This document shows, piece after piece, positions 1 through 64,000 of a stretch of DNA of 64,000 bases. The notes beneath the pieces were generated by a model. The model made no database searches, was not told the origin of the DNA, and worked only from the letters and a program-made list of their open reading frames with translations. Source of the stretch: Opitutaceae bacterium (GTDB lineage: Bacteria > Verrucomicrobiota > Verrucomicrobiia > Opitutales > Opitutaceae); NCBI GenBank assembly GCA_030648295.1, contig JAUSID010000136.1:1-64000 (forward strand), read 5' to 3'. A program made the position numbers and the translations under genes. Numbering within the stretch: position 1 is the first letter of the stretch; each line of letters starts with the position of its first letter.

Positions 1-91
1 GTGGCGGCGGCATCCTGCCGCAGATTCGTGCCGCCAAACCACACGCTGCTCCAATTTCCTCGTGGGCTCGAACGCCCGCCGGAACTCCGTT

Positions 92-787
92 TCAGTCGAT
101 CAACCCCGCGAGCGGCTTGCTGATTTGGAATGCCTCCCGCACCTCCGCGAACGCGTCGATCAACTCCGCCGGGGCGGCCGCTCGCCGGAACACCATGTCC
201 AGTGCCGCTCCCGTGCAGCGGACTTCCGCGTCGATTCCGTCCACGCGAATGAGGCACTGCGCGTAATCCGACGGGTAGGTGACACCGAGCCCGTCTTCGC
301 CGTCGAGCGCCTCGATCGCGTCGATGATCGCTTCGACGCGCGCGGCTTTCTTCAGTGCGAACGAGATCTCGGTGAACCGTGCCGCGAACACGCGTGAGAA
401 TTTCTCCGTTTGCGCCAGGTCGTGGCTGGCCAGCTGATGCAACGTCGTCGTGACGATGTAACGCCGGGGATCACGCGCCTCCAGCGCGTAGGACAACTCC
501 ACGACAAAGTCCTTCGCCATCAGTGTCGCCGCGGGGCTGGCAACGCTCAGCGAGATGTCCTTCCGCTTGTAGCCGAGCGCGGTCCGGACGTCCTGGAAAA
601 GCTTTTCCGCGTCGTCCGCCAGTTCGCTCGCGCAAAGTTTGCCGAGGAACGCGTTCGTCGTCGCGTTGGCCGCATCCGGAACGCTGTGATGGCCCTTTTT
701 GAATCCGGCCAGAGTCTTTACTGCGCCACCCCCGCGTCCGACAAAGCTGATGCCGGCGACAATTCGGGAGGGGACTTGGGCCGGCAT
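92..787 (-). CDS. Hypothetical protein, 231 aa
   Basis: I do not recognise this protein. It is a soluble-looking, Ala- and Asp-rich 231-residue protein without a signal peptide, membrane segment or metal motif that I can see. The ATG at 785-787 gives a protein starting MPAQVPSRIV; the stop is TGA at 92-94. It lies 52 nt downstream of a small membrane protein gene on the same strand (840-1097), so the two may be co-transcribed. Reading-frame quality is typical for a high-GC genome (G/C-rich third positions), and the opposite-strand reading frames over it look like noise. Probably a lineage-specific conserved hypothetical protein. Confidence 0.6.
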   Translation of the reverse strand: MPAQVPSRIVAGISFVGRGGGAVKTLAGFKKGHHSVPDAANATTNAFLGKLCASELADDAEKLFQDVRTALGYKRKDISLSVASPAATLMAKDFVVELSYALEARDPRRYIVTTTLHQLASHDLAQTEKFSRVFAARFTEISFALKKAARVEAIIDAIEALDGEDGLGVTYPSDYAQCLIRVDGIDAEVRCTGAALDMVFRRAAAPAELIDAFAEVREAFQISKPLAGLID

Positions 788-839
788 CCGGTCCAGAAAA
801 GCGCCCGAGCCGCGGGCTGCCCAGCCCGAAAATGACGCG

Positions 840-1097
840 TCAAGCCGTGGTGCGGTTCGTCCGCTTGATCAGCGCGATCAACCCGAGCAACGCGAGCACC
901 GGGAGCCAGATCGGTGACAGCACCGCGCCCATGAAAATCGCCGCGGCCAATATTACGGCGAGCAGCGACAAACCCAGCACCGCAACGGCGACGATCGCCA
1001 ACCCGAGCAGGAATCCGATGGCGAGTGTCAGTGGCAGCAGTTTCAGCGCCAGCAGGGCGAACAGGACCAGCAGCAGTACCTTCAGAAAGGTCTTCAT
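840..1097 (-). CDS. Small hydrophobic membrane protein, 85 aa
   Basis: The 85-residue protein starts MKTFLKVLLLVLFALLALKL and is hydrophobic almost to its end, with about three short membrane segments followed by a basic tail (KRTNRTT). No family is recognisable. I chose the ATG at 1095-1097 because everything upstream in the same frame is low-complexity translation of the repeat array at 1212-1315. It is followed by the hypothetical gene at 92-787 on the same strand. Its role is unknown; length and composition resemble small envelope-stress membrane proteins, but that is only an impression. Confidence 0.6.
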   Translation of the reverse strand: MKTFLKVLLLVLFALLALKLLPLTLAIGFLLGLAIVAVAVLGLSLLAVILAAAIFMGAVLSPIWLPVLALLGLIALIKRTNRTTA

Positions 1098-1211
1098 TAC
1101 GGAGAAAAATCCGGAAGATGTTCGAAAGTTGCAGGCGAAATCGCGTTTGCCGTTTCGGGCGTCGGTAGCAGCGGCGTTGTTGCCGCCGGGGTACGACATG
1201 CTCGCGGGGTA

Positions 1212-1315
1212 CAGGGGACAGGAGACAGGGGACAGGGGACAGGAGACAGGTGGCACCGCAGAACCCCAGAACCCAGAACCCAGAACCCAGAACCCAGAAC
1301 CCAGAACCCAGAACC
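1212..1315 (+). repeat. Heptamer array (CAGGRGA words, then CAGAACC words)
   Basis: Two consecutive arrays of 7-nt units. The first is about six units alternating CAGGGGA and CAGGAGA (from 1212). After a short break come eight CAGAACC units, with one extra C after the first (1259-1315). The array fills the space between the divergent small membrane gene and the Nudix gene and ends 29 nt before the Nudix ATG. Same class as the arrays at 9107, 10982, 45047, 48215, 48351, 51134 and 57186. Confidence 0.9.
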
Positions 1316-1344
1316 CATTCGCTCTGCCCTTGCCAGCGGCGGCC

Positions 1345-1779
1345 ATGGTCCACGTTGATCCGATGATGAGTTCCCGACCGACAGTTCCGGTGGTTTGCGC
1401 CGTGATCGAAAGCGCCGACGGCCGGGTTCTCGTGGCGCAGCGTCCGGCGCACAAACATTTGGGGCTGAAGTGGGAATTTGCGGGCGGAAAAGTGGAGGCC
1501 AGCGAGGAACCGCAGAGCGCGCTCATCCGCGAAATCCGCGAGGAACTGGGCTGCGACATCAGCATCGCGGGCGACTTGCCCGCTTTCACGCACGACTATG
1601 GCACCGTGCTGATTGAAATGATCCCGTTCATCTGCGCCCTCGTCCCCGGCAGCCCGCCGCCGCATCCGCACGAGCACGTCGCCGTCCGGTGGGTTACGCT
1701 GGAGGAAATCAATACGATCGATCTCGCGCCGGCGGACTGGCCGGTGGTCGCGCGTTATCGCGCCACGTTATCAGGCTGA
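1345..1779 (+). CDS. Nudix hydrolase, MutT-like (dGTP/oxidised nucleotide pyrophosphatase)
   Basis: A 144-residue protein with a complete Nudix box at about residues 48-70: G48, E54, then REIREELG, fitting GX5EX7REUXEEXGU exactly. The N-terminal PVVCAVIESADGRVLVAQRP and the short length match MutT-type sanitisation enzymes that hydrolyse nucleoside triphosphates to the monophosphate. Two in-frame starts are possible, ATG 1345 and ATG 1363; neither has a clear Shine-Dalgarno sequence, and both follow the heptamer array. Expected to act in the cytosol removing 8-oxo-dGTP or a similar damaged nucleotide; substrate is not determined by sequence. Confidence 0.85.
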   Translation: MVHVDPMMSSRPTVPVVCAVIESADGRVLVAQRPAHKHLGLKWEFAGGKVEASEEPQSALIREIREELGCDISIAGDLPAFTHDYGTVLIEMIPFICALVPGSPPPHPHEHVAVRWVTLEEINTIDLAPADWPVVARYRATLSG

Positions 1780-1930
1780 GCTGAATTTCGTGCAGCCCGG
1801 GGGCGACAAGGCTGGAACTTTCTCGCGAACGAAATCACCGCGCGTTCAGCCTGCGGGTTTTCTCTCATCCCGCGTTCAAAGCATCGCTCGCGGCTGCCGC
1901 CCAAAGTGGCTGCGGCTTCCAGCCGCAGAT

Positions 1931-2575
1931 TTAGATAATCCCCCGCTCGATCCACTCGTGCTCACCCGCGACAACCTGCTGCGCCAGTGCATATCCGTGC
2001 TCGTCGGCATTGTGGCTGACGCCGCGCTCCGTCAGCGCGAATGCCGACAGTTCGCCTCCCGCCACGCGCGGGAGAAATTTCCGCTTCTGTTCCTCCGTCC
2101 CAAAAAGCAGCAACGGCTGCGGCACCCCCACCGACTGGTGCACCGACACGTGTGCGAACGTGTTCATACAGTGGCTCGCGATCAGCACGCATGCGCGGCA
2201 ATACGTCGTTTGCGAAAATCCGAGCCCGCCGTACTCTCGCGGCACCTTGATGCCGTACGCCCCGAGCTGGGCGAGCCCGGCCATTACGTCGTCCGGAATC
2301 TCGCCCGTGCGATCGATGCGATCCGCATCGACGCGTTCGCGAAGAAATCCCGCCAGCCCGGCCTGGAATCTCTCCGCCCGCGCCGACTCCTCGGGCTCGA
2401 GATCCGTGAGCGGGTGAAGTTTGTCGATCCGAAACCGGCCCATGAAAAGCTGTGCGACGAAGCTTGGGTCATCGTGGGACTCCCGCGCCGCCTCGGTCAC
2501 CTGCAATGCGGCGCGCTGCCCCTCGTTCATCCGCGACATGTCGATGACCGAGGTTTCCGGGTCGGGAGTGTTCAT
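1931..2575 (-). pseudogene. Acyl-CoA dehydrogenase, N-terminal fragment with foreign tail
   Basis: Residues 1 to about 180 of this 214-residue ORF are a normal acyl-CoA dehydrogenase N-terminus (alpha domain FREYGGLG-type loop as VPREYGGLGFS, then GTEEQKRKFLPRVAGGE and LSAFALTE). Full-length enzymes are roughly 380-600 residues and continue after ALTE with PGxGSD, the FAD-binding beta domain and a C-terminal helical domain with the catalytic base. Here ALTE is followed by RGVSHNADEHGYALAQQVVA and a stop, so the FAD-binding and catalytic parts are missing. The protein cannot be an active dehydrogenase as encoded. The tail reads like the C-terminus of another protein rather than random sequence, suggesting a deletion that joined two genes. 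Confidence 0.75.
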
Positions 2576-3131
2576 TGGCAAGACGGGGCACGCGCGAGAG
2601 CAAGGATCGCGATGCGCCCCAGTATCGCCACCCACACCTTCATCGCAACTTGCTCGGAGAGTGGGGGCTCGGTCCGCTCCTGGATACAACGTCGTTAAAT
2701 TTCGAACATAGATGGAGGGCCCGCCTCCCCGCCGCAGGCGGGCAAGCGCGCGGCTTGCCTGCCCTTGGCAGGGCCGGTTGCATTCCGAAGAACATTCTCT
2801 TCGAAAAACTCGAAACGTGGGTTGACCCGGCAGCGGACGACGCGGAGGTCGTCCCTCCATCGTATGTCTAATTATTTGTGACGCCCTGTTTAGACCATGC
2901 GGGCGGGACGCCCGCGCTCCCGGGTCGAGCCTCCGAACCGTAGCAGCCGAGGTAACGAGGCTGGCCCATCCGGTAGAAGGAGCAATCCGCCCGCTGAGGT
3001 AACAAGGCTGTCATCCAGTGGGAGCCCCAGCCTCGTCACCTCGGCTGCTACAGGCACGGGCGGCCAAGCCGCCGGCCCGATCGCCACCATCTGCCACTCG
3101 ACAGCGGCGTGCGCTCGTCTTGAATGGGCCG
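2576..3131. other. Gene-free stretch with dispersed repeats
   Basis: About 555 nt without a supportable gene. It holds a GGAGGGC...CCCTCCAT inverted pair around 2710-2866, a piece of the GCGGGCGGGACGCCCGCGC palindrome family at about 2899-2923, and the inverted pair described at 2940-3051. No promoter or RNA gene could be recognised. Confidence 0.6.
2940..3051. repeat. Inverted repeat pair, GTAGCAGCCGAGG family
   Basis: A 25-nt arm at 2940-2964 (beginning GTAGCAGCCGAGGTAACGAG) is the near-perfect reverse complement of 3027-3051, with a partial copy of the arm between them near 2994-3010. The same arm pair recurs at 53262-53332. This arrangement suggests a small mobile palindromic element rather than a site specific to the neighbouring gene. 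Confidence 0.85.
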
Positions 3132-5873
3132 ATGCCGACCGCGCCGCATCCGCTCGATTCCGTCTGCCGGCTCCCGTCGGCGGATGACAACGTCGCGATT
3201 GCCACCCGGCGGCTGGATGCGGGAACGCGGATCGTGCTCGAGGGCGGCGCGCTCGAACTTCCGCACACCGTCCTCGAGGGACACCGGTTCGCGCTGCGGA
3301 TGATTCGCCGCGGCGACTCGCTGCTCTCGTGGGGGCTGCCATTCGGAGTCGCTCTCGTCGACATCGAGCCGGGGGATTACGTGTGCAATGCCTCCATCCT
3401 CGAGGCGCTTGCGGTGCGCCGGGTCGAGGGTGCCTCTTTTCCGGCGGGGCCCAACTTTGCCGATCACCTGCAGCGTTTTGTTTTCGACGAACGAAAATTC
3501 CAGCCGACGCCGGCGGTGCCGCGCGTCGCCCTGCCGCGCAGCTTTGCCGGATACCGGCGGCCGGGCGGACGCGGTATCGGCACGCGCAACACGATTGTCA
3601 TCCTGGGCACCACGTCGCGCACCGCGAGTTTCGCGCGGCAGCTGGCAACGCGGCTCCAGCCACTGGCGCGCGTCCATCCTTCGATCGATGGCATCGTCGC
3701 CGTCGCGCATACGGAGGGCGGCGGCACGGCTGAACCGAACAATACGGCCGAGATCCTGCGCGCGCTCGCCGGCTTCATCGTGCACCCCAATGTCGGCGCG
3801 GTGCTGGCGATCGATTACGGCGTCGAACCGATCACGAACGCACGGCTGCAAAACTTCATGCGCGACGCCGGCTATCCGCTCGAGCAGGTGCCGCATCATT
3901 TTCTCACGTTGCGCGGCGGACTTGCGGGCGGACTCGCGGAGGGTGAATCGATTGTCCGCGGCTGGCTGCCGCAGGTGGCGGCGCAGCGCCGCACGGAGGA
4001 ACCGGTTTCGGCACTGCGCGTGGCATTGCAGTGCGGCGGCTCGGACGCTTTTTCGGGCGTATCCGGAAATCCACTCGCCGGTGCCGTGGTGCACGAGGTC
4101 ATCCGCCACGGCGGGATCGGCGTGCTGACCGAAACGGACGAGTCGATGGGCGCCGAGGGCTACATGCTGAAGAACGTGCGGGATCTCGCGACCGCTCGCG
4201 CGTTCGTGGCGCGACTGGACCAGTTCCGCGAGAAGCTCATGTGGCACGGGCTGACGCCCGAGAGCAATCCCTCGGCCGGCAACCGGTTCCGCGGGCTCTA
4301 CAACATCGCGCTGAAGTCGCTCGGTGCCGTGCACAAGAAGGATCCGCGCACGCGGCTCGACCACGTGATCGATTACGCGCAGCCGCTCACCGAGCCCGGA
4401 TTTTACTTCATGAACGGGCCGGGCAACGATCTCGAGGGCATCGCGGGCCAGGTCGGCGCGGGTTGCAACCTGCTGGTCTTCGTCACCGGCAACGGCTCGG
4501 TGACGAATTTCCCGTTCGTGCCAACGCTGAAGATCACCACCACGACGCGGCGGCACGAGCTGCTGATTCACGAGATGGACGTGAATGCCGGGCGTTACCT
4601 CGACGGTGAGTCGATGGCGGCGCTCACGACGGAAACATTCGAACTCGTCATCGCCACCGCGTCAGGCCGCAAAACGCGCGGCGAGCACGCGGGCCACTCG
4701 CAGGTTTCGCTCTGGCGCGACTGGCGGCAGACCGACACCTCACGGCTCGCGGCATTGAAGGCGCGCCCAGTGCCGGACGGCATGCCGTTGCCCGCCCGTG
4801 GCAGCGGCCTCGAGCCGCAGACCGAAACAAAGCACGGCACGGAACCCGCTGCCGTTTTCCAAGGCTATCCGATCAGCGGCGGTCGTTTCGCGACCGAGCG
4901 CGTCGGATTGGTGCTGCCGACGAGCATGTGCTCCACGCAGATCGCGCGGCTGGCGGCCGAGCGGTTGAACGCGAGCAAAGTTGGAGGCGAGCAGGGCATT
5001 TCGCGTTTCGTCGCCTTTGGGCACAGCGAAGGCTGCGGGTTCGGCGGCGAGACGATGTATCAGCTTTTGCAACGCACCTATCGCGGGTTCGTCACGCACC
5101 CGAATGTCGCCGCCGCGCTCCTGCTCGAACACGGTTGCGAGAAAATTCCGAATGACATCATGCGCCGGCAACTCGAAGCGAGCGGGTTGCCGCTGGATCG
5201 GTTTGGCTGGGCCAGCGTCCAGCTGGACGGCGGAATCGACAAGGTTCTTGGCAAGGTCGAGGCCTGGTTCGATCACGCCGTCACTACACTGCCGGGCGCG
5301 CCGCTGGCGGCCTGCGATCTCGGCGCGCTGAATGTCGCGCTGCTGAGCGCCGGAACGGTGAGCGCGGAAACGGCCGCGGCGTTCGCGTCCGTGGCGCGGC
5401 AGATTCTCGATGCCGGTGGCTCGGTCTTGCTGCCCGAGAGCGACGCACTGCTCGCGGCGGCCGTATTCCGAAAACCTTTGCTGGGCGAAGCCGCGCCGCA
5501 CGCGACGCTCGCGTATGGCCAGCCGCTCGAACTTCGCGGGTTGCACGTCGTGGCGACGGAAACGGAGCACTGGAGCGAGAACGTCACGGGCCTGGCCGCG
5601 TGCGGCGCGCACCTTGCGGTCGGGATCGTGGCCGATCACGCGCAACAGGGGCACCCGTTGATTCCCGTGATTCAGGCCGTCGAAGCCGGCCGCAGCGCAG
5701 CGATGGCGGCGGACGACGTCGATCTCATGCTGAGCGGCGATTCGATCGCCGACGCGCGCGCCGCCCTGGAGTGGATCACCGCGGTGGCAACGCGCGAACG
5801 GATTCCGGCGTCGATGGCGCACGGTTTCGTGGATTTTCAGCTCACCCGCGGCGAGCTTGGGCTGACGACCTGA
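3132..5873 (+). CDS. Altronate/galactarate dehydratase family protein with duplicated UxaA domain
   Basis: A 913-residue protein of the UxaA/GarD family, which dehydrates sugar acids such as altronate or galactarate to 2-keto-3-deoxy products using iron. The N-terminal about 90 residues are a SAF-like domain (DAGTRIVLEGG, SWGLPFGVALVDIEPGDYV). A first UxaA core follows (GIGTRNTIVILGTTSRTA, FMNGPGNDLEGIAGQVGAGC, GNGSVTNFPFVPTLKIT), then a second UxaA-like half at about residues 610-880 (GLVLPTSMCSTQIA, FGHSEGCGFGGETM). Family members are usually near 500 residues, so this is a fused or internally duplicated version. ATG 3132 starts a protein MPTAPHPLDS; upstream in-frame sequence is repeat-derived. 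The stop is followed by the tmRNA locus. Confidence 0.85.
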   Translation: MPTAPHPLDSVCRLPSADDNVAIATRRLDAGTRIVLEGGALELPHTVLEGHRFALRMIRRGDSLLSWGLPFGVALVDIEPGDYVCNASILEALAVRRVEGASFPAGPNFADHLQRFVFDERKFQPTPAVPRVALPRSFAGYRRPGGRGIGTRNTIVILGTTSRTASFARQLATRLQPLARVHPSIDGIVAVAHTEGGGTAEPNNTAEILRALAGFIVHPNVGAVLAIDYGVEPITNARLQNFMRDAGYPLEQVPHHFLTLRGGLAGGLAEGESIVRGWLPQVAAQRRTEEPVSALRVALQCGGSDAFSGVSGNPLAGAVVHEVIRHGGIGVLTETDESMGAEGYMLKNVRDLATARAFVARLDQFREKLMWHGLTPESNPSAGNRFRGLYNIALKSLGAVHKKDPRTRLDHVIDYAQPLTEPGFYFMNGPGNDLEGIAGQVGAGCNLLVFVTGNGSVTNFPFVPTLKITTTTRRHELLIHEMDVNAGRYLDGESMAALTTETFELVIATASGRKTRGEHAGHSQVSLWRDWRQTDTSRLAALKARPVPDGMPLPARGSGLEPQTETKHGTEPAAVFQGYPISGGRFATERVGLVLPTSMCSTQIARLAAERLNASKVGGEQGISRFVAFGHSEGCGFGGETMYQLLQRTYRGFVTHPNVAAALLLEHGCEKIPNDIMRRQLEASGLPLDRFGWASVQLDGGIDKVLGKVEAWFDHAVTTLPGAPLAACDLGALNVALLSAGTVSAETAAAFASVARQILDAGGSVLLPESDALLAAAVFRKPLLGEAAPHATLAYGQPLELRGLHVVATETEHWSENVTGLAACGAHLAVGIVADHAQQGHPLIPVIQAVEAGRSAAMAADDVDLMLSGDSIADARAALEWITAVATRERIPASMAHGFVDFQLTRGELGLTT

Positions 5874-6029
5874 CGGTGGCGGCGCTGTCTGGAACTGACG
5901 CCGTCGTTTCCAATTCACCGTCGCGCTGCTTGCAATCGGCGCGGGGGGCGGCATTTTCCCGGGTGTTCTTTGATTGGTTGGCACACCAATCCGCAGGTTT
6001 TTGCTCCGCCAAGATCTGGTTCCCAAACC

Positions 6030-6052
6030 AGGTTTTCGCGCAGCGAAAACCT
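6030..6052. repeat. Short perfect palindrome abutting the tmRNA 5' end
   Basis: Arms AGGTTTTCGC (6030-6039) and GCGAAAACCT (6043-6052) with a 3-nt loop; the next base is the first base of mature tmRNA. A relative with one substitution per arm is found at 16238-16261 between two convergent genes. It could be a precursor-processing or promoter-proximal structure, or simply a resident small repeat. Confidence 0.75.
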
Positions 6053-6408
6053 GGGGGTGTTCTGGATTCTACCCTTGGTTGGAGTGCGCCGCTGCCTGTC
6101 GAGAGTCGTGGGTCTCTCGTTAACTCCCCTGCGAAACAAATAAACGGCAAAACTGAAGAAATGCCCCTGGCAGCCTAAGTGCAGCCACGTTGGTCTAGCG
6201 ACACCTGCTAGCTGGAACTAACGTCGACAGCAGGCATGGCGCGTGGAGCGGTCCGCGGACCGCGCGCTGTATCTTCGATCCGGGGACTGGCTGGTGTCTC
6301 AGCGCGCGTGATGGCGTGGCACCGGCGAGATCAAAGTCACGCTAAACATGGTAGACGCGGTGCGCGAAGGTCAGGGGCACGCGGGTTCAACTCCCGCCAC
6401 CTCCACCA
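6053..6408 (+). ncRNA. ssrA: Transfer-messenger RNA (tmRNA)
   Basis: One-piece tmRNA of about 356 nt that rescues stalled ribosomes. The 5' end GGGGGTG pairs fully with CACCTCC just before the 3' ACCA (acceptor stem, one G-U pair). GTTCTGGATTC follows at the 5' end, and the T-arm GGTTCAACTCC and CTAAACATGGTAGACG lie near the 3' end. The tag reading frame begins with the resume codon GCG at 6131 and stops with TAA at 6176-6178, encoding AKQINGKTEEMPLAA. The region after the tag is rich in complementary segments, as expected for the pseudoknots. CCA is encoded. A rho-independent terminator follows immediately. The tag is 15 residues and ends PLAA rather than the commoner ALAA. Confidence 0.95.
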
Positions 6409-6415
6409 ATTTATG

Positions 6416-6455
6416 AGCCCGTTTTCGACGACAAGGTCGGAAAACGGGCTTTTTT
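6416..6455 (+). terminator. Rho-independent terminator of ssrA
   Basis: AGCCCGTTTTC (6416-6426) pairs with GAAAACGGGCT (6440-6450), extended by GAC/GTC in the loop-proximal part, and is followed by six T residues. It starts 8 nt after the tmRNA CCA end. Confidence 0.9.
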
Positions 6456-6549
6456 CGTGCGCCGAGCGTCCGCGCCTGTCCCCCGTCTCCAGTCTCCCGT
6501 CGCCCATGGGAGCATTGCCTGCGACCGCGCACCTGGCAGCCTGACAACC

Positions 6550-7155
6550 ATGAGACTGTTCCTTTTTTCTTTCGTCTTCGTGGCTGTGACCTGCAGCGCA
6601 GCCGAGCAGGTCAAGGAACCTCCTCCGGGCCTCGTGCTGGTGGCGCGAGCGAGCGGGCTCACTGAGAAAGGTGCGGGCCAGGCGCGCCCACTTCGCGTCA
6701 ACGACAGCGTGCCAGTGGGCCGACTAATCCAAACCGATCACACGAGCGGAAGCGGGGCGGTCCTCGTGTTTTCCAATGGCGCGGTGCTTTCCTTGTCCGC
6801 GGCCACCGCCCTTCGCATCGAGACATTCACCCAGCAACCGTTCGCGGCCACCGTGACCATTGCCGACATGACGATGGAGCCCTCGGTGTCTCAGGCCCGA
6901 ATCACAATCCTCCGCGGCGAAGTCATTGGCCTCGTGCGCGGGTTGCGGGCGGCGAACGGTTCCGTCTTCGCCATCAAGGCCGGCGCCAGGGAGGTGAACG
7001 TTGACCGCTGCTCCTTCTCCGCCCGATTGATGGCGGGAACGGACCGGGCGGAGATCAAAGTCGTGAGGAGCGGTGAAAAGTCGGACCCTGAATGGGAGAA
7101 CACGCTCGAGGAGAGATTGCTGGTCCCCGCGTTTGGCGCGGGAAGCCGCAAGTGA
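6550..7155 (+). CDS. Secreted FecR-like domain protein
   Basis: A 201-residue protein with a signal peptide (MRLFLFSFVFVAVTCSA, cleavage near residue 18) and a FecR-type beta-rich domain: RVNDSVPVGRLIQTDHTSGS followed by FSNGAVLSLSAATALRIETF, and ILRGEVIGLVRGL. In other bacteria FecR-type domains sense or scaffold at the envelope; here there is no adjacent sigma factor, so a structural or regulatory role outside the cytoplasm is only inferred. ATG 6550 is chosen because the hydrophobic signal begins there. The gene is 107 nt upstream of rlmN on the same strand. Confidence 0.7.
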   Translation: MRLFLFSFVFVAVTCSAAEQVKEPPPGLVLVARASGLTEKGAGQARPLRVNDSVPVGRLIQTDHTSGSGAVLVFSNGAVLSLSAATALRIETFTQQPFAATVTIADMTMEPSVSQARITILRGEVIGLVRGLRAANGSVFAIKAGAREVNVDRCSFSARLMAGTDRAEIKVVRSGEKSDPEWENTLEERLLVPAFGAGSRK

Positions 7156-7262
7156 AGTCCCGTGCACCTTGGCGGGTCGCAAGTGCGATAACGGTTTGCC
7201 GCGTTCATGCGGCATTTAGTGGAGCGCTTGCGTTCGACCTGCCCGGTCGCTCGCTTCTTCCG

Positions 7263-8327
7263 ATGCGGAGGGCATTGACTGATGTTGCGCTGGCGGAACT
7301 GGAGCAGCAGCTCGCGGGCTGGGCCTTCAAGCCGCTGCATGCCGCCCGCGTCCTGCGCTCGCTCTATGCGGGCGGGACCGACCGGATGACGTCCCGCAGT
7401 TCCACGCTGCCGGATGAGTTGCGACAACGGCTCCTGGAAACCTTCACTCCGTCGACAACGGAGATTGCCGTGCGGCAGGTGGCGGCGGATGGCACGACGA
7501 AACTGCTGCTGCGGCTGGGCGATGCGCGCACGGTCGAGACCGTGTTGATGCCGGATTTTCGGAGTGATCGCGCCGCGGGCTGCGTGTCGTCCCAGGTCGG
7601 ATGCGCGATGGGCTGCGATTTTTGCGCGACGACGAAGACCGGCTTCGAGCGCAACCTCACGGCGGGCGAAATCGTCGACCAGTTCATTGCCTTGCGCCGC
7701 GAGGCCCACGCCGGCGGCCGCCGGCTGCAAACGCTCGTGTTCATGGGCATGGGCGAGCCGCTGCTGAATCTCGATGCCGTGCTCGCGGCCGTGACGCGAA
7801 TCGCCGACAACCGGCTCGGCGGACTGGGCTGGCGGCAGGTGACGATCTCCACCGTCGGGATCGTGCCGGGCATCGAGGCGCTGACCGCCATGGGATTGAA
7901 TTTCAACCTCGCGGTTTCGCTGCACGCGCCCGACGACGCGACGCGCGCGCAGCTGTTGCCAATGGGAAAACGTTTTCCCATCGCGGAAATACTCGCGGCG
8001 GCGGAGCGGTTCCAGGCGAGTCGCGGCCGGCCGGTGACGATCCAGTACTGCCTGCTGAGAGATGTGAACGATTCACCCGCGCACGCGCATCTGCTCGCGG
8101 ACGTTCTCGGCGGCCGCCGGATGCATGTGAACCTGCTCCGGTACAATCCCACCGGATTGAGCCTGCGCGGAATCACCTACGCGCCGACGACGGACGACGC
8201 CGCGGCGGCATTTGCCGGCGAGCTGCGTGCCCGGCGTGTGGTGGCGCACTTCCGCCGCTCGCGCGGGCCGGAGATCGATGCCGCCTGCGGGCAGTTGCGC
8301 GCTGCGGCGCAGGTGCCGCATTTGTAG
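7263..8327 (+). CDS. rlmN: 23S rRNA (adenine(2503)-C(2))-methyltransferase / tRNA A37 methylase RlmN
   Basis: Radical SAM methyltransferase of 354 residues that methylates A2503 of 23S rRNA and A37 of some tRNAs. The radical SAM cluster motif is C114-AMG-C118-DF-C121, within GCVSSQVGCAMGCDFCATT. The RlmN hallmarks FMGMGEPLLNLDAV, STVGIVPGI, NLAVSLHAPDD and VNLLRYNPTG are all present. The conserved C-terminal cysteine region (VVAHFRRSRGPEIDAACGQL) is also visible. Length matches the family. ATG 7263 gives MRRALTDVALAELEQ, a normal N-terminus. The stop codon TAG lies at the first bases of a dispersed repeat beginning TAGGAGCGCGCTTGCG. Confidence 0.95.
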   Translation: MRRALTDVALAELEQQLAGWAFKPLHAARVLRSLYAGGTDRMTSRSSTLPDELRQRLLETFTPSTTEIAVRQVAADGTTKLLLRLGDARTVETVLMPDFRSDRAAGCVSSQVGCAMGCDFCATTKTGFERNLTAGEIVDQFIALRREAHAGGRRLQTLVFMGMGEPLLNLDAVLAAVTRIADNRLGGLGWRQVTISTVGIVPGIEALTAMGLNFNLAVSLHAPDDATRAQLLPMGKRFPIAEILAAAERFQASRGRPVTIQYCLLRDVNDSPAHAHLLADVLGGRRMHVNLLRYNPTGLSLRGITYAPTTDDAAAAFAGELRARRVVAHFRRSRGPEIDAACGQLRAAAQVPHL

Positions 8328-8870
8328 GAGCGCGCTTGCGCGCGATTTATCTGGTGAAACCGCGTGCAAGCAGGCGCCTACGCGTCATTTCGAATCCACT
8401 GAAATCATCCTCGCTGCCCAGGGGTGAAGTCGCCCCGCCTCGCGGTGGGAAGGTCGGCTCGATTGCGGCTTCGCAAAAGTGTCCGAAGATTTTGGTGACG
8501 CCGGTTTCTGGGGACGACGGAGACGCACGTTCATTGGGACCTCGGTTTACATCCAGTCGGTCCTACAAACGCGTAATCGCGTCGCAAGGCGATGCGTTTC
8601 GCGCGGTGGCGGTGCAGTCCGAAGGCCCGGGGGGCATCGCGCGCTTGCGCACCATTTACCTGGTGAACCTCGCGTGAGTCACAGAGGCGCCGGGCGGCGC
8701 AGCCGCAACCGAAAGAACCAAATTCTCTTAACCGCTAATCTGCCCTAATGAAAATGCGTCGCGACGACCTGCCGCGGTCGAGCGTCGCCGATAAGGCGAG
8801 GCACGCGCGCCTTTATCAGGCGCGTTCCACCGACAGCATCAGCGAAGATTAGCGGTTTCAAAATGCTTCG
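8328..8870. repeat. Repeat-rich intergenic region
   Basis: No gene is supportable. It holds two related copies of a segment with GAGCGCGCTTGCGCGC and ATTTA(T/C)CTGGTGAA (near 8326-8385 and 8637-8690). An inverted pair ACCGCTAATCT / AGATTAGCGGT flanks the block near 8730 and 8848. The latter resembles the about-10-nt-period repeats found elsewhere in the window. Confidence 0.7.
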
Positions 8871-10737
8871 TCGAAGGCGAGGCCTCGAGCCGATTCGACA
8901 GGCTCACGGCCATAGGCTGCTTCGACTGAAAGGCCTCGAGCTTGTCGAAAGGCCTGTCGAGGGATGTAGGCCCCGCGGTTCCATTCACGGTTGGGTGAAT
9001 CGGATTCAGCACGAAAATCGCACTTCGATTGAGGCGTTGCGACCAAGCCGAGGCGTTAAAGGGGAGGTGTTGATGGCTCTGTTCGACGGTCCCCATTCGC
9101 TCCCCGTTGCCCTCTGCCCTTTGCCCCATGCCCTCTGCCCTGATCGAGCGATCGACCGGTTGCTTGTCGACGATGGCCGGCCCACGGGCCGGCTGATCGA
9201 TATACGCCAGGTAGTGGGGTCGGATGGCAATCGAGTCGACCGCCAGCCAGCCAAGCAGCGCCGGCACCGCCCACTTCAGCCGTGGCATCCGCTGCCACGG
9301 GGCGACGGTGACGGCCCCCGCCAAGACGTAGAGCGCGGGATAACTCGCCAGGACGTGGCGGTGCCCGAGCCCCTCCGTCATCGCGACCGCGAGGTAGCAG
9401 CCAATCAATGCCAGGTGGGGAGTGGTCGCGTAAAGTGAGGGCGAGTCAGCGCCGAATTCCGCTCCCGTGGTCCAGAACGCGATCCCGGAATTGCACCGGG
9501 TCCACCACCACCCGATCGCGCCGAACGCCAGCAGCAGGAAAAGCGCCGGCCGGGCCTTGGCCCCAATCGCGTACCGGAAGGTCGGGGCCGGTCCGCCGGT
9601 TTTCCACTTCCCTTTCATGAATCTCCCCTGGTCGTCATCGGCGCTCAAACGCTGGTCGATGCCGGCGCGAAAGCCTTCGGGCAGGAAATGGGCGCGTTCG
9701 ATCCAGTCGATCGCCCCGGCCAGCGGCTGCGGCACGCCCTCGCGCGCGGGCCGGGTCAGAAACGTCAGCGTCGCATCCGCCGGACGCGGACTCGCGGTGT
9801 ATCGAAATTCATAATGCGCCCAAATCGCGGCCCATCCGGCGAGAAGGTGCGCGAAACCGAGCGCCGCAAAGATGGCGAGTTGGGCCCGCCGGCTCTCCGT
9901 CGTCCAGCTCGCCCTGCGCCAGCGCGCGATCAGCGCACCGCCCGCGATGAGTCTGACCACGGCCAGCCCCGCCGCGATCGGCACGATCACCAGCGCGGTC
10001 GGCTTCGCGAGTACCATGAGTCCCGTCACCGCCAGGCTCGCGCCCAATCGCGCCGGCGTAATCAGATGAAGCAGGCGCCACATGCATACCGTCGCGGCGA
10101 ACAAGGTCAGCGTGATCGCCATGTCCGTGGAAACGATGCCGCCGAACGCTAGCATCGGCGGACTGAACGCGAAGACCGCGAGCGAAATCAATCCGCCGAC
10201 CGCGCCAAAGATTTCCCGCGAACACCAGAAGACCAGCAGGCCCGTCACGACGCCGAGCAGCGTGATCATCGCCCGACCCTGACGCAGCAGGGAATCGGGT
10301 GGATTGCCGAGTTCGAAGAAAAAACGGTTGGCGAGCTCGTGTCCGCGGCCTTCGCGCCAGGCTGGATCGGCCTCGCCGACGAACTTCGGTCGCGTGAAAA
10401 GGTAGGGGATCGTCGCCCACCGCTTCACCAGGTCGCCGTTGGCGCCGTCGATGCGAAAATCATCATGGCGCCAGATATTGTAGCCGGCCGCGAGTTGCAG
10501 GCCCTCGGCGGGAGACGCTCCATTCGACCATGAGGCGGTCCAGGCCATGGCGGCATAGAGGGCGAGCAGTGCCGCCACGGCCACCGCCATCGGCGTCCAG
10601 CGCCGCAGCGTGTAACGCACCCCGATTACGACGCGGTGAATTCGCCGGGGAAAATCTTCACGCAGAGCGGGCGGCGCGGACGTGACGGCACGCGGGGTGG
10701 CATAAATCGAAAGGGGGACCGCCGCTAACATGGACAA
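8839..10737 (-). CDS. Membrane glycosyltransferase (PMT/GT39-like), 3' end replaced by repeats
   Basis: Multi-spanning membrane protein with the layout of GT39/ArnT-type glycosyltransferases, which transfer sugars from lipid carriers outside the membrane. Visible are a first membrane helix (MAVAVAALLALYAAMAW), the loop with HDDFRID and the FGGIVSTDMAITLTLFAAT segment, several further helices, and a late GHRHVLASYPALYVLAG segment. After about residue 520 (IRPHYLAYIDQPARGPAIVD) the normal C-terminal periplasmic part is absent. Instead the frame runs through a heptamer array (9107-9143) and a TTCGACAGGCTCACGGCC-type repeat (8870-9000). The protein is therefore either truncated or carries a repeat-encoded tail of about 110 residues. 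The start is uncertain (ATG 10737 or slightly downstream). Confidence 0.6.
   Translation of the reverse strand: MSMLAAVPLSIYATPRAVTSAPPALREDFPRRIHRVVIGVRYTLRRWTPMAVAVAALLALYAAMAWTASWSNGASPAEGLQLAAGYNIWRHDDFRIDGANGDLVKRWATIPYLFTRPKFVGEADPAWREGRGHELANRFFFELGNPPDSLLRQGRAMITLLGVVTGLLVFWCSREIFGAVGGLISLAVFAFSPPMLAFGGIVSTDMAITLTLFAATVCMWRLLHLITPARLGASLAVTGLMVLAKPTALVIVPIAAGLAVVRLIAGGALIARWRRASWTTESRRAQLAIFAALGFAHLLAGWAAIWAHYEFRYTASPRPADATLTFLTRPAREGVPQPLAGAIDWIERAHFLPEGFRAGIDQRLSADDDQGRFMKGKWKTGGPAPTFRYAIGAKARPALFLLLAFGAIGWWWTRCNSGIAFWTTGAEFGADSPSLYATTPHLALIGCYLAVAMTEGLGHRHVLASYPALYVLAGAVTVAPWQRMPRLKWAVPALLGWLAVDSIAIRPHYLAYIDQPARGPAIVDKQPVDRSIRAEGMGQRAEGNGERMGTVEQSHQHLPFNASAWSQRLNRSAIFVLNPIHPTVNGTAGPTSLDRPFDKLEAFQSKQPMAVSLSNRLEASPSTKHFETANLR
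9107..9143 (-). repeat. Heptamer array inside the 3' end of the glycosyltransferase
   Basis: On the minus strand the words CAGAGGG, CATGGGG, CAAAGGG, CAGAGGG, CAACGGG follow one another in 7-nt register. Translated in frame they give the EGMGQRAEGNGERMG stretch of the preceding gene's tail. Confidence 0.85.
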
Positions 10738-11443
10738 TTGTACAGTTGCGTCACCCGCTGAACCGCCCGGGGTGGAGCAGAGCGCAGCGGTTCGCGGCCA
10801 AGCATGGATTCATGCGCCGGGTCATGAGAGGTCAGGAAGCTGGGGAAGCCGTCGATTTGGAACCGGCGGCTTGACCGAAAGCGGAAATTCGCAGCAACCG
10901 CTTCAGCTGCCGGAGTGCTGCAGCATTGCCCGCGCCGGCACAAGGCGCGCCGGCTTACTTTTTAGTCAGGTGGGAGGGGGACAGACGTCAGACGCCAGAC
11001 GCCAGACGGCTGAGGACAGAGGACAGAGGACAAAGCCAGAAGCCAGACGTCAGACGCCAGAAGCCAGACGTCAGAGGTCAGAGGTCAGACGTCAGAAACG
11101 GCACGGCGGAAAAATGGTTACTCCGCCCCCCAAACCGGTGAGAACGATGCCATGTTCCTCGTGACCCTCGTTCGCGCCGGCTTCAGCCATGGCTGGCGAT
11201 TCGTTTTTGCGCTGCGGCTGGCCGAGTGATCGCACAAGTAATTCAAGTCCTTCGCGGCTTCGCGCCTTCGCGTGCAAAGCCCGGAGCAGGACCAAACCTC
11301 AAACCATTTCACCGGAGGCAACGGAGTCGAATCGTAAGCAATCCTCGTCCTCGCATACGGGAGAACGGAGAACCAGAACGCCGGCCGGGTCTCGCGGACG
11401 CCTGCTGGATTGCGCGCCGCGTCCGCGGCCGCATGCTCGCGCC
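10738..11443. other. Long intergenic region with repeat array
   Basis: About 700 nt between the divergent glycosyltransferase and M20 genes. Apart from the heptamer array at 10982-11097 and an about-10-nt-period palindromic repeat (CTTCGCGGCTTCGCGCCTTC) at 11246-11283, I see no gene, RNA or clear promoter. Confidence 0.6.
10982..11097 (+). repeat. Heptamer array CAGANNN, about 16 units
   Basis: Words in register: CAGACGT, CAGACGC, CAGACGC, CAGACGG, CTGAGGA, CAGAGGA, CAGAGGA, a 6-nt CAAAGC, then CAGAAGC, CAGACGT, CAGACGC, CAGAAGC, CAGACGT, CAGAGGT, CAGAGGT, CAGACGT, CAGAAAC. The first four bases are nearly fixed and the last three vary. The same CAGANNN pattern is seen at 48215-48305 and on the minus strand at 57186-57301. 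Confidence 0.9.
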
Positions 11444-12778
11444 ATGCCCCACTGCCGTTTCTTCCTGTTGTTCAGTGTTGGTTTTTGCGCTCTCGCCGCG
11501 GCTCCGGATGCCGCGCTGCGCGAGAAAGTGACGCAGCGACTCAACGCCGACTACCCGTCCCTCGATGCGTTGTACAAGGACTTCCATGCGCATCCCGAAC
11601 TCTCGCTGATGGAGGAGCGCACGGCGGGCGTGGTCGCGCGCGAGCTGCGGGCCGCGGGTTTCGAGGTGACGGAGAAGATCGGCGGCTTCGGCGTGGTGGC
11701 GGTGTTGAAAAACGGCGCCGGCCCCACGCTCCTGATTCGCTGCGATCTGGACGCGCTGCCGATGGAGGAAGAAACCGGGCTGCCCTATGCGAGCAAGGTG
11801 CGGGTGAAAAATCTCGAGGGACGCGAGGTGCCGACGATGCATGCCTGCGGTCACGACATCCATGCGACGGTGCTGGTTGGCACCGCGCGGATGCTCGCGG
11901 CGGTCAAGGCCGGCTGGTCGGGCACGATCGTGTTGATCGGACAGCCGGCGGAGGAGCGTGGCATGGGTGCGCGCGCGATGCTCACCGACGGGTTGTATCG
12001 CCGGTTCCCGCGGCCGGATTTCGCCATCGCGATGCACGACAGCGCGACGCTGCCCGCCGGCACGATTGGAACGATCGAGGGGTTTGCCATGGCCAATGTG
12101 GATTTCGTCGACATCACGGTGCGCGGCGTGGGTGGCCACGGCGCCTATCCGCACGCGACCAAGGATCCGGTTGTCCTCGCGGCGCGGATCGTCGTCGCCC
12201 TGCAAACGATCGTCAGCCGCGAAACGCGGCCGGTGGATCCCGCCGTGGTCACCGTCGGCTCGATTCACGGCGGGACGAAACACAACATCATCCCGGACGA
12301 AGTGAAGCTGCAGCTGACGTTGCGTTCCTATTCCGACGCGGTGCGGCGCCACACGATTGAGGCGGTCGGGCGGATTTGCCGCGGCGAGGCGATTGCGGCG
12401 GGCGTTCCCGAGAACCGGATGCCAATCGTCAAGCTGATGGAGGCCGAGGCCACCCCGGCGACGTTCAACGATCCGGCGCTGACGCGCCGGTTGCGCGAAG
12501 CGTTCGTCAGCTGGGTCGGCCCGGAGAGCGTGACGAGCATCGAGCCGGAAATGGGCGGGGAGGACTTCAGCGAATTTGGCCGCACCGTGGAAAAGGTGCC
12601 GATTTGCCTTTTCCGCGTAGGGGCGGTGGCGCCGGAGCAGGTGGCCGAAAGCCGGCGGACGGGCGCGCCCCTGCCGTCGTTGCACTCGAGCAAGTTTGCA
12701 CCGGTGCCCGAGCCGACGATCAAGGCCGGCGTGATCGCGAGCACCGCCGCCGCGCTCGAATTGCTGGCGAAGCGGTGA
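11444..12778 (+). CDS. M20-family amidohydrolase with signal peptide
   Basis: A 444-residue secreted or periplasmic metallohydrolase of the M20D aminoacylase/IAA-amino-acid hydrolase group (hippurate hydrolase-like), which releases an amino acid from N-acyl derivatives. Signal peptide MPHCRFFLLFSVGFCALAAA at the N-terminus. The binuclear metal site is visible as RCDLDALPMEEETGLPYAS, then H133-A-C135-G-H137-D138, GQPAEERGMGARAM, and the late MGGEDFSEF. The dimerisation domain contains VRGVGGHGAYPHATKDPV. Chosen start is ATG 11444, where the signal peptide begins; the open frame upstream is repeat-derived. Confidence 0.85.
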   Translation: MPHCRFFLLFSVGFCALAAAPDAALREKVTQRLNADYPSLDALYKDFHAHPELSLMEERTAGVVARELRAAGFEVTEKIGGFGVVAVLKNGAGPTLLIRCDLDALPMEEETGLPYASKVRVKNLEGREVPTMHACGHDIHATVLVGTARMLAAVKAGWSGTIVLIGQPAEERGMGARAMLTDGLYRRFPRPDFAIAMHDSATLPAGTIGTIEGFAMANVDFVDITVRGVGGHGAYPHATKDPVVLAARIVVALQTIVSRETRPVDPAVVTVGSIHGGTKHNIIPDEVKLQLTLRSYSDAVRRHTIEAVGRICRGEAIAAGVPENRMPIVKLMEAEATPATFNDPALTRRLREAFVSWVGPESVTSIEPEMGGEDFSEFGRTVEKVPICLFRVGAVAPEQVAESRRTGAPLPSLHSSKFAPVPEPTIKAGVIASTAAALELLAKR

Positions 12779-12867
12779 GGATGCAGGCCCGACGCCGCAT
12801 CCGCGCGGACAATATCGTCGCCTTTACCGGGAATCCCCTTATGCCGTAAACGGCACTCGCCAATGAC

Positions 12868-13215
12868 ATGACCGCGACTCCCCGCCAGGCATTTACCCTG
12901 ATCGAGATCATGATTGTCGTCGTGATCATCGGCCTGCTCGCGGCGATCGCGATCCCGGGCTTTCAGAAAGTGCGGACGGCGTCGCAGGACAAGGCGGTGT
13001 TGAACAACGCGCGCCAGCTCGCGAGCGCGGCCGATCAATACATGATGGAACACGGCGTGAATTTCGTCGCTTATGCCGCGCTCGTGGGCCCGCGCAATTA
13101 CGTCAAGGCGATCGAGACGACGGCGAATGAAACCTATCCGACGGGCTTCACCGCCGGCGTGCCCATTACCGTCAGCGGGATCGCCGGCGCGCGAACGGTC
13201 ACCTACGGTCTGTAG
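12868..13215 (+). CDS. Type IV pilin-like / pseudopilin
   Basis: A 115-residue protein with a prepilin N-terminus: PRQAFTLIEIMIVVVIIGLL, where cleavage before Phe9 would leave Glu at +5. The residue before the cut is Ala rather than the usual Gly. A single hydrophobic N-terminal helix (IMIVVVIIGLLAAIAIPGF) is followed by a small globular domain with VRTASQDKAVLNNARQLASA, typical of the short pseudopilins that are numerous in Verrucomicrobiota. No assembly genes lie nearby. Likely an envelope pilin or type II secretion pseudopilin. Confidence 0.85.
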   Translation: MTATPRQAFTLIEIMIVVVIIGLLAAIAIPGFQKVRTASQDKAVLNNARQLASAADQYMMEHGVNFVAYAALVGPRNYVKAIETTANETYPTGFTAGVPITVSGIAGARTVTYGL

Positions 13216-13483
13216 GGCTGTCTCAGATACAGGGGGCGTCGGCGGCGGTGCGGCCTCGTGGTGTCGCCGGCCCCGTCGGACCGGGCCGGCAATGAACCGG
13301 GGCAGGTTGATTGCACCCGGTCATGCCGGCGGGCCGGCGGCAGGCCGGATGGCGGTGGTCATCGGAAGCAAACGCCTCCGGCCGATTGGTCCAGTTGCCG
13401 GCTCCGCGGGCTTTCTCATCGGAATTTTACCCCGGACCCATTGAACCCGCGGATCACCGTCGTAGGTTTACGCGGTGGCAGGC

Positions 13484-15592
13484 ATGAGCATTTTACCGGC
13501 GGTCGAAAGTGGCGCGGCAATGTTGCCGCGAGGTGCGGCGTTCCACTGGGAGCCGGCGTTGCTTGGGTTGCATGCGCTCGCGGACGGCCTGATCGCCGCC
13601 GCTTTTCTCGCGATCGGCGCGGCCATCCTTTACCTCCTGCGCAACCGGCCCGGCCTGGTGTTTCGCCGGGTTTTTTTCGCCTTCGCGCTGATCGTGGTCT
13701 CCACCGGGCTGGCGCACCTGTTCGAGGTGCTCACGATCTGGCAGCCGCAATATTGGATCAGTGGACTCGCGAAGCTGATCGCGGCGCTGGTCGCCCTGGC
13801 CGCCGCCGTGGTCATCGTGCGCGTAATTCCTGCGGCCATTGCCCTGCCCACGCGGGCCGAGCTCCAGCGGCTCAACGTGCTGCTGCAGGAACGGGCGTCC
13901 GCCCATACGAATGATCTCCTGGCGACCAACGCGCAGCTGCGGAGCGAGGCGGTGCAGCGCGAGCAGGCCGAAGCCGAGGTGCGCCGTCTCAATGCGGAAC
14001 TTCAGGCGCGGTTGCTGGAATTGCAGTCCCTCTTCAAGCTGCTGCCCGTTGGCGTGGCCATTTCCACGGAGCCCGACTGCCGGCGGATCCGCATCAACCA
14101 GGCCTTCGCGGATATTTTCGGCCAGCCGCACGAGGAGAACGACTGTTTCACGACCTCGCCCTTCGCGCGGCCGGGAACTTTTCGCGTGCTGCACGACGGG
14201 CGTGAATTGAAGAGTGACGAACTGCCCATGGCGCGGGCCGTCGCACAGAACGCGCCGGTGCGAGACTTCGAGCAGACGATCGCGCGCAGCGATGGCGTCG
14301 TGATCGAGGTGCTCGCCAATGCCGTGCCGATTCGCGATCCGCGGGGCAATGTCCTCGGCTGCGTCGCGACGCTCCAGGACATCACCGCCCACAAGCAGGC
14401 GGAGCGCCAGCGGCTCGATTTCGAACGCAAGCTGCTGCAATCGCAGAAACTCGAGAGCATTGGCGTGCTCGCCGGCGGCATCGCCCATGATTTCAACAAT
14501 CTGCTGACCGGCGTACTCGGGCACGCGAATTTTGCGCGCGCCGAACTGGCCCGCGGGTCGACCGCGATCGATCCCCTGCTGGCCCAGGTGGAGCTTTCGG
14601 CGCAGCGCGCGGCGGATCTCTGCCGGCAGTTGCTCGCCTACGCCGGAAAGGGCCGGTTTGTCGTGCGGTTGATTGATCTGAATCTCGCGGTCGAGCAGGC
14701 GGTGCCACTGCTCCAGCTTTCAATGGACAAAAGGGTCCGGCTGGAACTTCAGCTTGGTCGCGGGCTGCCTCCGTTCCGCGGCGATCCGGGCCAGATGAAC
14801 CAGGTGCTGATCAACCTCGTCACCAACGCCGCGGAGGCAATCGGGGCGGGCACCGGCGTCGTCACGCTGCACACGAATCGGGTGACGCTGACCGCGATGG
14901 AGATGCTCACGCTTAATGTCGCCGCCGAAATGGAGCCCGGGCCCTACGTCTGCCTGGAAGTTCGCGACACCGGATGCGGCATTCCGCCGGAGGCGATCGG
15001 ACACATTTTCGAGCCCTTTTTCACCACGAAGTTCGTGGGCCGGGGGCTCGGGCTCGCCGCCGTGCTTGGGATCGTGCACGGCCACCGGGGCGGGATCCGG
15101 GTCAGCAGCCAGCCCGGCGCTGGCACCACGTTCGAGCTGTTCCTGCCGGTGGCGGCCGCCCCGGCCCGGCCCCAGCCGGCGATCGTCCCGGCGCCGTCGG
15201 GGTTGGGGCAAGCCACCGTGCTGGTGGTGGACGACGAGGAAACGATCCGCACGTTTGCGACGACCGCGCTGCGTGCCGGCGGCTACACGGTCGTGACCGC
15301 GAACGATGGGGAAGAGGCGGTGGAAAAACTGCGGCAGGCGCCGACGAATTACGACGCGGTCCTGCTCGACCTGACGATGCCGAAGCTGGATGGCGAGGAC
15401 ACCTTGATGGCACTGCGGATGCTCGCGCCGAGCCTGCCGGTGATCCTGACCAGCGGGCATGCCGAGGAGAGCGTGGTGCAGCGGTTTGTCGGCCGCGGCG
15501 TGGCGCAGTTCATCGCCAAACCGTTCGTGGCGGAAGCACTGGTGTCATCGGTCAATTCCGCCATCGCGAAATCACCGCGTGGAGCGTCGTGA
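13484..15592 (+). CDS. Hybrid sensor histidine kinase/response regulator with ethylene-receptor-like membrane domain
   Basis: A 702-residue hybrid kinase. N-terminal three-helix membrane domain (about residues 25-115) aligns with the plant ETR1/cyanobacterial ethylene-binding domain: D34, F41 at the ETR1 Tyr32 position, and T74-x3-H78 where ETR1 has Cys65-x3-His69, with the same 40-residue spacing. A coiled coil (about 120-165) and a PAS domain (about 175-315) follow. The HisKA box is SIGVLAGGIAHDFNNLLTG with His335, then HATPase (NLVTNAAEA, RDTGCGIP, GRGLGLAA) and a C-terminal receiver with Asp629 in VLLDLTMPKLDG. GTG 13475 is an alternative start. No partner regulator gene is adjacent. Confidence 0.85.
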   Translation: MSILPAVESGAAMLPRGAAFHWEPALLGLHALADGLIAAAFLAIGAAILYLLRNRPGLVFRRVFFAFALIVVSTGLAHLFEVLTIWQPQYWISGLAKLIAALVALAAAVVIVRVIPAAIALPTRAELQRLNVLLQERASAHTNDLLATNAQLRSEAVQREQAEAEVRRLNAELQARLLELQSLFKLLPVGVAISTEPDCRRIRINQAFADIFGQPHEENDCFTTSPFARPGTFRVLHDGRELKSDELPMARAVAQNAPVRDFEQTIARSDGVVIEVLANAVPIRDPRGNVLGCVATLQDITAHKQAERQRLDFERKLLQSQKLESIGVLAGGIAHDFNNLLTGVLGHANFARAELARGSTAIDPLLAQVELSAQRAADLCRQLLAYAGKGRFVVRLIDLNLAVEQAVPLLQLSMDKRVRLELQLGRGLPPFRGDPGQMNQVLINLVTNAAEAIGAGTGVVTLHTNRVTLTAMEMLTLNVAAEMEPGPYVCLEVRDTGCGIPPEAIGHIFEPFFTTKFVGRGLGLAAVLGIVHGHRGGIRVSSQPGAGTTFELFLPVAAAPARPQPAIVPAPSGLGQATVLVVDDEETIRTFATTALRAGGYTVVTANDGEEAVEKLRQAPTNYDAVLLDLTMPKLDGEDTLMALRMLAPSLPVILTSGHAEESVVQRFVGRGVAQFIAKPFVAEALVSSVNSAIAKSPRGAS

Positions 15593-15708
15593 GCGGAAAA
15601 CGCAATCGGCGGGCGAGCGTCTGAAGTGCCACGTGCGCGCCGGCGATTCGCCGCTTGCGGGTTTGCAAACCCGGGGGGGCGCAGGTAATCGCGTGGCCCG
15701 GAATCCCG

Positions 15709-16239
15709 ATGCGCAACATCTTTTATCTTCTCCTGCTCGCCGCCCTCCTGCTCACGGCCGCTCTCGTCACGCGCTCCGGTTTGCTTTGGCGCAAGAATCC
15801 GGGACGGCCGATTAACAGTGCGATGCGCGAGGCCCTGAACGCGCAGTCGCCGCAGCTCTCGACCGATGATGAAATGCTGGTGGCGAAAATGTACGGCACG
15901 GCACACAAGCTGCCGTCCGGGCTGCGGTATGTGGTTCGTGCGCCGGGCACGGGAGAGGCGACGCCGAAGCTCGGTGACGAGGTGATTTGCCACTACGCCG
16001 GCCGCCTGCTCGACGGCACGGAGTTCGACAGCTCCTACCGCCGCGGCGTACCGTTCACTTTCCGACTCGGCACGGGCGCGGTGATTCGTGGCTGGGACGA
16101 CGCGTTCGGCACGATGAAGAAAGGCGAGAAGCGGACGTTGATCATCCCGCACTGGCTGGCTTACGGCGAGAAAGGCCGCGGAAAAATCCCGCCGCGCGCG
16201 ACGCTGATCTTCGAAGTCGAGCTGATCGATTGGCGGTAG
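15709..16239 (+). CDS. FKBP-type peptidyl-prolyl cis-trans isomerase, membrane-anchored
   Basis: A 176-residue protein with an N-terminal hydrophobic anchor or signal (MRNIFYLLLLAALLLTAALV) and a C-terminal FKBP domain. The domain shows LPSGLRYVV, GDEVICHYAGRLLDGTEFDS, VPFTFRLGTGAVIRGWDDAF, MKKGEKRTLIIPHWLAYGEK and IPPRATLIFEVELID, i.e. the usual active-site residues (Y, F, D, W, Y) in order. It catalyses proline isomerisation in envelope proteins. ATG 15709 is supported by the hydrophobic start. Its stop codon lies in a palindrome shared with the convergent gene downstream. Confidence 0.9.
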   Translation: MRNIFYLLLLAALLLTAALVTRSGLLWRKNPGRPINSAMREALNAQSPQLSTDDEMLVAKMYGTAHKLPSGLRYVVRAPGTGEATPKLGDEVICHYAGRLLDGTEFDSSYRRGVPFTFRLGTGAVIRGWDDAFGTMKKGEKRTLIIPHWLAYGEKGRGKIPPRATLIFEVELIDWR

Positions 16240-16261
16240 GTTTCCGCAGCAGCGGAAACCT
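16238..16261. terminator. Palindrome between convergent genes, probable bidirectional terminator
   Basis: AGGTTTCCGC (16238-16247) and GCGGAAACCT (16252-16261), loop of 4. It overlaps both stop codons of the convergent FKBP and metallopeptidase genes. No T-run, so terminator function is inferred from position. It is related to the palindrome next to ssrA at 6030-6052. Confidence 0.6.
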
Positions 16262-17121
16262 CACAAACCGACCAGCGCCCCGTTGCGCTTGATCCAGCGT
16301 TCGGCTTCGCGCCAGCCGGGGCACACTTCCTCGACGCGAGCCCAGAACCGATCGGAGTGATTCATCTCCCGCAGGTGCATCAGTTCGTGGTACACGATGT
16401 AGTCGCGTACGAATTCAGGCGTCTGCACCAGCCGCCAGTTCAACGAAATCGTGCCGTTGGCGGAGCACGAGCCCCAGCGTGAGCGCTGGTTCCGGACGGT
16501 CACGTGCTTCACTTCCACTCCCGTGATCGCGGAGAGCTCCCATGTGCGGGCCGGCAATTCGATCCGCGCGCGGCGGGCAAAATGAGCCTCGAGCGTCGGC
16601 CGCAGATCGCCGTCCAGTCGCGGCACCCGGAACACATCGGCCGCGAGGCAGACCTGGGGACGTTCGCCGGCCGCGGCGATGCGCACCGCGTGCATCTCGC
16701 CCCGCCAGAGCACGTGCGTGCCGACGGTCCACACCTCGGCGGCGCGCGGCCGGTGGCGCTGGCGTTCGCGCGCGCGGTCGAGCCATTCGCGATGCTGCTC
16801 CACGAAACGCACGGCTTCGCGTTCGGAGCCGCGGGCCGGAATCGTCGCGACCGCGGTGCCGTCGCGGCGCAGCGTGAGGCGATAGTGCCGCGCCCGCGCA
16901 CTGCGTTCAAAAACGACGTCACCGCGCCCGCCGTGCCCGGACGGTGCGCGATGCGCCGGCGGCTGCGGCCGTGAGTTGACGGCATCGTTGGGTTCCAGGG
17001 CGGGCGGTGGCGCCGGAGCGGGCGGAACCCGGTTGGCCCACGAATTTCGCGGTGACGGCAGATGCACGCCGGGGGTGGGCGCGAAAAGCTCCAGGAAAGT
17101 CTGCTGGGCGTTCTCGTTCAT
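16261..17121 (-). CDS. YgjP-like (DUF45) metallopeptidase
   Basis: A 286-residue protein whose C-terminal half is a YgjP/SprT-like zinc metallopeptidase domain: RSRWGSCSANGTISLNWRL, then YIVYHELMHLREMNHSDRFW with the HExxH zinc helix (HELMH) and the third ligand in NHSDRFW. The N-terminal about 75 residues are proline-rich and probably disordered. The family's substrate is generally unknown. The start at ATG 17121 overlaps the stop of the CDP-alcohol phosphatidyltransferase gene by 4 nt (ATGA), indicating translational coupling. Confidence 0.85.
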   Translation of the reverse strand: MNENAQQTFLELFAPTPGVHLPSPRNSWANRVPPAPAPPPALEPNDAVNSRPQPPAHRAPSGHGGRGDVVFERSARARHYRLTLRRDGTAVATIPARGSEREAVRFVEQHREWLDRARERQRHRPRAAEVWTVGTHVLWRGEMHAVRIAAAGERPQVCLAADVFRVPRLDGDLRPTLEAHFARRARIELPARTWELSAITGVEVKHVTVRNQRSRWGSCSANGTISLNWRLVQTPEFVRDYIVYHELMHLREMNHSDRFWARVEEVCPGWREAERWIKRNGALVGL

Positions 17122-17732
17122 CGCGACTTCGAGTTGCGCCAACCCGGGCGCGGCGTCAACAGGGCCATGCTCTCGCGGCGAACCCGCCACGCATGCCACA
17201 GCGTCGGCATTTCACCCCCATGCGACGGCACGAGCAGGGCAATCGCCATTTCCTCCAGCGCGGCGATGACCTGGAGCACAATCGCCACGTGAAACGGCGT
17301 CGCCGACCAGCCGCTTAGCAGCGGGATCAGCGACAGCGCCGTGAGGATCGCGAGCAGTTTTGACGCCCAGGTGTGGTAACACGGGGCGTGACCGAGCCGG
17401 ACGAAACCGTAGACGACCACCGCGAAAAACGCGCCGAGACCGGTCGCGACCCACGTCAGTTCGCGGCGCATGATATCCGGCCACAGCAGCGCGATGCCGG
17501 CCAGGCCCGTGATCATGGTCACGTAGTCGGCCACGCTGTCGAGTTTGCGTCCGAAATCTGAATACGCGTGGAGCCGGCGGGCGAGAAATCCGTCCAGCGC
17601 ATCGGTGGCGAGCGAAACCGCCACCAGCACGACAAACCACACGCGCGAGCCGGCGATGGCCGACATCAGCACGGCCGGCATCAGGGCGATGCGCAGCGCG
17701 CTCAGCAGGTTGGGCCAGCGTTTTCGATTCAC
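17118..17732 (-). CDS. CDP-alcohol phosphatidyltransferase family protein
   Basis: A 204-residue integral membrane enzyme that condenses a CDP-activated lipid with an alcohol in phospholipid synthesis. The full family signature D-x2-D-G-x2-A-R-x8-G-x3-D-x3-D is visible as DALDGFLARR then YSDFGRKLDSVADY. About six membrane segments surround it (PNLLSALRIALMPAVLMSAI at the N-terminus). GTG 17732 (VNRKRWPNLL) is preferred because the upstream in-frame sequence is Arg-rich and lacks family similarity. It overlaps the downstream metallopeptidase gene by 4 nt. Specific alcohol (glycerol phosphate, inositol or other) is not determined. Confidence 0.85.
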   Translation of the reverse strand: MNRKRWPNLLSALRIALMPAVLMSAIAGSRVWFVVLVAVSLATDALDGFLARRLHAYSDFGRKLDSVADYVTMITGLAGIALLWPDIMRRELTWVATGLGAFFAVVVYGFVRLGHAPCYHTWASKLLAILTALSLIPLLSGWSATPFHVAIVLQVIAALEEMAIALLVPSHGGEMPTLWHAWRVRRESMALLTPRPGWRNSKSR

Positions 17733-17918
17733 ACCGCGCCGCCGGGACCGGCGGCAGGTTGCGCCGGCGGGGTGATCCCGCGGTGGCGCCGCATCGGGGG
17801 ACTCATGACAAACCAATCCGCCGCCCCGGCACCGCGCGGAAGCACGTCGGCGGGCCACGGGGCGCGGAGCGCGAGCTCCCGGAAATATGGCAGGTGGGCA
17901 GCCATGGAAGGTGCGCGG

Positions 17919-18356
17919 CTACAGTCGCACGAGGTCCCAGCGCGTCAACCTTCCGGCCTCGACCGTGAGCCAGGCATAACTCGCCGGGGCCCCCCGGTTG
18001 GGCCGGGTGATGCAGCCGGGATTCAGCCATCGGACCCCGAGCGGATCGGTTTCATCGCGCGGCACGTGCGTGTGCCCGTGCAGAATCACCGTGGCTTTCT
18101 TCGGCGGGTCGCGCGGGGGAATGTGCACGAGGTGAAAGCGGACCCCTTCGCGCGTGAGGTCGAGCGTGAGGGGCCACGGGTTCGCGTCGCAATTGCCCAT
18201 CACGACCCGCAGCGGCGGCCCGAGCTGTTCGAACCCGACGAGCGTGTCGGGCCGGCAGACATCGCCGAGGTGCCAGATTTCGTCCGCGTCGCGCAGCTGC
18301 GCGGGCAGGGAGGACGGATACCGGTCATGCGTGTCGGAGATGACGGCGATGCGCAT
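17919..18356 (-). CDS. YfcE/MJ0936-type phosphodiesterase
   Basis: A compact 145-residue calcineurin-like phosphoesterase. The metal-binding motifs are all present in order: AVISDTHDRY (D8, H10), IWHLGDVCRPD, VVMGNCDANPW (Cys in the usual GNHD), FHLVHI, and ILHGHTHVPRDE. Members hydrolyse phosphodiesters with Mn or Ni in vitro; the cellular substrate is unclear. ATG 18356 gives MRIAVISDTH, the canonical N-terminus. Upstream lies the repeat cluster 18465-18970. Confidence 0.9.
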   Translation of the reverse strand: MRIAVISDTHDRYPSSLPAQLRDADEIWHLGDVCRPDTLVGFEQLGPPLRVVMGNCDANPWPLTLDLTREGVRFHLVHIPPRDPPKKATVILHGHTHVPRDETDPLGVRWLNPGCITRPNRGAPASYAWLTVEAGRLTRWDLVRL

Positions 18357-19127
18357 GGCGGCACTGTGACCACGCGTGCCGCTGTCGCCAAGAAATAGCG
18401 CCGGGCGGCTCACGGTGGAGACGGATCGACGGAGTCGAGGTGGGGCGGCTTGCTGGTTCGTAGCGGAACAATTCAGTTCAACCGCGAATAGACGCCAATT
18501 CACGCGAATGAAGAGGGCGTCCCTGAGGAGCATGGAGACGATCAGCCAAACGGTGACCATGGTTTCACTTGGGCAATCCTCCCCCTCCTCGTCTGGAATT
18601 TGCGTCCATTCGTACCACGATCCTTCAGAATGTTGTTTTCTCAGCAAAACTTCAGGCGGGTCACAGAGGGCACAGAGAACAAACAGAGGTCCCAGCGCGG
18701 CGCAGCCGCAACCGAATGGAGATGGATTTAGCCGCAAAGAACGCAAGGAATGCAAAGGAGCAGAGGAGCAGTTTCTCTGCGCTCTTTGCGTTCCTTGCGG
18801 TTAACTCATGCCCGCGGCTTGCGTGCATTTTCAGGGATAGTGAACAGAGAAATGCCTTGCTCCGTGTCCTCCAGATTGGCCTCTGTGCGCTCTGTGTCCC
18901 ATCCGAGGTTTGTGTTTGGTTGCGGCACTGCCGCTCTGGGTTCATTCGCGGTTGTCCTCTGAATCGATACGGCACCGGGACCAATCAGTCACTGGGACGA
19001 TTTGCGGAAAGGTCGGAGCTAACCCAAGCCAAAGGATTGCATCCGCGGTGGCGGGCCGCTTGCCTTCGCCGGTCGGTCCGGACCCGGCCACGCACGCGTG
19101 CCGCCATTCGGACGGGCTGCCCACCCC
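18357..19127. other. Gene-free region filled with dispersed repeats
   Basis: No gene is supportable in about 770 nt. It contains one arm-plus-body copy of the 24416-24586 element (18465-18614), CACAGAGGGCACAGAG-type words at about 18660-18700 with their complement near 18875-18905, and a GCAAAGAACGCAAGG / CTTTGCGTTCCTTGC inverted pair at 18731-18810. A TTCATTCGCGGTTGTCC tail lies near 18941-18970. Confidence 0.7.
18465..18614. repeat. Copy A of a MITE-like element (left end and body)
   Basis: From GGAACAATTCAGTTCAACCG onward the sequence matches 24416-24562 over about 150 nt with scattered substitutions, including ATAGACGCCAATTCACGCG and GCGTCCATTCG. The right end is incomplete compared with the copy at 24416. 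Confidence 0.85.
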
Positions 19128-20336
19128 ATGAAAATTCCGTTCCTGCTCGTTTTAGCATTTCCCTGTGCCGTGCTCGCGGCCGGCGGCTCCGTCGCCAGTT
19201 ATCGCAAGCTTCATCTCGAGCAGAAATTTTTCGCCGAGGGCGCGACCTTCGGCGATCTCAACCGCGATGGTCATGCCGACGCCATTGCCGGTCCCTACTG
19301 GTATGCCGGTCCGGACTTCAAGGAGCGGCACGAATTCTATCCGGCGGTGGCGTTCGATCCGTTGCGCTATTCGGACAACTTCTTCTCGTACGCCCACGAC
19401 TTCAACGGCGACGGCTGGAACGACATCCTCGTGCTCGGTTTTCCCGGCGTGGATGCCTCGTGGTTCCTGAACCCGGGCAAGTCGGGCGACAAGTGGCGGC
19501 GGAATGTCGTGTTCCTGCCCGTGGACAACGAGTCGCCGACGTTCGCGGATCTCTTCGGCAATGGGCAGCCGGTGATTTTGTGCATGAGTCGCGGCCAGAT
19601 CGGGTACGCGACCTGCGATCCGAAGGATCCCGTGCGGCCGTGGGCGTTCACCGCGATCAGCCCGCAGGGACCCTGGCAGCGGTTCACCCACGGGCTTGGC
19701 TTCGGTGACGTGAATGGCGACGGTCGCAACGACATCCTGGAAAAGGACGGCTGGTGGGAACAGCCGGTGTCGCTCGCGGGCAAGCCGGTCTGGAAACAGC
19801 ACAAGTTCGCGTTCGCCGCCGGCGCGCGGGGCGGCTCGCAGATGCACGTCTTCGATGTGAACGGCGACAAGCTGCCCGACGTCATCACCTGCCGCGATGC
19901 GCACGGCTACGGGCTCTCGTGGTTCGAGCAGGCGCGCGGCGCCAGCGGCGAAATCTCCTTCAAGGAGCACCGGATCACGCCGCTCCTGAAGGGCGAAAAA
20001 ATCGCGGGCGTCCAGCTCGCGCAGATGCATGCGATTGCGCTGGCCGACTTCGACGGGGACGGGTTGCCCGACATCGTGACGGGGAAACGCTGGTGGGCTC
20101 ACGGGCCCAAGGGCGACGTCGAACCGGACGCCGCACCGGTGATCTACGCCTTTCTGCTGCGCCGCGGAGCCAGCGGCCAGGCCAGTTATGAGCCGCATCT
20201 GATCGACGACGCGTCCGGCATCGGTGTGCAGCTCATCGTCGCCGATGTGAATGGCGACCAGCGGCCGGACATCGTCTCGGCGAACAAGCGCGGCGCGTTT
20301 GTTTTTGTGTCGGAGAAGCCGGCGACGCGGAAATAA
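19128..20336 (+). CDS. Secreted FG-GAP/VCBS repeat protein
   Basis: A 402-residue secreted protein with a signal peptide (MKIPFLLVLAFPCAVLAAGG) and at least six FG-GAP/VCBS calcium-binding repeats: FGDLNRDGHADAI, HDFNGDGWNDILV, GDVNGDGRNDILE, FDVNGDKLPDVIT, ADFDGDGLPDIVT and ADVNGDQRPDIVS. This is an integrin-alpha-like seven-blade propeller, common in Verrucomicrobiota cell-surface proteins. ATG 19128 begins the signal. It lies 58 nt upstream of the TonB receptor gene on the same strand, so they may be co-transcribed and act together at the envelope. Confidence 0.85.
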   Translation: MKIPFLLVLAFPCAVLAAGGSVASYRKLHLEQKFFAEGATFGDLNRDGHADAIAGPYWYAGPDFKERHEFYPAVAFDPLRYSDNFFSYAHDFNGDGWNDILVLGFPGVDASWFLNPGKSGDKWRRNVVFLPVDNESPTFADLFGNGQPVILCMSRGQIGYATCDPKDPVRPWAFTAISPQGPWQRFTHGLGFGDVNGDGRNDILEKDGWWEQPVSLAGKPVWKQHKFAFAAGARGGSQMHVFDVNGDKLPDVITCRDAHGYGLSWFEQARGASGEISFKEHRITPLLKGEKIAGVQLAQMHAIALADFDGDGLPDIVTGKRWWAHGPKGDVEPDAAPVIYAFLLRRGASGQASYEPHLIDDASGIGVQLIVADVNGDQRPDIVSANKRGAFVFVSEKPATRK

Positions 20337-20394
20337 TCCGCGAACCGGATACAGTTATGCGCGGCGGCGCGACGACCGCATTCCCACTTACCCC

Positions 20395-23300
20395 ATGAAA
20401 ACTCCAGCCTGCCCAAGCCCTGCGCGCGCGTACGTCCGATTTCTCCTGCCGTGCCTGCTGCTTTTCTTCGGGCGGGCGGCAGCGCAGTCGTCCTCCACCG
20501 GCACGATCGAGGGCGTGGTGTCGAACACCGCGACCGGCGAGTATGTCGAACTCGCCCGCATCACGGTCGAAGGCACCTCGCTCGAAACCTTCACCGATTC
20601 TGCGGGCCAATATCGGCTGGCCAACGTTCCTCCGGGCGAGGCGCGGATAAAAGCATTTCACACGGGCGGCAGCTCCCCGGCCCAATCCGTGCTGGTCGTC
20701 GCCGGCCAGACGGTGAAGCAGGATTTCGCGCTCGGGGGTTTTCCACCGGCTGCCGCCCCGGCCGACGGCACGGTGAAGCTCGACCAGTTTGTCGTCAGCA
20801 CCTCGCGCGAGATGGAGGGCGCGGCGATCGCGATCAACGAGCAGCGGTTCGCGGCCAACCTCAAGAACGTCGCGTCGACCGATGAGTTCGGTGGCGTCGC
20901 AGATGGAAACGTGGCGGAGTTCCTGAAGAACTTTGGCGGCGTCACCATCACCTACAGCGGTGGCAACGCCCGGGAGATCTCAATCGATGGCGTGCCCGGC
21001 ACCAATGTTCCCGTCACCATCGGCGGTTTCAGCCTCGCCAGCGCCGGGCAGTCGGTGACCAGCCGGACGGTCGCGCTCGACATGGTCTCGATCAATAACA
21101 TGTCGCGCATCGAGGTCATCCACTCGCCCACGCCGGAGTCGCAGGGCTCGGCGCTCGCCGGTTCCGTGAACATGGTGCCGCGCAGCTCCCTCGAGCGCGC
21201 GAGACCGGTCTACAGCGGCAGCGTGTTCCTGATGATGCGCGACGATGTCCTCGATTTCAACCGGACGCCTGGACCGCGCAAGGAGTCGACGCGGAAGGTG
21301 CACCCGGGATTCGAGTTTTCCGCCGTCGTGCCCGTGAACCGGAAATTCGGCTTCACCGTCAGCGGCAGCAGTTCGACGAATTACTCTTCACTCGATTTCA
21401 TGCAGAACTTCTGGCGGGGCACGAATCTCGCGACCAACGGTGTCGCGTTTCCCCACACCAGCTTCGACCAGCCCTATCTGACGCAATACACCGTGCGCGA
21501 CGGCGCGAAATACACGACGCGTAATTCCGGCGGCATCACGTTGGATTACCGGCTCGCGCCCAATGACCGGCTCTCGTTCGGGTTCACCATGTCGACCTTC
21601 GAGGCGGAGTGGATGTTTCGGAACCTGAATTTCATCATCAACCGGGTGAACCCGGGCGATTTCACCTCGCGGATGACCCGCGGCGCGCCCGGCCAGGGCA
21701 CGCTCACGCTCGTCAACGCCGGCAACCACCGGGTTCACCGTACCTTCATGCCCACGCTGACGTGGCGTCACGACGGCCCGATCTACAAGATGGAATCCGG
21801 CGTCTCGTACTCCCAGGCGATCAACCACAATCGCGGCACGGACTATGGTGCGTTTCGTAATGCCCAGGCGCAGCGCCCGAATGTGACCATTGCATTTGCC
21901 GACATCGGCCCGCTGCGGCCGGGCACGATCACGGTGAACGACGGCGCCACCGGCGCCCCCGTCGATCCCTACCGGCTCTCCACGTTCACGATGCAGTCGG
22001 TCAACGACACGCAGAACGACTCCGACGACATCAAGAAGGATGCCTACGCGAACATCCGGCGCGATTTCTACGGCCGGTTTCCGTTCACGTTGAAAGCCGG
22101 GGTCGATGTCCGCCAGAGCGTCCGCGATCTCCGCGCCGACCGGACGCTGCCGATGACGCTGACGGGAAATGCCGCGCCGTTTCTCGACGCGAGTTACTCG
22201 ACGCGCAACGGCCCGTTCGGTTTCCCGAAGATCGAATGGCTGAGCAACGAGGCGCTGTGGGATTACTTCGAGCAGAATCCTGCCGGCTTCACGCTCGATC
22301 CGAACGCGCAATACCGCTCCCAGATCAGCGTCAACAAGCGCGCCGAGGAAATCATTTCCGCCGGCTACATTCGCGGTGACGTGCAGTTGATGGAGAGGCG
22401 GCTGAAGCTCATCGGCGGCCTGCGCGCGGAGCAGACGAATGTGACCGCGTGGGGGCCGCTCACGGATCCATCGCGAAACTTTCAGCGCAACGCCCAAGGC
22501 CAGCCGATCCCCGGCCCGAATGGACGGCCACTCACCATCGCGTCGGATCCGCTGTCGATCTCACGGCTCACCTTCCTCAGCCGCGGCAACAAGGCCGAGA
22601 AGGAATACCTGCGGCTGTTCCCCAGCATCAATGCCAGCTACAACGTCCGGGAGAATCTGATCGCGCGTGCCGCCCATTACTACTCGGTCGGCCGGCCGGA
22701 TTTCAATCAATACGCCGGCGGCGTGACCCTGCCCGACACCGGCGTGCCGGTCAGCCCCACGACGCGGATCCAGGTGAACAACGTCGGGATCAAAGCCTGG
22801 AGCGCGCGCACGACGAATGTGCGGCTCGAGTATTACTTCCAGAAGGTCGGGCAGATCTCCGTCACCGCGTTTCGGCGCGACATCGAGGATTTCTTCGGCG
22901 GCACGACGTTTCAGGCCACGCCCGAATTCCTCGCGCTCTATGACCTCGATCCGGACATTTACGGCGCCTATGACGTGGTGACGCAGCACAACGTGGAGGG
23001 CACGGTTCGCATGTCGGGTGTATCGGTGAATTACCGGCAGGCGCTGACTTTTCTACCGCACTGGGCGAGGGGCGTGCAGGTCTTTGCCAATGGCAGCCGG
23101 CAGCGGGCGACCGGGCCGCGGCTCGGCGCCTTCACGGGCGCGTTCATCAGCCCGAAGGTGGGCAACGCCGGGATCAGTCTCACACGCGAGAAGTACAATT
23201 TGCGCGTCAACTGGAACTATCGCGGCCGTCAGCGCCGCGGTGAAGTCGCCGCCGGCGCGAGCATCGAGCCCGGCACCTACATGTGGGGTGCGCGACAGAC

Positions 23301-23487
23301 CTACACCGACATCCTCGGCGAATATTATTTCTGGAAGCGTTTCGCGGCGTTTGCGAACCTCCGCAATATCGGCGACACCGGTGATGACTTCGAATTCGCC
23401 GGCCCGAGCACGCCGGCCCATGCCCAGTTCCGCCAGCGCGAACGCTTCGGCGCGTTGTGGACCTTTGGGGTGAAGGGAACGTTTTAA
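20395..23487 (+). CDS. TonB-dependent outer-membrane receptor
   Basis: A 1030-residue outer-membrane receptor. Signal peptide to about residue 31 (CLLLFFGRAAAQ), then a carboxypeptidase-regulatory-like beta-sandwich (GTIEGVVSNTATGEYVELAR ... TDSAGQYRLANVPPGEARI). A plug domain follows (DQFVVSTSREMEG, NVAEFLKNFGGVTITYSGG, REISIDGVPG, NMSRIEVIHSPTPESQGSAL). The long beta-barrel ends in the outer-membrane signature ...TFGVKGTF with C-terminal Phe. This architecture is the Opitutaceae relative of SusC/fecA-type receptors and imports an unidentified oligosaccharide or chelate using TonB energy. No SusD gene is adjacent. Confidence 0.9.
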   Translation: MKTPACPSPARAYVRFLLPCLLLFFGRAAAQSSSTGTIEGVVSNTATGEYVELARITVEGTSLETFTDSAGQYRLANVPPGEARIKAFHTGGSSPAQSVLVVAGQTVKQDFALGGFPPAAAPADGTVKLDQFVVSTSREMEGAAIAINEQRFAANLKNVASTDEFGGVADGNVAEFLKNFGGVTITYSGGNAREISIDGVPGTNVPVTIGGFSLASAGQSVTSRTVALDMVSINNMSRIEVIHSPTPESQGSALAGSVNMVPRSSLERARPVYSGSVFLMMRDDVLDFNRTPGPRKESTRKVHPGFEFSAVVPVNRKFGFTVSGSSSTNYSSLDFMQNFWRGTNLATNGVAFPHTSFDQPYLTQYTVRDGAKYTTRNSGGITLDYRLAPNDRLSFGFTMSTFEAEWMFRNLNFIINRVNPGDFTSRMTRGAPGQGTLTLVNAGNHRVHRTFMPTLTWRHDGPIYKMESGVSYSQAINHNRGTDYGAFRNAQAQRPNVTIAFADIGPLRPGTITVNDGATGAPVDPYRLSTFTMQSVNDTQNDSDDIKKDAYANIRRDFYGRFPFTLKAGVDVRQSVRDLRADRTLPMTLTGNAAPFLDASYSTRNGPFGFPKIEWLSNEALWDYFEQNPAGFTLDPNAQYRSQISVNKRAEEIISAGYIRGDVQLMERRLKLIGGLRAEQTNVTAWGPLTDPSRNFQRNAQGQPIPGPNGRPLTIASDPLSISRLTFLSRGNKAEKEYLRLFPSINASYNVRENLIARAAHYYSVGRPDFNQYAGGVTLPDTGVPVSPTTRIQVNNVGIKAWSARTTNVRLEYYFQKVGQISVTAFRRDIEDFFGGTTFQATPEFLALYDLDPDIYGAYDVVTQHNVEGTVRMSGVSVNYRQALTFLPHWARGVQVFANGSRQRATGPRLGAFTGAFISPKVGNAGISLTREKYNLRVNWNYRGRQRRGEVAAGASIEPGTYMWGARQTYTDILGEYYFWKRFAAFANLRNIGDTGDDFEFAGPSTPAHAQFRQRERFGALWTFGVKGTF

Positions 23488-23493
23488 TGCGAT

Positions 23494-23552
23494 CCCGAGC
23501 AATCCTCCTCTGGAATTCGCGTCCATTCGCGTTCATTCGCGGTTGTCCACTG
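23494..23552. repeat. Partial repeat, TCCATTCGCGTTCATTCGCGG type
   Basis: GAGCAATCCTCCTCTGGAAT followed by three TTCGCG words and GGTTGTCCACTG, matching the right end of the element at 24416-24586. It begins just after the TonB receptor stop codon. Confidence 0.8.
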
Positions 23553-23572
23553 CTGCAAGGAGCCGGCAAAGC

Positions 23573-23667
23573 TCTCTGCGTCTTTCCCGTCTCTGCGGTG
23601 CAAAGGCTTGGTCCGAACAGACAGGGTCAGAAAAATTGAGGTAGAAAAATAGTCAGAGGAGCACTCG
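23573..23667. repeat. About 95-nt direct repeat, copy 1
   Basis: CTCTGCGTCTTTCCCGTCTC through GACAGGGTCAGAAAAATTGA and AGTCAGAGGAGCAC; matches 24665-24759 with a few substitutions. It contains AGAAAAAT words whose reverse complements (ATTTTTCT) occur twice at 23712-23740, giving an inverted pair. Confidence 0.85.
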
Positions 23668-23768
23668 AAACCGGCCTCCGGCTCCGTAGAGCCTACGGCT
23701 CGGAGAGCTTTCATTTTTCTACCCCCATTTTTCTGACTACTGGTCTGAGGCGGAATTTCTCTGGACCG

Positions 23769-23911
23769 TTATCCAAGAAGCCGTCGAAGTCGCGCCACGG
23801 TGCGCGCTTCGTGTTTCTTTGTGAGCGCATGCTCCCAAATCCGAACCACGCGCCAGCCCGCTTTCTTCAGCAGCCGGTTGACCGCACGATCGCGCCGCTG
23901 ATTGCCGAGAA
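23769..23911 (-). pseudogene. vsr fragment (3' end only)
   Basis: The minus strand encodes AVNRLLKKAGWRVVRIWEHA followed by LTKKHEARTVARLRRLLG and a TAA stop at 23769-23771. This matches the C-terminal third of the vsr gene at 25070-25491 (there ALARKHEARTVARLLRVLG) at both DNA and protein level. Homology stops at about 23911, only 14 nt before the left arm of the inverted repeat 23925-24013. The catalytic N-terminal part is absent. This is a remnant of a second vsr copy. Confidence 0.85.
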
Positions 23912-23924
23912 TGGCAGTCTGATC

Positions 23925-24013
23925 GCCCGCGAATCACGCGAACGGACGCGAATCTCCGGAGGATGGCTCGCCGGCCCGTGTTTCATTCGCGGACATTCGC
24001 GTGATTCGCGGGC
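23925..24013. repeat. Inverted repeat with 18-nt perfect arms
   Basis: Left arm 23925-23942 (GCCCGCGAATCACGCGAA) and right arm 23996-24013 are exact reverse complements; inside are further CGCGAAT words in about-10-nt register. It sits at the broken end of the vsr fragment. Confidence 0.9.
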
Positions 24014-24092
24014 CACCCCTTCACGCAAACGCGGTGTTGTTGTTACGCGAAGATGGCTTGAAAATAAAAAGTGTCCGCGAAAAGAGGAGTCA

Positions 24093-24281
24093 TTATCGCG
24101 CCCGCTTCGCTGTGCCGTAGAGGTAATGGTCGTGCTGGCGGGCGAGGTCGACTGGCAAGTCATCCGCGCGCCCGTCGAACACCTTGAGTTGTTCGTAAAG
24201 CGTGAGCTTGGCGGCGGTTTTGCCGGCCCGGCGGCTGGGCTCGCCCGCAGTGCGACGGGCCTTGGTGGCAACTGTCTTCAT
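24093..24281 (-). CDS. Small antitoxin-like protein, orphan
   Basis: A 62-residue basic protein, MKTVATKARR... ending LTLYEQLKVFDGRADDLPVD and ARQHDHYLYGTAKRAR. The C-terminal pattern YEQ...DLP.DLA..HDHYLYG resembles small proteins I have seen encoded just upstream of PIN-domain toxins; this is recollection, not a search. A PIN gene would be expected immediately downstream on the minus strand, but that position is occupied by the inverted repeat and the vsr fragment. If the assignment is right, the toxin has been lost. Confidence 0.5.
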   Translation of the reverse strand: MKTVATKARRTAGEPSRRAGKTAAKLTLYEQLKVFDGRADDLPVDLARQHDHYLYGTAKRAR

Positions 24282-24415
24282 GGGTCGGAAATTAGGCCCG
24301 CGCTACGTTGAGTCAACGGCGCCCACTGCCTCGAATCCTGCAGGTCGCGGTCTACCACGCCAAAGATTCTCGCGATCTGCTGGGGGGCGGCGGGCTTCTG
24401 CGGTTTCAACCAGCC

Positions 24416-24586
24416 GGAACAATTCAGTTCAACCGCGAATAGACGCCAATTCACGCGAATGGAGAGGGCGTCTTTGGGGACATTGGAAACGATCAACCAA
24501 ACGGTGACTTTGGTCGCGCTCGAGCAATCCTCCTCTGGAATTTGCGTCCATTCGCGTTCATTCGCGGTTGTCCACTGAATCGATCC
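24416..24586. repeat. Complete MITE-like element, about 170 nt
   Basis: The left end reads GGAACAATTCAGTTCAACCG then CGAATAGACGCCAATTCACG. The right end is an imperfect reverse complement of it (CATTCGCGTTCATTCGCGG, GTTGTCCACTGAATCGAT). Copy A at 18465-18614 and the tail at 23494-23552 are partial relatives. No transposase is encoded. Terminal inverted repeats built from about-10-nt words are the distinguishing feature. Confidence 0.8.
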
Positions 24587-24664
24587 GACTGCTCTCTTTC
24601 GCGACAAGTTCGTCCTCACCGCCTGAGCCGTGGGCAAGTATCCGTCCTGGAACTGCCGCCAGCT

Positions 24665-24759
24665 TCTCTGCGTCTTTCCCGTCTCTGCGGTGCAAAGGCT
24701 TGATCCGAACAGACAGGGTCAGAAAAATTGAGGCAGAAAAATAGTCAGGGGAGCACTTG
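24665..24759. repeat. About 95-nt direct repeat, copy 2
   Basis: Second copy of 23573-23667, differing at about five positions. The two copies flank the vsr fragment, the 18-nt inverted repeat, the antitoxin-like gene and the MITE-like element. Confidence 0.85.
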
Positions 24760-25069
24760 AGATGTGATCCGATCGAGCACGGCCAAACCATGGCACCGAC
24801 CACTGGAAAGCCAACCGCGTTCACAGGCTGAATGGAAAAACCCCTTTTGGTCACAGAGTGCACAGAGCGCCGACACAGAGTTTACCCGCCTATGGCGGCG
24901 CCGAAGGCGACCAGGGTTCACAGAGGAAAACCCTTCGGTCCAATTTGGAATGCCTGCCCATTCGCATCAGGCGCGTCCAAACACCTTGTGGCCTCCTGCT
25001 GCCTCTGTGTCCGAGCTCTGTGTCCTCTGTGACCCAGGCCTTGGTTCGTCTGGCTATGAAATTACCGGG

Positions 25070-25456
25070 TTAGTCCGACTGCCGCCCCAGCACCCGCAAC
25101 AACCGCGCCACCGTCCGCGCCTCGTGCTTCCGCGCCAGCGCATGCTCCCAAATCCGAACGACGCGCCAGCCCGCTTTCTTCAGCAGCCGGTTCACCGCCC
25201 GATCCCGCCGCCGATTGCCGAGAAGCTTGGTCCGCCAGAACTCCGCGTTGTTCTTCGGCCAGGTCGCGTGCGTCGGGCAGCCGTGCCAGAAACACCCGTC
25301 GACAAAGACGACGAGCTTCTCGCGCAGAAAAACGAAATCGGGTTTGCCGGCGATCCGGTGCCGTCGTCGCCAGCCTCGTATCCCGTGCGTCCGGAAAATC
25401 CCGATCAACCGCAGCTCGGTATCCTTGTTTCCGGAGCCGCGAATGAGCGACCTCAC
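25070..25456 (-). CDS. vsr: Vsr-like very short patch repair endonuclease, probably frameshifted at its start
   Basis: A 128-residue readable frame with the Vsr fold: IRGSGNKDTELRL, IAGKPDFVFLREKLVVFVDG with the catalytic Asp in KPDF, the zinc/active-site CFWHGCP, NNAEFWRTKL, and GWRVVRIWEHAL. Vsr nicks T:G mismatches produced by deamination of 5-methylcytosine. From GTG 25456 it begins MRSLIRG. However the codons immediately upstream in another frame, from ATG 25491, read MSDVFSKRKRSA, the normal Vsr N-terminus. One missing base near 25453 would join SA to RSLIRGSGN, so the gene looks like a 25070-25491 ORF carrying a single-nucleotide frameshift. No cytosine methyltransferase gene is nearby. 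Confidence 0.75.
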   Translation of the reverse strand: MRSLIRGSGNKDTELRLIGIFRTHGIRGWRRRHRIAGKPDFVFLREKLVVFVDGCFWHGCPTHATWPKNNAEFWRTKLLGNRRRDRAVNRLLKKAGWRVVRIWEHALARKHEARTVARLLRVLGRQSD

Positions 25457-25636
25457 GCGGAGCGCTTTCGTTTGGAAAAGACGTCGGACATCGGCTCGCT
25501 CGCGAGGAGCGCCTCGCCGGCATGAAGAAAAGCGACGGAATAAGCTGGGGGAAAATTATCTTGCCGCCATCCCCGGTATTACCAGGGTAGTCCCTGGTTT
25601 TACCGGGCCTACCCGACATTACCGGTTACTCGAAAG

Positions 25637-26245
25637 ATGAACAAACTGGCCCTCCTATTTCATTCGGAAATTCGCGCCGAGCTCCTGCGGCTGCTTTTCG
25701 GTGCCCGTCAAAAAGAAATGTATCGCGCCGAAATCATCGGCCACACCCCGTTCGCTCAGGCCTCCGTCGAGGAGGAACTGCAGAAGCTCGTCGACCTCGA
25801 GCTGCTCACCACGGTCAAAGACGGCAACCGCCGCTACTTCTCCGCAAACCGGACGCATCCCCTCTACCCCGAGCTGCACAAGATCGTGCTCAAAACCTCG
25901 GGCTTGAAGGACATCCTGGCGGAGGTTCTCTCGCGGAAGAAAATCACCTTTGCCTTTGTCTTCGGCTCGGTGGCCAGTGAAGGCGAGCGCGCGGAAAGCG
26001 ATGTGGATCTCATGATCATCGGCTCGGCCCGCCACCGCGAACTCGCCTCGGCCCTGCGCGCGGCCGGCGAGCGGATCGGCCGGGAAATCAACCCGCACTT
26101 CTTCGAGCCGGCCGAGCTGACCCGGCGGCTGGCGGCCAAAGATCACTTCCTCGGCAATGTCATCGCCAAACCGAAACTCTTCATCATCGGCGACGAAAAT
26201 GAGTTTACCCACCTGGTTGGCCGCCGGCTGGCTCCAACCGCATAA
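25637..26245 (+). CDS. MNT-type nucleotidyltransferase with N-terminal winged helix (antitoxin)
   Basis: A 202-residue protein. Residues 1-80 form an ArsR/MarR-like winged helix (SEIRAELLRLL, ASVEEELQKLVDLELLTTVK, GNRRYFSANRTHPLYPEL). Residues 100-165 are a minimal nucleotidyltransferase with an exact G110-S111-x10-D122-x-D124 signature. In MNT-HEPN modules such proteins inactivate the HEPN RNase, in studied cases by adding AMP to it. The next gene, encoding a HEPN-like protein, starts 47 nt before this stop codon, so they are translationally coupled. The winged helix could also repress the operon. Confidence 0.85.
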   Translation: MNKLALLFHSEIRAELLRLLFGARQKEMYRAEIIGHTPFAQASVEEELQKLVDLELLTTVKDGNRRYFSANRTHPLYPELHKIVLKTSGLKDILAEVLSRKKITFAFVFGSVASEGERAESDVDLMIIGSARHRELASALRAAGERIGREINPHFFEPAELTRRLAAKDHFLGNVIAKPKLFIIGDENEFTHLVGRRLAPTA

Positions 26246-26648
26246 GACCAGCCCCGGGGAAATCCGCGACCTCTGGCAGATCGTCAGCCGCGATCTCAAT
26301 GATGCGGCATCCGGCGGCATTTCCGCCGACTGGCAATACGGCATTGCCTACAACGCCGCGCTCAAGCTCTGCACCATTTTGCTCTACGCCGAGGGTTACA
26401 AACCCGCCAAAGGCGCGATGGCTCATTCGCGCACCCTCCACGCCCTGCCGCATATTCTCGGCGCCAGCCGTCAGGGCGATGCCGACTACCTGGAAGGCTG
26501 TCGACAAAAACGAAACACAGTCGAATACGACTACGCCGGCGGCGCCACGCGCCGCGATGCCGGGCAGCTAATTGCCTTCGGTCACGAATTGCGCGCGGAC
26601 GTGTTGGCGTGGTTGCGAAAGAAGCATCCCAAGCTTGCGCCCGAGTAA
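26199..26648 (+). CDS. HEPN-domain protein (probable toxin partner)
   Basis: A 149-residue, all-helical protein: KLCTILLYAEGYKPAKGAMA, a mid-protein H-containing loop, and C101-RQK-R105-N106-x3-Y110-D111, the variant RN...YD active-site motif seen in HEPN proteins paired with minimal nucleotidyltransferases. HEPN toxins are metal-independent RNases, often acting on tRNA or mRNA. The start ATG 26199 (MSLPTWLAAGW) lies inside the 3' end of the nucleotidyltransferase gene. This is likely the toxin half of an MNT-HEPN toxin-antitoxin pair. Confidence 0.75.
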   Translation: MSLPTWLAAGWLQPHKTSPGEIRDLWQIVSRDLNDAASGGISADWQYGIAYNAALKLCTILLYAEGYKPAKGAMAHSRTLHALPHILGASRQGDADYLEGCRQKRNTVEYDYAGGATRRDAGQLIAFGHELRADVLAWLRKKHPKLAPE

Positions 26649-26906
26649 GGCGGTCAGGCTTTGCTGGAAATTCACGGCACGCTCCACAGCGTATTGCCTG
26701 AGGACGTGGCGTAAGACGAGTCTCGTCCGACTGGCAATTCGACATCGGCAACAACCTCGCGCGTGGACCGCACCAACTTCGAACGACTCGCGCTCTGGAC
26801 GCGGGTTCATGGATTCGTGGGCTTGTCTTGAGTGCGCGACTTGAAAACATGACGCAGTTCCGCTCGTGACTCGAGTCGCTGGCGTATCGATTTGACCCGC
26901 ATTTCA

Positions 26907-27800
26907 ATGTCACGTTTTTCAGCCCCATTGGAAATCGGCAGGGGCTACGATCGTAAGGTCTTAGCCTTGCTCTGGGGTCTCGCTGGGTTCCAAGCCATCG
27001 GTCGCGGAGTTTTTACGCCAAAGGGCGTCGGGCAGATATTTCTGTTTGTTACGCGCGAGAGGCTGGGTTGGATGACGCCGTATCAGAACTTTCTGGACGA
27101 TGACTTGTTGTTCTGGGACGGCGAGAAAGGACACGGCTCGGACGACCGTATCGCAAGCGCATCCCGCAACGGCGAAGAGATCCACCTATTCTACCGTGAC
27201 CACCGACTGACTCCATTCACATACTACGGTAAGGTGGTTATGGTCCGCTGCAGCCGATTCACGGATCGCCCGAGTGAGTTCGTGTTCAACGTAGTATCGA
27301 TTGCGGCCACATTCATTTCTCCCGAGTCAATTCAGGTGGCTGAGGAACCAGCCGACTATGCCATCATAAGTGAGGCCGGGATGAACAGTATCGACCGCGC
27401 GGTGACAACCAAAAGCCGCGGCATCGCACAACGAGTGTTCCGTGGCAATTTGCTACGTCTCTGGCAGGGCTCTTGCGCTGTGACGAGCGTTCAGGAAACA
27501 CGTGTGCTTCGTTCTAGTCACATCAAGCCATGGACGATTTCCAATGTGCAGGAGAAAGTGGACCATTATAACGGTCTGTTGCTGATCCCGAATCTCGATG
27601 CGCTATTCAACGAAGGGTTGATCTCCTTTCGGGATGACGGTCGGATGCTGGTGTCAGACGATTGGCGAGCCAACGACCAGCTGCGCATGCACATCACACC
27701 CGACCTGCACCTGCGCACAATTCATCCTGAATCATGCCGGTATCTGGAGTTTCATCGCGATGTCGTGTTTGAGCGTGAAAGAACGACGGATAGCGGCTGA
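26907..27800 (+). CDS. HNH endonuclease (restriction-type)
   Basis: A 297-residue protein with a C-terminal HNH nuclease domain: RVFRGNLLRLWQGSCAVTSV, SSHIKPWTISNVQEKVDHYN, then LLLIPNLDALFNEGLISFRD, which is the S-H-I-K-P-W / N-x-D-x-L-F-x2-G-x-I-S-F pattern of HNH restriction endonucleases. The N-terminal about 150 residues (YYGKVVMVRCSRFTDRPSEF) probably form a DUF3427-like domain. ATG 26907 is preferred over TTG 26892. Codon use is less GC-biased than neighbours, suggesting transfer. No methyltransferase lies beside it; an XRE-type regulator is next on the opposite strand. Confidence 0.8.
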   Translation: MSRFSAPLEIGRGYDRKVLALLWGLAGFQAIGRGVFTPKGVGQIFLFVTRERLGWMTPYQNFLDDDLLFWDGEKGHGSDDRIASASRNGEEIHLFYRDHRLTPFTYYGKVVMVRCSRFTDRPSEFVFNVVSIAATFISPESIQVAEEPADYAIISEAGMNSIDRAVTTKSRGIAQRVFRGNLLRLWQGSCAVTSVQETRVLRSSHIKPWTISNVQEKVDHYNGLLLIPNLDALFNEGLISFRDDGRMLVSDDWRANDQLRMHITPDLHLRTIHPESCRYLEFHRDVVFERERTTDSG

Positions 27801-27918
27801 CCAAAACAAACACATCATGCGTCGCCGCGCACGGCGCTGTAGGTAAATGCCCGAAGCCTGCTTCTTGGGTGCGTTCACAGGCGAACGTTCACTTTCTTTC
27901 ACCTCCATCGAACCGGAA

Positions 27919-28383
27919 TCACGCGAAGCACTCCTTCGGTACGGCATAACCGGCGGCCATCAACATTTCTGCCACGTCGCGCGGGAGGAAGAAAACGCCG
28001 TCGTAGTCCGCCAGGGTCGTGCCATTGAACCAAAGACCAATCTCAGCGTAGTGTTCTCCGCTGACGATCTCCGCACACCACGGCACACTTTCATTTTCGC
28101 GAACGTGAAGGACAACTTCGACTCCAGTGCTGGTCGGGCTAAGTTGTGTTCCATTCTGATGCATCAGCGATACCTCGCTTCGCGGAAACCACCGACGAAT
28201 AACCGGAGTTTTCATCGGTAGACTGAATCTGGTTGAGTGCGGGGTTCCCCGTTCGACACTGCTGATGTAGGTGCGATCGAGATTAGCGATCTCTGCGAGT
28301 TTTTCCTGGGAAAGGTCTCGCGCTTCGCGGCGTGCGCGTACGTTGGCGCCAAACCGTCTCAGGGCCGGATCTGGAGGTGGCAT
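27919..28383 (-). CDS. XRE/controller-like helix-turn-helix fused to a second small domain (possibly a frameshift fusion)
   Basis: Residues 1-48 are an XRE helix-turn-helix of the restriction-modification controller type (FGANVRARREARDLSQEKLA, DRTYISSVERG). In controllers this is followed by a region like RNPSLxxI and more helices. Here the frame after VERG changes to TPHSTRFSLP and runs straight into an independent-looking ORF starting at ATG 28215 (MKTPVIRRWFP, 98 residues, ending YAVPKECFA). Shifting one base after VERG gives NPALNQIQ, close to the expected helix, so the controller gene appears frameshifted and truncated. The 98-residue part is of unknown function and may be the only intact gene (27919-28215). 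Confidence 0.6.
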   Translation of the reverse strand: MPPPDPALRRFGANVRARREARDLSQEKLAEIANLDRTYISSVERGTPHSTRFSLPMKTPVIRRWFPRSEVSLMHQNGTQLSPTSTGVEVVLHVRENESVPWCAEIVSGEHYAEIGLWFNGTTLADYDGVFFLPRDVAEMLMAAGYAVPKECFA

Positions 28384-28738
28384 CGGCCGAGACTACCGAT
28401 GTGATGACTATAGGACCACGGACTTTAAGTCTCATTTCTCATCTACCCTTCACAAAAAAGGCCAGCCACGCTGGTCATCCCCCGGACGTTCCTGTGCTTC
28501 CCCACGCCACAGTCTGCCATCCGCTCCCGACTGCTTCACTTTGGCACCGGCGCCGGCACTTCGTCCCAATCCTCCAGCGAGAAATCGTCCTTTCGGACGG
28601 CGTGGCCGTTTTTCCGCTGAGCATAGCCGCGCACCGACTATGCGAACACGGAATAGAAGTAGCATTTGCTGACTTGATGCATCCGTTGCCGAAGCAAACG
28701 AGGCTTGTTCGGGCGGCGGACACCCCTACGATACGGGC
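28384..28738. other. Intergenic region with a decayed small-ORF copy
   Basis: About 355 nt. The only recognisable item is the remnant at 28536-28637 described separately; otherwise nothing is visible. Confidence 0.6.
28536..28637 (-). pseudogene. Decayed copy of the 48-aa small protein at 29573-29719
   Basis: The minus strand encodes NGHAVRKDDFSLEDWDEVP then APVPK and a TGA stop at 28536-28538, nearly identical to the C-terminal part of the small ORF at 29573. Upstream the frame is closed by TAG at 28638-28640 and no start is available, so only the 3' half remains. Confidence 0.7.
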
Positions 28739-29008
28739 ATGAAGACACTCACGATTCGGGACGCCAAGGACCAGCTTCCAGAACTCATTGCCGCGGCCCA
28801 TCGCGGCGAGAGCATCGTGCTTACGGATGGCGAAAAGAGAGTTTCGCTGGAGCCGCGGGTGGCGCTCGATTTGGAGGAGGATAGTCCGGAACTGGAGGCT
28901 GAATTGCTCAAGGCGGTGCAGGGGCCGCATTCGCCGCTGGCGGAGGGTGAACTCAGAGCGATCGCTGGAAGGGCGCTGCGTGAACACCGGGCCCGCCGCG
29001 CGGGATGA
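28739..29008 (+). CDS. Antitoxin, Phd/YefM-like
   Basis: An 89-residue protein starting MKTLTIRDAKDQLPELIAAA followed by HRGESIVLTDGEKRVSLEPR. This N-terminal pattern (strand, R/D-A-K-x2-L-x2-L-I, then G-E-x-I-x-I/L) is characteristic of Phd/YefM-fold antitoxins that bind operator DNA and neutralise a ParE/RelE-fold toxin with their C-terminus. The stop overlaps the start of the toxin gene by 4 nt (ATGA at 29005-29008), the usual operon arrangement. Autoregulation by the antitoxin is expected by analogy. Confidence 0.85.
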   Translation: MKTLTIRDAKDQLPELIAAAHRGESIVLTDGEKRVSLEPRVALDLEEDSPELEAELLKAVQGPHSPLAEGELRAIAGRALREHRARRAG

Positions 29009-29340
29009 GCGCGGGTCCGCGGCGGTCCGACGCGTTCACCGCAGACTTCGATCTGCAATACCGGTGGTATTTGAAGGAAGCGGGGGAGCGCATCGCCGGG
29101 CGATATCTTGCGGCGGTAGAAAAGTCGTTGCGGATGATCGGGGCAAATCCACGGGTCGGGCGACTCCGGAAATTTCATTCGCCGGTCTTGCGCGAGATTC
29201 GCTCGCTCCGAGTGATGCCGCCGTTCGGTGCGCACCTTGTTTTTTACCGCCAAGTGGACGATGGCGTTTTCGTGGAACGCGTCATGCATGGAGCACGTGA
29301 CATGGCACGGCGACTCTTGCAGCCGCCCGGCAACGACTGA
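29005..29340 (+). CDS. ParE/RelE-family toxin
   Basis: A 111-residue protein of the RelE/ParE fold: SDAFTADFDLQYRWYLKEAG, IAGRYLAAVEKSLRMIGANP, RVGRLRKFHSPVLREIRSLR, and FGAHLVFYRQVDDGVFVERV with MHGARDMARRL at the end. The LREIRSLR / HLVFYR / VMHGARD succession is typical of ParE toxins, which poison gyrase, rather than ribosome-dependent RelE, but the target is not proven by sequence. It overlaps the antitoxin stop by 4 nt. Confidence 0.85.
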   Translation: MSAGPRRSDAFTADFDLQYRWYLKEAGERIAGRYLAAVEKSLRMIGANPRVGRLRKFHSPVLREIRSLRVMPPFGAHLVFYRQVDDGVFVERVMHGARDMARRLLQPPGND

Positions 29341-29572
29341 TTTCCTGCGTCCCGGTCCCTCGCCTCGTGCAGTTTTCGGACGTTCGATCCGAACTGCACC
29401 AGCTCCCGTGCCTTGGTTTTCCGCGTTCGCGGAGCGCAGCGGAGTATGACCTGGAAGCTTACAGACGCTGAGTCATATTCGGCGAGCCTCAGACCGGGAG
29501 AGTCGAATCACGGCTCCGCGTGCTCGCTGGCGCTATCGCCGCACGCCCTCGTCCGTCCAGCCCACCCTTCCC

Positions 29573-29719
29573 TCACTTCGGCACCGCCGCCGGCACTTCG
29601 TCCCAATTCTCCAGCGAGAAATCGTCCTTCCGCACGGCGTGGCCATTTTCCAGCAGGGCGTTGCAACGGCACCGCGCCCGGAGTGAATCCGGCACCGCCA
29701 TCTGTTTCCTCCGCGCCAT
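29573..29719 (-). CDS. Small protein, 48 aa, unknown function
   Basis: ATG 29717-29719 to TGA 29573-29575 encodes a 48-residue protein beginning MARRKQMAVPDSLRARCRCN and ending RKDDFSLENWDEVPAAVPK. I do not recognise it. Its reality is supported by the second, decayed copy at 28536-28637, in which substitutions preserve the RKDDFSLE(N/D)WDEVPA(A/P)VPK protein sequence. Being located on both sides of the Phd-ParE pair, it could be part of a mobile cassette. Confidence 0.5.
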   Translation of the reverse strand: MARRKQMAVPDSLRARCRCNALLENGHAVRKDDFSLENWDEVPAAVPK

Positions 29720-29959
29720 CCCGGGGCAGTGTCAAAGTCGTTCTCGTTCCTCGTAATCTTGGCTGATGTCGCTTCGCTCGGTACGCTTTCCTCTTTCTCT
29801 TAATCCCTGGTCGCCTCCGGCGCCGCCGAAGGCGGGTAAACTTTCTCTTCCGCCGACGAGACTCCTGACGAAAGAGAAAGAGGAACGGGAAAGATCGGCA
29901 GATCTACGGCCTTTTCCCGAGACTGCGCTCGAAAAAAGAGGCGCGCTGCGCGCGCAGCA

Positions 29960-30032
29960 GTAGGTTGCGCGCTTGCCGCGCAACGACGTTCGGAATCCCA
30001 CGTCGTCGTTGCGACACAAGGTCGCAACCTAC
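29960..30032. repeat. Two-tier imperfect palindrome
   Basis: Outer arms GTAGGTTGCG (29960-29969) and CGCAACCTAC (30023-30032); inner arms CGCAACGACGT (29979-29989) and ACGTCGTCGTTGCG (30000-30013, one extra CGT). It could extrude as a cruciform; no coding potential. Confidence 0.8.
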
Positions 30033-30194
30033 CGCCGGGCTTCATTACGACAAACATGTTGGTGTCCACGCTCAAATAGTCAGACGGAGGCTGCACCGAG
30101 GTCACGGAGGACCTTCCCCTCTCGCGCCGCGCGAAAAAACCATCGCATGCGCCGCCGCCTCCCGACACAACGGTCGCAGCTTCCCTGCCTTCCC

Positions 30195-31682
30195 ATGAGG
30201 AGAACCAACCCCCTGCCTGTGCTCCCGCGTTTCATCGTTCGCCTGCTCCTGCTGTCTGGTCTGCTGACCTGTGCAGCCGCCCACGCTGGCGCGCCCTCAA
30301 AACCCAACGTCGTGCTCATCCTCGCCGACGATCTCGGGTGGACCGATCTCGCGTGCTTCGGGAGCGATCTGGTCGAGACGCCGAACCTCGACCGGCTCGC
30401 GCGCGAGGGAATGAAGTTCACCCAGAACTATTCCGCCTGCACGGTCTGCTCGCCGACGCGGGCGGCGATGATGACCGGAAAGTATCCAGCGCGCTTACAC
30501 ATCACGGACTGGATACCGGGCGCGATGCCCGACAACCCGAAGCTGCTCGTGCCGGACTGGACGAAATACCTGCCGCTGGAGGAGGTGACGGTCGCCGAGG
30601 TGTTCAAGGCCGCCGGTTACGCGACGGCCAGCATTGGCAAATGGCACCTCGGGATGGCCGGCAACGTCACCTATTACCCCGACAAGCAGGGTTTCGACCT
30701 CAACATTGCCGGCACCGACAAACCCCAGCCGCCGACCTATTATGCCCCGTACAAAATTCCCACGCTCTCGCCCGAAGGCAAAGAGGGCGAGTATCTCACC
30801 GACCGTCTCGGCGAGGAAGCCGTGAAGTGGATCGAGAGCGTGAAGGACAAGCCGTTTTTCCTCTACCTGCCGCACTTCGCCGTGCATCTGCCCCAACAAG
30901 GTCGTCCCGATCTCACCGCGAAATATGAGCAGAAGCTCGCCGCGAAAGGCGGCGCCAATTCCGCGCTCCGTCACAAAAATCCCGCCTACGCCTCGATGAC
31001 CGAAGCGATGGATCAGGCAATCGGCCGGGTGCGCGCGAAGCTCGCCGAACTCGGGCTCACGGAGCGCACGATTGTGATTTTCACCTCGGACAACGGCGGT
31101 CGCGTTCCCACGACATCGAACAAGCCGTTGCGGCTGGGCAAGGCGTCGGCCTACGAGGGCGGCGTCCGCGTGCCAATGATCGTGCACTGGCCCGGAGTCA
31201 CGAAGCCGGGGAGTGTCTCGAACGCGCCGGTCATCACGATGGATTTGTTTCCGACGATCGTGGAAATGGCCGGCCTGCCCGCGAGTGCGGCGCGCACGGC
31301 GGTCGACGGCGTGAGCTTCGCCTCCATCCTGCGCAATCCGGCGGCGAAGGCGACGCGCGACACCTTGTTCTGGCACTATCCGCACCACCAGCACTACCAG
31401 CTCGGCGGCGCGATGCCGTATGGCGCGGTCCGCTCCGGCGATTTCAAGCTCGTGGAATTCTTCAACGACATGCACGTGGAGCTCTACAACATTCGCGAGG
31501 ACATCGGTGAGGAACGCGACCTGGCCACAGCCCAGCCGAAGAAGGTCGAGGAGCTGCGACGCCGGTTGCACGCGTGGCGCCAGGAGGTCGGCGCGCAGAT
31601 GCCGACGTCAAACCCGAAGCACAACCCGGCGCGCCCGGAGTACACGCCGGCGGCCAAGGCGAAGAAACCGGCGGTAAAGTAG
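30195..31682 (+). CDS. Sulfatase (arylsulfatase A family), secreted
   Basis: A 495-residue secreted type I sulfatase. Signal peptide FIVRLLLLSGLLTCAAAHAG, then NVVLILADDLGWTDLACFGS with the calcium-binding DD pair. The catalytic C85-S-P-T-R motif (TVCSPTRAAMMTGKYPAR) supplies the formylglycine, so a maturation enzyme elsewhere is required. Downstream ligands include GKWHLG, PFFLYLPHFAVHLPQ and FTSDNGG. It hydrolyses sulfate esters, probably on polysaccharides, in the periplasm or outside. ATG 30195 starts the signal peptide. It opens a module with the two cytochrome-fused enzymes and the heparinase-like gene downstream. Confidence 0.92.
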   Translation: MRRTNPLPVLPRFIVRLLLLSGLLTCAAAHAGAPSKPNVVLILADDLGWTDLACFGSDLVETPNLDRLAREGMKFTQNYSACTVCSPTRAAMMTGKYPARLHITDWIPGAMPDNPKLLVPDWTKYLPLEEVTVAEVFKAAGYATASIGKWHLGMAGNVTYYPDKQGFDLNIAGTDKPQPPTYYAPYKIPTLSPEGKEGEYLTDRLGEEAVKWIESVKDKPFFLYLPHFAVHLPQQGRPDLTAKYEQKLAAKGGANSALRHKNPAYASMTEAMDQAIGRVRAKLAELGLTERTIVIFTSDNGGRVPTTSNKPLRLGKASAYEGGVRVPMIVHWPGVTKPGSVSNAPVITMDLFPTIVEMAGLPASAARTAVDGVSFASILRNPAAKATRDTLFWHYPHHQHYQLGGAMPYGAVRSGDFKLVEFFNDMHVELYNIREDIGEERDLATAQPKKVEELRRRLHAWRQEVGAQMPTSNPKHNPARPEYTPAAKAKKPAVK

Positions 31683-31796
31683 GCGCGCCACGAAGGTGGC
31701 GTAAGCCCTTTTCGCCGACGGCGCATGGGTTCTTGGTCGGGGGGATGTTATTTCGTCCAAGTTGATCTCGTGTGTTTTTCGTGTGTTGGTTTCGGC

Positions 31797-32048
31797 GTGA
31801 AGAAGCTCAAGACCGTCAGTGTCGATTTGGAAGCGTTCAAGCTGCTCCGGCGGGCGAAACTTCCTCATGAATCGTATGGAGATGTGGTCCGCCGGGTGTT
31901 TGCCGAAGTGGCGGCAGATGTGGATATCGAAGGTCACTTGGCCGAATTGTTTCGTGATTTCGGCGGCAAGGGAATGATGACGCCGGCGGCGCGTCGCCGG
32001 CTGCGCGACCGGCAAAAGACACCGCCGCGTCCTCTTCGTCACGCGTGA
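31797..32048 (+). CDS. VapB-like antitoxin, orphan
   Basis: An 83-residue protein from GTG 31797 (VKKLKTVSVDLEAFKLLRRA), followed by KLPHESYGDVVRRVFAEVAA; an ATG at 31725 gives a longer, less likely version. The pattern strand - V-S-x-D-x-E-A-Y/F-x-L-L - x-ESYGDVVRR is that of VapB/DUF217 ribbon-helix-helix antitoxins. No PIN-domain toxin follows, so it is either orphaned or controls another locus. The C-terminus is basic (RRRLRDRQKTPP). Confidence 0.6.
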   Translation: MKKLKTVSVDLEAFKLLRRAKLPHESYGDVVRRVFAEVAADVDIEGHLAELFRDFGGKGMMTPAARRRLRDRQKTPPRPLRHA

Positions 32049-32323
32049 CGCCGCTTTTTCGCTGGTGCCTGGGTTACGCGTGCTTTCCTACTGAGGCTTC
32101 GATTGCCCCGCCGCCACTGGCCACCGCCGTTCCGGTGGATGGGGTGGAATTCGCGGGCTGACTTGGGGTGGGCGAGGGATCGAACGAAAATGGAGACTTG
32201 AGGACCTGCGGCGGCATGACGCGGGCGGGCACGTGGAGCCGAAAAAATTCTCAGGTGTTTATTGCCCCGGCCACTATCGGCCGTTTGGCTCGCGGCCGGC
32301 TTTCTGAAAACCCTGCCCCGTCC

Positions 32324-35300
32324 ATGATCATGCCTGTTTTCCCGAGTTCGAATTTTCATGCCCGCCGACTGGACGCGCCTGCGCTCCCAAGCGCACGGTC
32401 GCGCATCATCCCGGCATTTCTGGGCACAGCGCTGGTCGCGCTGGTCGCGGTCGCTATCGTGCGCGCCGGCCCGCCGAAGCCGCAGCCGATCTTCGACGGC
32501 CGCACGCTCGATGGCTGGTCGGGCAGCGCGGAATCCTGGCGCGTCGAGGACGGCGCGATCACGGGCGAAATCAAGGCGGGCGCGCGGCTCGGGAAAAACC
32601 AGTTCATCTACTGGACCGCGGGTGAGGTGCACGACTTCGAACTCACGGCGGAATTCCGGATCAGCGGAGCACCGAGCGCGAATTCCGGGATTCAGTTCAG
32701 GTCGAAGCGCCACCCCGACGGTCACGCCGAGGGCTACCAGGCCGACCTCGATCAAGGTGCCTTGTGGCTGGGGCGAATCTACGACGAACATGGTCGCGCG
32801 CTGCTCGTGGAGCGCGGCGCGCGCGTTTCGATTGCGCCCGATGGCCGGCGTTGGACCGAGGTGTTCGCCAAGCCCGAGGATTTCAAGTCGCTCCCGAAAC
32901 CCGCGGGTGAATGGAACACCTATCGCGTCCTTGCGACCGGCCCGCATGTCGAAGTGTGGATCAATGGAGTTCGCGTTTCCGTGCTCGATGATCACGAGAG
33001 TGCGGCAGCGGACTATTCCGGCGTACTCGGGCTCCAGCTGCACAGCGGGCCGGGCCCGGCCAAGATCCAGTTTCGCAATCTGCAACTGGCCAACCTCGGC
33101 CGGACGACGCTGCCGCCGCCGATGGCCGCGGCGGCGCCACCGACAGCTGCGCCCGTGACGGTCCCGGGCATGCCCCCACCGCGGCCGCGCAATGATCCGC
33201 CGCTCCGGCGGCTGGCGACAATCGACGACAGCGCGCGCGGCCGGCAAAGCGGCGTGCTGTGGCATCTGCGGCCAAATCCGGCGGCGCCCTCCAAGATCGA
33301 CAATGCCTCCGCGCAAAAGCTGGTCAGCGGCATGCGGCTCATGTCGGGTTTTCAGGCCGAGCTTCTCGCCGCCGAGCCCGACCTCCACCAGCCGATCGCG
33401 TTCGCGTTCGACGAACGGGGCCGAGTCTGGATTGCCGAAGCCTACGGATATCCGAAGCGGCAGCCGGAGGGGCAGGGAAAGGATCGGATCCTCATTTTCG
33501 AGGACCGCGATGGTGACGGCACGTTCGAGACGAAGAAGACATTCGCGGAAAAGCTGAATCTGGTCAGCGGGCTGGAGGTGGGGTTCGGCGGCGTTTGGGT
33601 CGGCGCCGCGCCGCACCTGCTGTTCATCGCCGATCGCAACCACGACGATGTGCCGGATGCCGCGCCTCAGGTGCTGCTCGATGGCTGGGGCTACCAGGAC
33701 ACGCACGAGACGCTGAACAGTTTCACGTGGGGACCGGACGGCTGGCTCTACGGCTGCCACGGCGTCTTCACGCATTCGCTGGTCGGCAAGCCGGGCGTAC
33801 CGGCCGAGCAGCGGCAGAAAATCCGCGCCGGCGTGTGGCGTTACCATCCGGTGCGGCACGAATTCGAGGTGTTCGCCGCGGGCGGCAGCAACCAATGGGG
33901 CCTCGATTTCAACGAAGTCGGTGCGCTGTTCATGACGCATTGCCGCAGCGCGCACGGGCAGGGCGGCACGAGCTACATGATTCGCAACGGCCATTATTGG
34001 AATCAGGCGAATTCGGATTACGCGCCCTTCATCTCGAATCGCGGCCCGGAGTTTGCGCCGGAGCTGAAGAATTACCTGCTCGCCTCGGCGCGCTACGACA
34101 GCGGCGAGGGTGGAGCGGGCAAGCCCGGCACGACCGCGGTCTATGGCGGTCACTCGCATGTCGGCACGATGATCTATCTCGGCGACAACTGGCCCGAGAT
34201 CTACCGCGATCATCTTTTCACCCACAATCTCCACGGCCACCAAATCAACCATCAGCGCAACGAACGGCAGGGCTCCGCTTATGAGACGTTTCACGGGGGC
34301 TACGACATGCTGTTTGCGCCCGAGTCGACGTACGTCGCGGTCGATCTCCAATATGGGCCCGACGGCGCTGCCTACGTGATCGACTGGAGCGACATCCAGC
34401 ACTGCCACAATCCTCGCGAGGAAATCTGGGACCGCACGAATGGCCGGCTGTACCGCGTCGCCTGGGCCGAGACCTACCGCCCGGCGAAGGTGGATCTCGC
34501 ATCGAAATCGGATCGCGAGCTCGTCGCGCTGCACACGCACCGCAACGAGTGGTACGTCCGGACTGCGCGCCGGCTGCTCCAGGAACGCGCGGCCACGCGG
34601 CCGATCGATGCCGCGGCAATCGCGGCATTGCGCGCGATGGAGAATCGGGACGGGGACGTGGCGCAGTTTCTGCGCAGCTTCTGGACGCTGCACCTGATCG
34701 GCGCGCTCGACGCCGTGCAATTGACGGCGGCGCTCGCGCATCCGGCCGACGTGGTGCGCGCGTGGGCGATCCAGCTCGCAACGGATCGGCCGCAAGCCGA
34801 CCTGGGAGCGCGACCGCCCTCGCTCGCATCTTCAAACCAGCGACCGAGGGCGGTCGCGCTCCCACTCGCCGAATTCGCCCGGCTCGCGGCCAGCGATCCG
34901 TCACCGACCGTACGACTCGCGCTCGCCTCGTCGCTGCCGGTGCTGCCGGCGGATGCGCGGTGGCCGATCGTGCAGGCGCTCGCCGGGCACGGCGAAGACG
35001 CGAACGATCGTTTCCTGCCCAAAATGGTGTGGTTTGGAACCGCACCGCTTGTCGCCTCCGACCTCACGGGGGCGCTGGATCTCGCCGCGCGCACCGCGCT
35101 GCCGACGCTGCGCGATTCGATCCTCTGGTTCGTGGCGCGGACGGCGGCCGGCCGCGAGCAGATCGCGGCGCGGCTCGCTTCGCCCGATCGGAATTCGACC
35201 CTGGGCATGTCGGACGACACGGCGGCACGCGCGCTGCAAGTGCTGGCTTTCGCGCTCGAAAGCGAAGCGGGATTGAAAGCTCCCGCTGCCTGGCCGCGCG

Positions 35301-36274
35301 TGGTCGCGCGGTTCAGCACCGCCAGCGACGCGGTGCGCGCCGCGGCCGAGTTGCTGTCCGCGCTGTTCGGCGACGAAGCGGTCCTGGCTAAAACGCGCGC
35401 CGTTCTCGCCAACGCCTCCACGCCGCTGGCGGAGCGCCGCCGTGCGCTCGATCTGCTCAAGCGCGCGGGCGACACCGCGTCCACGCGAATTCTCGTGCAG
35501 CTCCTCGATGACCGCGCCTTGCGCACGGCGGTGATTCCGCTGCTCGCGAACGCATCCGATGCGCGCGCCGCCGCGAGCGGGCTGATCGAGCGTTTCAACA
35601 CCTTTAGCGATGCCGATCGCAATGCGGCGCTCGGCGTTCTCACCGGCCGGCCGGCGTTCGCGCTGCCGCTCCTCCGCGCGATCGAGTCCGGTGCCTTCGA
35701 CAAGAAACAAATCACCGCGCTGCACGCGCGCCAGCTGCGCAACCTGCGGAACCGCGAGGTGACGACGACCCTGGACCGCGTGTGGGGCCGCGCCACGGAA
35801 TCGTCCGCCGCGACGCGCGAGGCGATCACGCGGATGCGGCAGGTGTATCGCGACGCGCCGGTCTGGTCCTATGATGTCGCGGCCGGACAAAAAGTTTACG
35901 AGCGGTTGTGCGCCGCGTGCCACGTGATGGACGGCGCGGGCGGCAAACTCGGTCCGGATCTGACGGGCTCATGGCGGAACGGGCTCGATTACTTCCTCGA
36001 GAACATCATGGACCCGAACGCCGTCGTCGGCGCGGACTTCCAGTTGAACCTCGTGACCAAGCGCGACGGGTCGGTCATATCCGGCATGATCGAAAAGGAA
36101 ACCGACACGGCGCTGATCGTCCGGACGGTGACCGAGACGATCAACGTGGCGAAGACGGACGTGAAGGACCGGCAGGTGACGCCGCAATCGCTGATGCCGC
36201 CGGGGCTCCTCGAAGCGCTGCCCGAGCGCGAGGCGCTGGAATTGCTGAAGTTCCTCACGACGGAGCGCAAATGA
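32324..36274 (+). CDS. DUF1080 - membrane-bound dehydrogenase (PQQ-type propeller) - HEAT - cytochrome c fusion
   Basis: A 1316-residue secreted multidomain protein. After a signal (IIPAFLGTALVALVAVAIVR) comes a DUF1080/3-keto-disaccharide hydrolase domain (about 45-265: IFDGRTLDGWSG, SGIQFRSK, EVWINGVRVS). Then a Pro-rich linker, and a sugar-dehydrogenase-like beta-propeller typical of Planctomycetes-Verrucomicrobia (GFQAELLAAEPDLHQPIAFA, FDERGRVWIAEAYGYPKRQP, GTSYMIRNGHYWNQANSDYA). HEAT-like repeats follow, and a C-terminal haem domain with C1196-x2-C1199-H1200 (RLCAACHVMDGAGGKLGPDL). It likely cleaves or oxidises 3-keto-sugars and passes electrons to its own haem. ATG 32324 is followed by a second possible ATG at 32330. 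The stop overlaps the next gene by 4 nt. Confidence 0.88.
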   Translation: MIMPVFPSSNFHARRLDAPALPSARSRIIPAFLGTALVALVAVAIVRAGPPKPQPIFDGRTLDGWSGSAESWRVEDGAITGEIKAGARLGKNQFIYWTAGEVHDFELTAEFRISGAPSANSGIQFRSKRHPDGHAEGYQADLDQGALWLGRIYDEHGRALLVERGARVSIAPDGRRWTEVFAKPEDFKSLPKPAGEWNTYRVLATGPHVEVWINGVRVSVLDDHESAAADYSGVLGLQLHSGPGPAKIQFRNLQLANLGRTTLPPPMAAAAPPTAAPVTVPGMPPPRPRNDPPLRRLATIDDSARGRQSGVLWHLRPNPAAPSKIDNASAQKLVSGMRLMSGFQAELLAAEPDLHQPIAFAFDERGRVWIAEAYGYPKRQPEGQGKDRILIFEDRDGDGTFETKKTFAEKLNLVSGLEVGFGGVWVGAAPHLLFIADRNHDDVPDAAPQVLLDGWGYQDTHETLNSFTWGPDGWLYGCHGVFTHSLVGKPGVPAEQRQKIRAGVWRYHPVRHEFEVFAAGGSNQWGLDFNEVGALFMTHCRSAHGQGGTSYMIRNGHYWNQANSDYAPFISNRGPEFAPELKNYLLASARYDSGEGGAGKPGTTAVYGGHSHVGTMIYLGDNWPEIYRDHLFTHNLHGHQINHQRNERQGSAYETFHGGYDMLFAPESTYVAVDLQYGPDGAAYVIDWSDIQHCHNPREEIWDRTNGRLYRVAWAETYRPAKVDLASKSDRELVALHTHRNEWYVRTARRLLQERAATRPIDAAAIAALRAMENRDGDVAQFLRSFWTLHLIGALDAVQLTAALAHPADVVRAWAIQLATDRPQADLGARPPSLASSNQRPRAVALPLAEFARLAASDPSPTVRLALASSLPVLPADARWPIVQALAGHGEDANDRFLPKMVWFGTAPLVASDLTGALDLAARTALPTLRDSILWFVARTAAGREQIAARLASPDRNSTLGMSDDTAARALQVLAFALESEAGLKAPAAWPRVVARFSTASDAVRAAAELLSALFGDEAVLAKTRAVLANASTPLAERRRALDLLKRAGDTASTRILVQLLDDRALRTAVIPLLANASDARAAASGLIERFNTFSDADRNAALGVLTGRPAFALPLLRAIESGAFDKKQITALHARQLRNLRNREVTTTLDRVWGRATESSAATREAITRMRQVYRDAPVWSYDVAAGQKVYERLCAACHVMDGAGGKLGPDLTGSWRNGLDYFLENIMDPNAVVGADFQLNLVTKRDGSVISGMIEKETDTALIVRTVTETINVAKTDVKDRQVTPQSLMPPGLLEALPEREALELLKFLTTERK

Positions 36275-39200
36275 GGGTGAGCGAGTTTCCTGGGAGCGCG
36301 GGCGTCTCGCCCGCAATGGCTTGGTGCGGGCCGGAGGCCCGCGCTCCCAGGAAAGCGCGTTTTGTGACTGGAGCTGCAGGATGTGTCTCCGCGGCTGCGT
36401 TTCTCTTCTCGATCGCGGCATCGGCGGCGGTCGATCCGAGCAACCAGCGTGGTGATGCGCCGAACGCGCGGCTGGTGCCGGCGGCCGGGCAGCGCGAAGC
36501 GTTTCACGCCCCGGCCGGATTCGAGGTGCAGCTGGTCGCGGCCGAACCGGAGATCCAGAAGCCGTTCAACCTCGCCTTCGACGCGCAGGGCCGGGTTTGG
36601 GTCACCGGGTCGACGCTGTATCCCTGGCCGGCGAAACGCGACGCGCTGGACCAGCCCATCAGCTCCTTTCAAAAACAGCGCGACGACAACCCGCTGGCGT
36701 TCCGCGCCGCCGCCACGCCGCCGGAGCCGGAGGAACATGGGGCGGACACGGTGCGAATCCTTTCCGATTTCGATCCGGTGACGGGCCGCGCCCGCAAGGT
36801 CACGGTGTTCGCCGACGGGCTGAATATACCAATTGGGATTCTGCCGTTGCCGCGAGCGCCGGAGGCACGCGGCGATTCCGCGCTCGTCTACTCCATTCCC
36901 GCCATCTGGCGGTTCACCGACACCGATGGTGACGGCCGCGCGGACCGGCGCGAAAAACTATATGACGGGTTCGGATTTGCGGACACCCACGGGATGTCCT
37001 CGAGCTACTGGCTGTGGTACGACGGCTGGGTTTACGGCACGCACGGCTACCGCAACGTGAGCGAGATCCACGATGCGCGCGGTCGCACGACGACGCTCCA
37101 GAGCGGCAACACGTATCGATTCCGGCCGGACGGCTCGCGCTTCGAGATCTTTTCGAACGGGCAGACGAATCCGTTCGGGCTGGCCTTCGATCCGCGCGGC
37201 AACGTGTACACGGCGGATTCGCACTCGAAGCCGGTGTACCTCGTGCTGCCGGGAGGCTATTACGAGGGGCTCAATCGATCACACGACGGACTCGGGTTCG
37301 CGCCGCCCATCACCCTCGACCCGCACGGCTCGACCGGGATCGCGGGCATCGCCTATTACGCCGCGACCCATTTCCCGGCGGAGTTCCGGGGCAATCTTTT
37401 CAACGGCAATCCGGTCACCGGCCGGATCAATCGCGACCGGCTGGACTGGAGCGGATCGTCGCCCGCCGCCGTGCGCCGGCCGGATTTTCTCACGTGTGCC
37501 GATCGCGCGTTCCGGCCCGTGCAGGTGAAGCTCGGGCCCGACGGTGCGCTGTGGATCGCGGACTTCTACAATCCGATCATCGGCCACTACGAAGTGCCGC
37601 TGACCCATCCGAAACGGGATCGGACGCATGGCCGGATCTGGCGGGTGATTTGGCGCGGGCGGGATGGATCGATTGCGCCGCCGCGTCTGCCGGACCTCAC
37701 GCGTGAAGGCATCGAGGCGCTCGTGTCGCGGCTGAAGGATCCGAATCTGGTCGTGCGTTGCCTCGCCGCCTCGGAATTGCTTGCGCGACCGGACGCAGCG
37801 CAGGCGACCGCGGCACTGCAATCGGTCGCGTCGCATTTGATCGCGGGAGCCGAACCGGCGGCGGACGAGACGGCGGCGCTGGCGGTCCTGTTCGCGCTCG
37901 AGCGGATGGGCCGGTTGGAACCAGCGGTGATCGAGCGCGCATTGGCGCGGCGCGAAAGCGATGTGGCGATCGCGGCGCTGCGCGTTCTCGCCGCTCGTGA
38001 CGCGCTGCCGGCGGACGCGTCGAAGCTCTTCGGCGCATTGCTGGCGCTGCCGGCGCCCGAGACGGCGGCGCGGATCACGGCGGAGATTTTTCACCGGCAG
38101 CCGCAACCCTGGCAGCCGCCGCTGATCCTCCCATTGCTGGCGAAGGTCCCGGCGGCGGACGTTGAGCTCGAATACGCGCTTCGTCTGGCGCTGAAGGCCA
38201 ATGCGCTGACGGCGGACGTCGCCACGCTCGCACGCTGGGCCGGCGCGGAGGCCGCGACGGCAACGCGCGTGGCCGATGTCTGCTTGGGCGTGCCGACGGC
38301 GGCCGCGGCCGAGTTTCTCCTCGGTCATCTCGAACGCAGCAAGTTCGGCAGCGCGCGTGCCGGCGACTATGCCCGGCACGCCGCGCTCAACCTGCCGCCC
38401 GAACGGATGGCGGAACTCGAGCCGTTGTTAACCGCGCTCGGACGCGCTCCGCTGGCGCAACGGTTCGCGCTCGCGGAGGGATTTGCGGTCGTGGCCACCA
38501 AGCGCGATCGAACGCTGCCCGCTTCGCTCCAGCGCTGGATGCGCGAGGAGCTCGTGGCCGCGCTGGCCGAAAAGGACATGACGCTGGTCATGCGGGCGAT
38601 CGCCGCGGTGAAGGATTTGTCGCTGCCGGGAAAAGGCGCCGCCCTGCGGGGAATCATCCTGGCGCCGAAAATCCTCGACCGATTTCGCACTCCGGCGATT
38701 CGCGCGCTCGAGCCCAACACACCCGAGACCGACGAAATCGCAGGCGAAGTTCTGCGCGGGAATGCGTCGGGCGCGTTGAAACGCGCCGCGGCGGACGTGC
38801 TGGGTACGGGAAAAACCAGCCCGGCGGCGCGCGCCGCACTCGTCGCGGCATTTCCATCCGCGTCGGCCGATCTGGCCCTGGGGCTGGCGACGGCGCTGGT
38901 GAAAAGCGATGCGGGCGCGGCCGAGTTGATCGACCTGGTGGAGGCGGGCCGGGCGCGGGCGGCGCTGTTGAACCACCGGCACGTCGTGCTCGCGCTGGAG
39001 CGGCGGCCGGTAGCGTTGCGCGAACGCGCCGCGGCGCTGACGCGCGGACTGGCGCCGGAGGATGCGCGAATCGATGCGCTGATTGCGCAACGGATTGGGG
39101 CGGCGGCGGGCGCAAAGGGAAATGTCGGGCGCGGCGCCACCGTGTTTGCGACCCACTGCGCGAGCTGCCACCGGATTCACGATGCCGGCGGCAACATCGG

Positions 39201-39531
39201 CCCGAATCTCGACGGCGTCGGTTCGCGCGACCTTCCGCGGCTGATCGAGGATATCCTCGATCCGAACCGCAACGTGGATCCCGCGTTCCGGCTGGCCACG
39301 GTCACGCTGCGCAATGGCGACGTGAAATCCGGGATAAATCTGCGGGAGCAGCCCGATCAGGTGGTGCTCACCGATCTGTCGAGTATCCAGGATGTGACGG
39401 TGGGCCGAAGTGACGTCGCGAGCATCGCGGTCGCGGGCGCCTCGGCGATGCCCGCGGCGTTCGACACCGTGATTTCAGAACCGGAGTTTTTCGATCTGCT
39501 CGAGTTTCTGCGCGCACCAGGCCGCCCATAA
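36271..39531 (+). CDS. Membrane-bound dehydrogenase (PQQ-type propeller) - HEAT - cytochrome c protein with repeat-encoded N-terminus
   Basis: A 1086-residue paralogue of the previous gene without the DUF1080 domain. Propeller motifs GFEVQLVAAEPEIQKPFNLA, FDAQGRVWVTGSTLYPWPAK and FGLAFDPRGNVYTADSHSKP, HEAT-like helices, and a haem domain with C963-x2-C966-H967 (HCASCHRIHDAGGNIGPNLD). The ATG at 36271 overlaps the upstream stop (ATGA), so the pair is coupled. Residues about 6-29 are the translation of a palindromic dispersed repeat (36289-36351): FPGSAGVSPAMAWCGPEARA. The hydrophobic signal segment (CVSAAAFLFSIAASAA) follows directly. An in-frame ATG at 36316 inside the repeat is an alternative start. 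Function is probably oxidation of a sugar or polyol in the periplasm. Confidence 0.87.
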   Translation: MRVSEFPGSAGVSPAMAWCGPEARAPRKARFVTGAAGCVSAAAFLFSIAASAAVDPSNQRGDAPNARLVPAAGQREAFHAPAGFEVQLVAAEPEIQKPFNLAFDAQGRVWVTGSTLYPWPAKRDALDQPISSFQKQRDDNPLAFRAAATPPEPEEHGADTVRILSDFDPVTGRARKVTVFADGLNIPIGILPLPRAPEARGDSALVYSIPAIWRFTDTDGDGRADRREKLYDGFGFADTHGMSSSYWLWYDGWVYGTHGYRNVSEIHDARGRTTTLQSGNTYRFRPDGSRFEIFSNGQTNPFGLAFDPRGNVYTADSHSKPVYLVLPGGYYEGLNRSHDGLGFAPPITLDPHGSTGIAGIAYYAATHFPAEFRGNLFNGNPVTGRINRDRLDWSGSSPAAVRRPDFLTCADRAFRPVQVKLGPDGALWIADFYNPIIGHYEVPLTHPKRDRTHGRIWRVIWRGRDGSIAPPRLPDLTREGIEALVSRLKDPNLVVRCLAASELLARPDAAQATAALQSVASHLIAGAEPAADETAALAVLFALERMGRLEPAVIERALARRESDVAIAALRVLAARDALPADASKLFGALLALPAPETAARITAEIFHRQPQPWQPPLILPLLAKVPAADVELEYALRLALKANALTADVATLARWAGAEAATATRVADVCLGVPTAAAAEFLLGHLERSKFGSARAGDYARHAALNLPPERMAELEPLLTALGRAPLAQRFALAEGFAVVATKRDRTLPASLQRWMREELVAALAEKDMTLVMRAIAAVKDLSLPGKGAALRGIILAPKILDRFRTPAIRALEPNTPETDEIAGEVLRGNASGALKRAAADVLGTGKTSPAARAALVAAFPSASADLALGLATALVKSDAGAAELIDLVEAGRARAALLNHRHVVLALERRPVALRERAAALTRGLAPEDARIDALIAQRIGAAAGAKGNVGRGATVFATHCASCHRIHDAGGNIGPNLDGVGSRDLPRLIEDILDPNRNVDPAFRLATVTLRNGDVKSGINLREQPDQVVLTDLSSIQDVTVGRSDVASIAVAGASAMPAAFDTVISEPEFFDLLEFLRAPGRP
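36289..36351. repeat. Palindromic dispersed repeat CCTGGGAGCGCGGG family, inside a coding sequence
   Basis: Terminal 14-nt perfect inverted arms at 36289-36302 and 36338-36351, with CGTCTCGCCCGC and GCGGGCCGGAGGCCCGC inside. Relatives at 49193-49464, 62142-62268 and partially 2899-2923 are intergenic. This copy is translated in frame as part of the downstream protein's N-terminus. Confidence 0.92.
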
Positions 39532-39696
39532 AGATGGGGACTCGGGTGATTCGCCTGTTCGGGAGGGAGCGGGTTGGCGTGGCGTTGGGGTGCCGTAATC
39601 GAGTCGGCGGCAGATTGACGGTGGGAGGGGATTGGCCGTAGAACACGTTGCCCGCCGGATCATTGGTCGGTCCGCGCGATCGTCTCCATTCCAGCC

Positions 39697-41688
39697 ATGC
39701 CTGTTTTTCCTGCGGGGCCGGCGCAGTGCGCCGCGTTCCTGAGTCGCTTTCGCACGCCGCTGCTTTGCAGCGCCTTGATTGCCGGCCCGGGCGTGCTTTG
39801 TCCGGGACGGCTCGCGGCCACAGAACTGAAACCGCCGGCGCCGCTGGCGTATGATACTTCCGCGTACGAACTGGCCGCATCGATCCCCGGCGACCCGGCG
39901 CCGTGGAATCGGAATGAAGTCGAGCGGGCGGTGCGCGAGCGGACGGTCCGGCAGAAGCAGCGGCACGAGCTGGACGTGTACTATTACCGGATCGGCCACA
40001 CGCTTGCGTTTCCGCTGCCGCTGGCGCGGCGGCCCGCCCGCACGGAGCTGCCGGCGGGAATCGCGACGATGGCATACCCCTGGATGATCTGGCTTTCCTG
40101 GGAACTCGAGGAGCGCTGGCGAATATTGCACTTTGCGTGGCGCGAGAACCGCGACCGTGATGCCGGCGCGCGGTTGCAACGGGAACTCGCGGCGCTCGCG
40201 ACCTGGGATCGCATCATCGAGAACAACAACCAGCCGGGACTCGTGACGGCGCACATTGCCGGATGCCTCGCGCTCGCGCTGAGCCGGACTGACGGCTGGG
40301 ATCCGGCGCTGCTCGAGCAGGCACGGGCCGCCGCGGACGCGCTGATCGAGCGCGATGTCTGGCCCTGGTTCCTGAAACAGTGGGCGGAGGATCGACCGTA
40401 CGATCACCGCCGGCTGGTCAACATCCCGGTCATCACGCTGGCCCGTGCGGCGCAGCTCGCGCGGGTCGTGGGGAGTCCGCGACGCGAGGCGCTCGACCGA
40501 CGGATGACGGAAGTGCTGCGGACTTGGGCACGGTTTCGCACCGGGCCGGAGTTTCACACCGAGGGTACGACCTACGACGGCTACCTGATGGATTCGGTGA
40601 CCGGCTGGCTCACTGACCAACCCGAGCGGGCCGGGCTGTTGCGCGAATGCCGCACCGCCTTTCGCAGCCTGGTTGACCAGTGGATTCATCTCACCCTGCC
40701 CGGCCGGATGGACCTGCATGCTCCCATGGGTGACGTGGAGCCGGAGATGCCGTTTTGGACATGCGTGGTGGCGCGACTCGGCGGATGGTATTCGTGGTCG
40801 GAGGCCACGTGGCTGCTGACGCGCGTTCCGATTGAACGGCTGCCCGCGGCAACGCTTGCCGACGTGCTGCACGCGAAGTCGCTGCTCGGACTCGCGCCCG
40901 ATGCGCCGGCGGCGGGACCGCACGAACATCCCCACGCCGTTTCACTGCGCACCGGCTGGGCGGCGCGCGACGCGGCGGCGTTTGTGAGTGTCGTCCGCAA
41001 TCCGATGACGCACCTGCAGGCCGACGGCGGCCAGGTGATCCTCGGCTGGCAGAGCCGGTTCTGGATCACCGATCCGGGCTATCAACAATACCGCGCGGGC
41101 GAGGAGCGCGAGTACTCCATCGGCCCGCAGGCCCACAATGCGCCAGTGATAAATGGAAACGTGCAGAAGCCGCACGCGGCGAAGCTCGACATGGTGGAGA
41201 TTGATGCGGCCGGCGCCCAGTACTCGCGGCTGAACCTGAGCGCGTGTTATCCGGGGCTGCCGAAAAGTGCGCACGTGCAGCGCGAAGTATGGCTCGCGCG
41301 CAACGAGAGCACGGCCATCGTCGTGCGCGATACGTTTGGCTCACTTCCGGCGGACGCGGAGATCGGCACGCACTGGCTCGGTGGCAATCACCTCGCGTGG
41401 GCCTTTGTCGACGGGTGGGCGAGATTGAGTGATGGAAAACGCGCCGTATGGGTCGGCACCTTTGGCGATCGCATCGAAGCCGCCGCGCTGATCCGCCATC
41501 CGGGCAGCCGGGGTCCGCTGACGCTCGCGCACAAGGCGCGGCTCGCCGACGGGGCGGGCAGACGCTGGTGGGTCCTGTGGTGTGACGAGTCGGGTGGCTG
41601 GACGCCGCCGCAACTCAGCGCCGACTTTCAGGAACTCACGGTCAGGCCACCGCAGCAGAGTGGCACTCCGATGCGGTTCCGGCGGTGA
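39697..41688 (+). CDS. Heparinase II/III-like polysaccharide lyase, secreted
   Basis: A 663-residue protein with an N-terminal signal-like region (FRTPLLCSALIAGPGVLCP). An (alpha/alpha) toroid follows (MAYPWMIWLSWELEERWRIL, WDRIIENNNQPGLVTAHIAG, FHTEGTTYDGYLMDS), then a beta-rich heparinase II/III C-terminal domain: TGWAARDAAAFVSVVRNPMT, HLQADGGQVILGWQSRFWIT, then DPGYQQYRAGEEREYSIGPQ and AHNAPVINGN. The order matches heparinase II/III-family lyases that beta-eliminate uronic-acid glycans. Substrate is unknown; the neighbouring sulfatase suggests a sulfated acidic glycan. ATG 39697 gives the longest plausible signal; the ATG is not preceded by a strong Shine-Dalgarno. Confidence 0.75.
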   Translation: MPVFPAGPAQCAAFLSRFRTPLLCSALIAGPGVLCPGRLAATELKPPAPLAYDTSAYELAASIPGDPAPWNRNEVERAVRERTVRQKQRHELDVYYYRIGHTLAFPLPLARRPARTELPAGIATMAYPWMIWLSWELEERWRILHFAWRENRDRDAGARLQRELAALATWDRIIENNNQPGLVTAHIAGCLALALSRTDGWDPALLEQARAAADALIERDVWPWFLKQWAEDRPYDHRRLVNIPVITLARAAQLARVVGSPRREALDRRMTEVLRTWARFRTGPEFHTEGTTYDGYLMDSVTGWLTDQPERAGLLRECRTAFRSLVDQWIHLTLPGRMDLHAPMGDVEPEMPFWTCVVARLGGWYSWSEATWLLTRVPIERLPAATLADVLHAKSLLGLAPDAPAAGPHEHPHAVSLRTGWAARDAAAFVSVVRNPMTHLQADGGQVILGWQSRFWITDPGYQQYRAGEEREYSIGPQAHNAPVINGNVQKPHAAKLDMVEIDAAGAQYSRLNLSACYPGLPKSAHVQREVWLARNESTAIVVRDTFGSLPADAEIGTHWLGGNHLAWAFVDGWARLSDGKRAVWVGTFGDRIEAAALIRHPGSRGPLTLAHKARLADGAGRRWWVLWCDESGGWTPPQLSADFQELTVRPPQQSGTPMRFRR

Positions 41689-41736
41689 ACAGGAACGACC
41701 CACGCGGCGGGCGTTCCCGCCGTGTCGCGTCGCGAC

Positions 41737-43122
41737 TCAGGGAGCGGGAGGGGGAGCGGCGAGCGCGCCGGGCGCGTTGAGCACACCCTCGCGGGCCCCG
41801 TCGTAGGTGTAACCGCTGGTCGGGCTGTCGAGTGGCGTCGTGCCGGCATTCGTCGCGCCAGCACTCAAGCGGTCGCGGATGTCCTCCGCGCCGAGAGTTG
41901 AATTCTGTTGGAAGACGAGCGCCGCGACTCCGGCGGCGTGCGGAGCGGCCATGCTCGTGCCCGACATGCGTGTGGTGCCGCCGGCAAGCTTGGTGGAGAG
42001 GATGCCCACCGACTTGAGGAACCCCGCCTTCGAAATGTTTTCCTGATCTTCGCCCGGGCCCGATACGGTCACCCCGATTCCGTTCACCCCGATTACGGTT
42101 TCCGGATCGAATGCTCCGTCAGACGTGAAGTAGGATGCGGTGTCCGCTTTGATCACGCCGCTGAAAAACCGGTATTGGTTCGTGCCGTCCTTCGCCGTCG
42201 TGCTGGCGATGGCGATGACTTCGGGGTAGGTGGAGGGAACCTGCTGGGAGACTTCGAGCGTGGCGTCGTTGCCCGCCGCGACCACGACGGCCACGCCGCT
42301 GTCACGAAGGGCGGCGACGCTGGCGCGCAGGGTGGAGTTGTCGTCGAGCGTGCCCGCTCGTCCGAGGCTCATGTTCACCACGCGAATACGTGGGATCACT
42401 GCGAGCGGGCCGGTATTTGCGGCCGCCACCCAGTCGAGCCCGGCGATGACGGTCGCGTCGCTGCCACTGCCGGCCGCATCGAGCACCTTCACCGCGTAGA
42501 TGGTGGCAGCTGGCGCCACGCCGACGACGTCGATGCTGTTGTTGCGCGCGGCAATGGTTCCGGCGACGTGGGTGCCATGACCGTTGTTATCCAGCGCCGA
42601 GGAGCCGAACGCCGAGAACGAGGCGCTCGCGAGTGGCTGAAGGTCGGCATGGTTGAAGTCCACGCCCGTGTCGACGACCGCGACGCCAATGCCCGCTCCG
42701 GAATAAGCGACCACGCCGGGTGCGGCGCCAATGTGCTCGACGCCGGCGGGGGTGACCTGGGCGGCACCGCCGCCTCCGCCGGAAGGCTTGCCGATGGCGG
42801 CGACTTTGCGATCGGGCGTCACATGCACGACCCGTGCGTCCGCGCGCACCGCCGCGAGCCGGCCGGGCGGAATGTAGCCGGCGAAACCACGGACGGCATG
42901 CTCGTAAACGTGCCGGGGCGAGATTCCGAACGTCGCCGCGACGGTCCGCGGATTCACGCCGGCGACTACTTGTACAATGTACTGATCGGGGACGATCGCG
43001 GAAGGCAGCGCGCGTTCCGACGGCGCGGGAGTGAGCTCTGCGGAGGAATCGGCGGCGAACATGCCGCTCGTGGCGCCGAGGCAGGCGCATAGAATGAAGG
43101 AACCGAAACGGGGCGAGTTCAT
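41737..43122 (-). CDS. Subtilisin-like serine protease (peptidase S8), secreted
   Basis: A 461-residue secreted subtilase. Signal peptide MNSPRFGSFILCACLGATSG with a cleavage near residue 24, then an inhibitor-I9-like propeptide (PDQYIVQVVAGVNPRTVAAT, FAGYIPPGRLAAVRADARVV). The catalytic domain has D151 (VAVVDTGVDFNH), H182 (NNGHGTHVAGTI), oxyanion N285 (AAGNDA) and S390 (SGTSMAAPHAAG). A Gly-rich linker (GGGGGA, about 115-120) separates the propeptide and protease. It degrades proteins outside the cytoplasm. ATG 43122 is supported by the signal peptide; in-frame sequence upstream belongs to the opposite-strand gene. Divergent from the gamma-glutamyltransferase gene with a 174-nt spacer. Confidence 0.92.
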   Translation of the reverse strand: MNSPRFGSFILCACLGATSGMFAADSSAELTPAPSERALPSAIVPDQYIVQVVAGVNPRTVAATFGISPRHVYEHAVRGFAGYIPPGRLAAVRADARVVHVTPDRKVAAIGKPSGGGGGAAQVTPAGVEHIGAAPGVVAYSGAGIGVAVVDTGVDFNHADLQPLASASFSAFGSSALDNNGHGTHVAGTIAARNNSIDVVGVAPAATIYAVKVLDAAGSGSDATVIAGLDWVAAANTGPLAVIPRIRVVNMSLGRAGTLDDNSTLRASVAALRDSGVAVVVAAGNDATLEVSQQVPSTYPEVIAIASTTAKDGTNQYRFFSGVIKADTASYFTSDGAFDPETVIGVNGIGVTVSGPGEDQENISKAGFLKSVGILSTKLAGGTTRMSGTSMAAPHAAGVAALVFQQNSTLGAEDIRDRLSAGATNAGTTPLDSPTSGYTYDGAREGVLNAPGALAAPPPAP

Positions 43123-43296
43123 GGGGGAAACTGTTTTTTTGCGCGATGGTCGGGTGATCTTCACACCCGCGCGTGGGTTGTGGATGGGGATGCGGGGAGT
43201 TTGTCGAACTGCAGCCGAGATGCAAGAAGTCAATCGCCCCAAGTTCAACGACGAGCCCGATTTGACCCCGGCGAAAACGGCCGCAACGGTGCCGCG

Positions 43297-45018
43297 ATGA
43301 AATCGTTCCCACGCGCCGCCGCGCTCACGGCGACGATGCTGATTCCCCTCACCATGTGTGCTCAAATCGATCGTGTCACCGGCCGTGCCTTTGCGACGCG
43401 CTCCGAAGTCATCGCGCAACACGGCATGGTCTGCACGAGCCAGCCGCTCGCGACGCAGGTGGGGCTCGACGTGCTGAAGGCGGGCGGCTCGGCCGTGGAT
43501 GCGGCGATCGCGGCGAATGCGACGCTGGGGTTGATGGAACCGACCGGCTGCGGCATCGGCGGCGATCTTTTCGCGATCGTTTATGATGCGAAGACGAAAA
43601 AGCTGCACGGGCTGAACGCATCCGGGCGGTCGCCGCGCGGGCTCAGCTTCGAGCAGTTGAAGGCCGAGCTGGCGAAGCTCAAGGTGACGACGATTCCTTC
43701 GTATGGCATGCTGCCGATCTCGGTGCCGGGCGCGGTCGACGGCTGGTTCGAGTTGCACGGCAAATTCGGCCGGCTGCCGATGTCGCGCGTGCTGGAACCG
43801 GCGATACGTTATGCGCGGGAAGGATTCCCGCTCAGCGAGTTGATCGCGTTCTACTGGGAGCGGAGCGTGGCGATCCTTGGCAAACAGCCCGGTGGCTTCA
43901 TGGCAACCTATGCGCCCGCCGGTCGCGCGCCGGCCAAGGGCGAGATCTTCCGGAATCCGGACCTGGCCAGCACGTACACGCTGCTCGCGCAAAAGGGCCG
44001 CGAGGCGTTTTACCGCGGCGAAATCGCCGCGCGCATCGACGCATTCTTCAGCGCGAACGGTGGCTGGCTGCGGAAAATCGACTTCGAGCAGCACACCTCA
44101 ACGTGGGTCGACCCGGTGTCGGTCAATTACCGCGGTTATGACGTTTATGAACTGCCGCCGAACGGCCAGGGCATCGCGGCGCTCCAGATGTTGAACATCC
44201 TCGAGGGATTCGATCTGCGGCGGATGGGCTACAATTCACCCGATGCGCTGCACGTCCAGATCGAGGCGAAGAAACTCGCGTTCGAGGATCGGGCGAAGTT
44301 CTACGCCGATCCCGAGTTCGCCAGGATTCCGTTGCCGGGCCTGCTGTCGAAAGGTTACGCGGCGGAGCGCCGTAAACTGATCAACCCGCAACGCGCGGCG
44401 AAAACGTACGATGCGGGCAGTCCCGCGTTGCAGCAGGGCGACACGATTTACCTCACCACGGCGGACGGGGAGGGGAACATGGTTTCGCTGATCCAGAGCA
44501 ACTATCGCGGGATGGGCAGCGGAATCGTCGTGCCGGGGCTCGGCTTCGGTTTCCAGGATCGCGGGGAGATGTTCACGCTCGAGCCGGGCCACGCGAATGG
44601 ATACGCGCCGGGGAAGCGGCCGTTTCACACCATCATACCCGCGTTCATCATGAAGGACGGCGCCCCCTTCCTCAGCTTCGGCGTCATGGGCGGGGCAATG
44701 CAGCCCCAGGGGCATGTGCAGATCGTCGTGAACCTGATCGACTTCGACATGAACGTGCAGGAGGCGGGCGATGCCGCGCGCTGGCAGCACGAAGGTTCGA
44801 CGGATTACAACGTGCCGAAGATGACGACGGGTGGATTTGTTTACCTCGAGACCGGTGTGCCGTGGGAAACGCAGGCGGAATTGAAGCGGCGCGGTCACGA
44901 CCTGCGCACCGACCTGGGAGGTTTTGGCGGTTACCAAGGAATCAAATGGGACGCGAAGAACCGCACCTACATCGGCGCCAGCGAAAGCCGGAAGGACGGG
45001 CAGGCCGCGGGTTGGTGA
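43297..45018 (+). CDS. ggt: Gamma-glutamyltransferase, secreted
   Basis: A 573-residue periplasmic or secreted gamma-glutamyltransferase that hydrolyses or transfers gamma-glutamyl groups (glutathione). Signal peptide MKSFPRAAALTATMLIPLTM then cleavage near CAQ. Family hallmarks: GMVCTSQPLATQVGLDVLKA, GGSAVDAAIAANATLGLMEP, TGCGIGGDLFAIVYDA. The autocleavage site is GD-T383-IYLTTADGEGN, where Thr383 becomes the N-terminal nucleophile of the small subunit. SNYRGMGSGIVVPGLGFGFQ and GKRPFHTIIPAF complete the pattern. ATG 43297 is chosen because the signal starts there. The precursor is slightly shorter than E. coli Ggt. Confidence 0.9.
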   Translation: MKSFPRAAALTATMLIPLTMCAQIDRVTGRAFATRSEVIAQHGMVCTSQPLATQVGLDVLKAGGSAVDAAIAANATLGLMEPTGCGIGGDLFAIVYDAKTKKLHGLNASGRSPRGLSFEQLKAELAKLKVTTIPSYGMLPISVPGAVDGWFELHGKFGRLPMSRVLEPAIRYAREGFPLSELIAFYWERSVAILGKQPGGFMATYAPAGRAPAKGEIFRNPDLASTYTLLAQKGREAFYRGEIAARIDAFFSANGGWLRKIDFEQHTSTWVDPVSVNYRGYDVYELPPNGQGIAALQMLNILEGFDLRRMGYNSPDALHVQIEAKKLAFEDRAKFYADPEFARIPLPGLLSKGYAAERRKLINPQRAAKTYDAGSPALQQGDTIYLTTADGEGNMVSLIQSNYRGMGSGIVVPGLGFGFQDRGEMFTLEPGHANGYAPGKRPFHTIIPAFIMKDGAPFLSFGVMGGAMQPQGHVQIVVNLIDFDMNVQEAGDAARWQHEGSTDYNVPKMTTGGFVYLETGVPWETQAELKRRGHDLRTDLGGFGGYQGIKWDAKNRTYIGASESRKDGQAAGW

Positions 45019-45330
45019 CCACGACGCGGCGCGCGCCGCGCAAGATCCAAGAACCAAGCTCCAAGCTCCAGGGAAACTCCAATTCTCAATACCTGAGCGA
45101 CAAGCGAACCGGTGGAACCACTCAACGCCATTGGAATTCTTGCCTTGGTTGGATGTTCTCTGGAGCTTGGAGCTTGGATTCTTGGAGCTTCAGGGCCGTT
45201 GCTCCGTCGGTCCGAGCGTCCGATTGCAAGTCCTCGGCCGTGCTTTCGGGGCCCTCGCCCCGCCCGTTTTTTGGAGCTTGCGCGAGGCGTCGCGCTGCGG
45301 CACCTCTGACCCTCTTTTTCTCGAAACATC
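45019..45330. other. Intergenic region upstream of rpmH with hairpin-forming heptamer arrays
   Basis: About 312 nt. It holds the inverted heptamer array pair at 45047-45187 and then a GC-rich leader to rpmH. No gene or recognisable DnaA-box cluster was seen, and dnaA is not adjacent. Confidence 0.6.
45047..45187. repeat. Inverted pair of CAAGCTC-type heptamer arrays
   Basis: Left arm 45047-45073 reads CCAAGAA, CCAAGCT, CCAAGCT, CCAGGG in 7-nt steps. The right arm at about 45159-45187 carries the reverse complement (CTCTGGAGCTTGGAGCTTGG). The pair would form a stem of about 25 bp with a loop of about 85 nt, 140 nt upstream of rpmH. Confidence 0.85.
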
Positions 45331-45468
45331 ATGAAGCCAACATTCCGCCCGCACCGCAAGAAACGAGCCCGCAAGATTGGTTACCGCGCCCGGATGGCCA
45401 CTCGCGGCGGTCGCAAAGTCATCAAGTCGCGCCGCCGCAAGGGTCGCAAGCGGCTGACGGTCGTTTGA
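45331..45468 (+). CDS. rpmH: 50S ribosomal protein L34
   Basis: A 45-residue, very basic protein, [20 protein letters not shown] followed by [20 protein letters not shown] and RLTVV. This matches bacterial L34 (consensus KRTYQPS..KR.R.HGFR.RM.T..GR..L..RR.KGR..L). It is the first gene of the conserved rpmH-rnpA-yidD-yidC cluster; rnpA starts 32 nt later. Confidence 0.95.
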
Positions 45469-45500
45469 TTGCGGCGACGCAGCGAACGGTTCGCGCCGTC

Positions 45501-45884
45501 ATGCGCTTCCGACCGGAGCAGCACCTGCGTCGTCCCGGTGAAATCCGGGCGGTGCGCGAGGAGGGCCGCCGAGTCGACTGCCGCGCCTTTACGCTCTGGT
45601 GGAAACGCCGCGAAAACAGCCCCACACCCGCTCCCCCAAACGAACCCAGCCGCGTTTGCGTCATCGCCTCCAAGGCCGCGGTCGGCGGTGCCACCCACCG
45701 CAATCGCGCCAAACGCCGCCTGCGCGAGGTTTACCGACATGAACAAAACCACGTTCCCCCTGCCTGCGATTTGCTCTTGATCGCGCGCGCTGCCGTCAAT
45801 GCGTGGCCCATGCCGGAACTGCAGAAAAAATTCACCGATGCGTGCCGCCAGATCGCGGCGGTGGCGGCCACGGAACCCAAGTGA
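45501..45884 (+). CDS. rnpA: Ribonuclease P protein component
   Basis: A 127-residue basic protein. The RNR signature [15 protein letters not shown] and the N-terminal [20 protein letters not shown] (phenylalanine-rich loop, RR.EF..V...G) identify the protein subunit of RNase P, which helps the catalytic RNA bind precursor tRNAs. [17 protein letters not shown] is the typical mid region. ATG 45501 fits family length. It ends with TGA overlapping a GTG start of yidD by 4 nt. Confidence 0.92.
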
Positions 45885-46243
45885 CTAATCGAATCAACAG
45901 CGCTGACACCCTGAGGGCCGGACGCGCACGGGCGGGCCGGGCTTTGCTGCGGGTGCCGGCATTTCTGCTGGTTGCTTCGATTCGTTTCTATCAACGGACC
46001 CTCTCGCCGCTGCTGCCGATCGTAACGGTCGGCGCGTGCGCCTGCCGGTTCGCGCCAACGTGTTCGGAGTATGCCGCGGAGGCGGTTGTAGTCCACGGGG
46101 CGATTCGCGGCTTCTGGCTCGCACTCCGCCGGCTCGTCAAGTGCACGCCGCTGCATCCGGGCGGCTTCGATCCGGTTCCGATTTTCCCGGCTACGCGGCA
46201 GGCGAAGCGCGCCGCGTGGCGTTGTGAGCTCATCGTCCGCTAG
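45881..46243 (+). CDS. yidD: Membrane protein insertion efficiency factor YidD
   Basis: A 120-residue protein with the YidD signature: [36 protein letters not shown] then [20 protein letters not shown] and PGGFDPVP. The Cys pattern (CRF.PTCS, KC.P) is canonical. YidD is a small membrane-peripheral protein that assists YidC-dependent insertion. The GTG start at 45881 overlaps the rnpA stop (GTGA), indicating translational coupling; it is 42 nt ahead of yidC. Confidence 0.93.
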
Positions 46244-46284
46244 CCGAAATTTTTTCCACCGCCGCTTTTTCGAAATTCGTTTTA

Positions 46285-48141
46285 ATGGACAAAAGAAACT
46301 TTTCCATCGGGGTCATCCTCCTCATCGCGGCCTTCGCGATGTTGATCTTTGGCCCTCGATCCACGCCGTCGACCCAACCGGCGGTACCGCACCAGCCGAT
46401 CACCACGGCGCAACCGGCGTCATCATCGCCGGCGGTCGCCGGACCAGAGGCGCCGAAGCCGGCCCCAAACGGGGCGGCGGCGGCCCCGGTGTCGACATTT
46501 GCCGCGATCAGTCGTGACGCCGCGAATGCCACGGTCACCACGCTGAGCAACGATTTCATCGAGGCGCGGCTGACGAACTTTGGCGGCGCGGTGCGCGAGG
46601 TGGCGTTCAAGAAATACCCGGCGGAGCTGAAACGACCGGAGCCGTACGTGTTCAACCAGCTGCACGAGGCGCCGATGCTGGCCCTGAGCGATTTTCCGGG
46701 CCTGAACCATGACACCGCCTATCAGGTGGTCAGCTCGTCCGCAACCGAGGTGGTGTATCGCACCGTGCTCGACGAACGGATCGAAGTGACGCGCCGCTAC
46801 CGGCTGATGAAGGACGGCGAAGCGGGCGCCGACCCGTATCGAATTCACCACGAGACCACGTTTCGCAATCTCACCGCGAGCCCGGTGGCGCTGCCGCGCG
46901 CGTCGCTGAGCATCGGCACCGCGGGCCCGCTGAATTCCAGCGATCCCGCGCAATACCTGAGCGTCGCGAGTTACGACGGCAAGGACACGAACTTCATCGC
47001 GCGCGGCGACCTCGATGGCGGCGGCATCGGTTCGATCGTCGGCGCCGGCTCGCCTGCGAAGCCGATGCTGGAGCACACCGGCCCAATCCTCTGGACCGGG
47101 GTGAAGAACCAGTTTTTCACCAGCCTCTACACGTCGGAGAAACCCGGCGTCAGCGTGACGGCGCGGCGGATCGAACTGCCGCCGTTTCCGGAGTCGAAGG
47201 TGCCGAACATCGGCCTCGCTGGCGCGGCGCGTTTCGATTTGCCGGGGCTGGGGCCGAACGGCAGCCAGCGGCTCGCCGGCGTGCTGTTTGTCGGCCCGCA
47301 GGAGTATAAGCGGCTCGCGAAGTTTGAGCACAACGAGGATCGCGTGCTTCCGTACACGCAGTATTTCTTCAACCGGATTTTCCTCAGCGGCTACGTCGCG
47401 CCGCTGCTCAACACGCTGCTCAACGCCACGCATCGCTGGGTCGGCAACTGGGGCGTCGCCGTCATCCTGATGACGCTGATCCTCAAGTTCGTCAGCCTGC
47501 CCTTCACCCTCGCCGCTTCGAAGTCGGCCAAGCGGATGTCGAAGCTTCAGCCGCTCATGCAGGAGATCCGGGAAAAGTACAAGGACAACCCGCAGAAGCA
47601 GCAGCAGGCGACGATGGAGTTGTTCAAGGCGCACAAGGTGAACCCGCTCGGCGGCTGTATCCCGATCTTGATTACCATGCCGCTCTTCATCGGGTTCTTC
47701 TCGATGTTGCAGAGCCCGGCCGAGCTGCGGTTTCAGCCCTTCCTGTGGGCCAAGGACCTCGCCGATCAGGACACCGTCGCGTATATCTTCGGCATCCGGC
47801 TGAACATCATGCCGCTGCTGATGGGAGCAACGATGTGGTATCAGATGAAGCTCACGCCGACGCCGTCGGTGGACAACATGCAGGTGAAGATGATGAAGTT
47901 CATGCCCGTCATCTTCACCCTGTTCTGCTACAGCTTCTCCTGCGCGCTCGCGCTTTACTCCACGATCAACGGCATCTTCACCATCGTGCAGCAGGTCATC
48001 ATCAACCGGATGAAGGACGATCCGGGCCCCGGTTCGCCCGGAACGGCCGCGGTTACGACCATCTCGGCCTTGGGCAAGGGAATGAAGGGAATGAAGAACG
48101 TCACGCCGAAGCCCGCCACGTCGAAGAAGAAACTCAAGTAA
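46285..48141 (+). CDS. yidC: Membrane protein insertase YidC
   Basis: A 618-residue protein that inserts and folds inner-membrane proteins, alone or with SecYEG. N-terminal signal anchor FSIGVILLIAAFAMLIFGPR, an Ala/Pro-rich linker, a periplasmic P1 beta-sandwich (VTTLSNDFIEARLTNFGGAV, VAFKKYPAELKRPE, HHETTFRNLTASPVALPRAS). The 60KD_IMP core with five membrane segments follows (NWGVAVILMTLILKFVSLPF, LQPLMQEIREKYKDNPQKQQ, LGGCIPILITMPLFIGFFSM, KMMKFMPVIFTLFCYSFSCA). The basic C-terminal tail ends KPATSKKKLK. Position after yidD confirms identity. Confidence 0.95.
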   Translation: MDKRNFSIGVILLIAAFAMLIFGPRSTPSTQPAVPHQPITTAQPASSSPAVAGPEAPKPAPNGAAAAPVSTFAAISRDAANATVTTLSNDFIEARLTNFGGAVREVAFKKYPAELKRPEPYVFNQLHEAPMLALSDFPGLNHDTAYQVVSSSATEVVYRTVLDERIEVTRRYRLMKDGEAGADPYRIHHETTFRNLTASPVALPRASLSIGTAGPLNSSDPAQYLSVASYDGKDTNFIARGDLDGGGIGSIVGAGSPAKPMLEHTGPILWTGVKNQFFTSLYTSEKPGVSVTARRIELPPFPESKVPNIGLAGAARFDLPGLGPNGSQRLAGVLFVGPQEYKRLAKFEHNEDRVLPYTQYFFNRIFLSGYVAPLLNTLLNATHRWVGNWGVAVILMTLILKFVSLPFTLAASKSAKRMSKLQPLMQEIREKYKDNPQKQQQATMELFKAHKVNPLGGCIPILITMPLFIGFFSMLQSPAELRFQPFLWAKDLADQDTVAYIFGIRLNIMPLLMGATMWYQMKLTPTPSVDNMQVKMMKFMPVIFTLFCYSFSCALALYSTINGIFTIVQQVIINRMKDDPGPGSPGTAAVTTISALGKGMKGMKNVTPKPATSKKKLK

Positions 48142-48148
48142 ACCGGAT

Positions 48149-48214
48149 GGTCGGAGGGTCGGAGGGGCAGAGGGGCAGAGGGGCGGAGGGGCAGAGGGGC
48201 GGAGGTTGAGAAGC
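48149..48214 (+). repeat. Octamer array GAGGGGCA/GAGGGGCG
   Basis: About seven 8-nt units after yidC, each GGGGC flanked by purines, leading into the CAGANNN array. Similar 8-nt words occur at 51083-51133. Confidence 0.85.
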
Positions 48215-48305
48215 CAGAGGCCAGAGGCCAGAGGTCAGAGGCCAGAGGTCAGAGGCCAGAGGCCAGATATCAGAGGTCAGAGGTCAGAGGTCAGAGGTCA
48301 GACAC
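48215..48305 (+). repeat. Heptamer array CAGAGGY, 13 units
   Basis: Thirteen consecutive 7-nt units in exact register, all CAGAGGC or CAGAGGT except CAGATAT and the last, CAGACAC. It is the second of three different arrays filling the yidC-yebC gap. Confidence 0.95.
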
Positions 48306-48350
48306 TGGAAAGTCGACGTGTGCTCGATGCGGGCGCGATAACTTGGAACT

Positions 48351-48434
48351 CAGAAGTCAGAACTCAAAACCCGAAACCCGAAACCCGAAACGCGAAACCC
48401 AAAACCCAAAACCCAAAACCCAAAACCCAAAACC
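48351..48434 (+). repeat. Heptamer array CAAAACC/CGAAACC abutting yebC
   Basis: Twelve 7-nt units: CAGAAGT, CAGAACT, CAAAACC, then CGAAACC and CAAAACC variants. The array ends at 48434, five bases before the yebC ATG, so no conventional Shine-Dalgarno sequence is present upstream of that start. Confidence 0.95.
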
Positions 48435-48439
48435 GAACG

Positions 48440-49189
48440 ATGGCCGGCCATAACAAGTGGTCCAAAGTCAAACGGCTGAAAGCCGTCACCGATTCCCGCA
48501 AGGGCAAGGTCTTCTCGCGGCTTTCGCGCGACATCACGCTGGCGGCGAAGGCGGGCGGCGGCGATCCGGAGGCCAACGCGCGGCTGCGCACGCTGGTATT
48601 GAAGGCGCGCGATGCGAACATGCCGGCCGACAACGTCGACCGCGCGATCAAGAAGGGCACGGGCGAGCTGCCGGGCGTCGTGTTCGAGGAGATCACGTAC
48701 GAAGGCTATGGGCCCGCTGGCGTCGCCTTTATCGTGAAGGTGACGACCGACAACAAGCAGCGGGCGGCGCAGGAGGTGCGCTCCGTGTTCGCGCGCCACG
48801 GCGGCAACCTGGCGAGCACCGGTGCGGTGTCATTTCAATTTCAGCATGCGGGCCAGTTCCTGATCGCGAAGGACCAGACGACCGAGGACGCGCTGATGGA
48901 AATCGCCCTCGAGGCGGGCGCAGATGATGTGATCACGAGCGAGCAGGGATTCGAGGTGCGATGCGCCGTGCACGAATTCGACAAGGTGGCGCAGGCACTC
49001 GAGCAAAAGGGGATCAAGCCCGACAGCGCTGAGGTGGCCTACATTCCCACGACCACGGTGCCGGTGACCGATCCCAACGTCGCCAGCACGATCATGAAGC
49101 TGCACGACATGCTCGAGGAAATCGACGACGTGCAGATCGTATTCTCGAACGAGGAAATCGACGATGCGATCACGGCGGCGCAGGGGTGA
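48440..49189 (+). CDS. YebC/PmpR-family protein (translation or transcription regulator)
   Basis: A 249-residue protein of the YebC/PmpR family: MAGHNKWSKVKRLKAVTDSR, KGKVFSRLSRDITLAAKAGG, GDPEANARLRTLVLKARDAN, MPADNVDRAIKKGTGE, VFEEITYEGYGPAGVAFIVK. Members were annotated as DNA-binding regulators and some help ribosomes pass proline-rich or stalled sequences; which applies here is unknown. The start at ATG 48440 is fixed by the conserved MAGHNKW, and the heptamer array ends 5 nt upstream of it. The gene follows yidC by about 300 nt of arrays. Confidence 0.92.
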   Translation: MAGHNKWSKVKRLKAVTDSRKGKVFSRLSRDITLAAKAGGGDPEANARLRTLVLKARDANMPADNVDRAIKKGTGELPGVVFEEITYEGYGPAGVAFIVKVTTDNKQRAAQEVRSVFARHGGNLASTGAVSFQFQHAGQFLIAKDQTTEDALMEIALEAGADDVITSEQGFEVRCAVHEFDKVAQALEQKGIKPDSAEVAYIPTTTVPVTDPNVASTIMKLHDMLEEIDDVQIVFSNEEIDDAITAAQG

Positions 49190-49192
49190 TGC

Positions 49193-49464
49193 CCTGGGAG
49201 CGCGGGCGTCCCGCCCGCAAGGATTGGTGAGGAAACACCGTATGCGTACCTTCCCGTGTCTCGTAGTATCTTCGGTACTCCGCGTGGCATGGGCGTCTCG
49301 CCCATGATCCTGGCGACGCGCTTGGCGTCGTCCACGGGCAAGCTTGCCCGCCTTCGGCGGCGCCGAAGGCGACCAGGGTTTACCCGCCTCTGGCGGCGCC
49401 GAAGGCGACCAGGGATGCCCGTACCACTTCAAACCTTGCGGGCCAGAGGCCCGCGCTCCCGGGG
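49193..49464. repeat. Composite palindromic repeat block with nested elements
   Basis: It begins and ends with CCTGGGAGCGCGGG-family arms (49193-49222 and 49437-49464). Nested inside are a CATGGGCGTCTCGCCCATG palindrome (near 49289) and two tandem copies of the (T)TTACCCGCC...GGCGACCAGGG element (49346-49378 and 49379-49414). No gene is present between yebC and the convergent PLP-enzyme gene. Confidence 0.85.
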
Positions 49465-49471
49465 AAAACCG

Positions 49472-51061
49472 CTACTCCAGCGCCTCGGCGATCGCGCCGG
49501 TGATTTCCTCCGCCGGCTCGGTGCCGCAGCAGAGACGCAGCAGATCCGGATCGAGCCGGCTCGCGGCGAGTTCGGCGATGCCGGCTGCCGTGGTCACGAG
49601 GTCGTAATGCGCGAGGTACATGAAGGGACAGATCAACGTCGTCTTCATCCCGAAACTTGGTCCCTTCGGTAGCCGCAGCCGGTCATAAAACGGTTCCATC
49701 GGCCCGCGCAGCGTGAACGAAATCATGCCGCCGATCGCATGGGGTCCGCGGGCAATCTTGAGATAATTCTCCTGCGAAGCCGGTTGCAGCGGCCAGTAAA
49801 CATCACGCACCTTCGGGTGCTGTTCGAGGAATTGGGCCACACGGGTCGTGTTCACCTGGATGCGCGCGAGCACTTCCGCCGTGTCGCCAATCTGCGCCGC
49901 CAGCCGGGCGAGGTCGCGCGGATAAACGGGTTCGAGCTCCTCCGCGATTTTCCTCCGCAGCGCCGCGGCGTCACGGCCCGCCGGATTGATCGCCGCGACA
50001 CCCGCCGTCAGGTCGCCGTCGCTGGCGGTGTATTTCGTCAGGCTCGCGACCACGGCGTCGCACCGGGAGAGCACGTCGAGGCTGAAAACCGAAACGACCG
50101 ACGGATCGATCAGCAGGTGCGCGCCGTGCTCGCGGCAGAGTCGCACGAGCTCCGCGACATCCGGCGTTTCAATCAGCGGGTTCGTCGGCAGCTCGGCGAC
50201 GACCCCGGCGATCCGATCACCATGCCGGGTGAAAATCCGCCGGATGCCCTCGGTGTCGAGCGGGTCGCGCACGTACACGTAATCGCCCGGCGTGCGGGTG
50301 TATTTTTTCAACACCGCGATGGTGTCGAGGTAGAGCCAGCCGAGTTGGAGCCAGACCGTGCGGCCGCGCTCCGCCTGGATTTCCGCCGACGCGCGGAACG
50401 CGGCGTAGATCGCGTTCATCCCGCAGTTCGCCAGCAGCAGGTCCTCATCCCCGGCCTCCGGCAGCCCGCGACGGAGCACGCGGCGAATCTCCGCCGTGGC
50501 GTCACCGGCGAATGTTTCCTCCGGGTGGCGCCCGGGCAGCAATCCCAGTCCGACGAGATGATCCTCGGCTTCCCGCGACGAGAGAAAGCCCCCGATGTTC
50601 TGGAGAAATGTTTTTGCCCGTCCGTACAGCTCGGGTGACGGCGGATGCGAGACGCCATGGAGGCCGTCGCGGGAAATGATTTCCACGGCGCTCGTTTGCC
50701 CCGGGGTCGTGCTGTCGAGGCAGGCCGCGAGGGCGCGGGCCATTCGCGGTGAAGAAGTGAGCCAGAGAGTATGCGGACCGCGGCCGTCTGCCGGCGAGCC
50801 GCGCAGTGCCGGCGTGTTCGCGGTGAAGTGATCGGCGAGCCGGCGCGCAAACGGATGGACGACAAACCGCGGATAGCCCGAGGTGAGCTGCCGCATCGTC
50901 TCGGGATTTCTTTCCTCGTAGCCGCGGACGTCGCGCATCCGCGGCAGGCTGCAGGAAACTGCATGCGGACTGGCGGGGATCCGATGACCGAGTGGAAGCG
51001 GGGAGAAGGCCGGCATGGCGAAGGCGGGCAGCAACGGTTGAGAGTTGAACGCGATTGGCAA
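49472..51061 (-). CDS. Cystathionine gamma-synthase-like PLP enzyme (Cys/Met metabolism family)
   Basis: A 529-residue PLP-dependent enzyme of the Cys/Met metabolism family, probably cystathionine gamma-synthase or a related sulfur-transfer enzyme for methionine synthesis. The PLP lysine is K343 in ASLTKYTASDGDLTAG, preceded by RIAGVVAELPTNPLIETPDV and AHLLIDPSVVSVFS. Compared with standard family members (about 400 residues) it has an N-terminal extension with LPLGHRIPASPHAVSCSLPR, MRDVRGYEERNPETMRQLTS and GYPRFVVHPFARRLADHF, the extended form I associate with Opitutaceae and some fungi. ATG 51061 leads to this conserved extension. It converges with yebC. Confidence 0.8.
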   Translation of the reverse strand: MPIAFNSQPLLPAFAMPAFSPLPLGHRIPASPHAVSCSLPRMRDVRGYEERNPETMRQLTSGYPRFVVHPFARRLADHFTANTPALRGSPADGRGPHTLWLTSSPRMARALAACLDSTTPGQTSAVEIISRDGLHGVSHPPSPELYGRAKTFLQNIGGFLSSREAEDHLVGLGLLPGRHPEETFAGDATAEIRRVLRRGLPEAGDEDLLLANCGMNAIYAAFRASAEIQAERGRTVWLQLGWLYLDTIAVLKKYTRTPGDYVYVRDPLDTEGIRRIFTRHGDRIAGVVAELPTNPLIETPDVAELVRLCREHGAHLLIDPSVVSVFSLDVLSRCDAVVASLTKYTASDGDLTAGVAAINPAGRDAAALRRKIAEELEPVYPRDLARLAAQIGDTAEVLARIQVNTTRVAQFLEQHPKVRDVYWPLQPASQENYLKIARGPHAIGGMISFTLRGPMEPFYDRLRLPKGPSFGMKTTLICPFMYLAHYDLVTTAAGIAELAASRLDPDLLRLCCGTEPAEEITGAIAEALE

Positions 51062-51082
51062 CCGGAACGTGTGTCAGAGGGC

Positions 51083-51133
51083 GAGGGACGGAGGGACGGA
51101 GGGGCGGAGGGACGGAGGGACGGAGGGGCGGAG
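51083..51133 (+). repeat. Octamer array ACGGAGGG/GCGGAGGG
   Basis: Six or so 8-nt units leading directly into the CCAAGGA heptamer array at 51134; same word class as 48149-48214. Confidence 0.85.
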
Positions 51134-51189
51134 GACCAAGGACCAAGGACCAAGGACCAAGGACCAAGGACCAAGGACCAAGGACCAAG
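51134..51189 (+). repeat. Heptamer array ACCAAGG, 8 units
   Basis: Eight 7-nt units (written from the CA: CAAGGAC). After about 30 nt a further, degenerate heptamer run with CTTGCTC/CTTTGCT words on the plus strand (minus strand CAAGGGC, CAACGAG, CAAGGAG, CAAAGGG) occupies about 51219-51262. Together they fill the gap before the exonuclease III gene. Confidence 0.9.
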
Positions 51190-51294
51190 ATTTGCCTTAT
51201 ATCACAGCGAGGCGCGCGTGGCCCTTGCTCGTTGCTCCTTGCCCTTTGCTCTTTCCTCTTGGCCTTTTCGCCCGGGGCGAAAAAGTGCGGGCGG

Positions 51295-52056
51295 ATGAAA
51301 TTCGTGTCATGGAACGTCAACGGCGTGCGCGCGGCGCACAAGAAGGGGCTGCTCGACTTCATGGAGAAGACGCAGGCCGACGTCATTTGCCTCCAGGAGG
51401 CGAAATGTCATCCGGGCGACGTGCAGCACATCGTGTGGCCGCACGGCTACGAGGTCTTCTGGAATCCGGCGGTGAAGAAGGGCTACAGCGGGACCGTGAT
51501 TTTCACGCGCGCGAAACCGAAGGCGGTGTCGCTCGGCATCGGCATGAAAGGCCACGATGACGAGGGCCGTGTCATCACGGCGGAGTATGACGATTTTTAT
51601 CTGCTCAACGTGTACCAGCCGAATTCACAGCGCGGACTGACGCGGCTGAAGTACCGGACCGGGGAGTGGGACCCCGCGTTTCTCGCCTACCTGAAGAAAC
51701 TGGAAAAGCGCGGCAAGCCGGTCATCTTCTGCGGCGACCTGAACGTGGCGCACACGGAGCTGGATTTGAAGAATCCCACGACGAACCGGCGAAACGCGGG
51801 CTTCACCGAAGAAGAGCGGGGAAATTTCTCCAAGCTGCTTGCGAGTGGGTTTGTGGATACGTTTCGCGAGTTCGAGAAGGGCCCGGGTCACTACACGTGG
51901 TGGAGCCAGATGATGAACTGCCGGGCCCGGAACATCGGGTGGCGCGTCGATTATTTTGTCGTCAGCGGGAAGCTGCAAACCGCGCTGAAGCGCGCGTGGA
52001 TCAGCCCGGAGGTGATGGGCAGCGATCACTGTCCCGTCGGGCTGGAGATCGGGTAA
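51295..52056 (+). CDS. xth: Exodeoxyribonuclease III (AP endonuclease)
   Basis: A 253-residue enzyme of the exonuclease III/APE1 family, acting in base-excision repair as an AP endonuclease and 3'-5' exonuclease. The motifs are MKFVSWNVNGVRAAHKKG, DVICLQEAKC, GYSGTVIFTR, YDDFYLLNVYQPNSQRGLTR, VIFCGDLNVAHTELDLKNP, WRVDYFVVS and the C-terminal SDHCPVGLEI. The catalytic Glu, the Asp-Asn pair and the final His are all present. ATG 51295 is fixed by MKFVSWN. The gene is preceded by about 230 nt of octamer and heptamer arrays. Confidence 0.93.
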   Translation: MKFVSWNVNGVRAAHKKGLLDFMEKTQADVICLQEAKCHPGDVQHIVWPHGYEVFWNPAVKKGYSGTVIFTRAKPKAVSLGIGMKGHDDEGRVITAEYDDFYLLNVYQPNSQRGLTRLKYRTGEWDPAFLAYLKKLEKRGKPVIFCGDLNVAHTELDLKNPTTNRRNAGFTEEERGNFSKLLASGFVDTFREFEKGPGHYTWWSQMMNCRARNIGWRVDYFVVSGKLQTALKRAWISPEVMGSDHCPVGLEIG

Positions 52057-52103
52057 CGGTGATGGCCGGTCACGTTCCCCTCGTTGGTCGAACCCGGCGG
52101 GCG

Positions 52104-52124
52104 TTTTAACGTAATACGTTAAAA
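52104..52124. terminator. AT-rich perfect palindrome after xth
   Basis: TTTTAACGT (52104-52112) and ACGTTAAAA (52116-52124) with an AAT loop, 48 nt downstream of the exonuclease III stop and about 55 nt upstream of the next ATG. It could be a terminator or an operator for the phosphatase gene; position alone does not decide. Confidence 0.5.
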
Positions 52125-52179
52125 GCGGGCCGTCCGATAATTGCTTCCGTCGCCCGCGCGACGGGTGCATGTTGCGGGC

Positions 52180-53178
52180 ATGTTTCGCCTCCGCGCCGCT
52201 GTATTTGGATTCCTGATTTCCGCGCTCGCCGGGTCGGCGGCGCAGCCGAAGGCTCCCGCGCCGCCCCCGCCGCCCCGGTTCAGTTTCGTCGCGCTCGGGT
52301 GCATGCCGTACGGAAAGGAAAAGTTTCCCGCCTACGAGCGGCTGCTGCGGGAAATCGATCGATACGCCCCGGCTTTCGTCGTCCACTGCGGTGACACCAA
52401 GTCCGGCTCCGAGCCGCCGACCGACGCGTTTCTCGTGCAGGTGCGAACCTGGTTCAATTCGTTGAACAGCGCCGTGATTTACACGCCGGGCGACAACGAG
52501 TGGACGGACGTGCACCGCACGAACAACGGCCAGGAGGATCCGCTGGTGTGGCTGGCCAAGGTGCGCACCACGTACTTTGCGGAGGAACGCAGCATGGGCC
52601 GGAAGCCGATTCCGTTGCTCACGCAGCGCCGCGACCCGGCGTTCGCAAAATTCGTGGAGAACGCGCGCTGGTCGCGGGACAAGGTCGTGTTCGCCACCGT
52701 CCACGTGGTCGGCAGCAACAACAACTGCCAGCCGGCCGTGCCGGGCGCGATGGAGGAATTCGAGGAGCGGGACCGCGCCAACGAAGCGTGGATACGGGCG
52801 ACGTTCGCGGAGGCGCAGGCCGCCGGCGCCGCGGGCGTGGCGCTGTTTTTCCAGGCGCAACCATTCGGCTCGCTGGAACGGACGGATCGTCGGTCGGGTT
52901 TCACGCGCTTTCTCAAGACGATGGAGGACGAAGCGCGGCGGTTCGCGAAGCCGGTCCTGCTCGTCCACGCCGACGAACATCGCTACCGGCTCGAACACGA
53001 TCTGCGGTTCCGGCGCGACGGTGAGCCGGTGGCCAACGTTACGCGGCTGGAAACCTTCGGAGACTTCGACCTCCATGCCACGTTGGTCGTGGTCGATCCG
53101 GCGTCGCCGCACGTTTTCCTGGCCGGTCCGCTGCTGGTGCCCGCGAACGCGCTGCCCGTGCTGCCACGGAAGAAATGA
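52180..53178 (+). CDS. Secreted metallophosphoesterase-like protein
   Basis: A 332-residue protein with a signal peptide (MFRLRAAVFGFLISALAGSA) and a calcineurin-like core: FSFVALGCMPYGKEKFPAYE, FVVHCGDTKSGSEPPTDAFL, VIYTPGDNEWTDVHRTNNG, FATVHVVGSNNNCQPAVPGA, and LLVHADEHRYRLEHD near the end. GDTK and GDNEW replace the usual GDxx and GNHD motifs, as in a family of periplasmic metallophosphoesterases; His of HADEH would be the late metal ligand. Substrate unknown, probably an extracytoplasmic phosphate ester. ATG 52180 begins the signal. Confidence 0.75.
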   Translation: MFRLRAAVFGFLISALAGSAAQPKAPAPPPPPRFSFVALGCMPYGKEKFPAYERLLREIDRYAPAFVVHCGDTKSGSEPPTDAFLVQVRTWFNSLNSAVIYTPGDNEWTDVHRTNNGQEDPLVWLAKVRTTYFAEERSMGRKPIPLLTQRRDPAFAKFVENARWSRDKVVFATVHVVGSNNNCQPAVPGAMEEFEERDRANEAWIRATFAEAQAAGAAGVALFFQAQPFGSLERTDRRSGFTRFLKTMEDEARRFAKPVLLVHADEHRYRLEHDLRFRRDGEPVANVTRLETFGDFDLHATLVVVDPASPHVFLAGPLLVPANALPVLPRKK

Positions 53179-53261
53179 ACGCGAACGATTACGATAAAGA
53201 GAACGATGCAGGCGCAGTCGGCCGAGTTCCGCGGCTTGCGAAGTGGCTGCGGCGATCGGCC

Positions 53262-53332
53262 GTAGCAGCCGAGGTGACGAGGCTGGAATTTTCAATGGCC
53301 CGGTACGCCAGCCTCCTTACGTCGGCTGCTAC
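53262..53332. repeat. Inverted repeat pair, GTAGCAGCCGAGG family
   Basis: Arms 53262-53286 (GTAGCAGCCGAGGTGACGAG...) and 53308-53332 (ending CGGCTGCTAC), a second locus of the element at 2940-3051. It occupies most of the space before the CinA-domain gene. Confidence 0.85.
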
Positions 53333-53398
53333 GGTCTGCGGCCCGCTCGACGCTTTTGTGCTGCGGCCGGTTCACCGACCCGCATCATCCGTCGCGCC

Positions 53399-53914
53399 AT
53401 GAAAACCCTCCTGCGCCAAATGATCGAGTTGAAGCGCCTCATGCTGCGGCGGCCGGCGCTGACGCTGGCTGCCGCGGAAAGCCTTACGTGCGGCCGCGTG
53501 CAGGCGCGGGTTGGCGAAATATCGGGCGCTTCCGATTTTTTTCTCGGCGGCATCACCACCTACACGCTCGACCAGAAGGTCGAGCACCTCGGGGTCGATC
53601 GGGCGTCGGCGCGCCGGGTCAAAAGTGTGTCGGCCGCGGTGGCGGAGCAAATGGCCCGGGGCGTCTGCCGCTTGTTCGGCAGTGACGTCGGTGTCGCCAC
53701 CACGGGTTATGCCGAGACCTCGCCGGCAGATCGCGTCGAGAATCCGTTTGCGTGGTGGGCGCTCGCGCACCGGCGGCGCGGCCGTTTCGTCGCGTTGCGC
53801 AGTGGCCGGATAGAATGTCCCGGCGCGCGCCGCATCGAAGCGCAGGTCATCGTCGCTGACGCCGTACTCGCCGAGCTCCTGGCGTATTTGGAGGAACTGC
53901 GCGCGGTTGGCTGA
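53399..53914 (+). CDS. CinA C-terminal domain protein (nicotinamide-nucleotide amidase, PncC-like)
   Basis: A 171-residue stand-alone CinA C-terminal domain. The signature is TLAAAESLTCGRVQARVGEI, SGASDFFLGGITTYTLDQKV, LGVD...AVAEQMARGVCRLF, VGVATTGYAET, matching the family pattern AES.TGG.. and G...Y....K...LGV and A...TG.AGP. The usual TGG in AESCTGG is TCG here, and the distal TGIAGP is TTGYAET. Enzymes of this family deamidate NMN to NaMN in NAD recycling. Conservation of the catalytic Ser is visible; other active-site differences reduce certainty about activity. ATG 53399. Confidence 0.8.
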   Translation: MKTLLRQMIELKRLMLRRPALTLAAAESLTCGRVQARVGEISGASDFFLGGITTYTLDQKVEHLGVDRASARRVKSVSAAVAEQMARGVCRLFGSDVGVATTGYAETSPADRVENPFAWWALAHRRRGRFVALRSGRIECPGARRIEAQVIVADAVLAELLAYLEELRAVG

Positions 53915-54022
53915 CGGTGGCACCCGCTGGATGAACACACTCCGGCGCTTCGCGCCACCCCTCTCGAGAGTGGACCTTGAAGAACGGTCCGCCGGTGACT
54001 CGGCGGTCGACAAAGTTGACTC

Positions 54023-54700
54023 CTACGGCGCCAGCTTCTGCACCAGGTTCATCAACGGCTGCACTTCCGGGACCGGTTGGACCCAGTCGCTATAAAGCAG
54101 CTCCGGCAAGGTGTAGCGGGTGTTGTAGAGCGTGAAATTCGCCTGGTCGTTGCGCGAGATGTGACCCGCTTTCACCGTGGCACCGGCGTACAAGCCCGTC
54201 GTTTTCGTGTAGGCCAGGAGCGGCGTCTTCAGAATTTCCTCGCGGTTGCGTTCGACTTCCGCGGCCTTCGGGCCCGCGACGGCCTTGGCATCCACCCCGA
54301 TGTTGAACCGGTTCTTGAACAGCTGTCGCGGCGTACTCTCGTCCGTGATGATGAACACGCTCTCGATCGACTTGGCGCCGAGTTGGAATCCGAGGCTGGC
54401 TTCACCGGCGTTGATCAGCACCGGCACGCTCCAGCGGCCGTTCGGACGCCGCACCATGATGACGCCGTAGCCATCCTTTATGCCGAGGAAGAGTCCCGCC
54501 TTGAACTGGTTGAGGATCAACACCGCCTTCGCCCGCTGCCATACCTGCGGCGGGATGGCCGTGTTGGTGTGGGTTTGGAACTCCTGGAGAATCGCCTCAC
54601 AGCTTTGGACGCGATCGACGAGAGCGGCGCGAGTCGGCTCGGCGCGGGCGCTGGCTCCGGCAAAGAGCGCGAGAACTGAGAGCAGCAGGAAATTCTTCAT
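54023..54700 (-). CDS. SYLF (YSC84) domain lipid-binding protein, secreted
   Basis: A 225-residue secreted protein. Signal peptide MKNFLLLSVLALFAGASARA, then a helical N-terminal part and a SYLF/YSC84 domain: AVLILNQFKAGLFLGIKDGY, GVIMVRRPNGRWSVPVLINA, GEASLGFQLGAKSIESVFII. Such domains bind phosphoinositides in eukaryotes and are outer-membrane-associated in bacteria. ATG 54700 starts the signal. Role in this organism unknown. Confidence 0.9.
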   Translation of the reverse strand: MKNFLLLSVLALFAGASARAEPTRAALVDRVQSCEAILQEFQTHTNTAIPPQVWQRAKAVLILNQFKAGLFLGIKDGYGVIMVRRPNGRWSVPVLINAGEASLGFQLGAKSIESVFIITDESTPRQLFKNRFNIGVDAKAVAGPKAAEVERNREEILKTPLLAYTKTTGLYAGATVKAGHISRNDQANFTLYNTRYTLPELLYSDWVQPVPEVQPLMNLVQKLAP

Positions 54701-54909
54701 AGCTGGGCGGGACGGTAAATTTTGGCGAGTGTAGGCATGGCGGAAGGGAGTTGAAAAGCGCCGATTGTGAATTGTTCCGGCCGGAATTTGCCGGGATGGC
54801 AACGGACGCTGGTTGCGGAATCTCACAAACTGGCGGCAGTCGGGGCTGGCGCCGCCGGCAAATTCCTTAATTCGCCACCATGTGGCGAAGAACCCCGGAA
54901 AGCGGCCGG

Positions 54910-55281
54910 TTAGTCCAAGCCACGGGCGGTGAGCTCATCCTCGTCCCAGCCGAGATAATGCCCCAGCTCGTGCAGATACGTGAGCCGCACCTCCTCACGA
55001 TAGATTTCCTCATCGGCTTCGGCAAAATCCCACAGGTTTTCGAGGTAGAGCAGGATTTGCGGCGGTGCGGGATTGTCATGCGCGAGCTCGGTGCCGTGCG
55101 GGTTGCCGGTGAAGAGACCCAGGATATCGGCCTCGAATCCTTCCGCCAGCACGTCCCGGGCCGGCAGCTGTTCATAATGGACCGCGACGTCGCGCGCGAG
55201 CGGACGGATTTCCGGCGGCAGCTGGCGCTGCGCCGCCCCGACGGCGTCGGCGGCAACTTTGGTGAGGCGGTCGAAATCCAT
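54910..55281 (-). CDS. Minimal metallopeptidase (zincin, DUF1025-like)
   Basis: A 123-residue protein of the small zincin family: HYEQLPARDVLAEGFEADIL, GLFTGN, ILLYLENLWDFAEADEEIYR, EEVRLTYLHELGHYLGWDED. HELGH is the zinc-binding helix, and the following GWDEDEL supplies the downstream ligand in this family. It follows the ABC permease gene by 19 nt on the same strand, so it may be co-transcribed with the exporter operon. Substrate unknown. Confidence 0.88.
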   Translation of the reverse strand: MDFDRLTKVAADAVGAAQRQLPPEIRPLARDVAVHYEQLPARDVLAEGFEADILGLFTGNPHGTELAHDNPAPPQILLYLENLWDFAEADEEIYREEVRLTYLHELGHYLGWDEDELTARGLD

Positions 55282-55300
55282 TTCGCGTCGTTAACGGGGA

Positions 55301-57091
55301 TCAGGCGCGCAATTCCGACGAAAGATCGAGTTTTTCGAACCGGCCGCCCAGCCACCACAGCCCAAGCCATACCTCGGCGAGGAGAATCAGGAGTACGGCC
55401 ACCGCGGCAATGGTCACCGCCGCGACGGGTCCCACCAGCCATTGCAGGATGAAGATCAACAGGGCGCCGAACAGGGTGGGGGGCAGGAGCGCGGCCGTCA
55501 TGGTCAACAGCTGGGCAAAGAAAAAGATCATCCGCTGGCCGACGACCTCGACGCCACCGCCGCGGCCACGGCTGGCCTGAAACCATCCGGGAAAAAGCAA
55601 CGTGGCGGCGTTCGGCACCAGCAATTGCAGGGCCACGAGCACCGGCACGAGGACGGCGAGCCCGAGCGCCGTCGCGACCCGCAGCTGGAGGGTGAGCCAC
55701 ACCAGGCCCGGCCGAAGCGGATGAAACGTCAGGGCAAGGACGAGGATGGCGAGCCACAGGATGGCAGTGAGGATTGCCGTGGGCGCGAGCAGCTGCCCAA
55801 GCACAACTTGCCATCCAGCGAGTGGATACGTCTTTAGGATGTCGGCATTCGGCAGATCGGTGCGCATGTCCTGCCGCGCGAATTGGGGGCCGACGAGCAG
55901 GGTGTAGCCGGAAAAGATCAGCGCGAAGACACCGATTCCAGGCAGGAGGCCGCGCCAGGCCGGCTGGGTATTCATCCACGAACACCCGGCTATGATTACC
56001 AGCGTGCACCCGACAAAGACGCGCGGCGTGAAATAGGGCCAGGTCGAGAGGAGGTTTTTCCAGAGGAAGGCGATCTCCGGCCGGCCCACCGCGGCGAGCT
56101 TGAAGGGGGCAGGCCGGCCCTTGCTGGCCGCATTTCCGATTCGCCGATCACCCGCGCGCCAGGCCGCGACGCGCGCGGCGCGTTTCTGCGCCTGATCAAT
56201 GGTCGCGTCCTCGAACGACACCGCGGTTTGCACGACCCACAGGTAGTGCAGGGTGATGACCGCGAGAGCCGGGGCGAAGACCGTGAGAAACGTGCGCGTG
56301 TCGGCGGCGAGAAACGGGGCGATGATCAGTTTCAATGGCCATACCACCCAGCCGAGCGGCGCAGTCCCGGCCAGGGTCACGACCCAGTCGGCGATCGCGC
56401 TCAGCGCGAACTCGTCCGTAAACTCCGGCAGCCGGCCCGAAGCGGGAAGCTGCCAAATCGTAAGCGCGGCGATGGTGGCGAACAGCGCGACGATCAGCAC
56501 GCGCCGGCGCCACGTTCCGATGCCGCGCTCCGCCAGGCGCGTGAGGGTGAAGTTGGCGCCGCTGAAGTGAAGATTCAACGCCGAGAAAACGAACCACCAG
56601 CCGAGCGCATGCGTGAGCGGGTTGCCTTCGACGAATGACCAGCGGTTGGAAAACAGCATCATCACACCTGCGCCGATCAGGTTGCGAAACTGGCTGCTCA
56701 GCAGCCGAAAGTGTACCAGGGCGCGCCGCGTGACGGGCGCGGGGAAAAGGAACGCGATTTCGGCCTCGGTGAACCCAAGCGCCGCGGGTCGCGCCGGTAT
56801 CACCCACATGAGTACGAGCAGTACGAACAGTGCGATTGCCCCCATCGCCGACGCGAAGGGCAGCCAGTCGATTGCGAGCATGGCATCCGCGGTTCGCAGC
56901 GCCTCCGCCGGCGCGTGCGGCGGGAGTCGTCGCGCCGGAGGGCCGGCGAGACCACGGAAGAAGAAGAAGTAGAAATAGGCGAACCCGACGATTCCGCCTG
57001 CCAGGTATTTCGGCTGCCGCAGCCGCCGCAGGCGTGACCACGTCCAGTTCTTGAACGACGTCAGCCGCAGGTAAATCAGCGCGCGAAGCAT
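55301..57091 (-). CDS. ABC-type exporter permease (ABC-2-like)
   Basis: A 596-residue integral membrane protein with about eleven hydrophobic segments, beginning MLRALIYLRLTSFKNWTWSR and ending FEKLDLSSELRA. Early motif FLFPAPVTRRALVHFRLLSS and the large central cytoplasmic loop resemble putative ABC exporter permeases that pair with single ATPase subunits. ATG 57091 is preferred over upstream in-frame codons that translate the heptamer array. The ATPase gene is 213 nt upstream on the same strand, separated by that array; the zincin gene is 19 nt downstream. Exported substrate unknown. Confidence 0.75.
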   Translation of the reverse strand: MLRALIYLRLTSFKNWTWSRLRRLRQPKYLAGGIVGFAYFYFFFFRGLAGPPARRLPPHAPAEALRTADAMLAIDWLPFASAMGAIALFVLLVLMWVIPARPAALGFTEAEIAFLFPAPVTRRALVHFRLLSSQFRNLIGAGVMMLFSNRWSFVEGNPLTHALGWWFVFSALNLHFSGANFTLTRLAERGIGTWRRRVLIVALFATIAALTIWQLPASGRLPEFTDEFALSAIADWVVTLAGTAPLGWVVWPLKLIIAPFLAADTRTFLTVFAPALAVITLHYLWVVQTAVSFEDATIDQAQKRAARVAAWRAGDRRIGNAASKGRPAPFKLAAVGRPEIAFLWKNLLSTWPYFTPRVFVGCTLVIIAGCSWMNTQPAWRGLLPGIGVFALIFSGYTLLVGPQFARQDMRTDLPNADILKTYPLAGWQVVLGQLLAPTAILTAILWLAILVLALTFHPLRPGLVWLTLQLRVATALGLAVLVPVLVALQLLVPNAATLLFPGWFQASRGRGGGVEVVGQRMIFFFAQLLTMTAALLPPTLFGALLIFILQWLVGPVAAVTIAAVAVLLILLAEVWLGLWWLGGRFEKLDLSSELRA

Positions 57092-57185
57092 GGTCGGAAG
57101 AACGCGAGACTTGGAAGAACGCGAGACGTGGAAGACGTGTAAGACTCGGGAAGAGGAAATGCTAAGAAAAGTTATGGGGTAAAAT

Positions 57186-57301
57186 ATCTGACCTCTGACG
57201 GCTGACCTCTGACGTCTGACCTTTGGCATCTGGCTTCTGGCCTCTACCTCCGACGTGCGACTCCGACATCTGACATCTGATCTCTGACTTCTGACGTCTG
57301 A
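57186..57301 (-). repeat. Heptamer array CAGANNN between ABC ATPase and permease genes
   Basis: Minus-strand words CAGACGT, CAGAAGT, CAGAGAT, CAGATGT, CAGATGT, a short irregular stretch, CAGAAGC, CAGATGC, CAAAGGT, CAGACGT, CAGAGGT, CAGCCGT, CAGAGGT. The orientation follows the operon direction. The array ends 2 nt before the ATPase stop codon and lies upstream of the permease start. Confidence 0.9.
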
Positions 57302-57303
57302 TC

Positions 57304-58035
57304 TCAGCGTTCCGAGCCGCCAGTGGCGCGGATGAAGACCTCCTCGAGGTTGACGTTGGCGTCGCCATTGCTGAATCGGGCGGCGACCTCGGCGAGCGTG
57401 CCGTCGGCGATTTTTTCTCCCTGCTTCAGGATCAACACATGGGTGCAAACCTCCTGGAGCAGATGCAGGAGATGTGAACTAAGGACGATGGTCGCGCCTT
57501 CGCGCGCCCGCTTCACGATCGAGTCCTTCATCCGCCGGATGCCGAGCGGGTCGAGGCCCGTGAGCGGCTCATCGAAGAACATCACGCGCGGCGAATGCAA
57601 GAGCCCGCAGGTGATGGCCAGCTTCTGCTTCATGCCGCGCGACAGCTCACCCGGCAGCTGATCGGCCTTGTCGGCAATTTCGAATTCCTCGAGCAGCGGC
57701 TGCGCGATCGCCTCATGCCCGGCTACACCGTAGATTCGGGCCACGAAGTTCAGGTGCTGACGGACGGTAAGATATTCGAACAACCGCGGTTCGTCGGGGA
57801 AGAAGGCCAGCATGCGTTTGGCCGCGACGGGATCGTTTGCCATGTCGTTACCCACAATCCGGATACTACCGGCAGTGGTCGGAATGATGCCAGCCAGGCA
57901 GCGGAGGGTGGTCGTTTTTCCCGCCCCGTTGGGACCAACCAGGCCGAGCACCTCTCCCGGTCCCACCCGGAACGAGAGGTCACGAACGGCGGTGAAGGCT
58001 CCGTAGCGTTTGGCAAGGGCGGCGACCTCAATCAT
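57304..58035 (-). CDS. ABC transporter ATP-binding protein
   Basis: A 243-residue ATPase subunit. Walker A GLVGPNGAGKTTTLRC, Q-loop region LAFFPDEPRLFEYLTV, signature LPGELSRGMKQKLAITCGLL (LSRGM in place of LSGGQ), Walker B RVMFFDEPLTGLDP, and H-loop VLSSHLLHLLQEV. Single-ATPase subunits with this signature serve ABC-2 type exporters, matching the permease at 55301-57091. ATG 58035 gives MIEVAALAKRYGAF. The end reads DANVNLEEVFIRATG, typical of this subfamily. Confidence 0.92.
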   Translation of the reverse strand: MIEVAALAKRYGAFTAVRDLSFRVGPGEVLGLVGPNGAGKTTTLRCLAGIIPTTAGSIRIVGNDMANDPVAAKRMLAFFPDEPRLFEYLTVRQHLNFVARIYGVAGHEAIAQPLLEEFEIADKADQLPGELSRGMKQKLAITCGLLHSPRVMFFDEPLTGLDPLGIRRMKDSIVKRAREGATIVLSSHLLHLLQEVCTHVLILKQGEKIADGTLAEVAARFSNGDANVNLEEVFIRATGGSER

Positions 58036-58185
58036 GAGTGCCGGACGGTGCCTCGCCGGGTGAGTTGCCGCAAGCTTGTGCAAATATCGAGTAACTCTCT
58101 CCCGGGCGATCCGTCATGCTGGCGGTCCGGCTGTCTGCCGTGACATCCCAAAACCTCAAATCGAGTCACAACCTCCGAATTACAC

Positions 58186-58551
58186 ATGAAGTCCCTCAAA
58201 GTTATCATTGTCGCCGTCGCCCTGAGCGTCATGGCCTCCGCCACCGTCGCCCAAGCCCAGGAGAGGAAGAAGGGCGGAATGAGCCCCGAGCAGCAAATCG
58301 CGCAGATCGAGCAGCAGGTCGGCAGCCTGACTGACGCGGAGAAGAAGAAAGTCACCGCGATCTTCGAAAAAACGCGTGAAGCCATGAAGGGCGTTTCGAA
58401 GGAATCGCGCAAAGAGGAGATGCCTAAGATGATGAAGAAACAGAGCGACGAGATCGCGGCGGCGCTGACGCCGGAGCATCGCGAAAAGTACCTGGCTGCC
58501 ATGGCGTCCAAGAAGGGCGGCTCGGGCGGCGGCAAGAAGAAGAACCAGTAA
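58186..58551 (+). CDS. Small periplasmic protein with LTxxQ/Spy-like motifs
   Basis: A 121-residue secreted protein: signal peptide MKSLKVIIVAVALSVMASAT ending AQAQ, then a helical, charged domain with LTDAEKKKVTAIFEKTREAM and ALTPEHREKYLAAMASKK, which look like degenerate LTxxQ repeats of Spy/CpxP-type periplasmic proteins. The C-terminus is Lys/Gly-rich (GGSGGGKKKNQ). Role probably in envelope stress or metal response; evidence is weak because the repeats are degenerate. Divergent from the ABC ATPase gene with a 150-nt spacer. Confidence 0.6.
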   Translation: MKSLKVIIVAVALSVMASATVAQAQERKKGGMSPEQQIAQIEQQVGSLTDAEKKKVTAIFEKTREAMKGVSKESRKEEMPKMMKKQSDEIAAALTPEHREKYLAAMASKKGGSGGGKKKNQ

Positions 58552-58658
58552 TTTTTTGTCAGGGGTTGGTGTTATACGCCGCCGCGGATCGCAGCCCGCG
58601 GCGGCATTCTTTTTGATTTCGTTTCGACTCCATGGCCGGGTCGCGCACGTTGGCGGGG

Positions 58659-59999
58659 ATGCCCGAAAAACTGCGCGTGGTTGTCGTCGGCGGCGGGGCG
58701 GCGGGTTTCTTCGCCGCCATCGCCTGCGCCGGGAAACTCGGCGCCGCGGGCGAGGTTACCATTTACGAACTCACGGCGCATCCGCTGGCGAAGGTGCGCG
58801 TGTCGGGCGGCGGTCGCTGCAATGTGACGCATGCGTGTTTCGAGCCCCGCGAACTGGTCCGCCGGTATCCTCGGGGCGGACGCGAATTGCTGGGCGCTTT
58901 TCATCGGTGGCAGCCGCGGGACACGGTCGCGTGGTTTGCCGCGCGCGGCGTCGAACTGAAAACGGAAGATGACGGACGGATGTTCCCGGTCACCGACGAC
59001 TCCGCCACGATTGTCGACTGCCTCACCGCCGCGGCGACTGAGGCGGGCGTGCGGATTGTCACCACGCTCGGACTGCGCAAGGCAGAACGGGTGGGCCGCG
59101 AGCCGGGCAGCCAGGGGTTCTGGCTGACGCTGACGGATGGCAACGAACTCCGGTGCGAACGGCTCCTGCTCGCGACGGGCGGCAATCGCGCTTCGGCCGG
59201 CTTCACGATCGCGCAGACGCTGGGCCACACCATTGAGCCGCTCGTGCCGTCACTGTTCACGTTTCACATCGATGATGCGCGACTGATTGGGCTGTCGGGC
59301 GTCTCGGTCGAAAACGCGACCGCGAAGGTGGCCGACGCGAAACTCTCCGAGTCGGGGCCGCTGTTGATCACACACTGGGGTCTCAGCGGGCCGGCGATCC
59401 TGAAACTGTCAGCGTGGGGCGCGCGTGAACTCGCCTCGCGCGGTTACGAATTCCCGCTCCAGATCAACTTTGCGGGGCCGCACACGCCGGAGTCGCTGCG
59501 GCAGGAGCTGGCGCGCGTGCGCGAAAAGAACCCCCGCAAACAAATCGGCACCTGGAGCCCGCTGCCGATGCCGCAGCGGCTGTGGGAGCGACTCGTCTTG
59601 GCCGCCGGGATCGCGCCGACGACACCGTGGACGGCGGTGGGAAACACGGCGCTGGCGACTCTGGCGGCACAGCTCACCGCGGCCGAATTCAAGGTGGTGG
59701 GCAAGAGCCTGTTCAAGGAGGAGTTCGTCACGTGCGGCGGCGTGCGTTTGAGCGAGGTGGATTTTCGCACCATGGAGAGTCGCATCTGCCCGGGGCTGCA
59801 TTTCGCGGGGGAGGTGCTGGACATCGACGGCGTCACGGGCGGTTTCAATTTTCAGTCGGCGTGGACCACGGGCATGCTGGCGGGGCTGGCGATGGCCGAA
59901 ACCGGTGCAACGGACGAGTCGAAGCGCGCCGCCGAGAGCGATGTCGGTGCCAGGCGCACTTCGAACGATCCAATCAGGCGGGAGAAAGAGAAAGATTAA
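58659..59999 (+). CDS. NAD(P)/FAD-dependent oxidoreductase, BaiN/HI0933 family
   Basis: A 446-residue flavoprotein of the HI0933/BaiN family. Dinucleotide-binding RVVVVGGGAAGFFAAIACAG, then the family hallmark PLAKVRVSGGGRCNVTHACF, GRMFPVTDDSATIVDCLT, RLLLATGGNRASAGFT, and the late VTCGGVRLSEVDFRTMESRI plus GEVLDIDGVTGGFNFQSAWT. Members hydrogenate or oxidise C=C or other substrates that are mostly unknown. ATG 58632 (nine residues upstream) is an alternative. The 3' end (IRREKEKD) is encoded by GAGAAAGAGAAAGATTAAGA, a word shared with the repeat at 63350-63460. Confidence 0.88.
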   Translation: MPEKLRVVVVGGGAAGFFAAIACAGKLGAAGEVTIYELTAHPLAKVRVSGGGRCNVTHACFEPRELVRRYPRGGRELLGAFHRWQPRDTVAWFAARGVELKTEDDGRMFPVTDDSATIVDCLTAAATEAGVRIVTTLGLRKAERVGREPGSQGFWLTLTDGNELRCERLLLATGGNRASAGFTIAQTLGHTIEPLVPSLFTFHIDDARLIGLSGVSVENATAKVADAKLSESGPLLITHWGLSGPAILKLSAWGARELASRGYEFPLQINFAGPHTPESLRQELARVREKNPRKQIGTWSPLPMPQRLWERLVLAAGIAPTTPWTAVGNTALATLAAQLTAAEFKVVGKSLFKEEFVTCGGVRLSEVDFRTMESRICPGLHFAGEVLDIDGVTGGFNFQSAWTTGMLAGLAMAETGATDESKRAAESDVGARRTSNDPIRREKEKD

Positions 60000-60060
60000 G
60001 AACGAGTGAAGGTTCCCGCACCTCTGGAAAATGAAGTCGGCGATCGGCCAGCACCTGCCG

Positions 60061-60083
60061 TTTGTCATCTATTAGATGACAAA
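60061..60083. terminator. Perfect hairpin between convergent genes
   Basis: TTTGTCATCT (60061-60070) and AGATGACAAA (60074-60083), loop ATT. It lies between the convergent BaiN-type gene and the TPR-SLOG-cyclase gene (stop at 60092). No T-tract, so bidirectional termination is inferred from position. Confidence 0.6.
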
Positions 60084-60091
60084 GGGCGACT

Positions 60092-62062
60092 TCAGTTCTT
60101 CCGCCGATCGAGCCGGTATAACGGAGCGTCCTCGAACAGTTTTGCGGTGCGCAGGTGGCCGAGGAATTCGAAACTCACGGCCGACAAATCCTCGCCGCTG
60201 CACAACGCCGCGAATTCCTGCGTCACGTAAACCTGCCCCGCCGGCGTGATCGGCTCGATTCGTGCCGCCCGCGCCAGGTGGGCCCCGACGCAGGTCTGGC
60301 GGTGGAGTACCGGGTCCATGAACGCGTATACCGGGCCGGCATGCAGCACGATCCGGATGGCGAGATCCGGCGGCAGCCCGTACTGCGCCCAGTCGGTTCG
60401 CTCGACGAGGTCGCGCAATTCGAGCGCGAAGCTGGCCGCGTCGGGCAGCCGGTCGTACACGAAGTAGTTGGACCGACCCCAGGATTCGGATACGGCAGGC
60501 TTCACCGGCATCGTGTCCATCAGTCGTGCGACCAAGCCCTTGAAATCGCGAATGAACGCCGGCATCTGCCGTTCGCCGATTTTCTGAAAGTTGATCACCT
60601 CGGCGCAGAGCATCGCCTTGATCCCGTGTTCGATTGTCGAACCTGCCGCGGGCGAAGCGACGGCGACCGGCCCGGCCGCACCGCCGCCGCCATTGTTTTC
60701 CGACCCCAGCGGAATGATGTGCGGATTCAGCCCCCGCTGTCTCCATTCGCCGACGACACTCCCGGTGCCGCCCGCGCCGTCGGCCGTCTTGCCATCCCAC
60801 ACCGCAATTGCCTGAAGTTCAAAATCAAGGGCCTGCGCCTGAAGGACGGCGAGCCCGGTGATGATTTGATTGGCGTAAACCAGCCCCATGGCCGAGGCGG
60901 GATCATTTTCCGAGGCGGCGTAGTCCGCGGGGTTGGCAATCAGGCACGTGGTCGCGCTGCCGAGTACCGAATGGAACCTCCGTTCCCACTCCGGCCCGGC
61001 GAAACTTACGCTCTGCCACTTGAAGGCGGCCACCGGACACGGCAGCACGAGGTGCAGCTTGGCGTTCTGTTCCAACAGGCATTCGCAAAAAATCAGATCG
61101 GCGCCGCAGGCCGCGGACGCATAGCCGAAACCCGGCTTGATTCGCGTCAACTGCTGGCGAATCTGCTCCCGAACCTCCGCTTCGCGCTCCGCCGAAAAAC
61201 GCGGCGTGGTGCGCCCTGGGTGATCCAGCATGTGCCCGGCGAAGACGACGACGGTGGGAAACTCGAAGCAGCGATCCAGCCAGTCGGTGCCATGCTCGGT
61301 CTTGCCCATCGCATCGCGAAGCCGGCGCCGGATCGTGGCCAGGTCGTACCAATGGCGCCGCGAAGCGGCGGGTGCTTTCGCGTAAAACGAGAGAATCTCC
61401 TGCGCCTGCTGCCGCATCGACGCCAGGTCGCGCCAGCGCCCCGTGAAGGCCGCGGCGGCCTTCCGATAATACTCGCCCGCCTCCACGGTCGCGCCCTGGT
61501 GGGTGAGCGCCTCGGCGAGGGTCGCGAGCAGCCAGCCATCGGTTTCCCCGCCGTTGCCCTTCATTTCGCGGCGGCAAATCTTCTCGACTTTCCGGGCGCA
61601 GCTTTCGGCCTTCGGCAGTTCGCCCGCGGCGGCGAGGGTGAACGCCAGGTTGATGCCGGGATAGTATGACTCGCCGAGTTCGAAACCCTCCCCGTAGAAC
61701 TTGCACGCCTGTCGCAGCGCCTCGGCCGCCACCGCCGGCTCCCGCGCCCGGCGCCACAATTCCTTGTACACCCGGCCGAGCAGGCACAGCGTTTCCTCGT
61801 CGCTGGCCGACTCCTTCATCAATTCGCCCAGCACCTCGCGCGCGCCATCGAGCGCACCCGTTTGCGCCAGCGCCAGCGCCAGCTGCTGCTGGAGCACGCG
61901 GTTGGCGCCGTAACGCTTCACGCCATCGCGTGCGACTTCGATCGCGGTCAGCAACTGCCCCGAGGACACCGACTGCCGCGCGGTCTGTTCGTATTCACGA
62001 ACATCATGCGAAAGCGGAGACTGGGTCTTCCCCGCATCCTCGGAGTTTTCATAGAAGATCAC
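60092..62062 (-). CDS. TPR - SLOG-like - class III cyclase homology protein (degenerate cyclase)
   Basis: A 656-residue protein without membrane segments. Residues about 20-270 contain TPR-like repeats (RVLQQQLALALAQTGALDGA, LCLLGRVYKELWRRA, YPGINLAFTLAAAGELPKAE) of the TRAFs-binding/DUF4071 type. Residues about 275-430 look like a SLOG nucleotide-binding domain: PTVVVFAGHMLDHPGRTTPR, GFGYASAACGADLIFCECLL, LHLVLPCP. Residues about 485-650 are a class III nucleotidyl cyclase homology domain, shown by IRIVLHAGPVYAFMDPVLHR, ARAARIEPITPAGQVYVT and QEFAAL. The two metal-binding Asp positions are E488 (CAEVINFQKIGE) and R530 (SWGRSNYF), so catalysis is unlikely. Likely a nucleotide sensor or regulator. 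Confidence 0.7.
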   Translation of the reverse strand: MIFYENSEDAGKTQSPLSHDVREYEQTARQSVSSGQLLTAIEVARDGVKRYGANRVLQQQLALALAQTGALDGAREVLGELMKESASDEETLCLLGRVYKELWRRAREPAVAAEALRQACKFYGEGFELGESYYPGINLAFTLAAAGELPKAESCARKVEKICRREMKGNGGETDGWLLATLAEALTHQGATVEAGEYYRKAAAAFTGRWRDLASMRQQAQEILSFYAKAPAASRRHWYDLATIRRRLRDAMGKTEHGTDWLDRCFEFPTVVVFAGHMLDHPGRTTPRFSAEREAEVREQIRQQLTRIKPGFGYASAACGADLIFCECLLEQNAKLHLVLPCPVAAFKWQSVSFAGPEWERRFHSVLGSATTCLIANPADYAASENDPASAMGLVYANQIITGLAVLQAQALDFELQAIAVWDGKTADGAGGTGSVVGEWRQRGLNPHIIPLGSENNGGGGAAGPVAVASPAAGSTIEHGIKAMLCAEVINFQKIGERQMPAFIRDFKGLVARLMDTMPVKPAVSESWGRSNYFVYDRLPDAASFALELRDLVERTDWAQYGLPPDLAIRIVLHAGPVYAFMDPVLHRQTCVGAHLARAARIEPITPAGQVYVTQEFAALCSGEDLSAVSFEFLGHLRTAKLFEDAPLYRLDRRKN

Positions 62063-62141
62063 GCGGCAGCGACCGTGGACAAATTCGTCGCCGGTTCAAT
62101 CCTCGCGTGACGGATGATGGCGCCAGCAGGAAATGGCCGTC

Positions 62142-62268
62142 CCTGGGAGCGCGGGCGTCCCGCCCGCTCCGGGCGGTTGCGGGCAGGGCGCGCCCTCGCC
62201 GAACGCCATTGCGGGCGAGACCCGCCTTCGCCCAAGGCTTCGGCGGGCAGGCTGCCCGCGCTCCCAGG
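62142..62268. repeat. CCTGGGAGCGCGGG palindromic repeat, composite copy
   Basis: Perfect 14-nt terminal inverted arms at 62142-62155 and 62255-62268 enclose further GCCCGC palindromes. It lies between the divergent TPR-SLOG-cyclase and AEC genes. Confidence 0.85.
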
Positions 62269-62370
62269 TTGCGGACTTCGTGACGCAGACCGGCCGAACG
62301 TTGACAACCCGCAACCATTTCGCGCCTGCTGCGGGGTTTGTCGCTGCCACGTTCCATATCCTGAGCTGCC

Positions 62371-63318
62371 ATGCCGACCTACTGGGAACTCCTCCTGCTC
62401 GTCGTGCCCGTCTTCGCTTTGATTGGCATCGGCGCGGTCGTGCGGCGGGTGCACTGGGTGGAAGGCGAGGCCGAGGACAGCTTGATCCGGCTCGTCGTGA
62501 ACGTGCTCTACCCGTGCCTGATTTTCGAATCCATCGCCGGCAATGCCGCGCTCCAGTCGCCGGGAAATCTGATTCTGCCGCCCCTCGTCGGTTTCGCGAT
62601 CACGTGGCTGGGCTTTCGCTCCGGCCTGCTCGTGGCGAAAATGATCGGCCTGCACGTCGGCACCGGCCTGCGGACGTTTGCGCTCGCCGTCGGCATCACC
62701 AATTACGGATTTCTGCCCATTCCAATCATGCAGAGCATTTGGGGCCCGGAAAGCCTGGCCATCCTGCTCGTCCATAACGTCGGCGTCGAAATCGCAATCT
62801 GGACTGCCGGCGTGCTGGTGTTGAGCGGTGAATCGCTGCGGCAAGGCTGGCGCCGGCTGGTGAGCCCAATCGTGATCACGGTGGTGCTCGCGGTGGCCTG
62901 CAATCTTTCCGGGCTCACGCCGCACCTGCCGAAGGTGCTAACCGCGACGATCCACGCGCTCGGCGTCTGCGGCATTCCGCTTGGCTTGATCATGACCGGC
63001 GTGAATCTCGCGAATTATCTCGGCGAGCCGCGGGAGCTGTTCAACGCGAAGGTTTCCATCGCCGCGAACCTGCTTCGGCTCGGCGTATTGCCAGTGCTGT
63101 TACTGCTTCTCGCGCGTTACCTGCCCTGCACGCCCGATCTGAAGCGGGTGATCGTCGTGCAGGCAGCGATGCCGGCGGCGATGGTGTCCGTGATCATCGC
63201 GCGGCTCTACGGCGGCCACCCTCGGACGGCCGTCCAAATCGTGCTCGGCACCACGGCGCTCGGCCTGTTCGTCATTCCACTCTGGCTGCGCGTGGGGCTG
63301 TCGTGGATTGGGGTGTGA
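62371..63318 (+). CDS. AEC family transporter (auxin efflux carrier-like)
   Basis: A 315-residue membrane protein with about ten hydrophobic segments: MPTYWELLLLVVPVFALIGI, EAEDSLIRLVVNVLYPCLIF, LGFRSGLLVAKMIGL, RTFALAVGITNYGFLPIPIM and the late MPAAMVSVIIARLYGGHPRT. The Asn- and Pro-containing LNVLYPCL and NYGF/LP motifs are typical of the AEC (PIN-like) family of secondary transporters for organic acids. Substrate unknown. ATG 62371 begins a proper first helix. Confidence 0.85.
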   Translation: MPTYWELLLLVVPVFALIGIGAVVRRVHWVEGEAEDSLIRLVVNVLYPCLIFESIAGNAALQSPGNLILPPLVGFAITWLGFRSGLLVAKMIGLHVGTGLRTFALAVGITNYGFLPIPIMQSIWGPESLAILLVHNVGVEIAIWTAGVLVLSGESLRQGWRRLVSPIVITVVLAVACNLSGLTPHLPKVLTATIHALGVCGIPLGLIMTGVNLANYLGEPRELFNAKVSIAANLLRLGVLPVLLLLLARYLPCTPDLKRVIVVQAAMPAAMVSVIIARLYGGHPRTAVQIVLGTTALGLFVIPLWLRVGLSWIGV

Positions 63319-63349
63319 CGCTCGCTCACGAGCCGCCGCGGCGAATAAT

Positions 63350-63460
63350 CCTCTTTCTCTTAATCTTAATCCCTGGTCGCCTACGGCGCCGCCAAAGGCG
63401 GGTAAACTTTCTCTTTCTCTCCCTGTCGGAGGAGAAAGATTAAGAGGAAAGATTAAGAGG
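63350..63460. repeat. CTCTTTCTCTTAAT / TTTACCCGCC repeat block
   Basis: CTCTTTCTCTTAATC, then CCCTGGTCGCCTACGGCGCC (63371-63406 element), then CTTTCTCTTTCTCT and two 13-nt units of GAAAGATTAAGAG. The same block order occurs at 29789-29855. It sits between convergent AEC and antiporter genes. Confidence 0.85.
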
Positions 63461-63483
63461 AAGAGCCCGGATGGCCCGGCGGT

Positions 63484-64000
63484 TCACCGCGCGTGTGCCG
63501 GCGACGCCGCGTCCGGCAGGAAGAAAAACAGCAGCCCGATGATCACATAGAGCGCGAGCATCTGGACGCCTTCGAGCCAGTTGCTTTCGCCATCGCCCGC
63601 GATCTGATCGGTAACGAAGGCGGCGACGATGACGGCCGCGATTTCGGGCAGCGTGAACTCGAGGTTGAGCTGCTGCGGGAAGAGATAGCTGATGAACACG
63701 AGAACGGGCGCGACAAAGAGCGCGATCTGCAGGCTCGAGCCGACGGCAATCCCGAGCGAGAGATCCATCTTGTTCTTCATGGCCATCGTGATCGCCGTCG
63801 AATGCTCGGCGGCGTTGCCCACGATCGCGACGATGATGACGCCGACAAAAACCTCGGTGACGCCGAGCGAATGGCGCGCCGCCTCGACGGCGCCGACGAG
63901 AAACTCGGAGACCCACGCGACGGCGAGCGTGGCGGTGACCAGGACCGCGATGGCTTTGCCGACCGACCAGGGCTCGGAATGTTTGTCTGTCGCCTGCGCC
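63484..64000 (-). CDS. Calcium/cation:proton antiporter (CaCA/CAX-like), partial
   Basis: The 3' part of a membrane antiporter; the 5' end lies beyond the window. From the edge the minus strand reads [20 protein letters not shown] then [40 protein letters not shown] and [20 protein letters not shown]. The GNAAEH motif is the ion-binding alpha repeat of CAX-type calcium/proton exchangers. It ends [16 protein letters not shown]. It exchanges calcium (or another cation) for protons across the inner membrane. Confidence 0.88.

Follow-up and report, generated by a model that had tools for sequence, protein, structure and literature searches.

The window, a stretch of 64,000 nt analysed as a whole, carries in several of its spacers tandem arrays of 7-nt units whose words differ from spacer to spacer, which raises the question of what these arrays have in common besides the length of their unit. 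Tandem 7-nt words are known from cyanobacteria as STRR heptanucleotides. For the present sequence the initial annotation listed eight loci and proposed a 7-nt period common to differing words, a word start of CA followed by purines as a shared grammar, and more than the slippage of one motif.

Most of the eight loci were recovered with TRF. In spacer 1098-1401 a G-rich CAGGGGA/CAGGAGA array (1207-1250, skew +0.59) lies to the left of a C-rich CAGAACC array (1259-1317, skew -0.55), both on the plus strand, and spacer 10621-11443 holds CAGACGT/CAGACGC/CAGAAGC/CAGAGGT units (10982-11096, plus strand). Between yidC and yebC, both named by NCBIfam, an 8-nt array (CGGAGGGG/CAGAGGGG, 48144-48205) stands immediately past yidC, followed by a G-rich CAGAGGT/CAGAGGC array in the left part of the spacer (48215-48302) and a C-rich CAAAACC/CGAAACC array (48361-48434) ending 5 bp ahead of the yebC start, all three on the plus strand. 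Upstream of exodeoxyribonuclease III another 8-nt array (GAGGGACG, 51083-51134, plus strand) leads into a perfect CAAGGAC array (100% matches, 51132-51189, plus strand), which is faced by a degenerate array of CAAAGGG/CAAGGAG/CAACGAG on the minus strand (51225-51260), and in spacer 57092-57303 CAGANNN words are found on the minus strand (57187-57305, TRF). The 8-nt arrays that had been noted beside the period-7 arrays were both confirmed by TRF. Two of the listed stretches are weak, the degenerate one at 51225-51260 and a short array of about five units (9108-9141, CAGAGGG/CAAAGGG on the minus strand), which appears in the TRF listing and, with a score of 14.5, in the lag-7 scan and lies within a called minus-strand ORF (8839-10620), i.e. 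in no spacer. The anatomy of 45047-45187 had been misread as a single array; instead two inverted arms surround a 66-nt loop, the left arm (45042-45082, plus strand) consisting of AAGNNCC heptads 23 bp past a gamma-glutamyltransferase ORF and the right arm (45149-45191) of AAGNNCC words read from the minus strand. Folded as RNA, the two arms together give z -8.5. The single match in the window to a known RNA family above the gathering score was tmRNA.

When 775,002 bases of the same genome (G000) were scanned, 56 lag-7 segments with a score of at least 14 were found against none after a single block shuffle; among lags 4 to 13 the others gave 0-12 segments each, and lag 14, the double of 7, gave 31. 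The common 7-nt period of differing words and the slippage of more than one motif are supported, and the arrays are a genome-wide feature in an Opitutaceae-type genome. In the spacers of G000, lags 6, 8, 9 and 10 are also above shuffles, by less than lag 7, and over all intergenic DNA the autocorrelation at lag 7 (0.278) is barely prominent, the same as at lags 6 and 21. At a lower threshold, 52 of 66 lag-7 segments are intergenic (less than 50% covered by called genes), and the sample contains 41 array-bearing spacers. A scan of 50 kb of E. coli K-12 gave zero lag-7 segments. For the relative G029, the shuffle control of the lag comparison is spoiled by runs of N, and the array-level polarity count scores N as mismatch.

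The CA-purine start did not hold as a grammar: CARR is found in 11 of the 12 arrays of the window, yet in 19/51 elsewhere in the sampled genome and in 3/24 in G029. Because 14 strand and phase readings are free, 21-22% is expected by chance, random words of equal composition giving 0.22 and 0.21, and the rule was rejected as a general one. What survives of the proposed grammar is positional, namely the period of 7, the same word inverted within a spacer and the G-richer arm on the left. The words recur between spacers of one genome (18 clusters versus 33-41 for random words, 20 draws), which is not explained by slippage alone, and some word families appear by eye to have a constant core of 4-5 nt while 2-3 positions are left free, e.g. 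AAGNNCC and CAGANNN.

Among the 18 spacers of G000 with at least two arrays the outer words are closer inverted in 12, closer direct in four and tied in two, the mean inverted distance being 2.39 versus 3.38 permuted (p = 0.0005); six spacers of G029 gave 1.50 versus 3.16 (p = 0.0025). The left arm is G-richer in 24 of 26 period-7 inverted pairs (p = 1e-5), a set from which L290 and L293 had been removed by eye as un-heptad-like; both are C-richer on the left, so that the removal favoured polarity, and with both restored the count is 24/28 (p = 1.8e-4). Five yebC spacers and one pair of the hairpin family described below are included in the 26, and without them 19 of 20 pairs show the polarity, which is seen in tandem, divergent and convergent spacers alike. 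At the level of single arrays in G000 a Fisher test gave p = 5e-6, arrays sharing a spacer not being independent. Only 10 of the 26 pairs come from G000, compared with its 41 array-bearing spacers, so most of its arrays are not scored as paired. Arrays tend weakly towards gene edges (KS p 0.09 and 0.04), and they are not significantly depleted in divergent spacers (p 0.18 and 0.74).

The arms of a pair have a common word and mostly a differing order of variant units, which is expected if each arm grows separately. Local inverted copying, with colinear arms, was rejected: a first test (mean z 2.60, 24/28 above 1.64) was biased because the arms had been trimmed to their best alignment, and in the fair version the observed arms outdid heptad-shuffled ones in 3 of 26 pairs (p<=0.05).

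The yidC-yebC spacer serves as a comparative system, since one spacer can be followed, empty or occupied, through many species, and the neighbours on either side are known. Surveying 44 loci, seven of which yielded no spacer, gave 30 distinct spacers, ten of them bare (6-55 bp) and 20 of 79-298 bp; eight of the longer ones, own included, reach a lag-7 score of at least 11, with unlike words. Words seen in spacers at this locus include TAGCGAG, CAGTAAT and CAGAGGT. Upstream of xthA a score of at least 9 was found in 7 of 30 loci, own included. Both loci had been picked because the own genome bears arrays there, and the closest same-genus YebC is 86% identical. Different words thus occupy the same spacer in different species.

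RNA folding of seven sequences gave z-scores between -3.4 and -9.8 in five, the remaining two being weak (L239, z -2.3, and the yebC leader array alone, z -0.4). Pairs in spacers of tandem genes contain 23 G-U versus 37 A-C mismatches, a comparison uninformative on RNA pairing because non-periodic pairs, meant as a positive control, were also without G-U excess (101 versus 106).

An explanation of these elements has to cover the period, the intergenic place, the facing pairs with their shared word, the polarity and arms that are mostly not copied unit by unit. Our tentative preference, to which we give somewhat less than an even chance, is 7-nt slippage on the arms of intergenic inverted repeats that are kept as stem-loops at gene borders. 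An element would consist of one or more tandem 7-nt arrays in a spacer and, where there are two, typically of one word shared by both and read from opposite strands, the G-richer array lying to the left, and such facing arms could pair with each other. Replication slippage would extend both arms of an intergenic inverted repeat independently, seven nucleotides at a time, whereby the word would drift while unit length and facing layout persist. Slippage is probably what makes the arrays, and they are probably retained because the transcript of the spacer folds into a long, slip-tolerant stem-loop separating adjacent genes. Against this explanation stand the recurrence of words between spacers beyond random, the majority of G000 arrays that are not scored as paired, the two weak folds, the missing G-U excess, equally missing in the control pairs, the weak gene-edge closeness and the non-significant divergent depletion.

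It is also confronted with the element at 45042-45191, which is a member of a dispersed family of hairpins (family A) with conserved arms, unrelated loops and a polarity opposite to that of the other pairs. Dispersed selfish elements of MITE or REP type, whose word families would be copies moved by an enzyme recognising inverted arms, carry a modest probability. Word families common to several spacers point in this direction, as do the 59 family-A arms in 61 G000 sequences, whose neighbours within 300 bp are arranged 24 L-R, 3 L-L, 3 R-R and 0 R-L, and the presence of the consensus in further genera (9 of the 95 genomes scanned gave matches and, within the class, 24 of 384, many of these being short pieces, own included in both). 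However, among 18 loops none of the 153 pairs reached a score of 15 (best 13.2; mean 8.0, slightly above the 6.8 of shuffles), so no internal body has been copied, and the copied sequence between inverted ends that defines a MITE was not seen in these loops. Left arms of the family resemble their own right arms no more than they do the right arms of other pairs (p = 0.33; tested on 18 of 24 pairs, short-armed ones dropped). Mobilisation of family A by a RAYT is disfavoured, since the draft genomes G042 (97% complete) and G048 (95% complete) carry 20 and 15 family-A matches and gave no match to the Y1 transposase domain (PF01797), whereas the remaining 20 of the 22 genomes examined for it do have it.

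That the arrays are mere by-products of mutation, left by heptad slippage and kept for no function, is unlikely. Word drift, loose arms and a patchy density among relatives (0 to 15 segments per 80 kb) agree with it, as does the missing G-U excess, though the control pairs gave none either; polarity in all three spacer types is unexpected from undirected slippage, and so is one spacer filled with unlike words, with the reservation that both loci were chosen for their arrays. Words that vary within a genome from spacer to spacer, and at one spacer from species to species, would hardly be tolerated by a sequence reader, which makes it very unlikely that the arrays serve a heptad-reading protein, e.g. 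a leader-binding or nucleoid protein, as its binding sites, even with the core-and-free-position families and with C-rich arrays that can stop just ahead of start codons, as at 48361-48434. Elements forming G-quadruplexes (and i-motifs), the reading put forward for the heptamers of Xanthomonas and Nostoc, share the layout of convergent pairs with the G-rich arm nearer the 5' neighbouring ORF (PMC4692102). The motif of four runs of at least three G is found in only 4/63 arrays of G000, 0/24 of G029 and 2/26 inverted pairs, and quadruplexes, highly improbable as the explanation of the arrays, were rejected as general cause.

Facing heptads are not confined to the Opitutaceae group, since facing or gene-edge heptads were found in 5 of 54 loci of other groups (Omnitrophota, Desulfobulbaceae, Kiritimatiellae, Methylomirabilota and Ignavibacteria), and they are not uniform inside it, 24 Opitutaceae-like loci (149 kb) giving three lag-7 segments, equal to lags 8 and 10. 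The loci survey counted 15 lag-7 segments, a sixteenth being a run of N that was discarded. The literature searches turned up no account of facing heptads from Verrucomicrobia. It is possible, if somewhat doubtful, that we are dealing with a widespread class of intergenic elements, free in sequence, whose only constants are the 7-nt unit and facing arms with the G-richer first; each genome would supply words of its own, which would be replaced over time at spacers that stay in place, and the G4 heptamers of Xanthomonas would be the special case whose word contains GGG. A layout that recurs with the word free separates the question of why seven from that of why facing, and argues against quadruplex formation as the general reason.

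Heptamer repeats in bacterial genomes are already known, and the most detailed study found links them to quadruplexes. REP sequences and RAYT-linked GTAG repeats, the latter reportedly strongly enriched in O. terrae, are likewise dispersed extragenic palindromes, but the description drawn on here gives them a length of 20-40 bp and mentions no 7-nt period (PMC3733652). The TAACTGA repeats of Beggiatoaceae (MacGregor 2015, PMC4679880) are heptads of intergenic DNA too, many of them lying directly ahead of a start codon, and are patchy over phyla; according to the parts of that account used here they consist of a single word, with one-base variants seldom in arrays, and of direct repeats (169 sets, one indirect), whereas many words occur here. 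Closest are the G4-tied GGGNATC heptamers of Xanthomonas and Nostoc (Rehm et al. 2015, PMC4692102, which also mentions three Calothrix heptanucleotides), mostly intergenic as are those described here; two Xanthomonas genomes hold 70 and 75 convergent pairs, and Nostoc has few. Our word lists do not conform to GGGNATC or GGGGAYT. In the sections of that study relied on, the G-rich Xanthomonas repeat lies nearer the 5' neighbouring ORF whatever the gene direction, where here the G-richer arm is on the left, and the heptamers are under-represented between divergent genes, an effect not significant here. It further keeps, in each genome, to a single type of word picked for its G4 potential, while the present arrays use many words, nearly all without a G4 motif, and change them at a fixed spacer.

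Repetition with a period of seven is not confined to the window. In 775,002 bases of the same genome, G000 (9.12 Mb in 294 contigs; its nearest YebC relatives are in records mostly named Opitutaceae or Opitutae), made up of the window and 40 stretches picked without regard to arrays, 56 self-matching segments at lag 7 reached a score of 14 against none in one shuffle, while the other lags from 4 to 13 gave 0–12. At score 12 there were 66 lag-7 segments, 52 of them intergenic, and lag 10 was raised too (20 segments). Among relatives the counts at score 12 were, per 80 kb, 15 in G029, 10 in G008, 4 in G045 and one each in G030, G031 and G022, with one in 40 kb of G018 and none in G038 and G048 (80 kb each) or G023 and G042 (60 kb each). 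The density is patchy even inside G029, where the first 80 kb sampled contain 15 of the 24 spacer arrays (score 10, 480 kb). Across 149 kb from 24 Opitutaceae-like yebC loci, three segments appeared at lag 7 and just as many at lag 8 and at lag 10, and 50 kb of E. coli K-12 gave zero at lag 7.

Within the window, 7-nt arrays had been described at eight loci in the initial annotation and TRF recovered the period there, but 45047–45187, taken as one array, instead consists of inverted arms at 45042–45082 and 45149–45191 with a loop of 66 nt between them. The short run at 9108–9141 lies within a called ORF. Arrays of 8 nt (48144–48205 and 51083–51134, TRF) adjoin 7-nt arrays of related composition, as though the unit length had shifted by one base. 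TRF also revealed two 10-nt arrays ~1 kb apart (23515–23541 and 24540–24566, common unit ATTCGCGTCC) and a 17-nt tandem repeat, GGAAGAACGCGAGACGT, at 57096–57135, adjoining the array starting at 57187. The yebC frame is uninterrupted across its upstream 7-nt arrays (ORF 48206–49189), and an annotation program could therefore set the start too early. A tmRNA gene (Rfam RF00023) is located at 6053–6408.

The proposed grammar, in which the words begin with CA and purines, did not hold outside the window. Since a 7-mer gives 14 readings of phase and strand, such a start is easily found; CA followed by two purines occurred in 11 of 12 window arrays but in only 19 of 51 elsewhere in the G000 sample and 3 of 24 in G029, and in 22% of random words of matching composition. 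The rule is mainly a trait of this window. Words do recur within a genome, the 63 arrays of G000 forming 18 clusters against 33–41 for random words (mean 37, 20 draws) and the 24 of G029 forming nine against 15–21.

The position of arrays within spacers showed a facing layout with a preferred polarity. In G000, arrays with more G than C outnumber the converse 20:4 among those nearer the left edge, and arrays with more C than G do so 29:9 on the right-edge side (Fisher p 5e-6), and in G029 the ratios were 9:3 and 9:2 (p 0.012), one zero-skew array being omitted per genome. The outer two arrays were closer to reverse complements of each other than permuted partners were, both in G000 (18 spacers with at least two arrays, p 0.0005) and in G029 (six spacers, p 0.0025). 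A scan of 790 spacers from 12 genomes and the yebC loci (80–500 bp, yebC spacers from 75 bp) revealed an inverted pair of score at least 14 in 175, against 2 after shuffling. In 28 of the 175 the arms had period 7, with the G-richer arm at left in 24 (p 1.8e-4); two of the 28, both contradicting the polarity, were set aside as not heptad-like, and of the remaining 26 (10 from G000, five from yebC spacers) 24 obey it, namely 18 of 20 tandem, 3 of 3 divergent and 3 of 3 convergent. Inverted pairs lacking the period gave 72:62 with 13 ties. The arms of a pair have the word in common but rarely the succession in which its variants follow one another (shared at p<=0.05 in 3 of 26). At L040, positions 18429–18595, two word families are ordered A, B, A', B' (primed, the partner's reverse complement), which could form a pseudoknot instead of a nested hairpin.

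A dispersed hairpin family of G000, family A (arm GAAGCTCC-AAGATCC-AAGCTCC-AGAGAAACACCAA), has the reversed polarity relative to the other pairs. It has 59 arms in 61 G000 sequences, 20 of which were fetched for matching it; in the 40 stretches picked without regard to arrays there are only two arms, both single. Neighbours within 300 bp were left-right in 24 cases, left-left in 3, right-right in 3 and right-left in 0, and 26 of 29 elements lie within called spacers, three of the 26 divergent. The loops show no relationship to one another (none of 153 pairs scores 15 or more; the mean is 8.0, with 6.8 for shuffles), and an arm resembles its own partner no more than it does the partners of other arms (p 0.33 over 18 pairs). 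Matches occurred in 9 of 95 genomes searched and, in the class, in 24 of 384, many as short pieces, own genome included in both counts. The 25 loci read in other genomes comprise 19 distinct ones, with 14 left-right, two left-right-right, three single arms and no right-left. An AAATTCC variant, carried on both arms at two loci of G042 and present too in G017, G046 and G048, is absent from all 59 G000 arms. No match to Y1_Tnp was found in G042 or G048.

Comparison of the same spacer across species showed unlike words. A yidC-yebC spacer was obtained from 37 of the 44 yebC loci, and 30 of these spacers are distinct; of the 30, ten are bare (6–55 bp) and 20 are of 79–298 bp. A lag-7 score of at least 11 was reached in eight of these 20, and upstream of xthA (exodeoxyribonuclease III; loci from 30 of 53 matching genomes) a score of at least 9 in 7 of 30, own genome included in each, both rates being biased since the loci were picked because G000 bears arrays there. 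The yidC-yebC words are TAGCGAG (L137, L145, L213), CTTAGAG/CTTACCG (L225, L226), CTCTCAG (L150/L218), CAGTAAT (L220) and, in G000, CAGAGGT with CAAAACC; several further spacers among the twenty appear by eye heptad-like with indels. Upstream of xthA they are GAGAGGC, TTGAGAG and CAAGGAC. By eye, the yidC stop codon TAG is in register with TAGCGAG-type words (L138/L210, L137), the array thus starting at the gene end, and a similar palindrome-like stretch (about CCTAGTCATTTTCCGCC...GGCGGAAAATG) lies directly 5' of xthA in several same-genus genomes (L301, L303, L305, L328). In 54 yebC loci of other groups (332 kb, N runs excluded) 15 lag-7 segments were found at score 12, against 0–2 at lags 4, 5, 8, 10, 11 and 13, 3–8 at triplet lags and 9 at the double lag 14. 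All 15 are in five loci, named here, apart from the phylum of L158, from record titles: L158 (phylum Omnitrophota) and L177 (Desulfobulbaceae) with a facing pair each, L170 (Methylomirabilota) with GCGGATT 3' of one gene and CCCCAAC ahead of another, L173 (Kiritimatiellae) with two pairs, the C-rich arm at left, and L197 (Ignavibacteria).

Predicted folding gave z of -3.4 to -9.8 in five of seven sequences; the exceptions are L239, at no more than -2.3, and the yebC leader array taken by itself, which does not fold. An RNA-pairing signature was not found in array pairs, and the control for that test likewise failed. The seven-base step may reflect the length of the DNA segment in the grip of the polymerase, a suggestion reportedly made by Mrazek in 2007. 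The two arms would grow separately, because of which the word would be shared yet the order of variants not, and the arrays would be retained as stem-loops at gene borders, which we infer to be the ground for their retention.

Rehm et al. 2015 (PMC4692102), who cite (reference 33 therein) the suggestion that heptamers suit the stretch of DNA that the polymerase grips, describe the same layout with G-rich words and propose quadruplexes. The layout occurs here with words mostly unable to form quadruplexes (able in 4 of 63 G000 arrays, 0 of 24 G029 arrays and 2 of 26 inverted pairs). The arrays are therefore regarded as a variant of the heptamer layout of Rehm et al. rather than as members of the G4 class.
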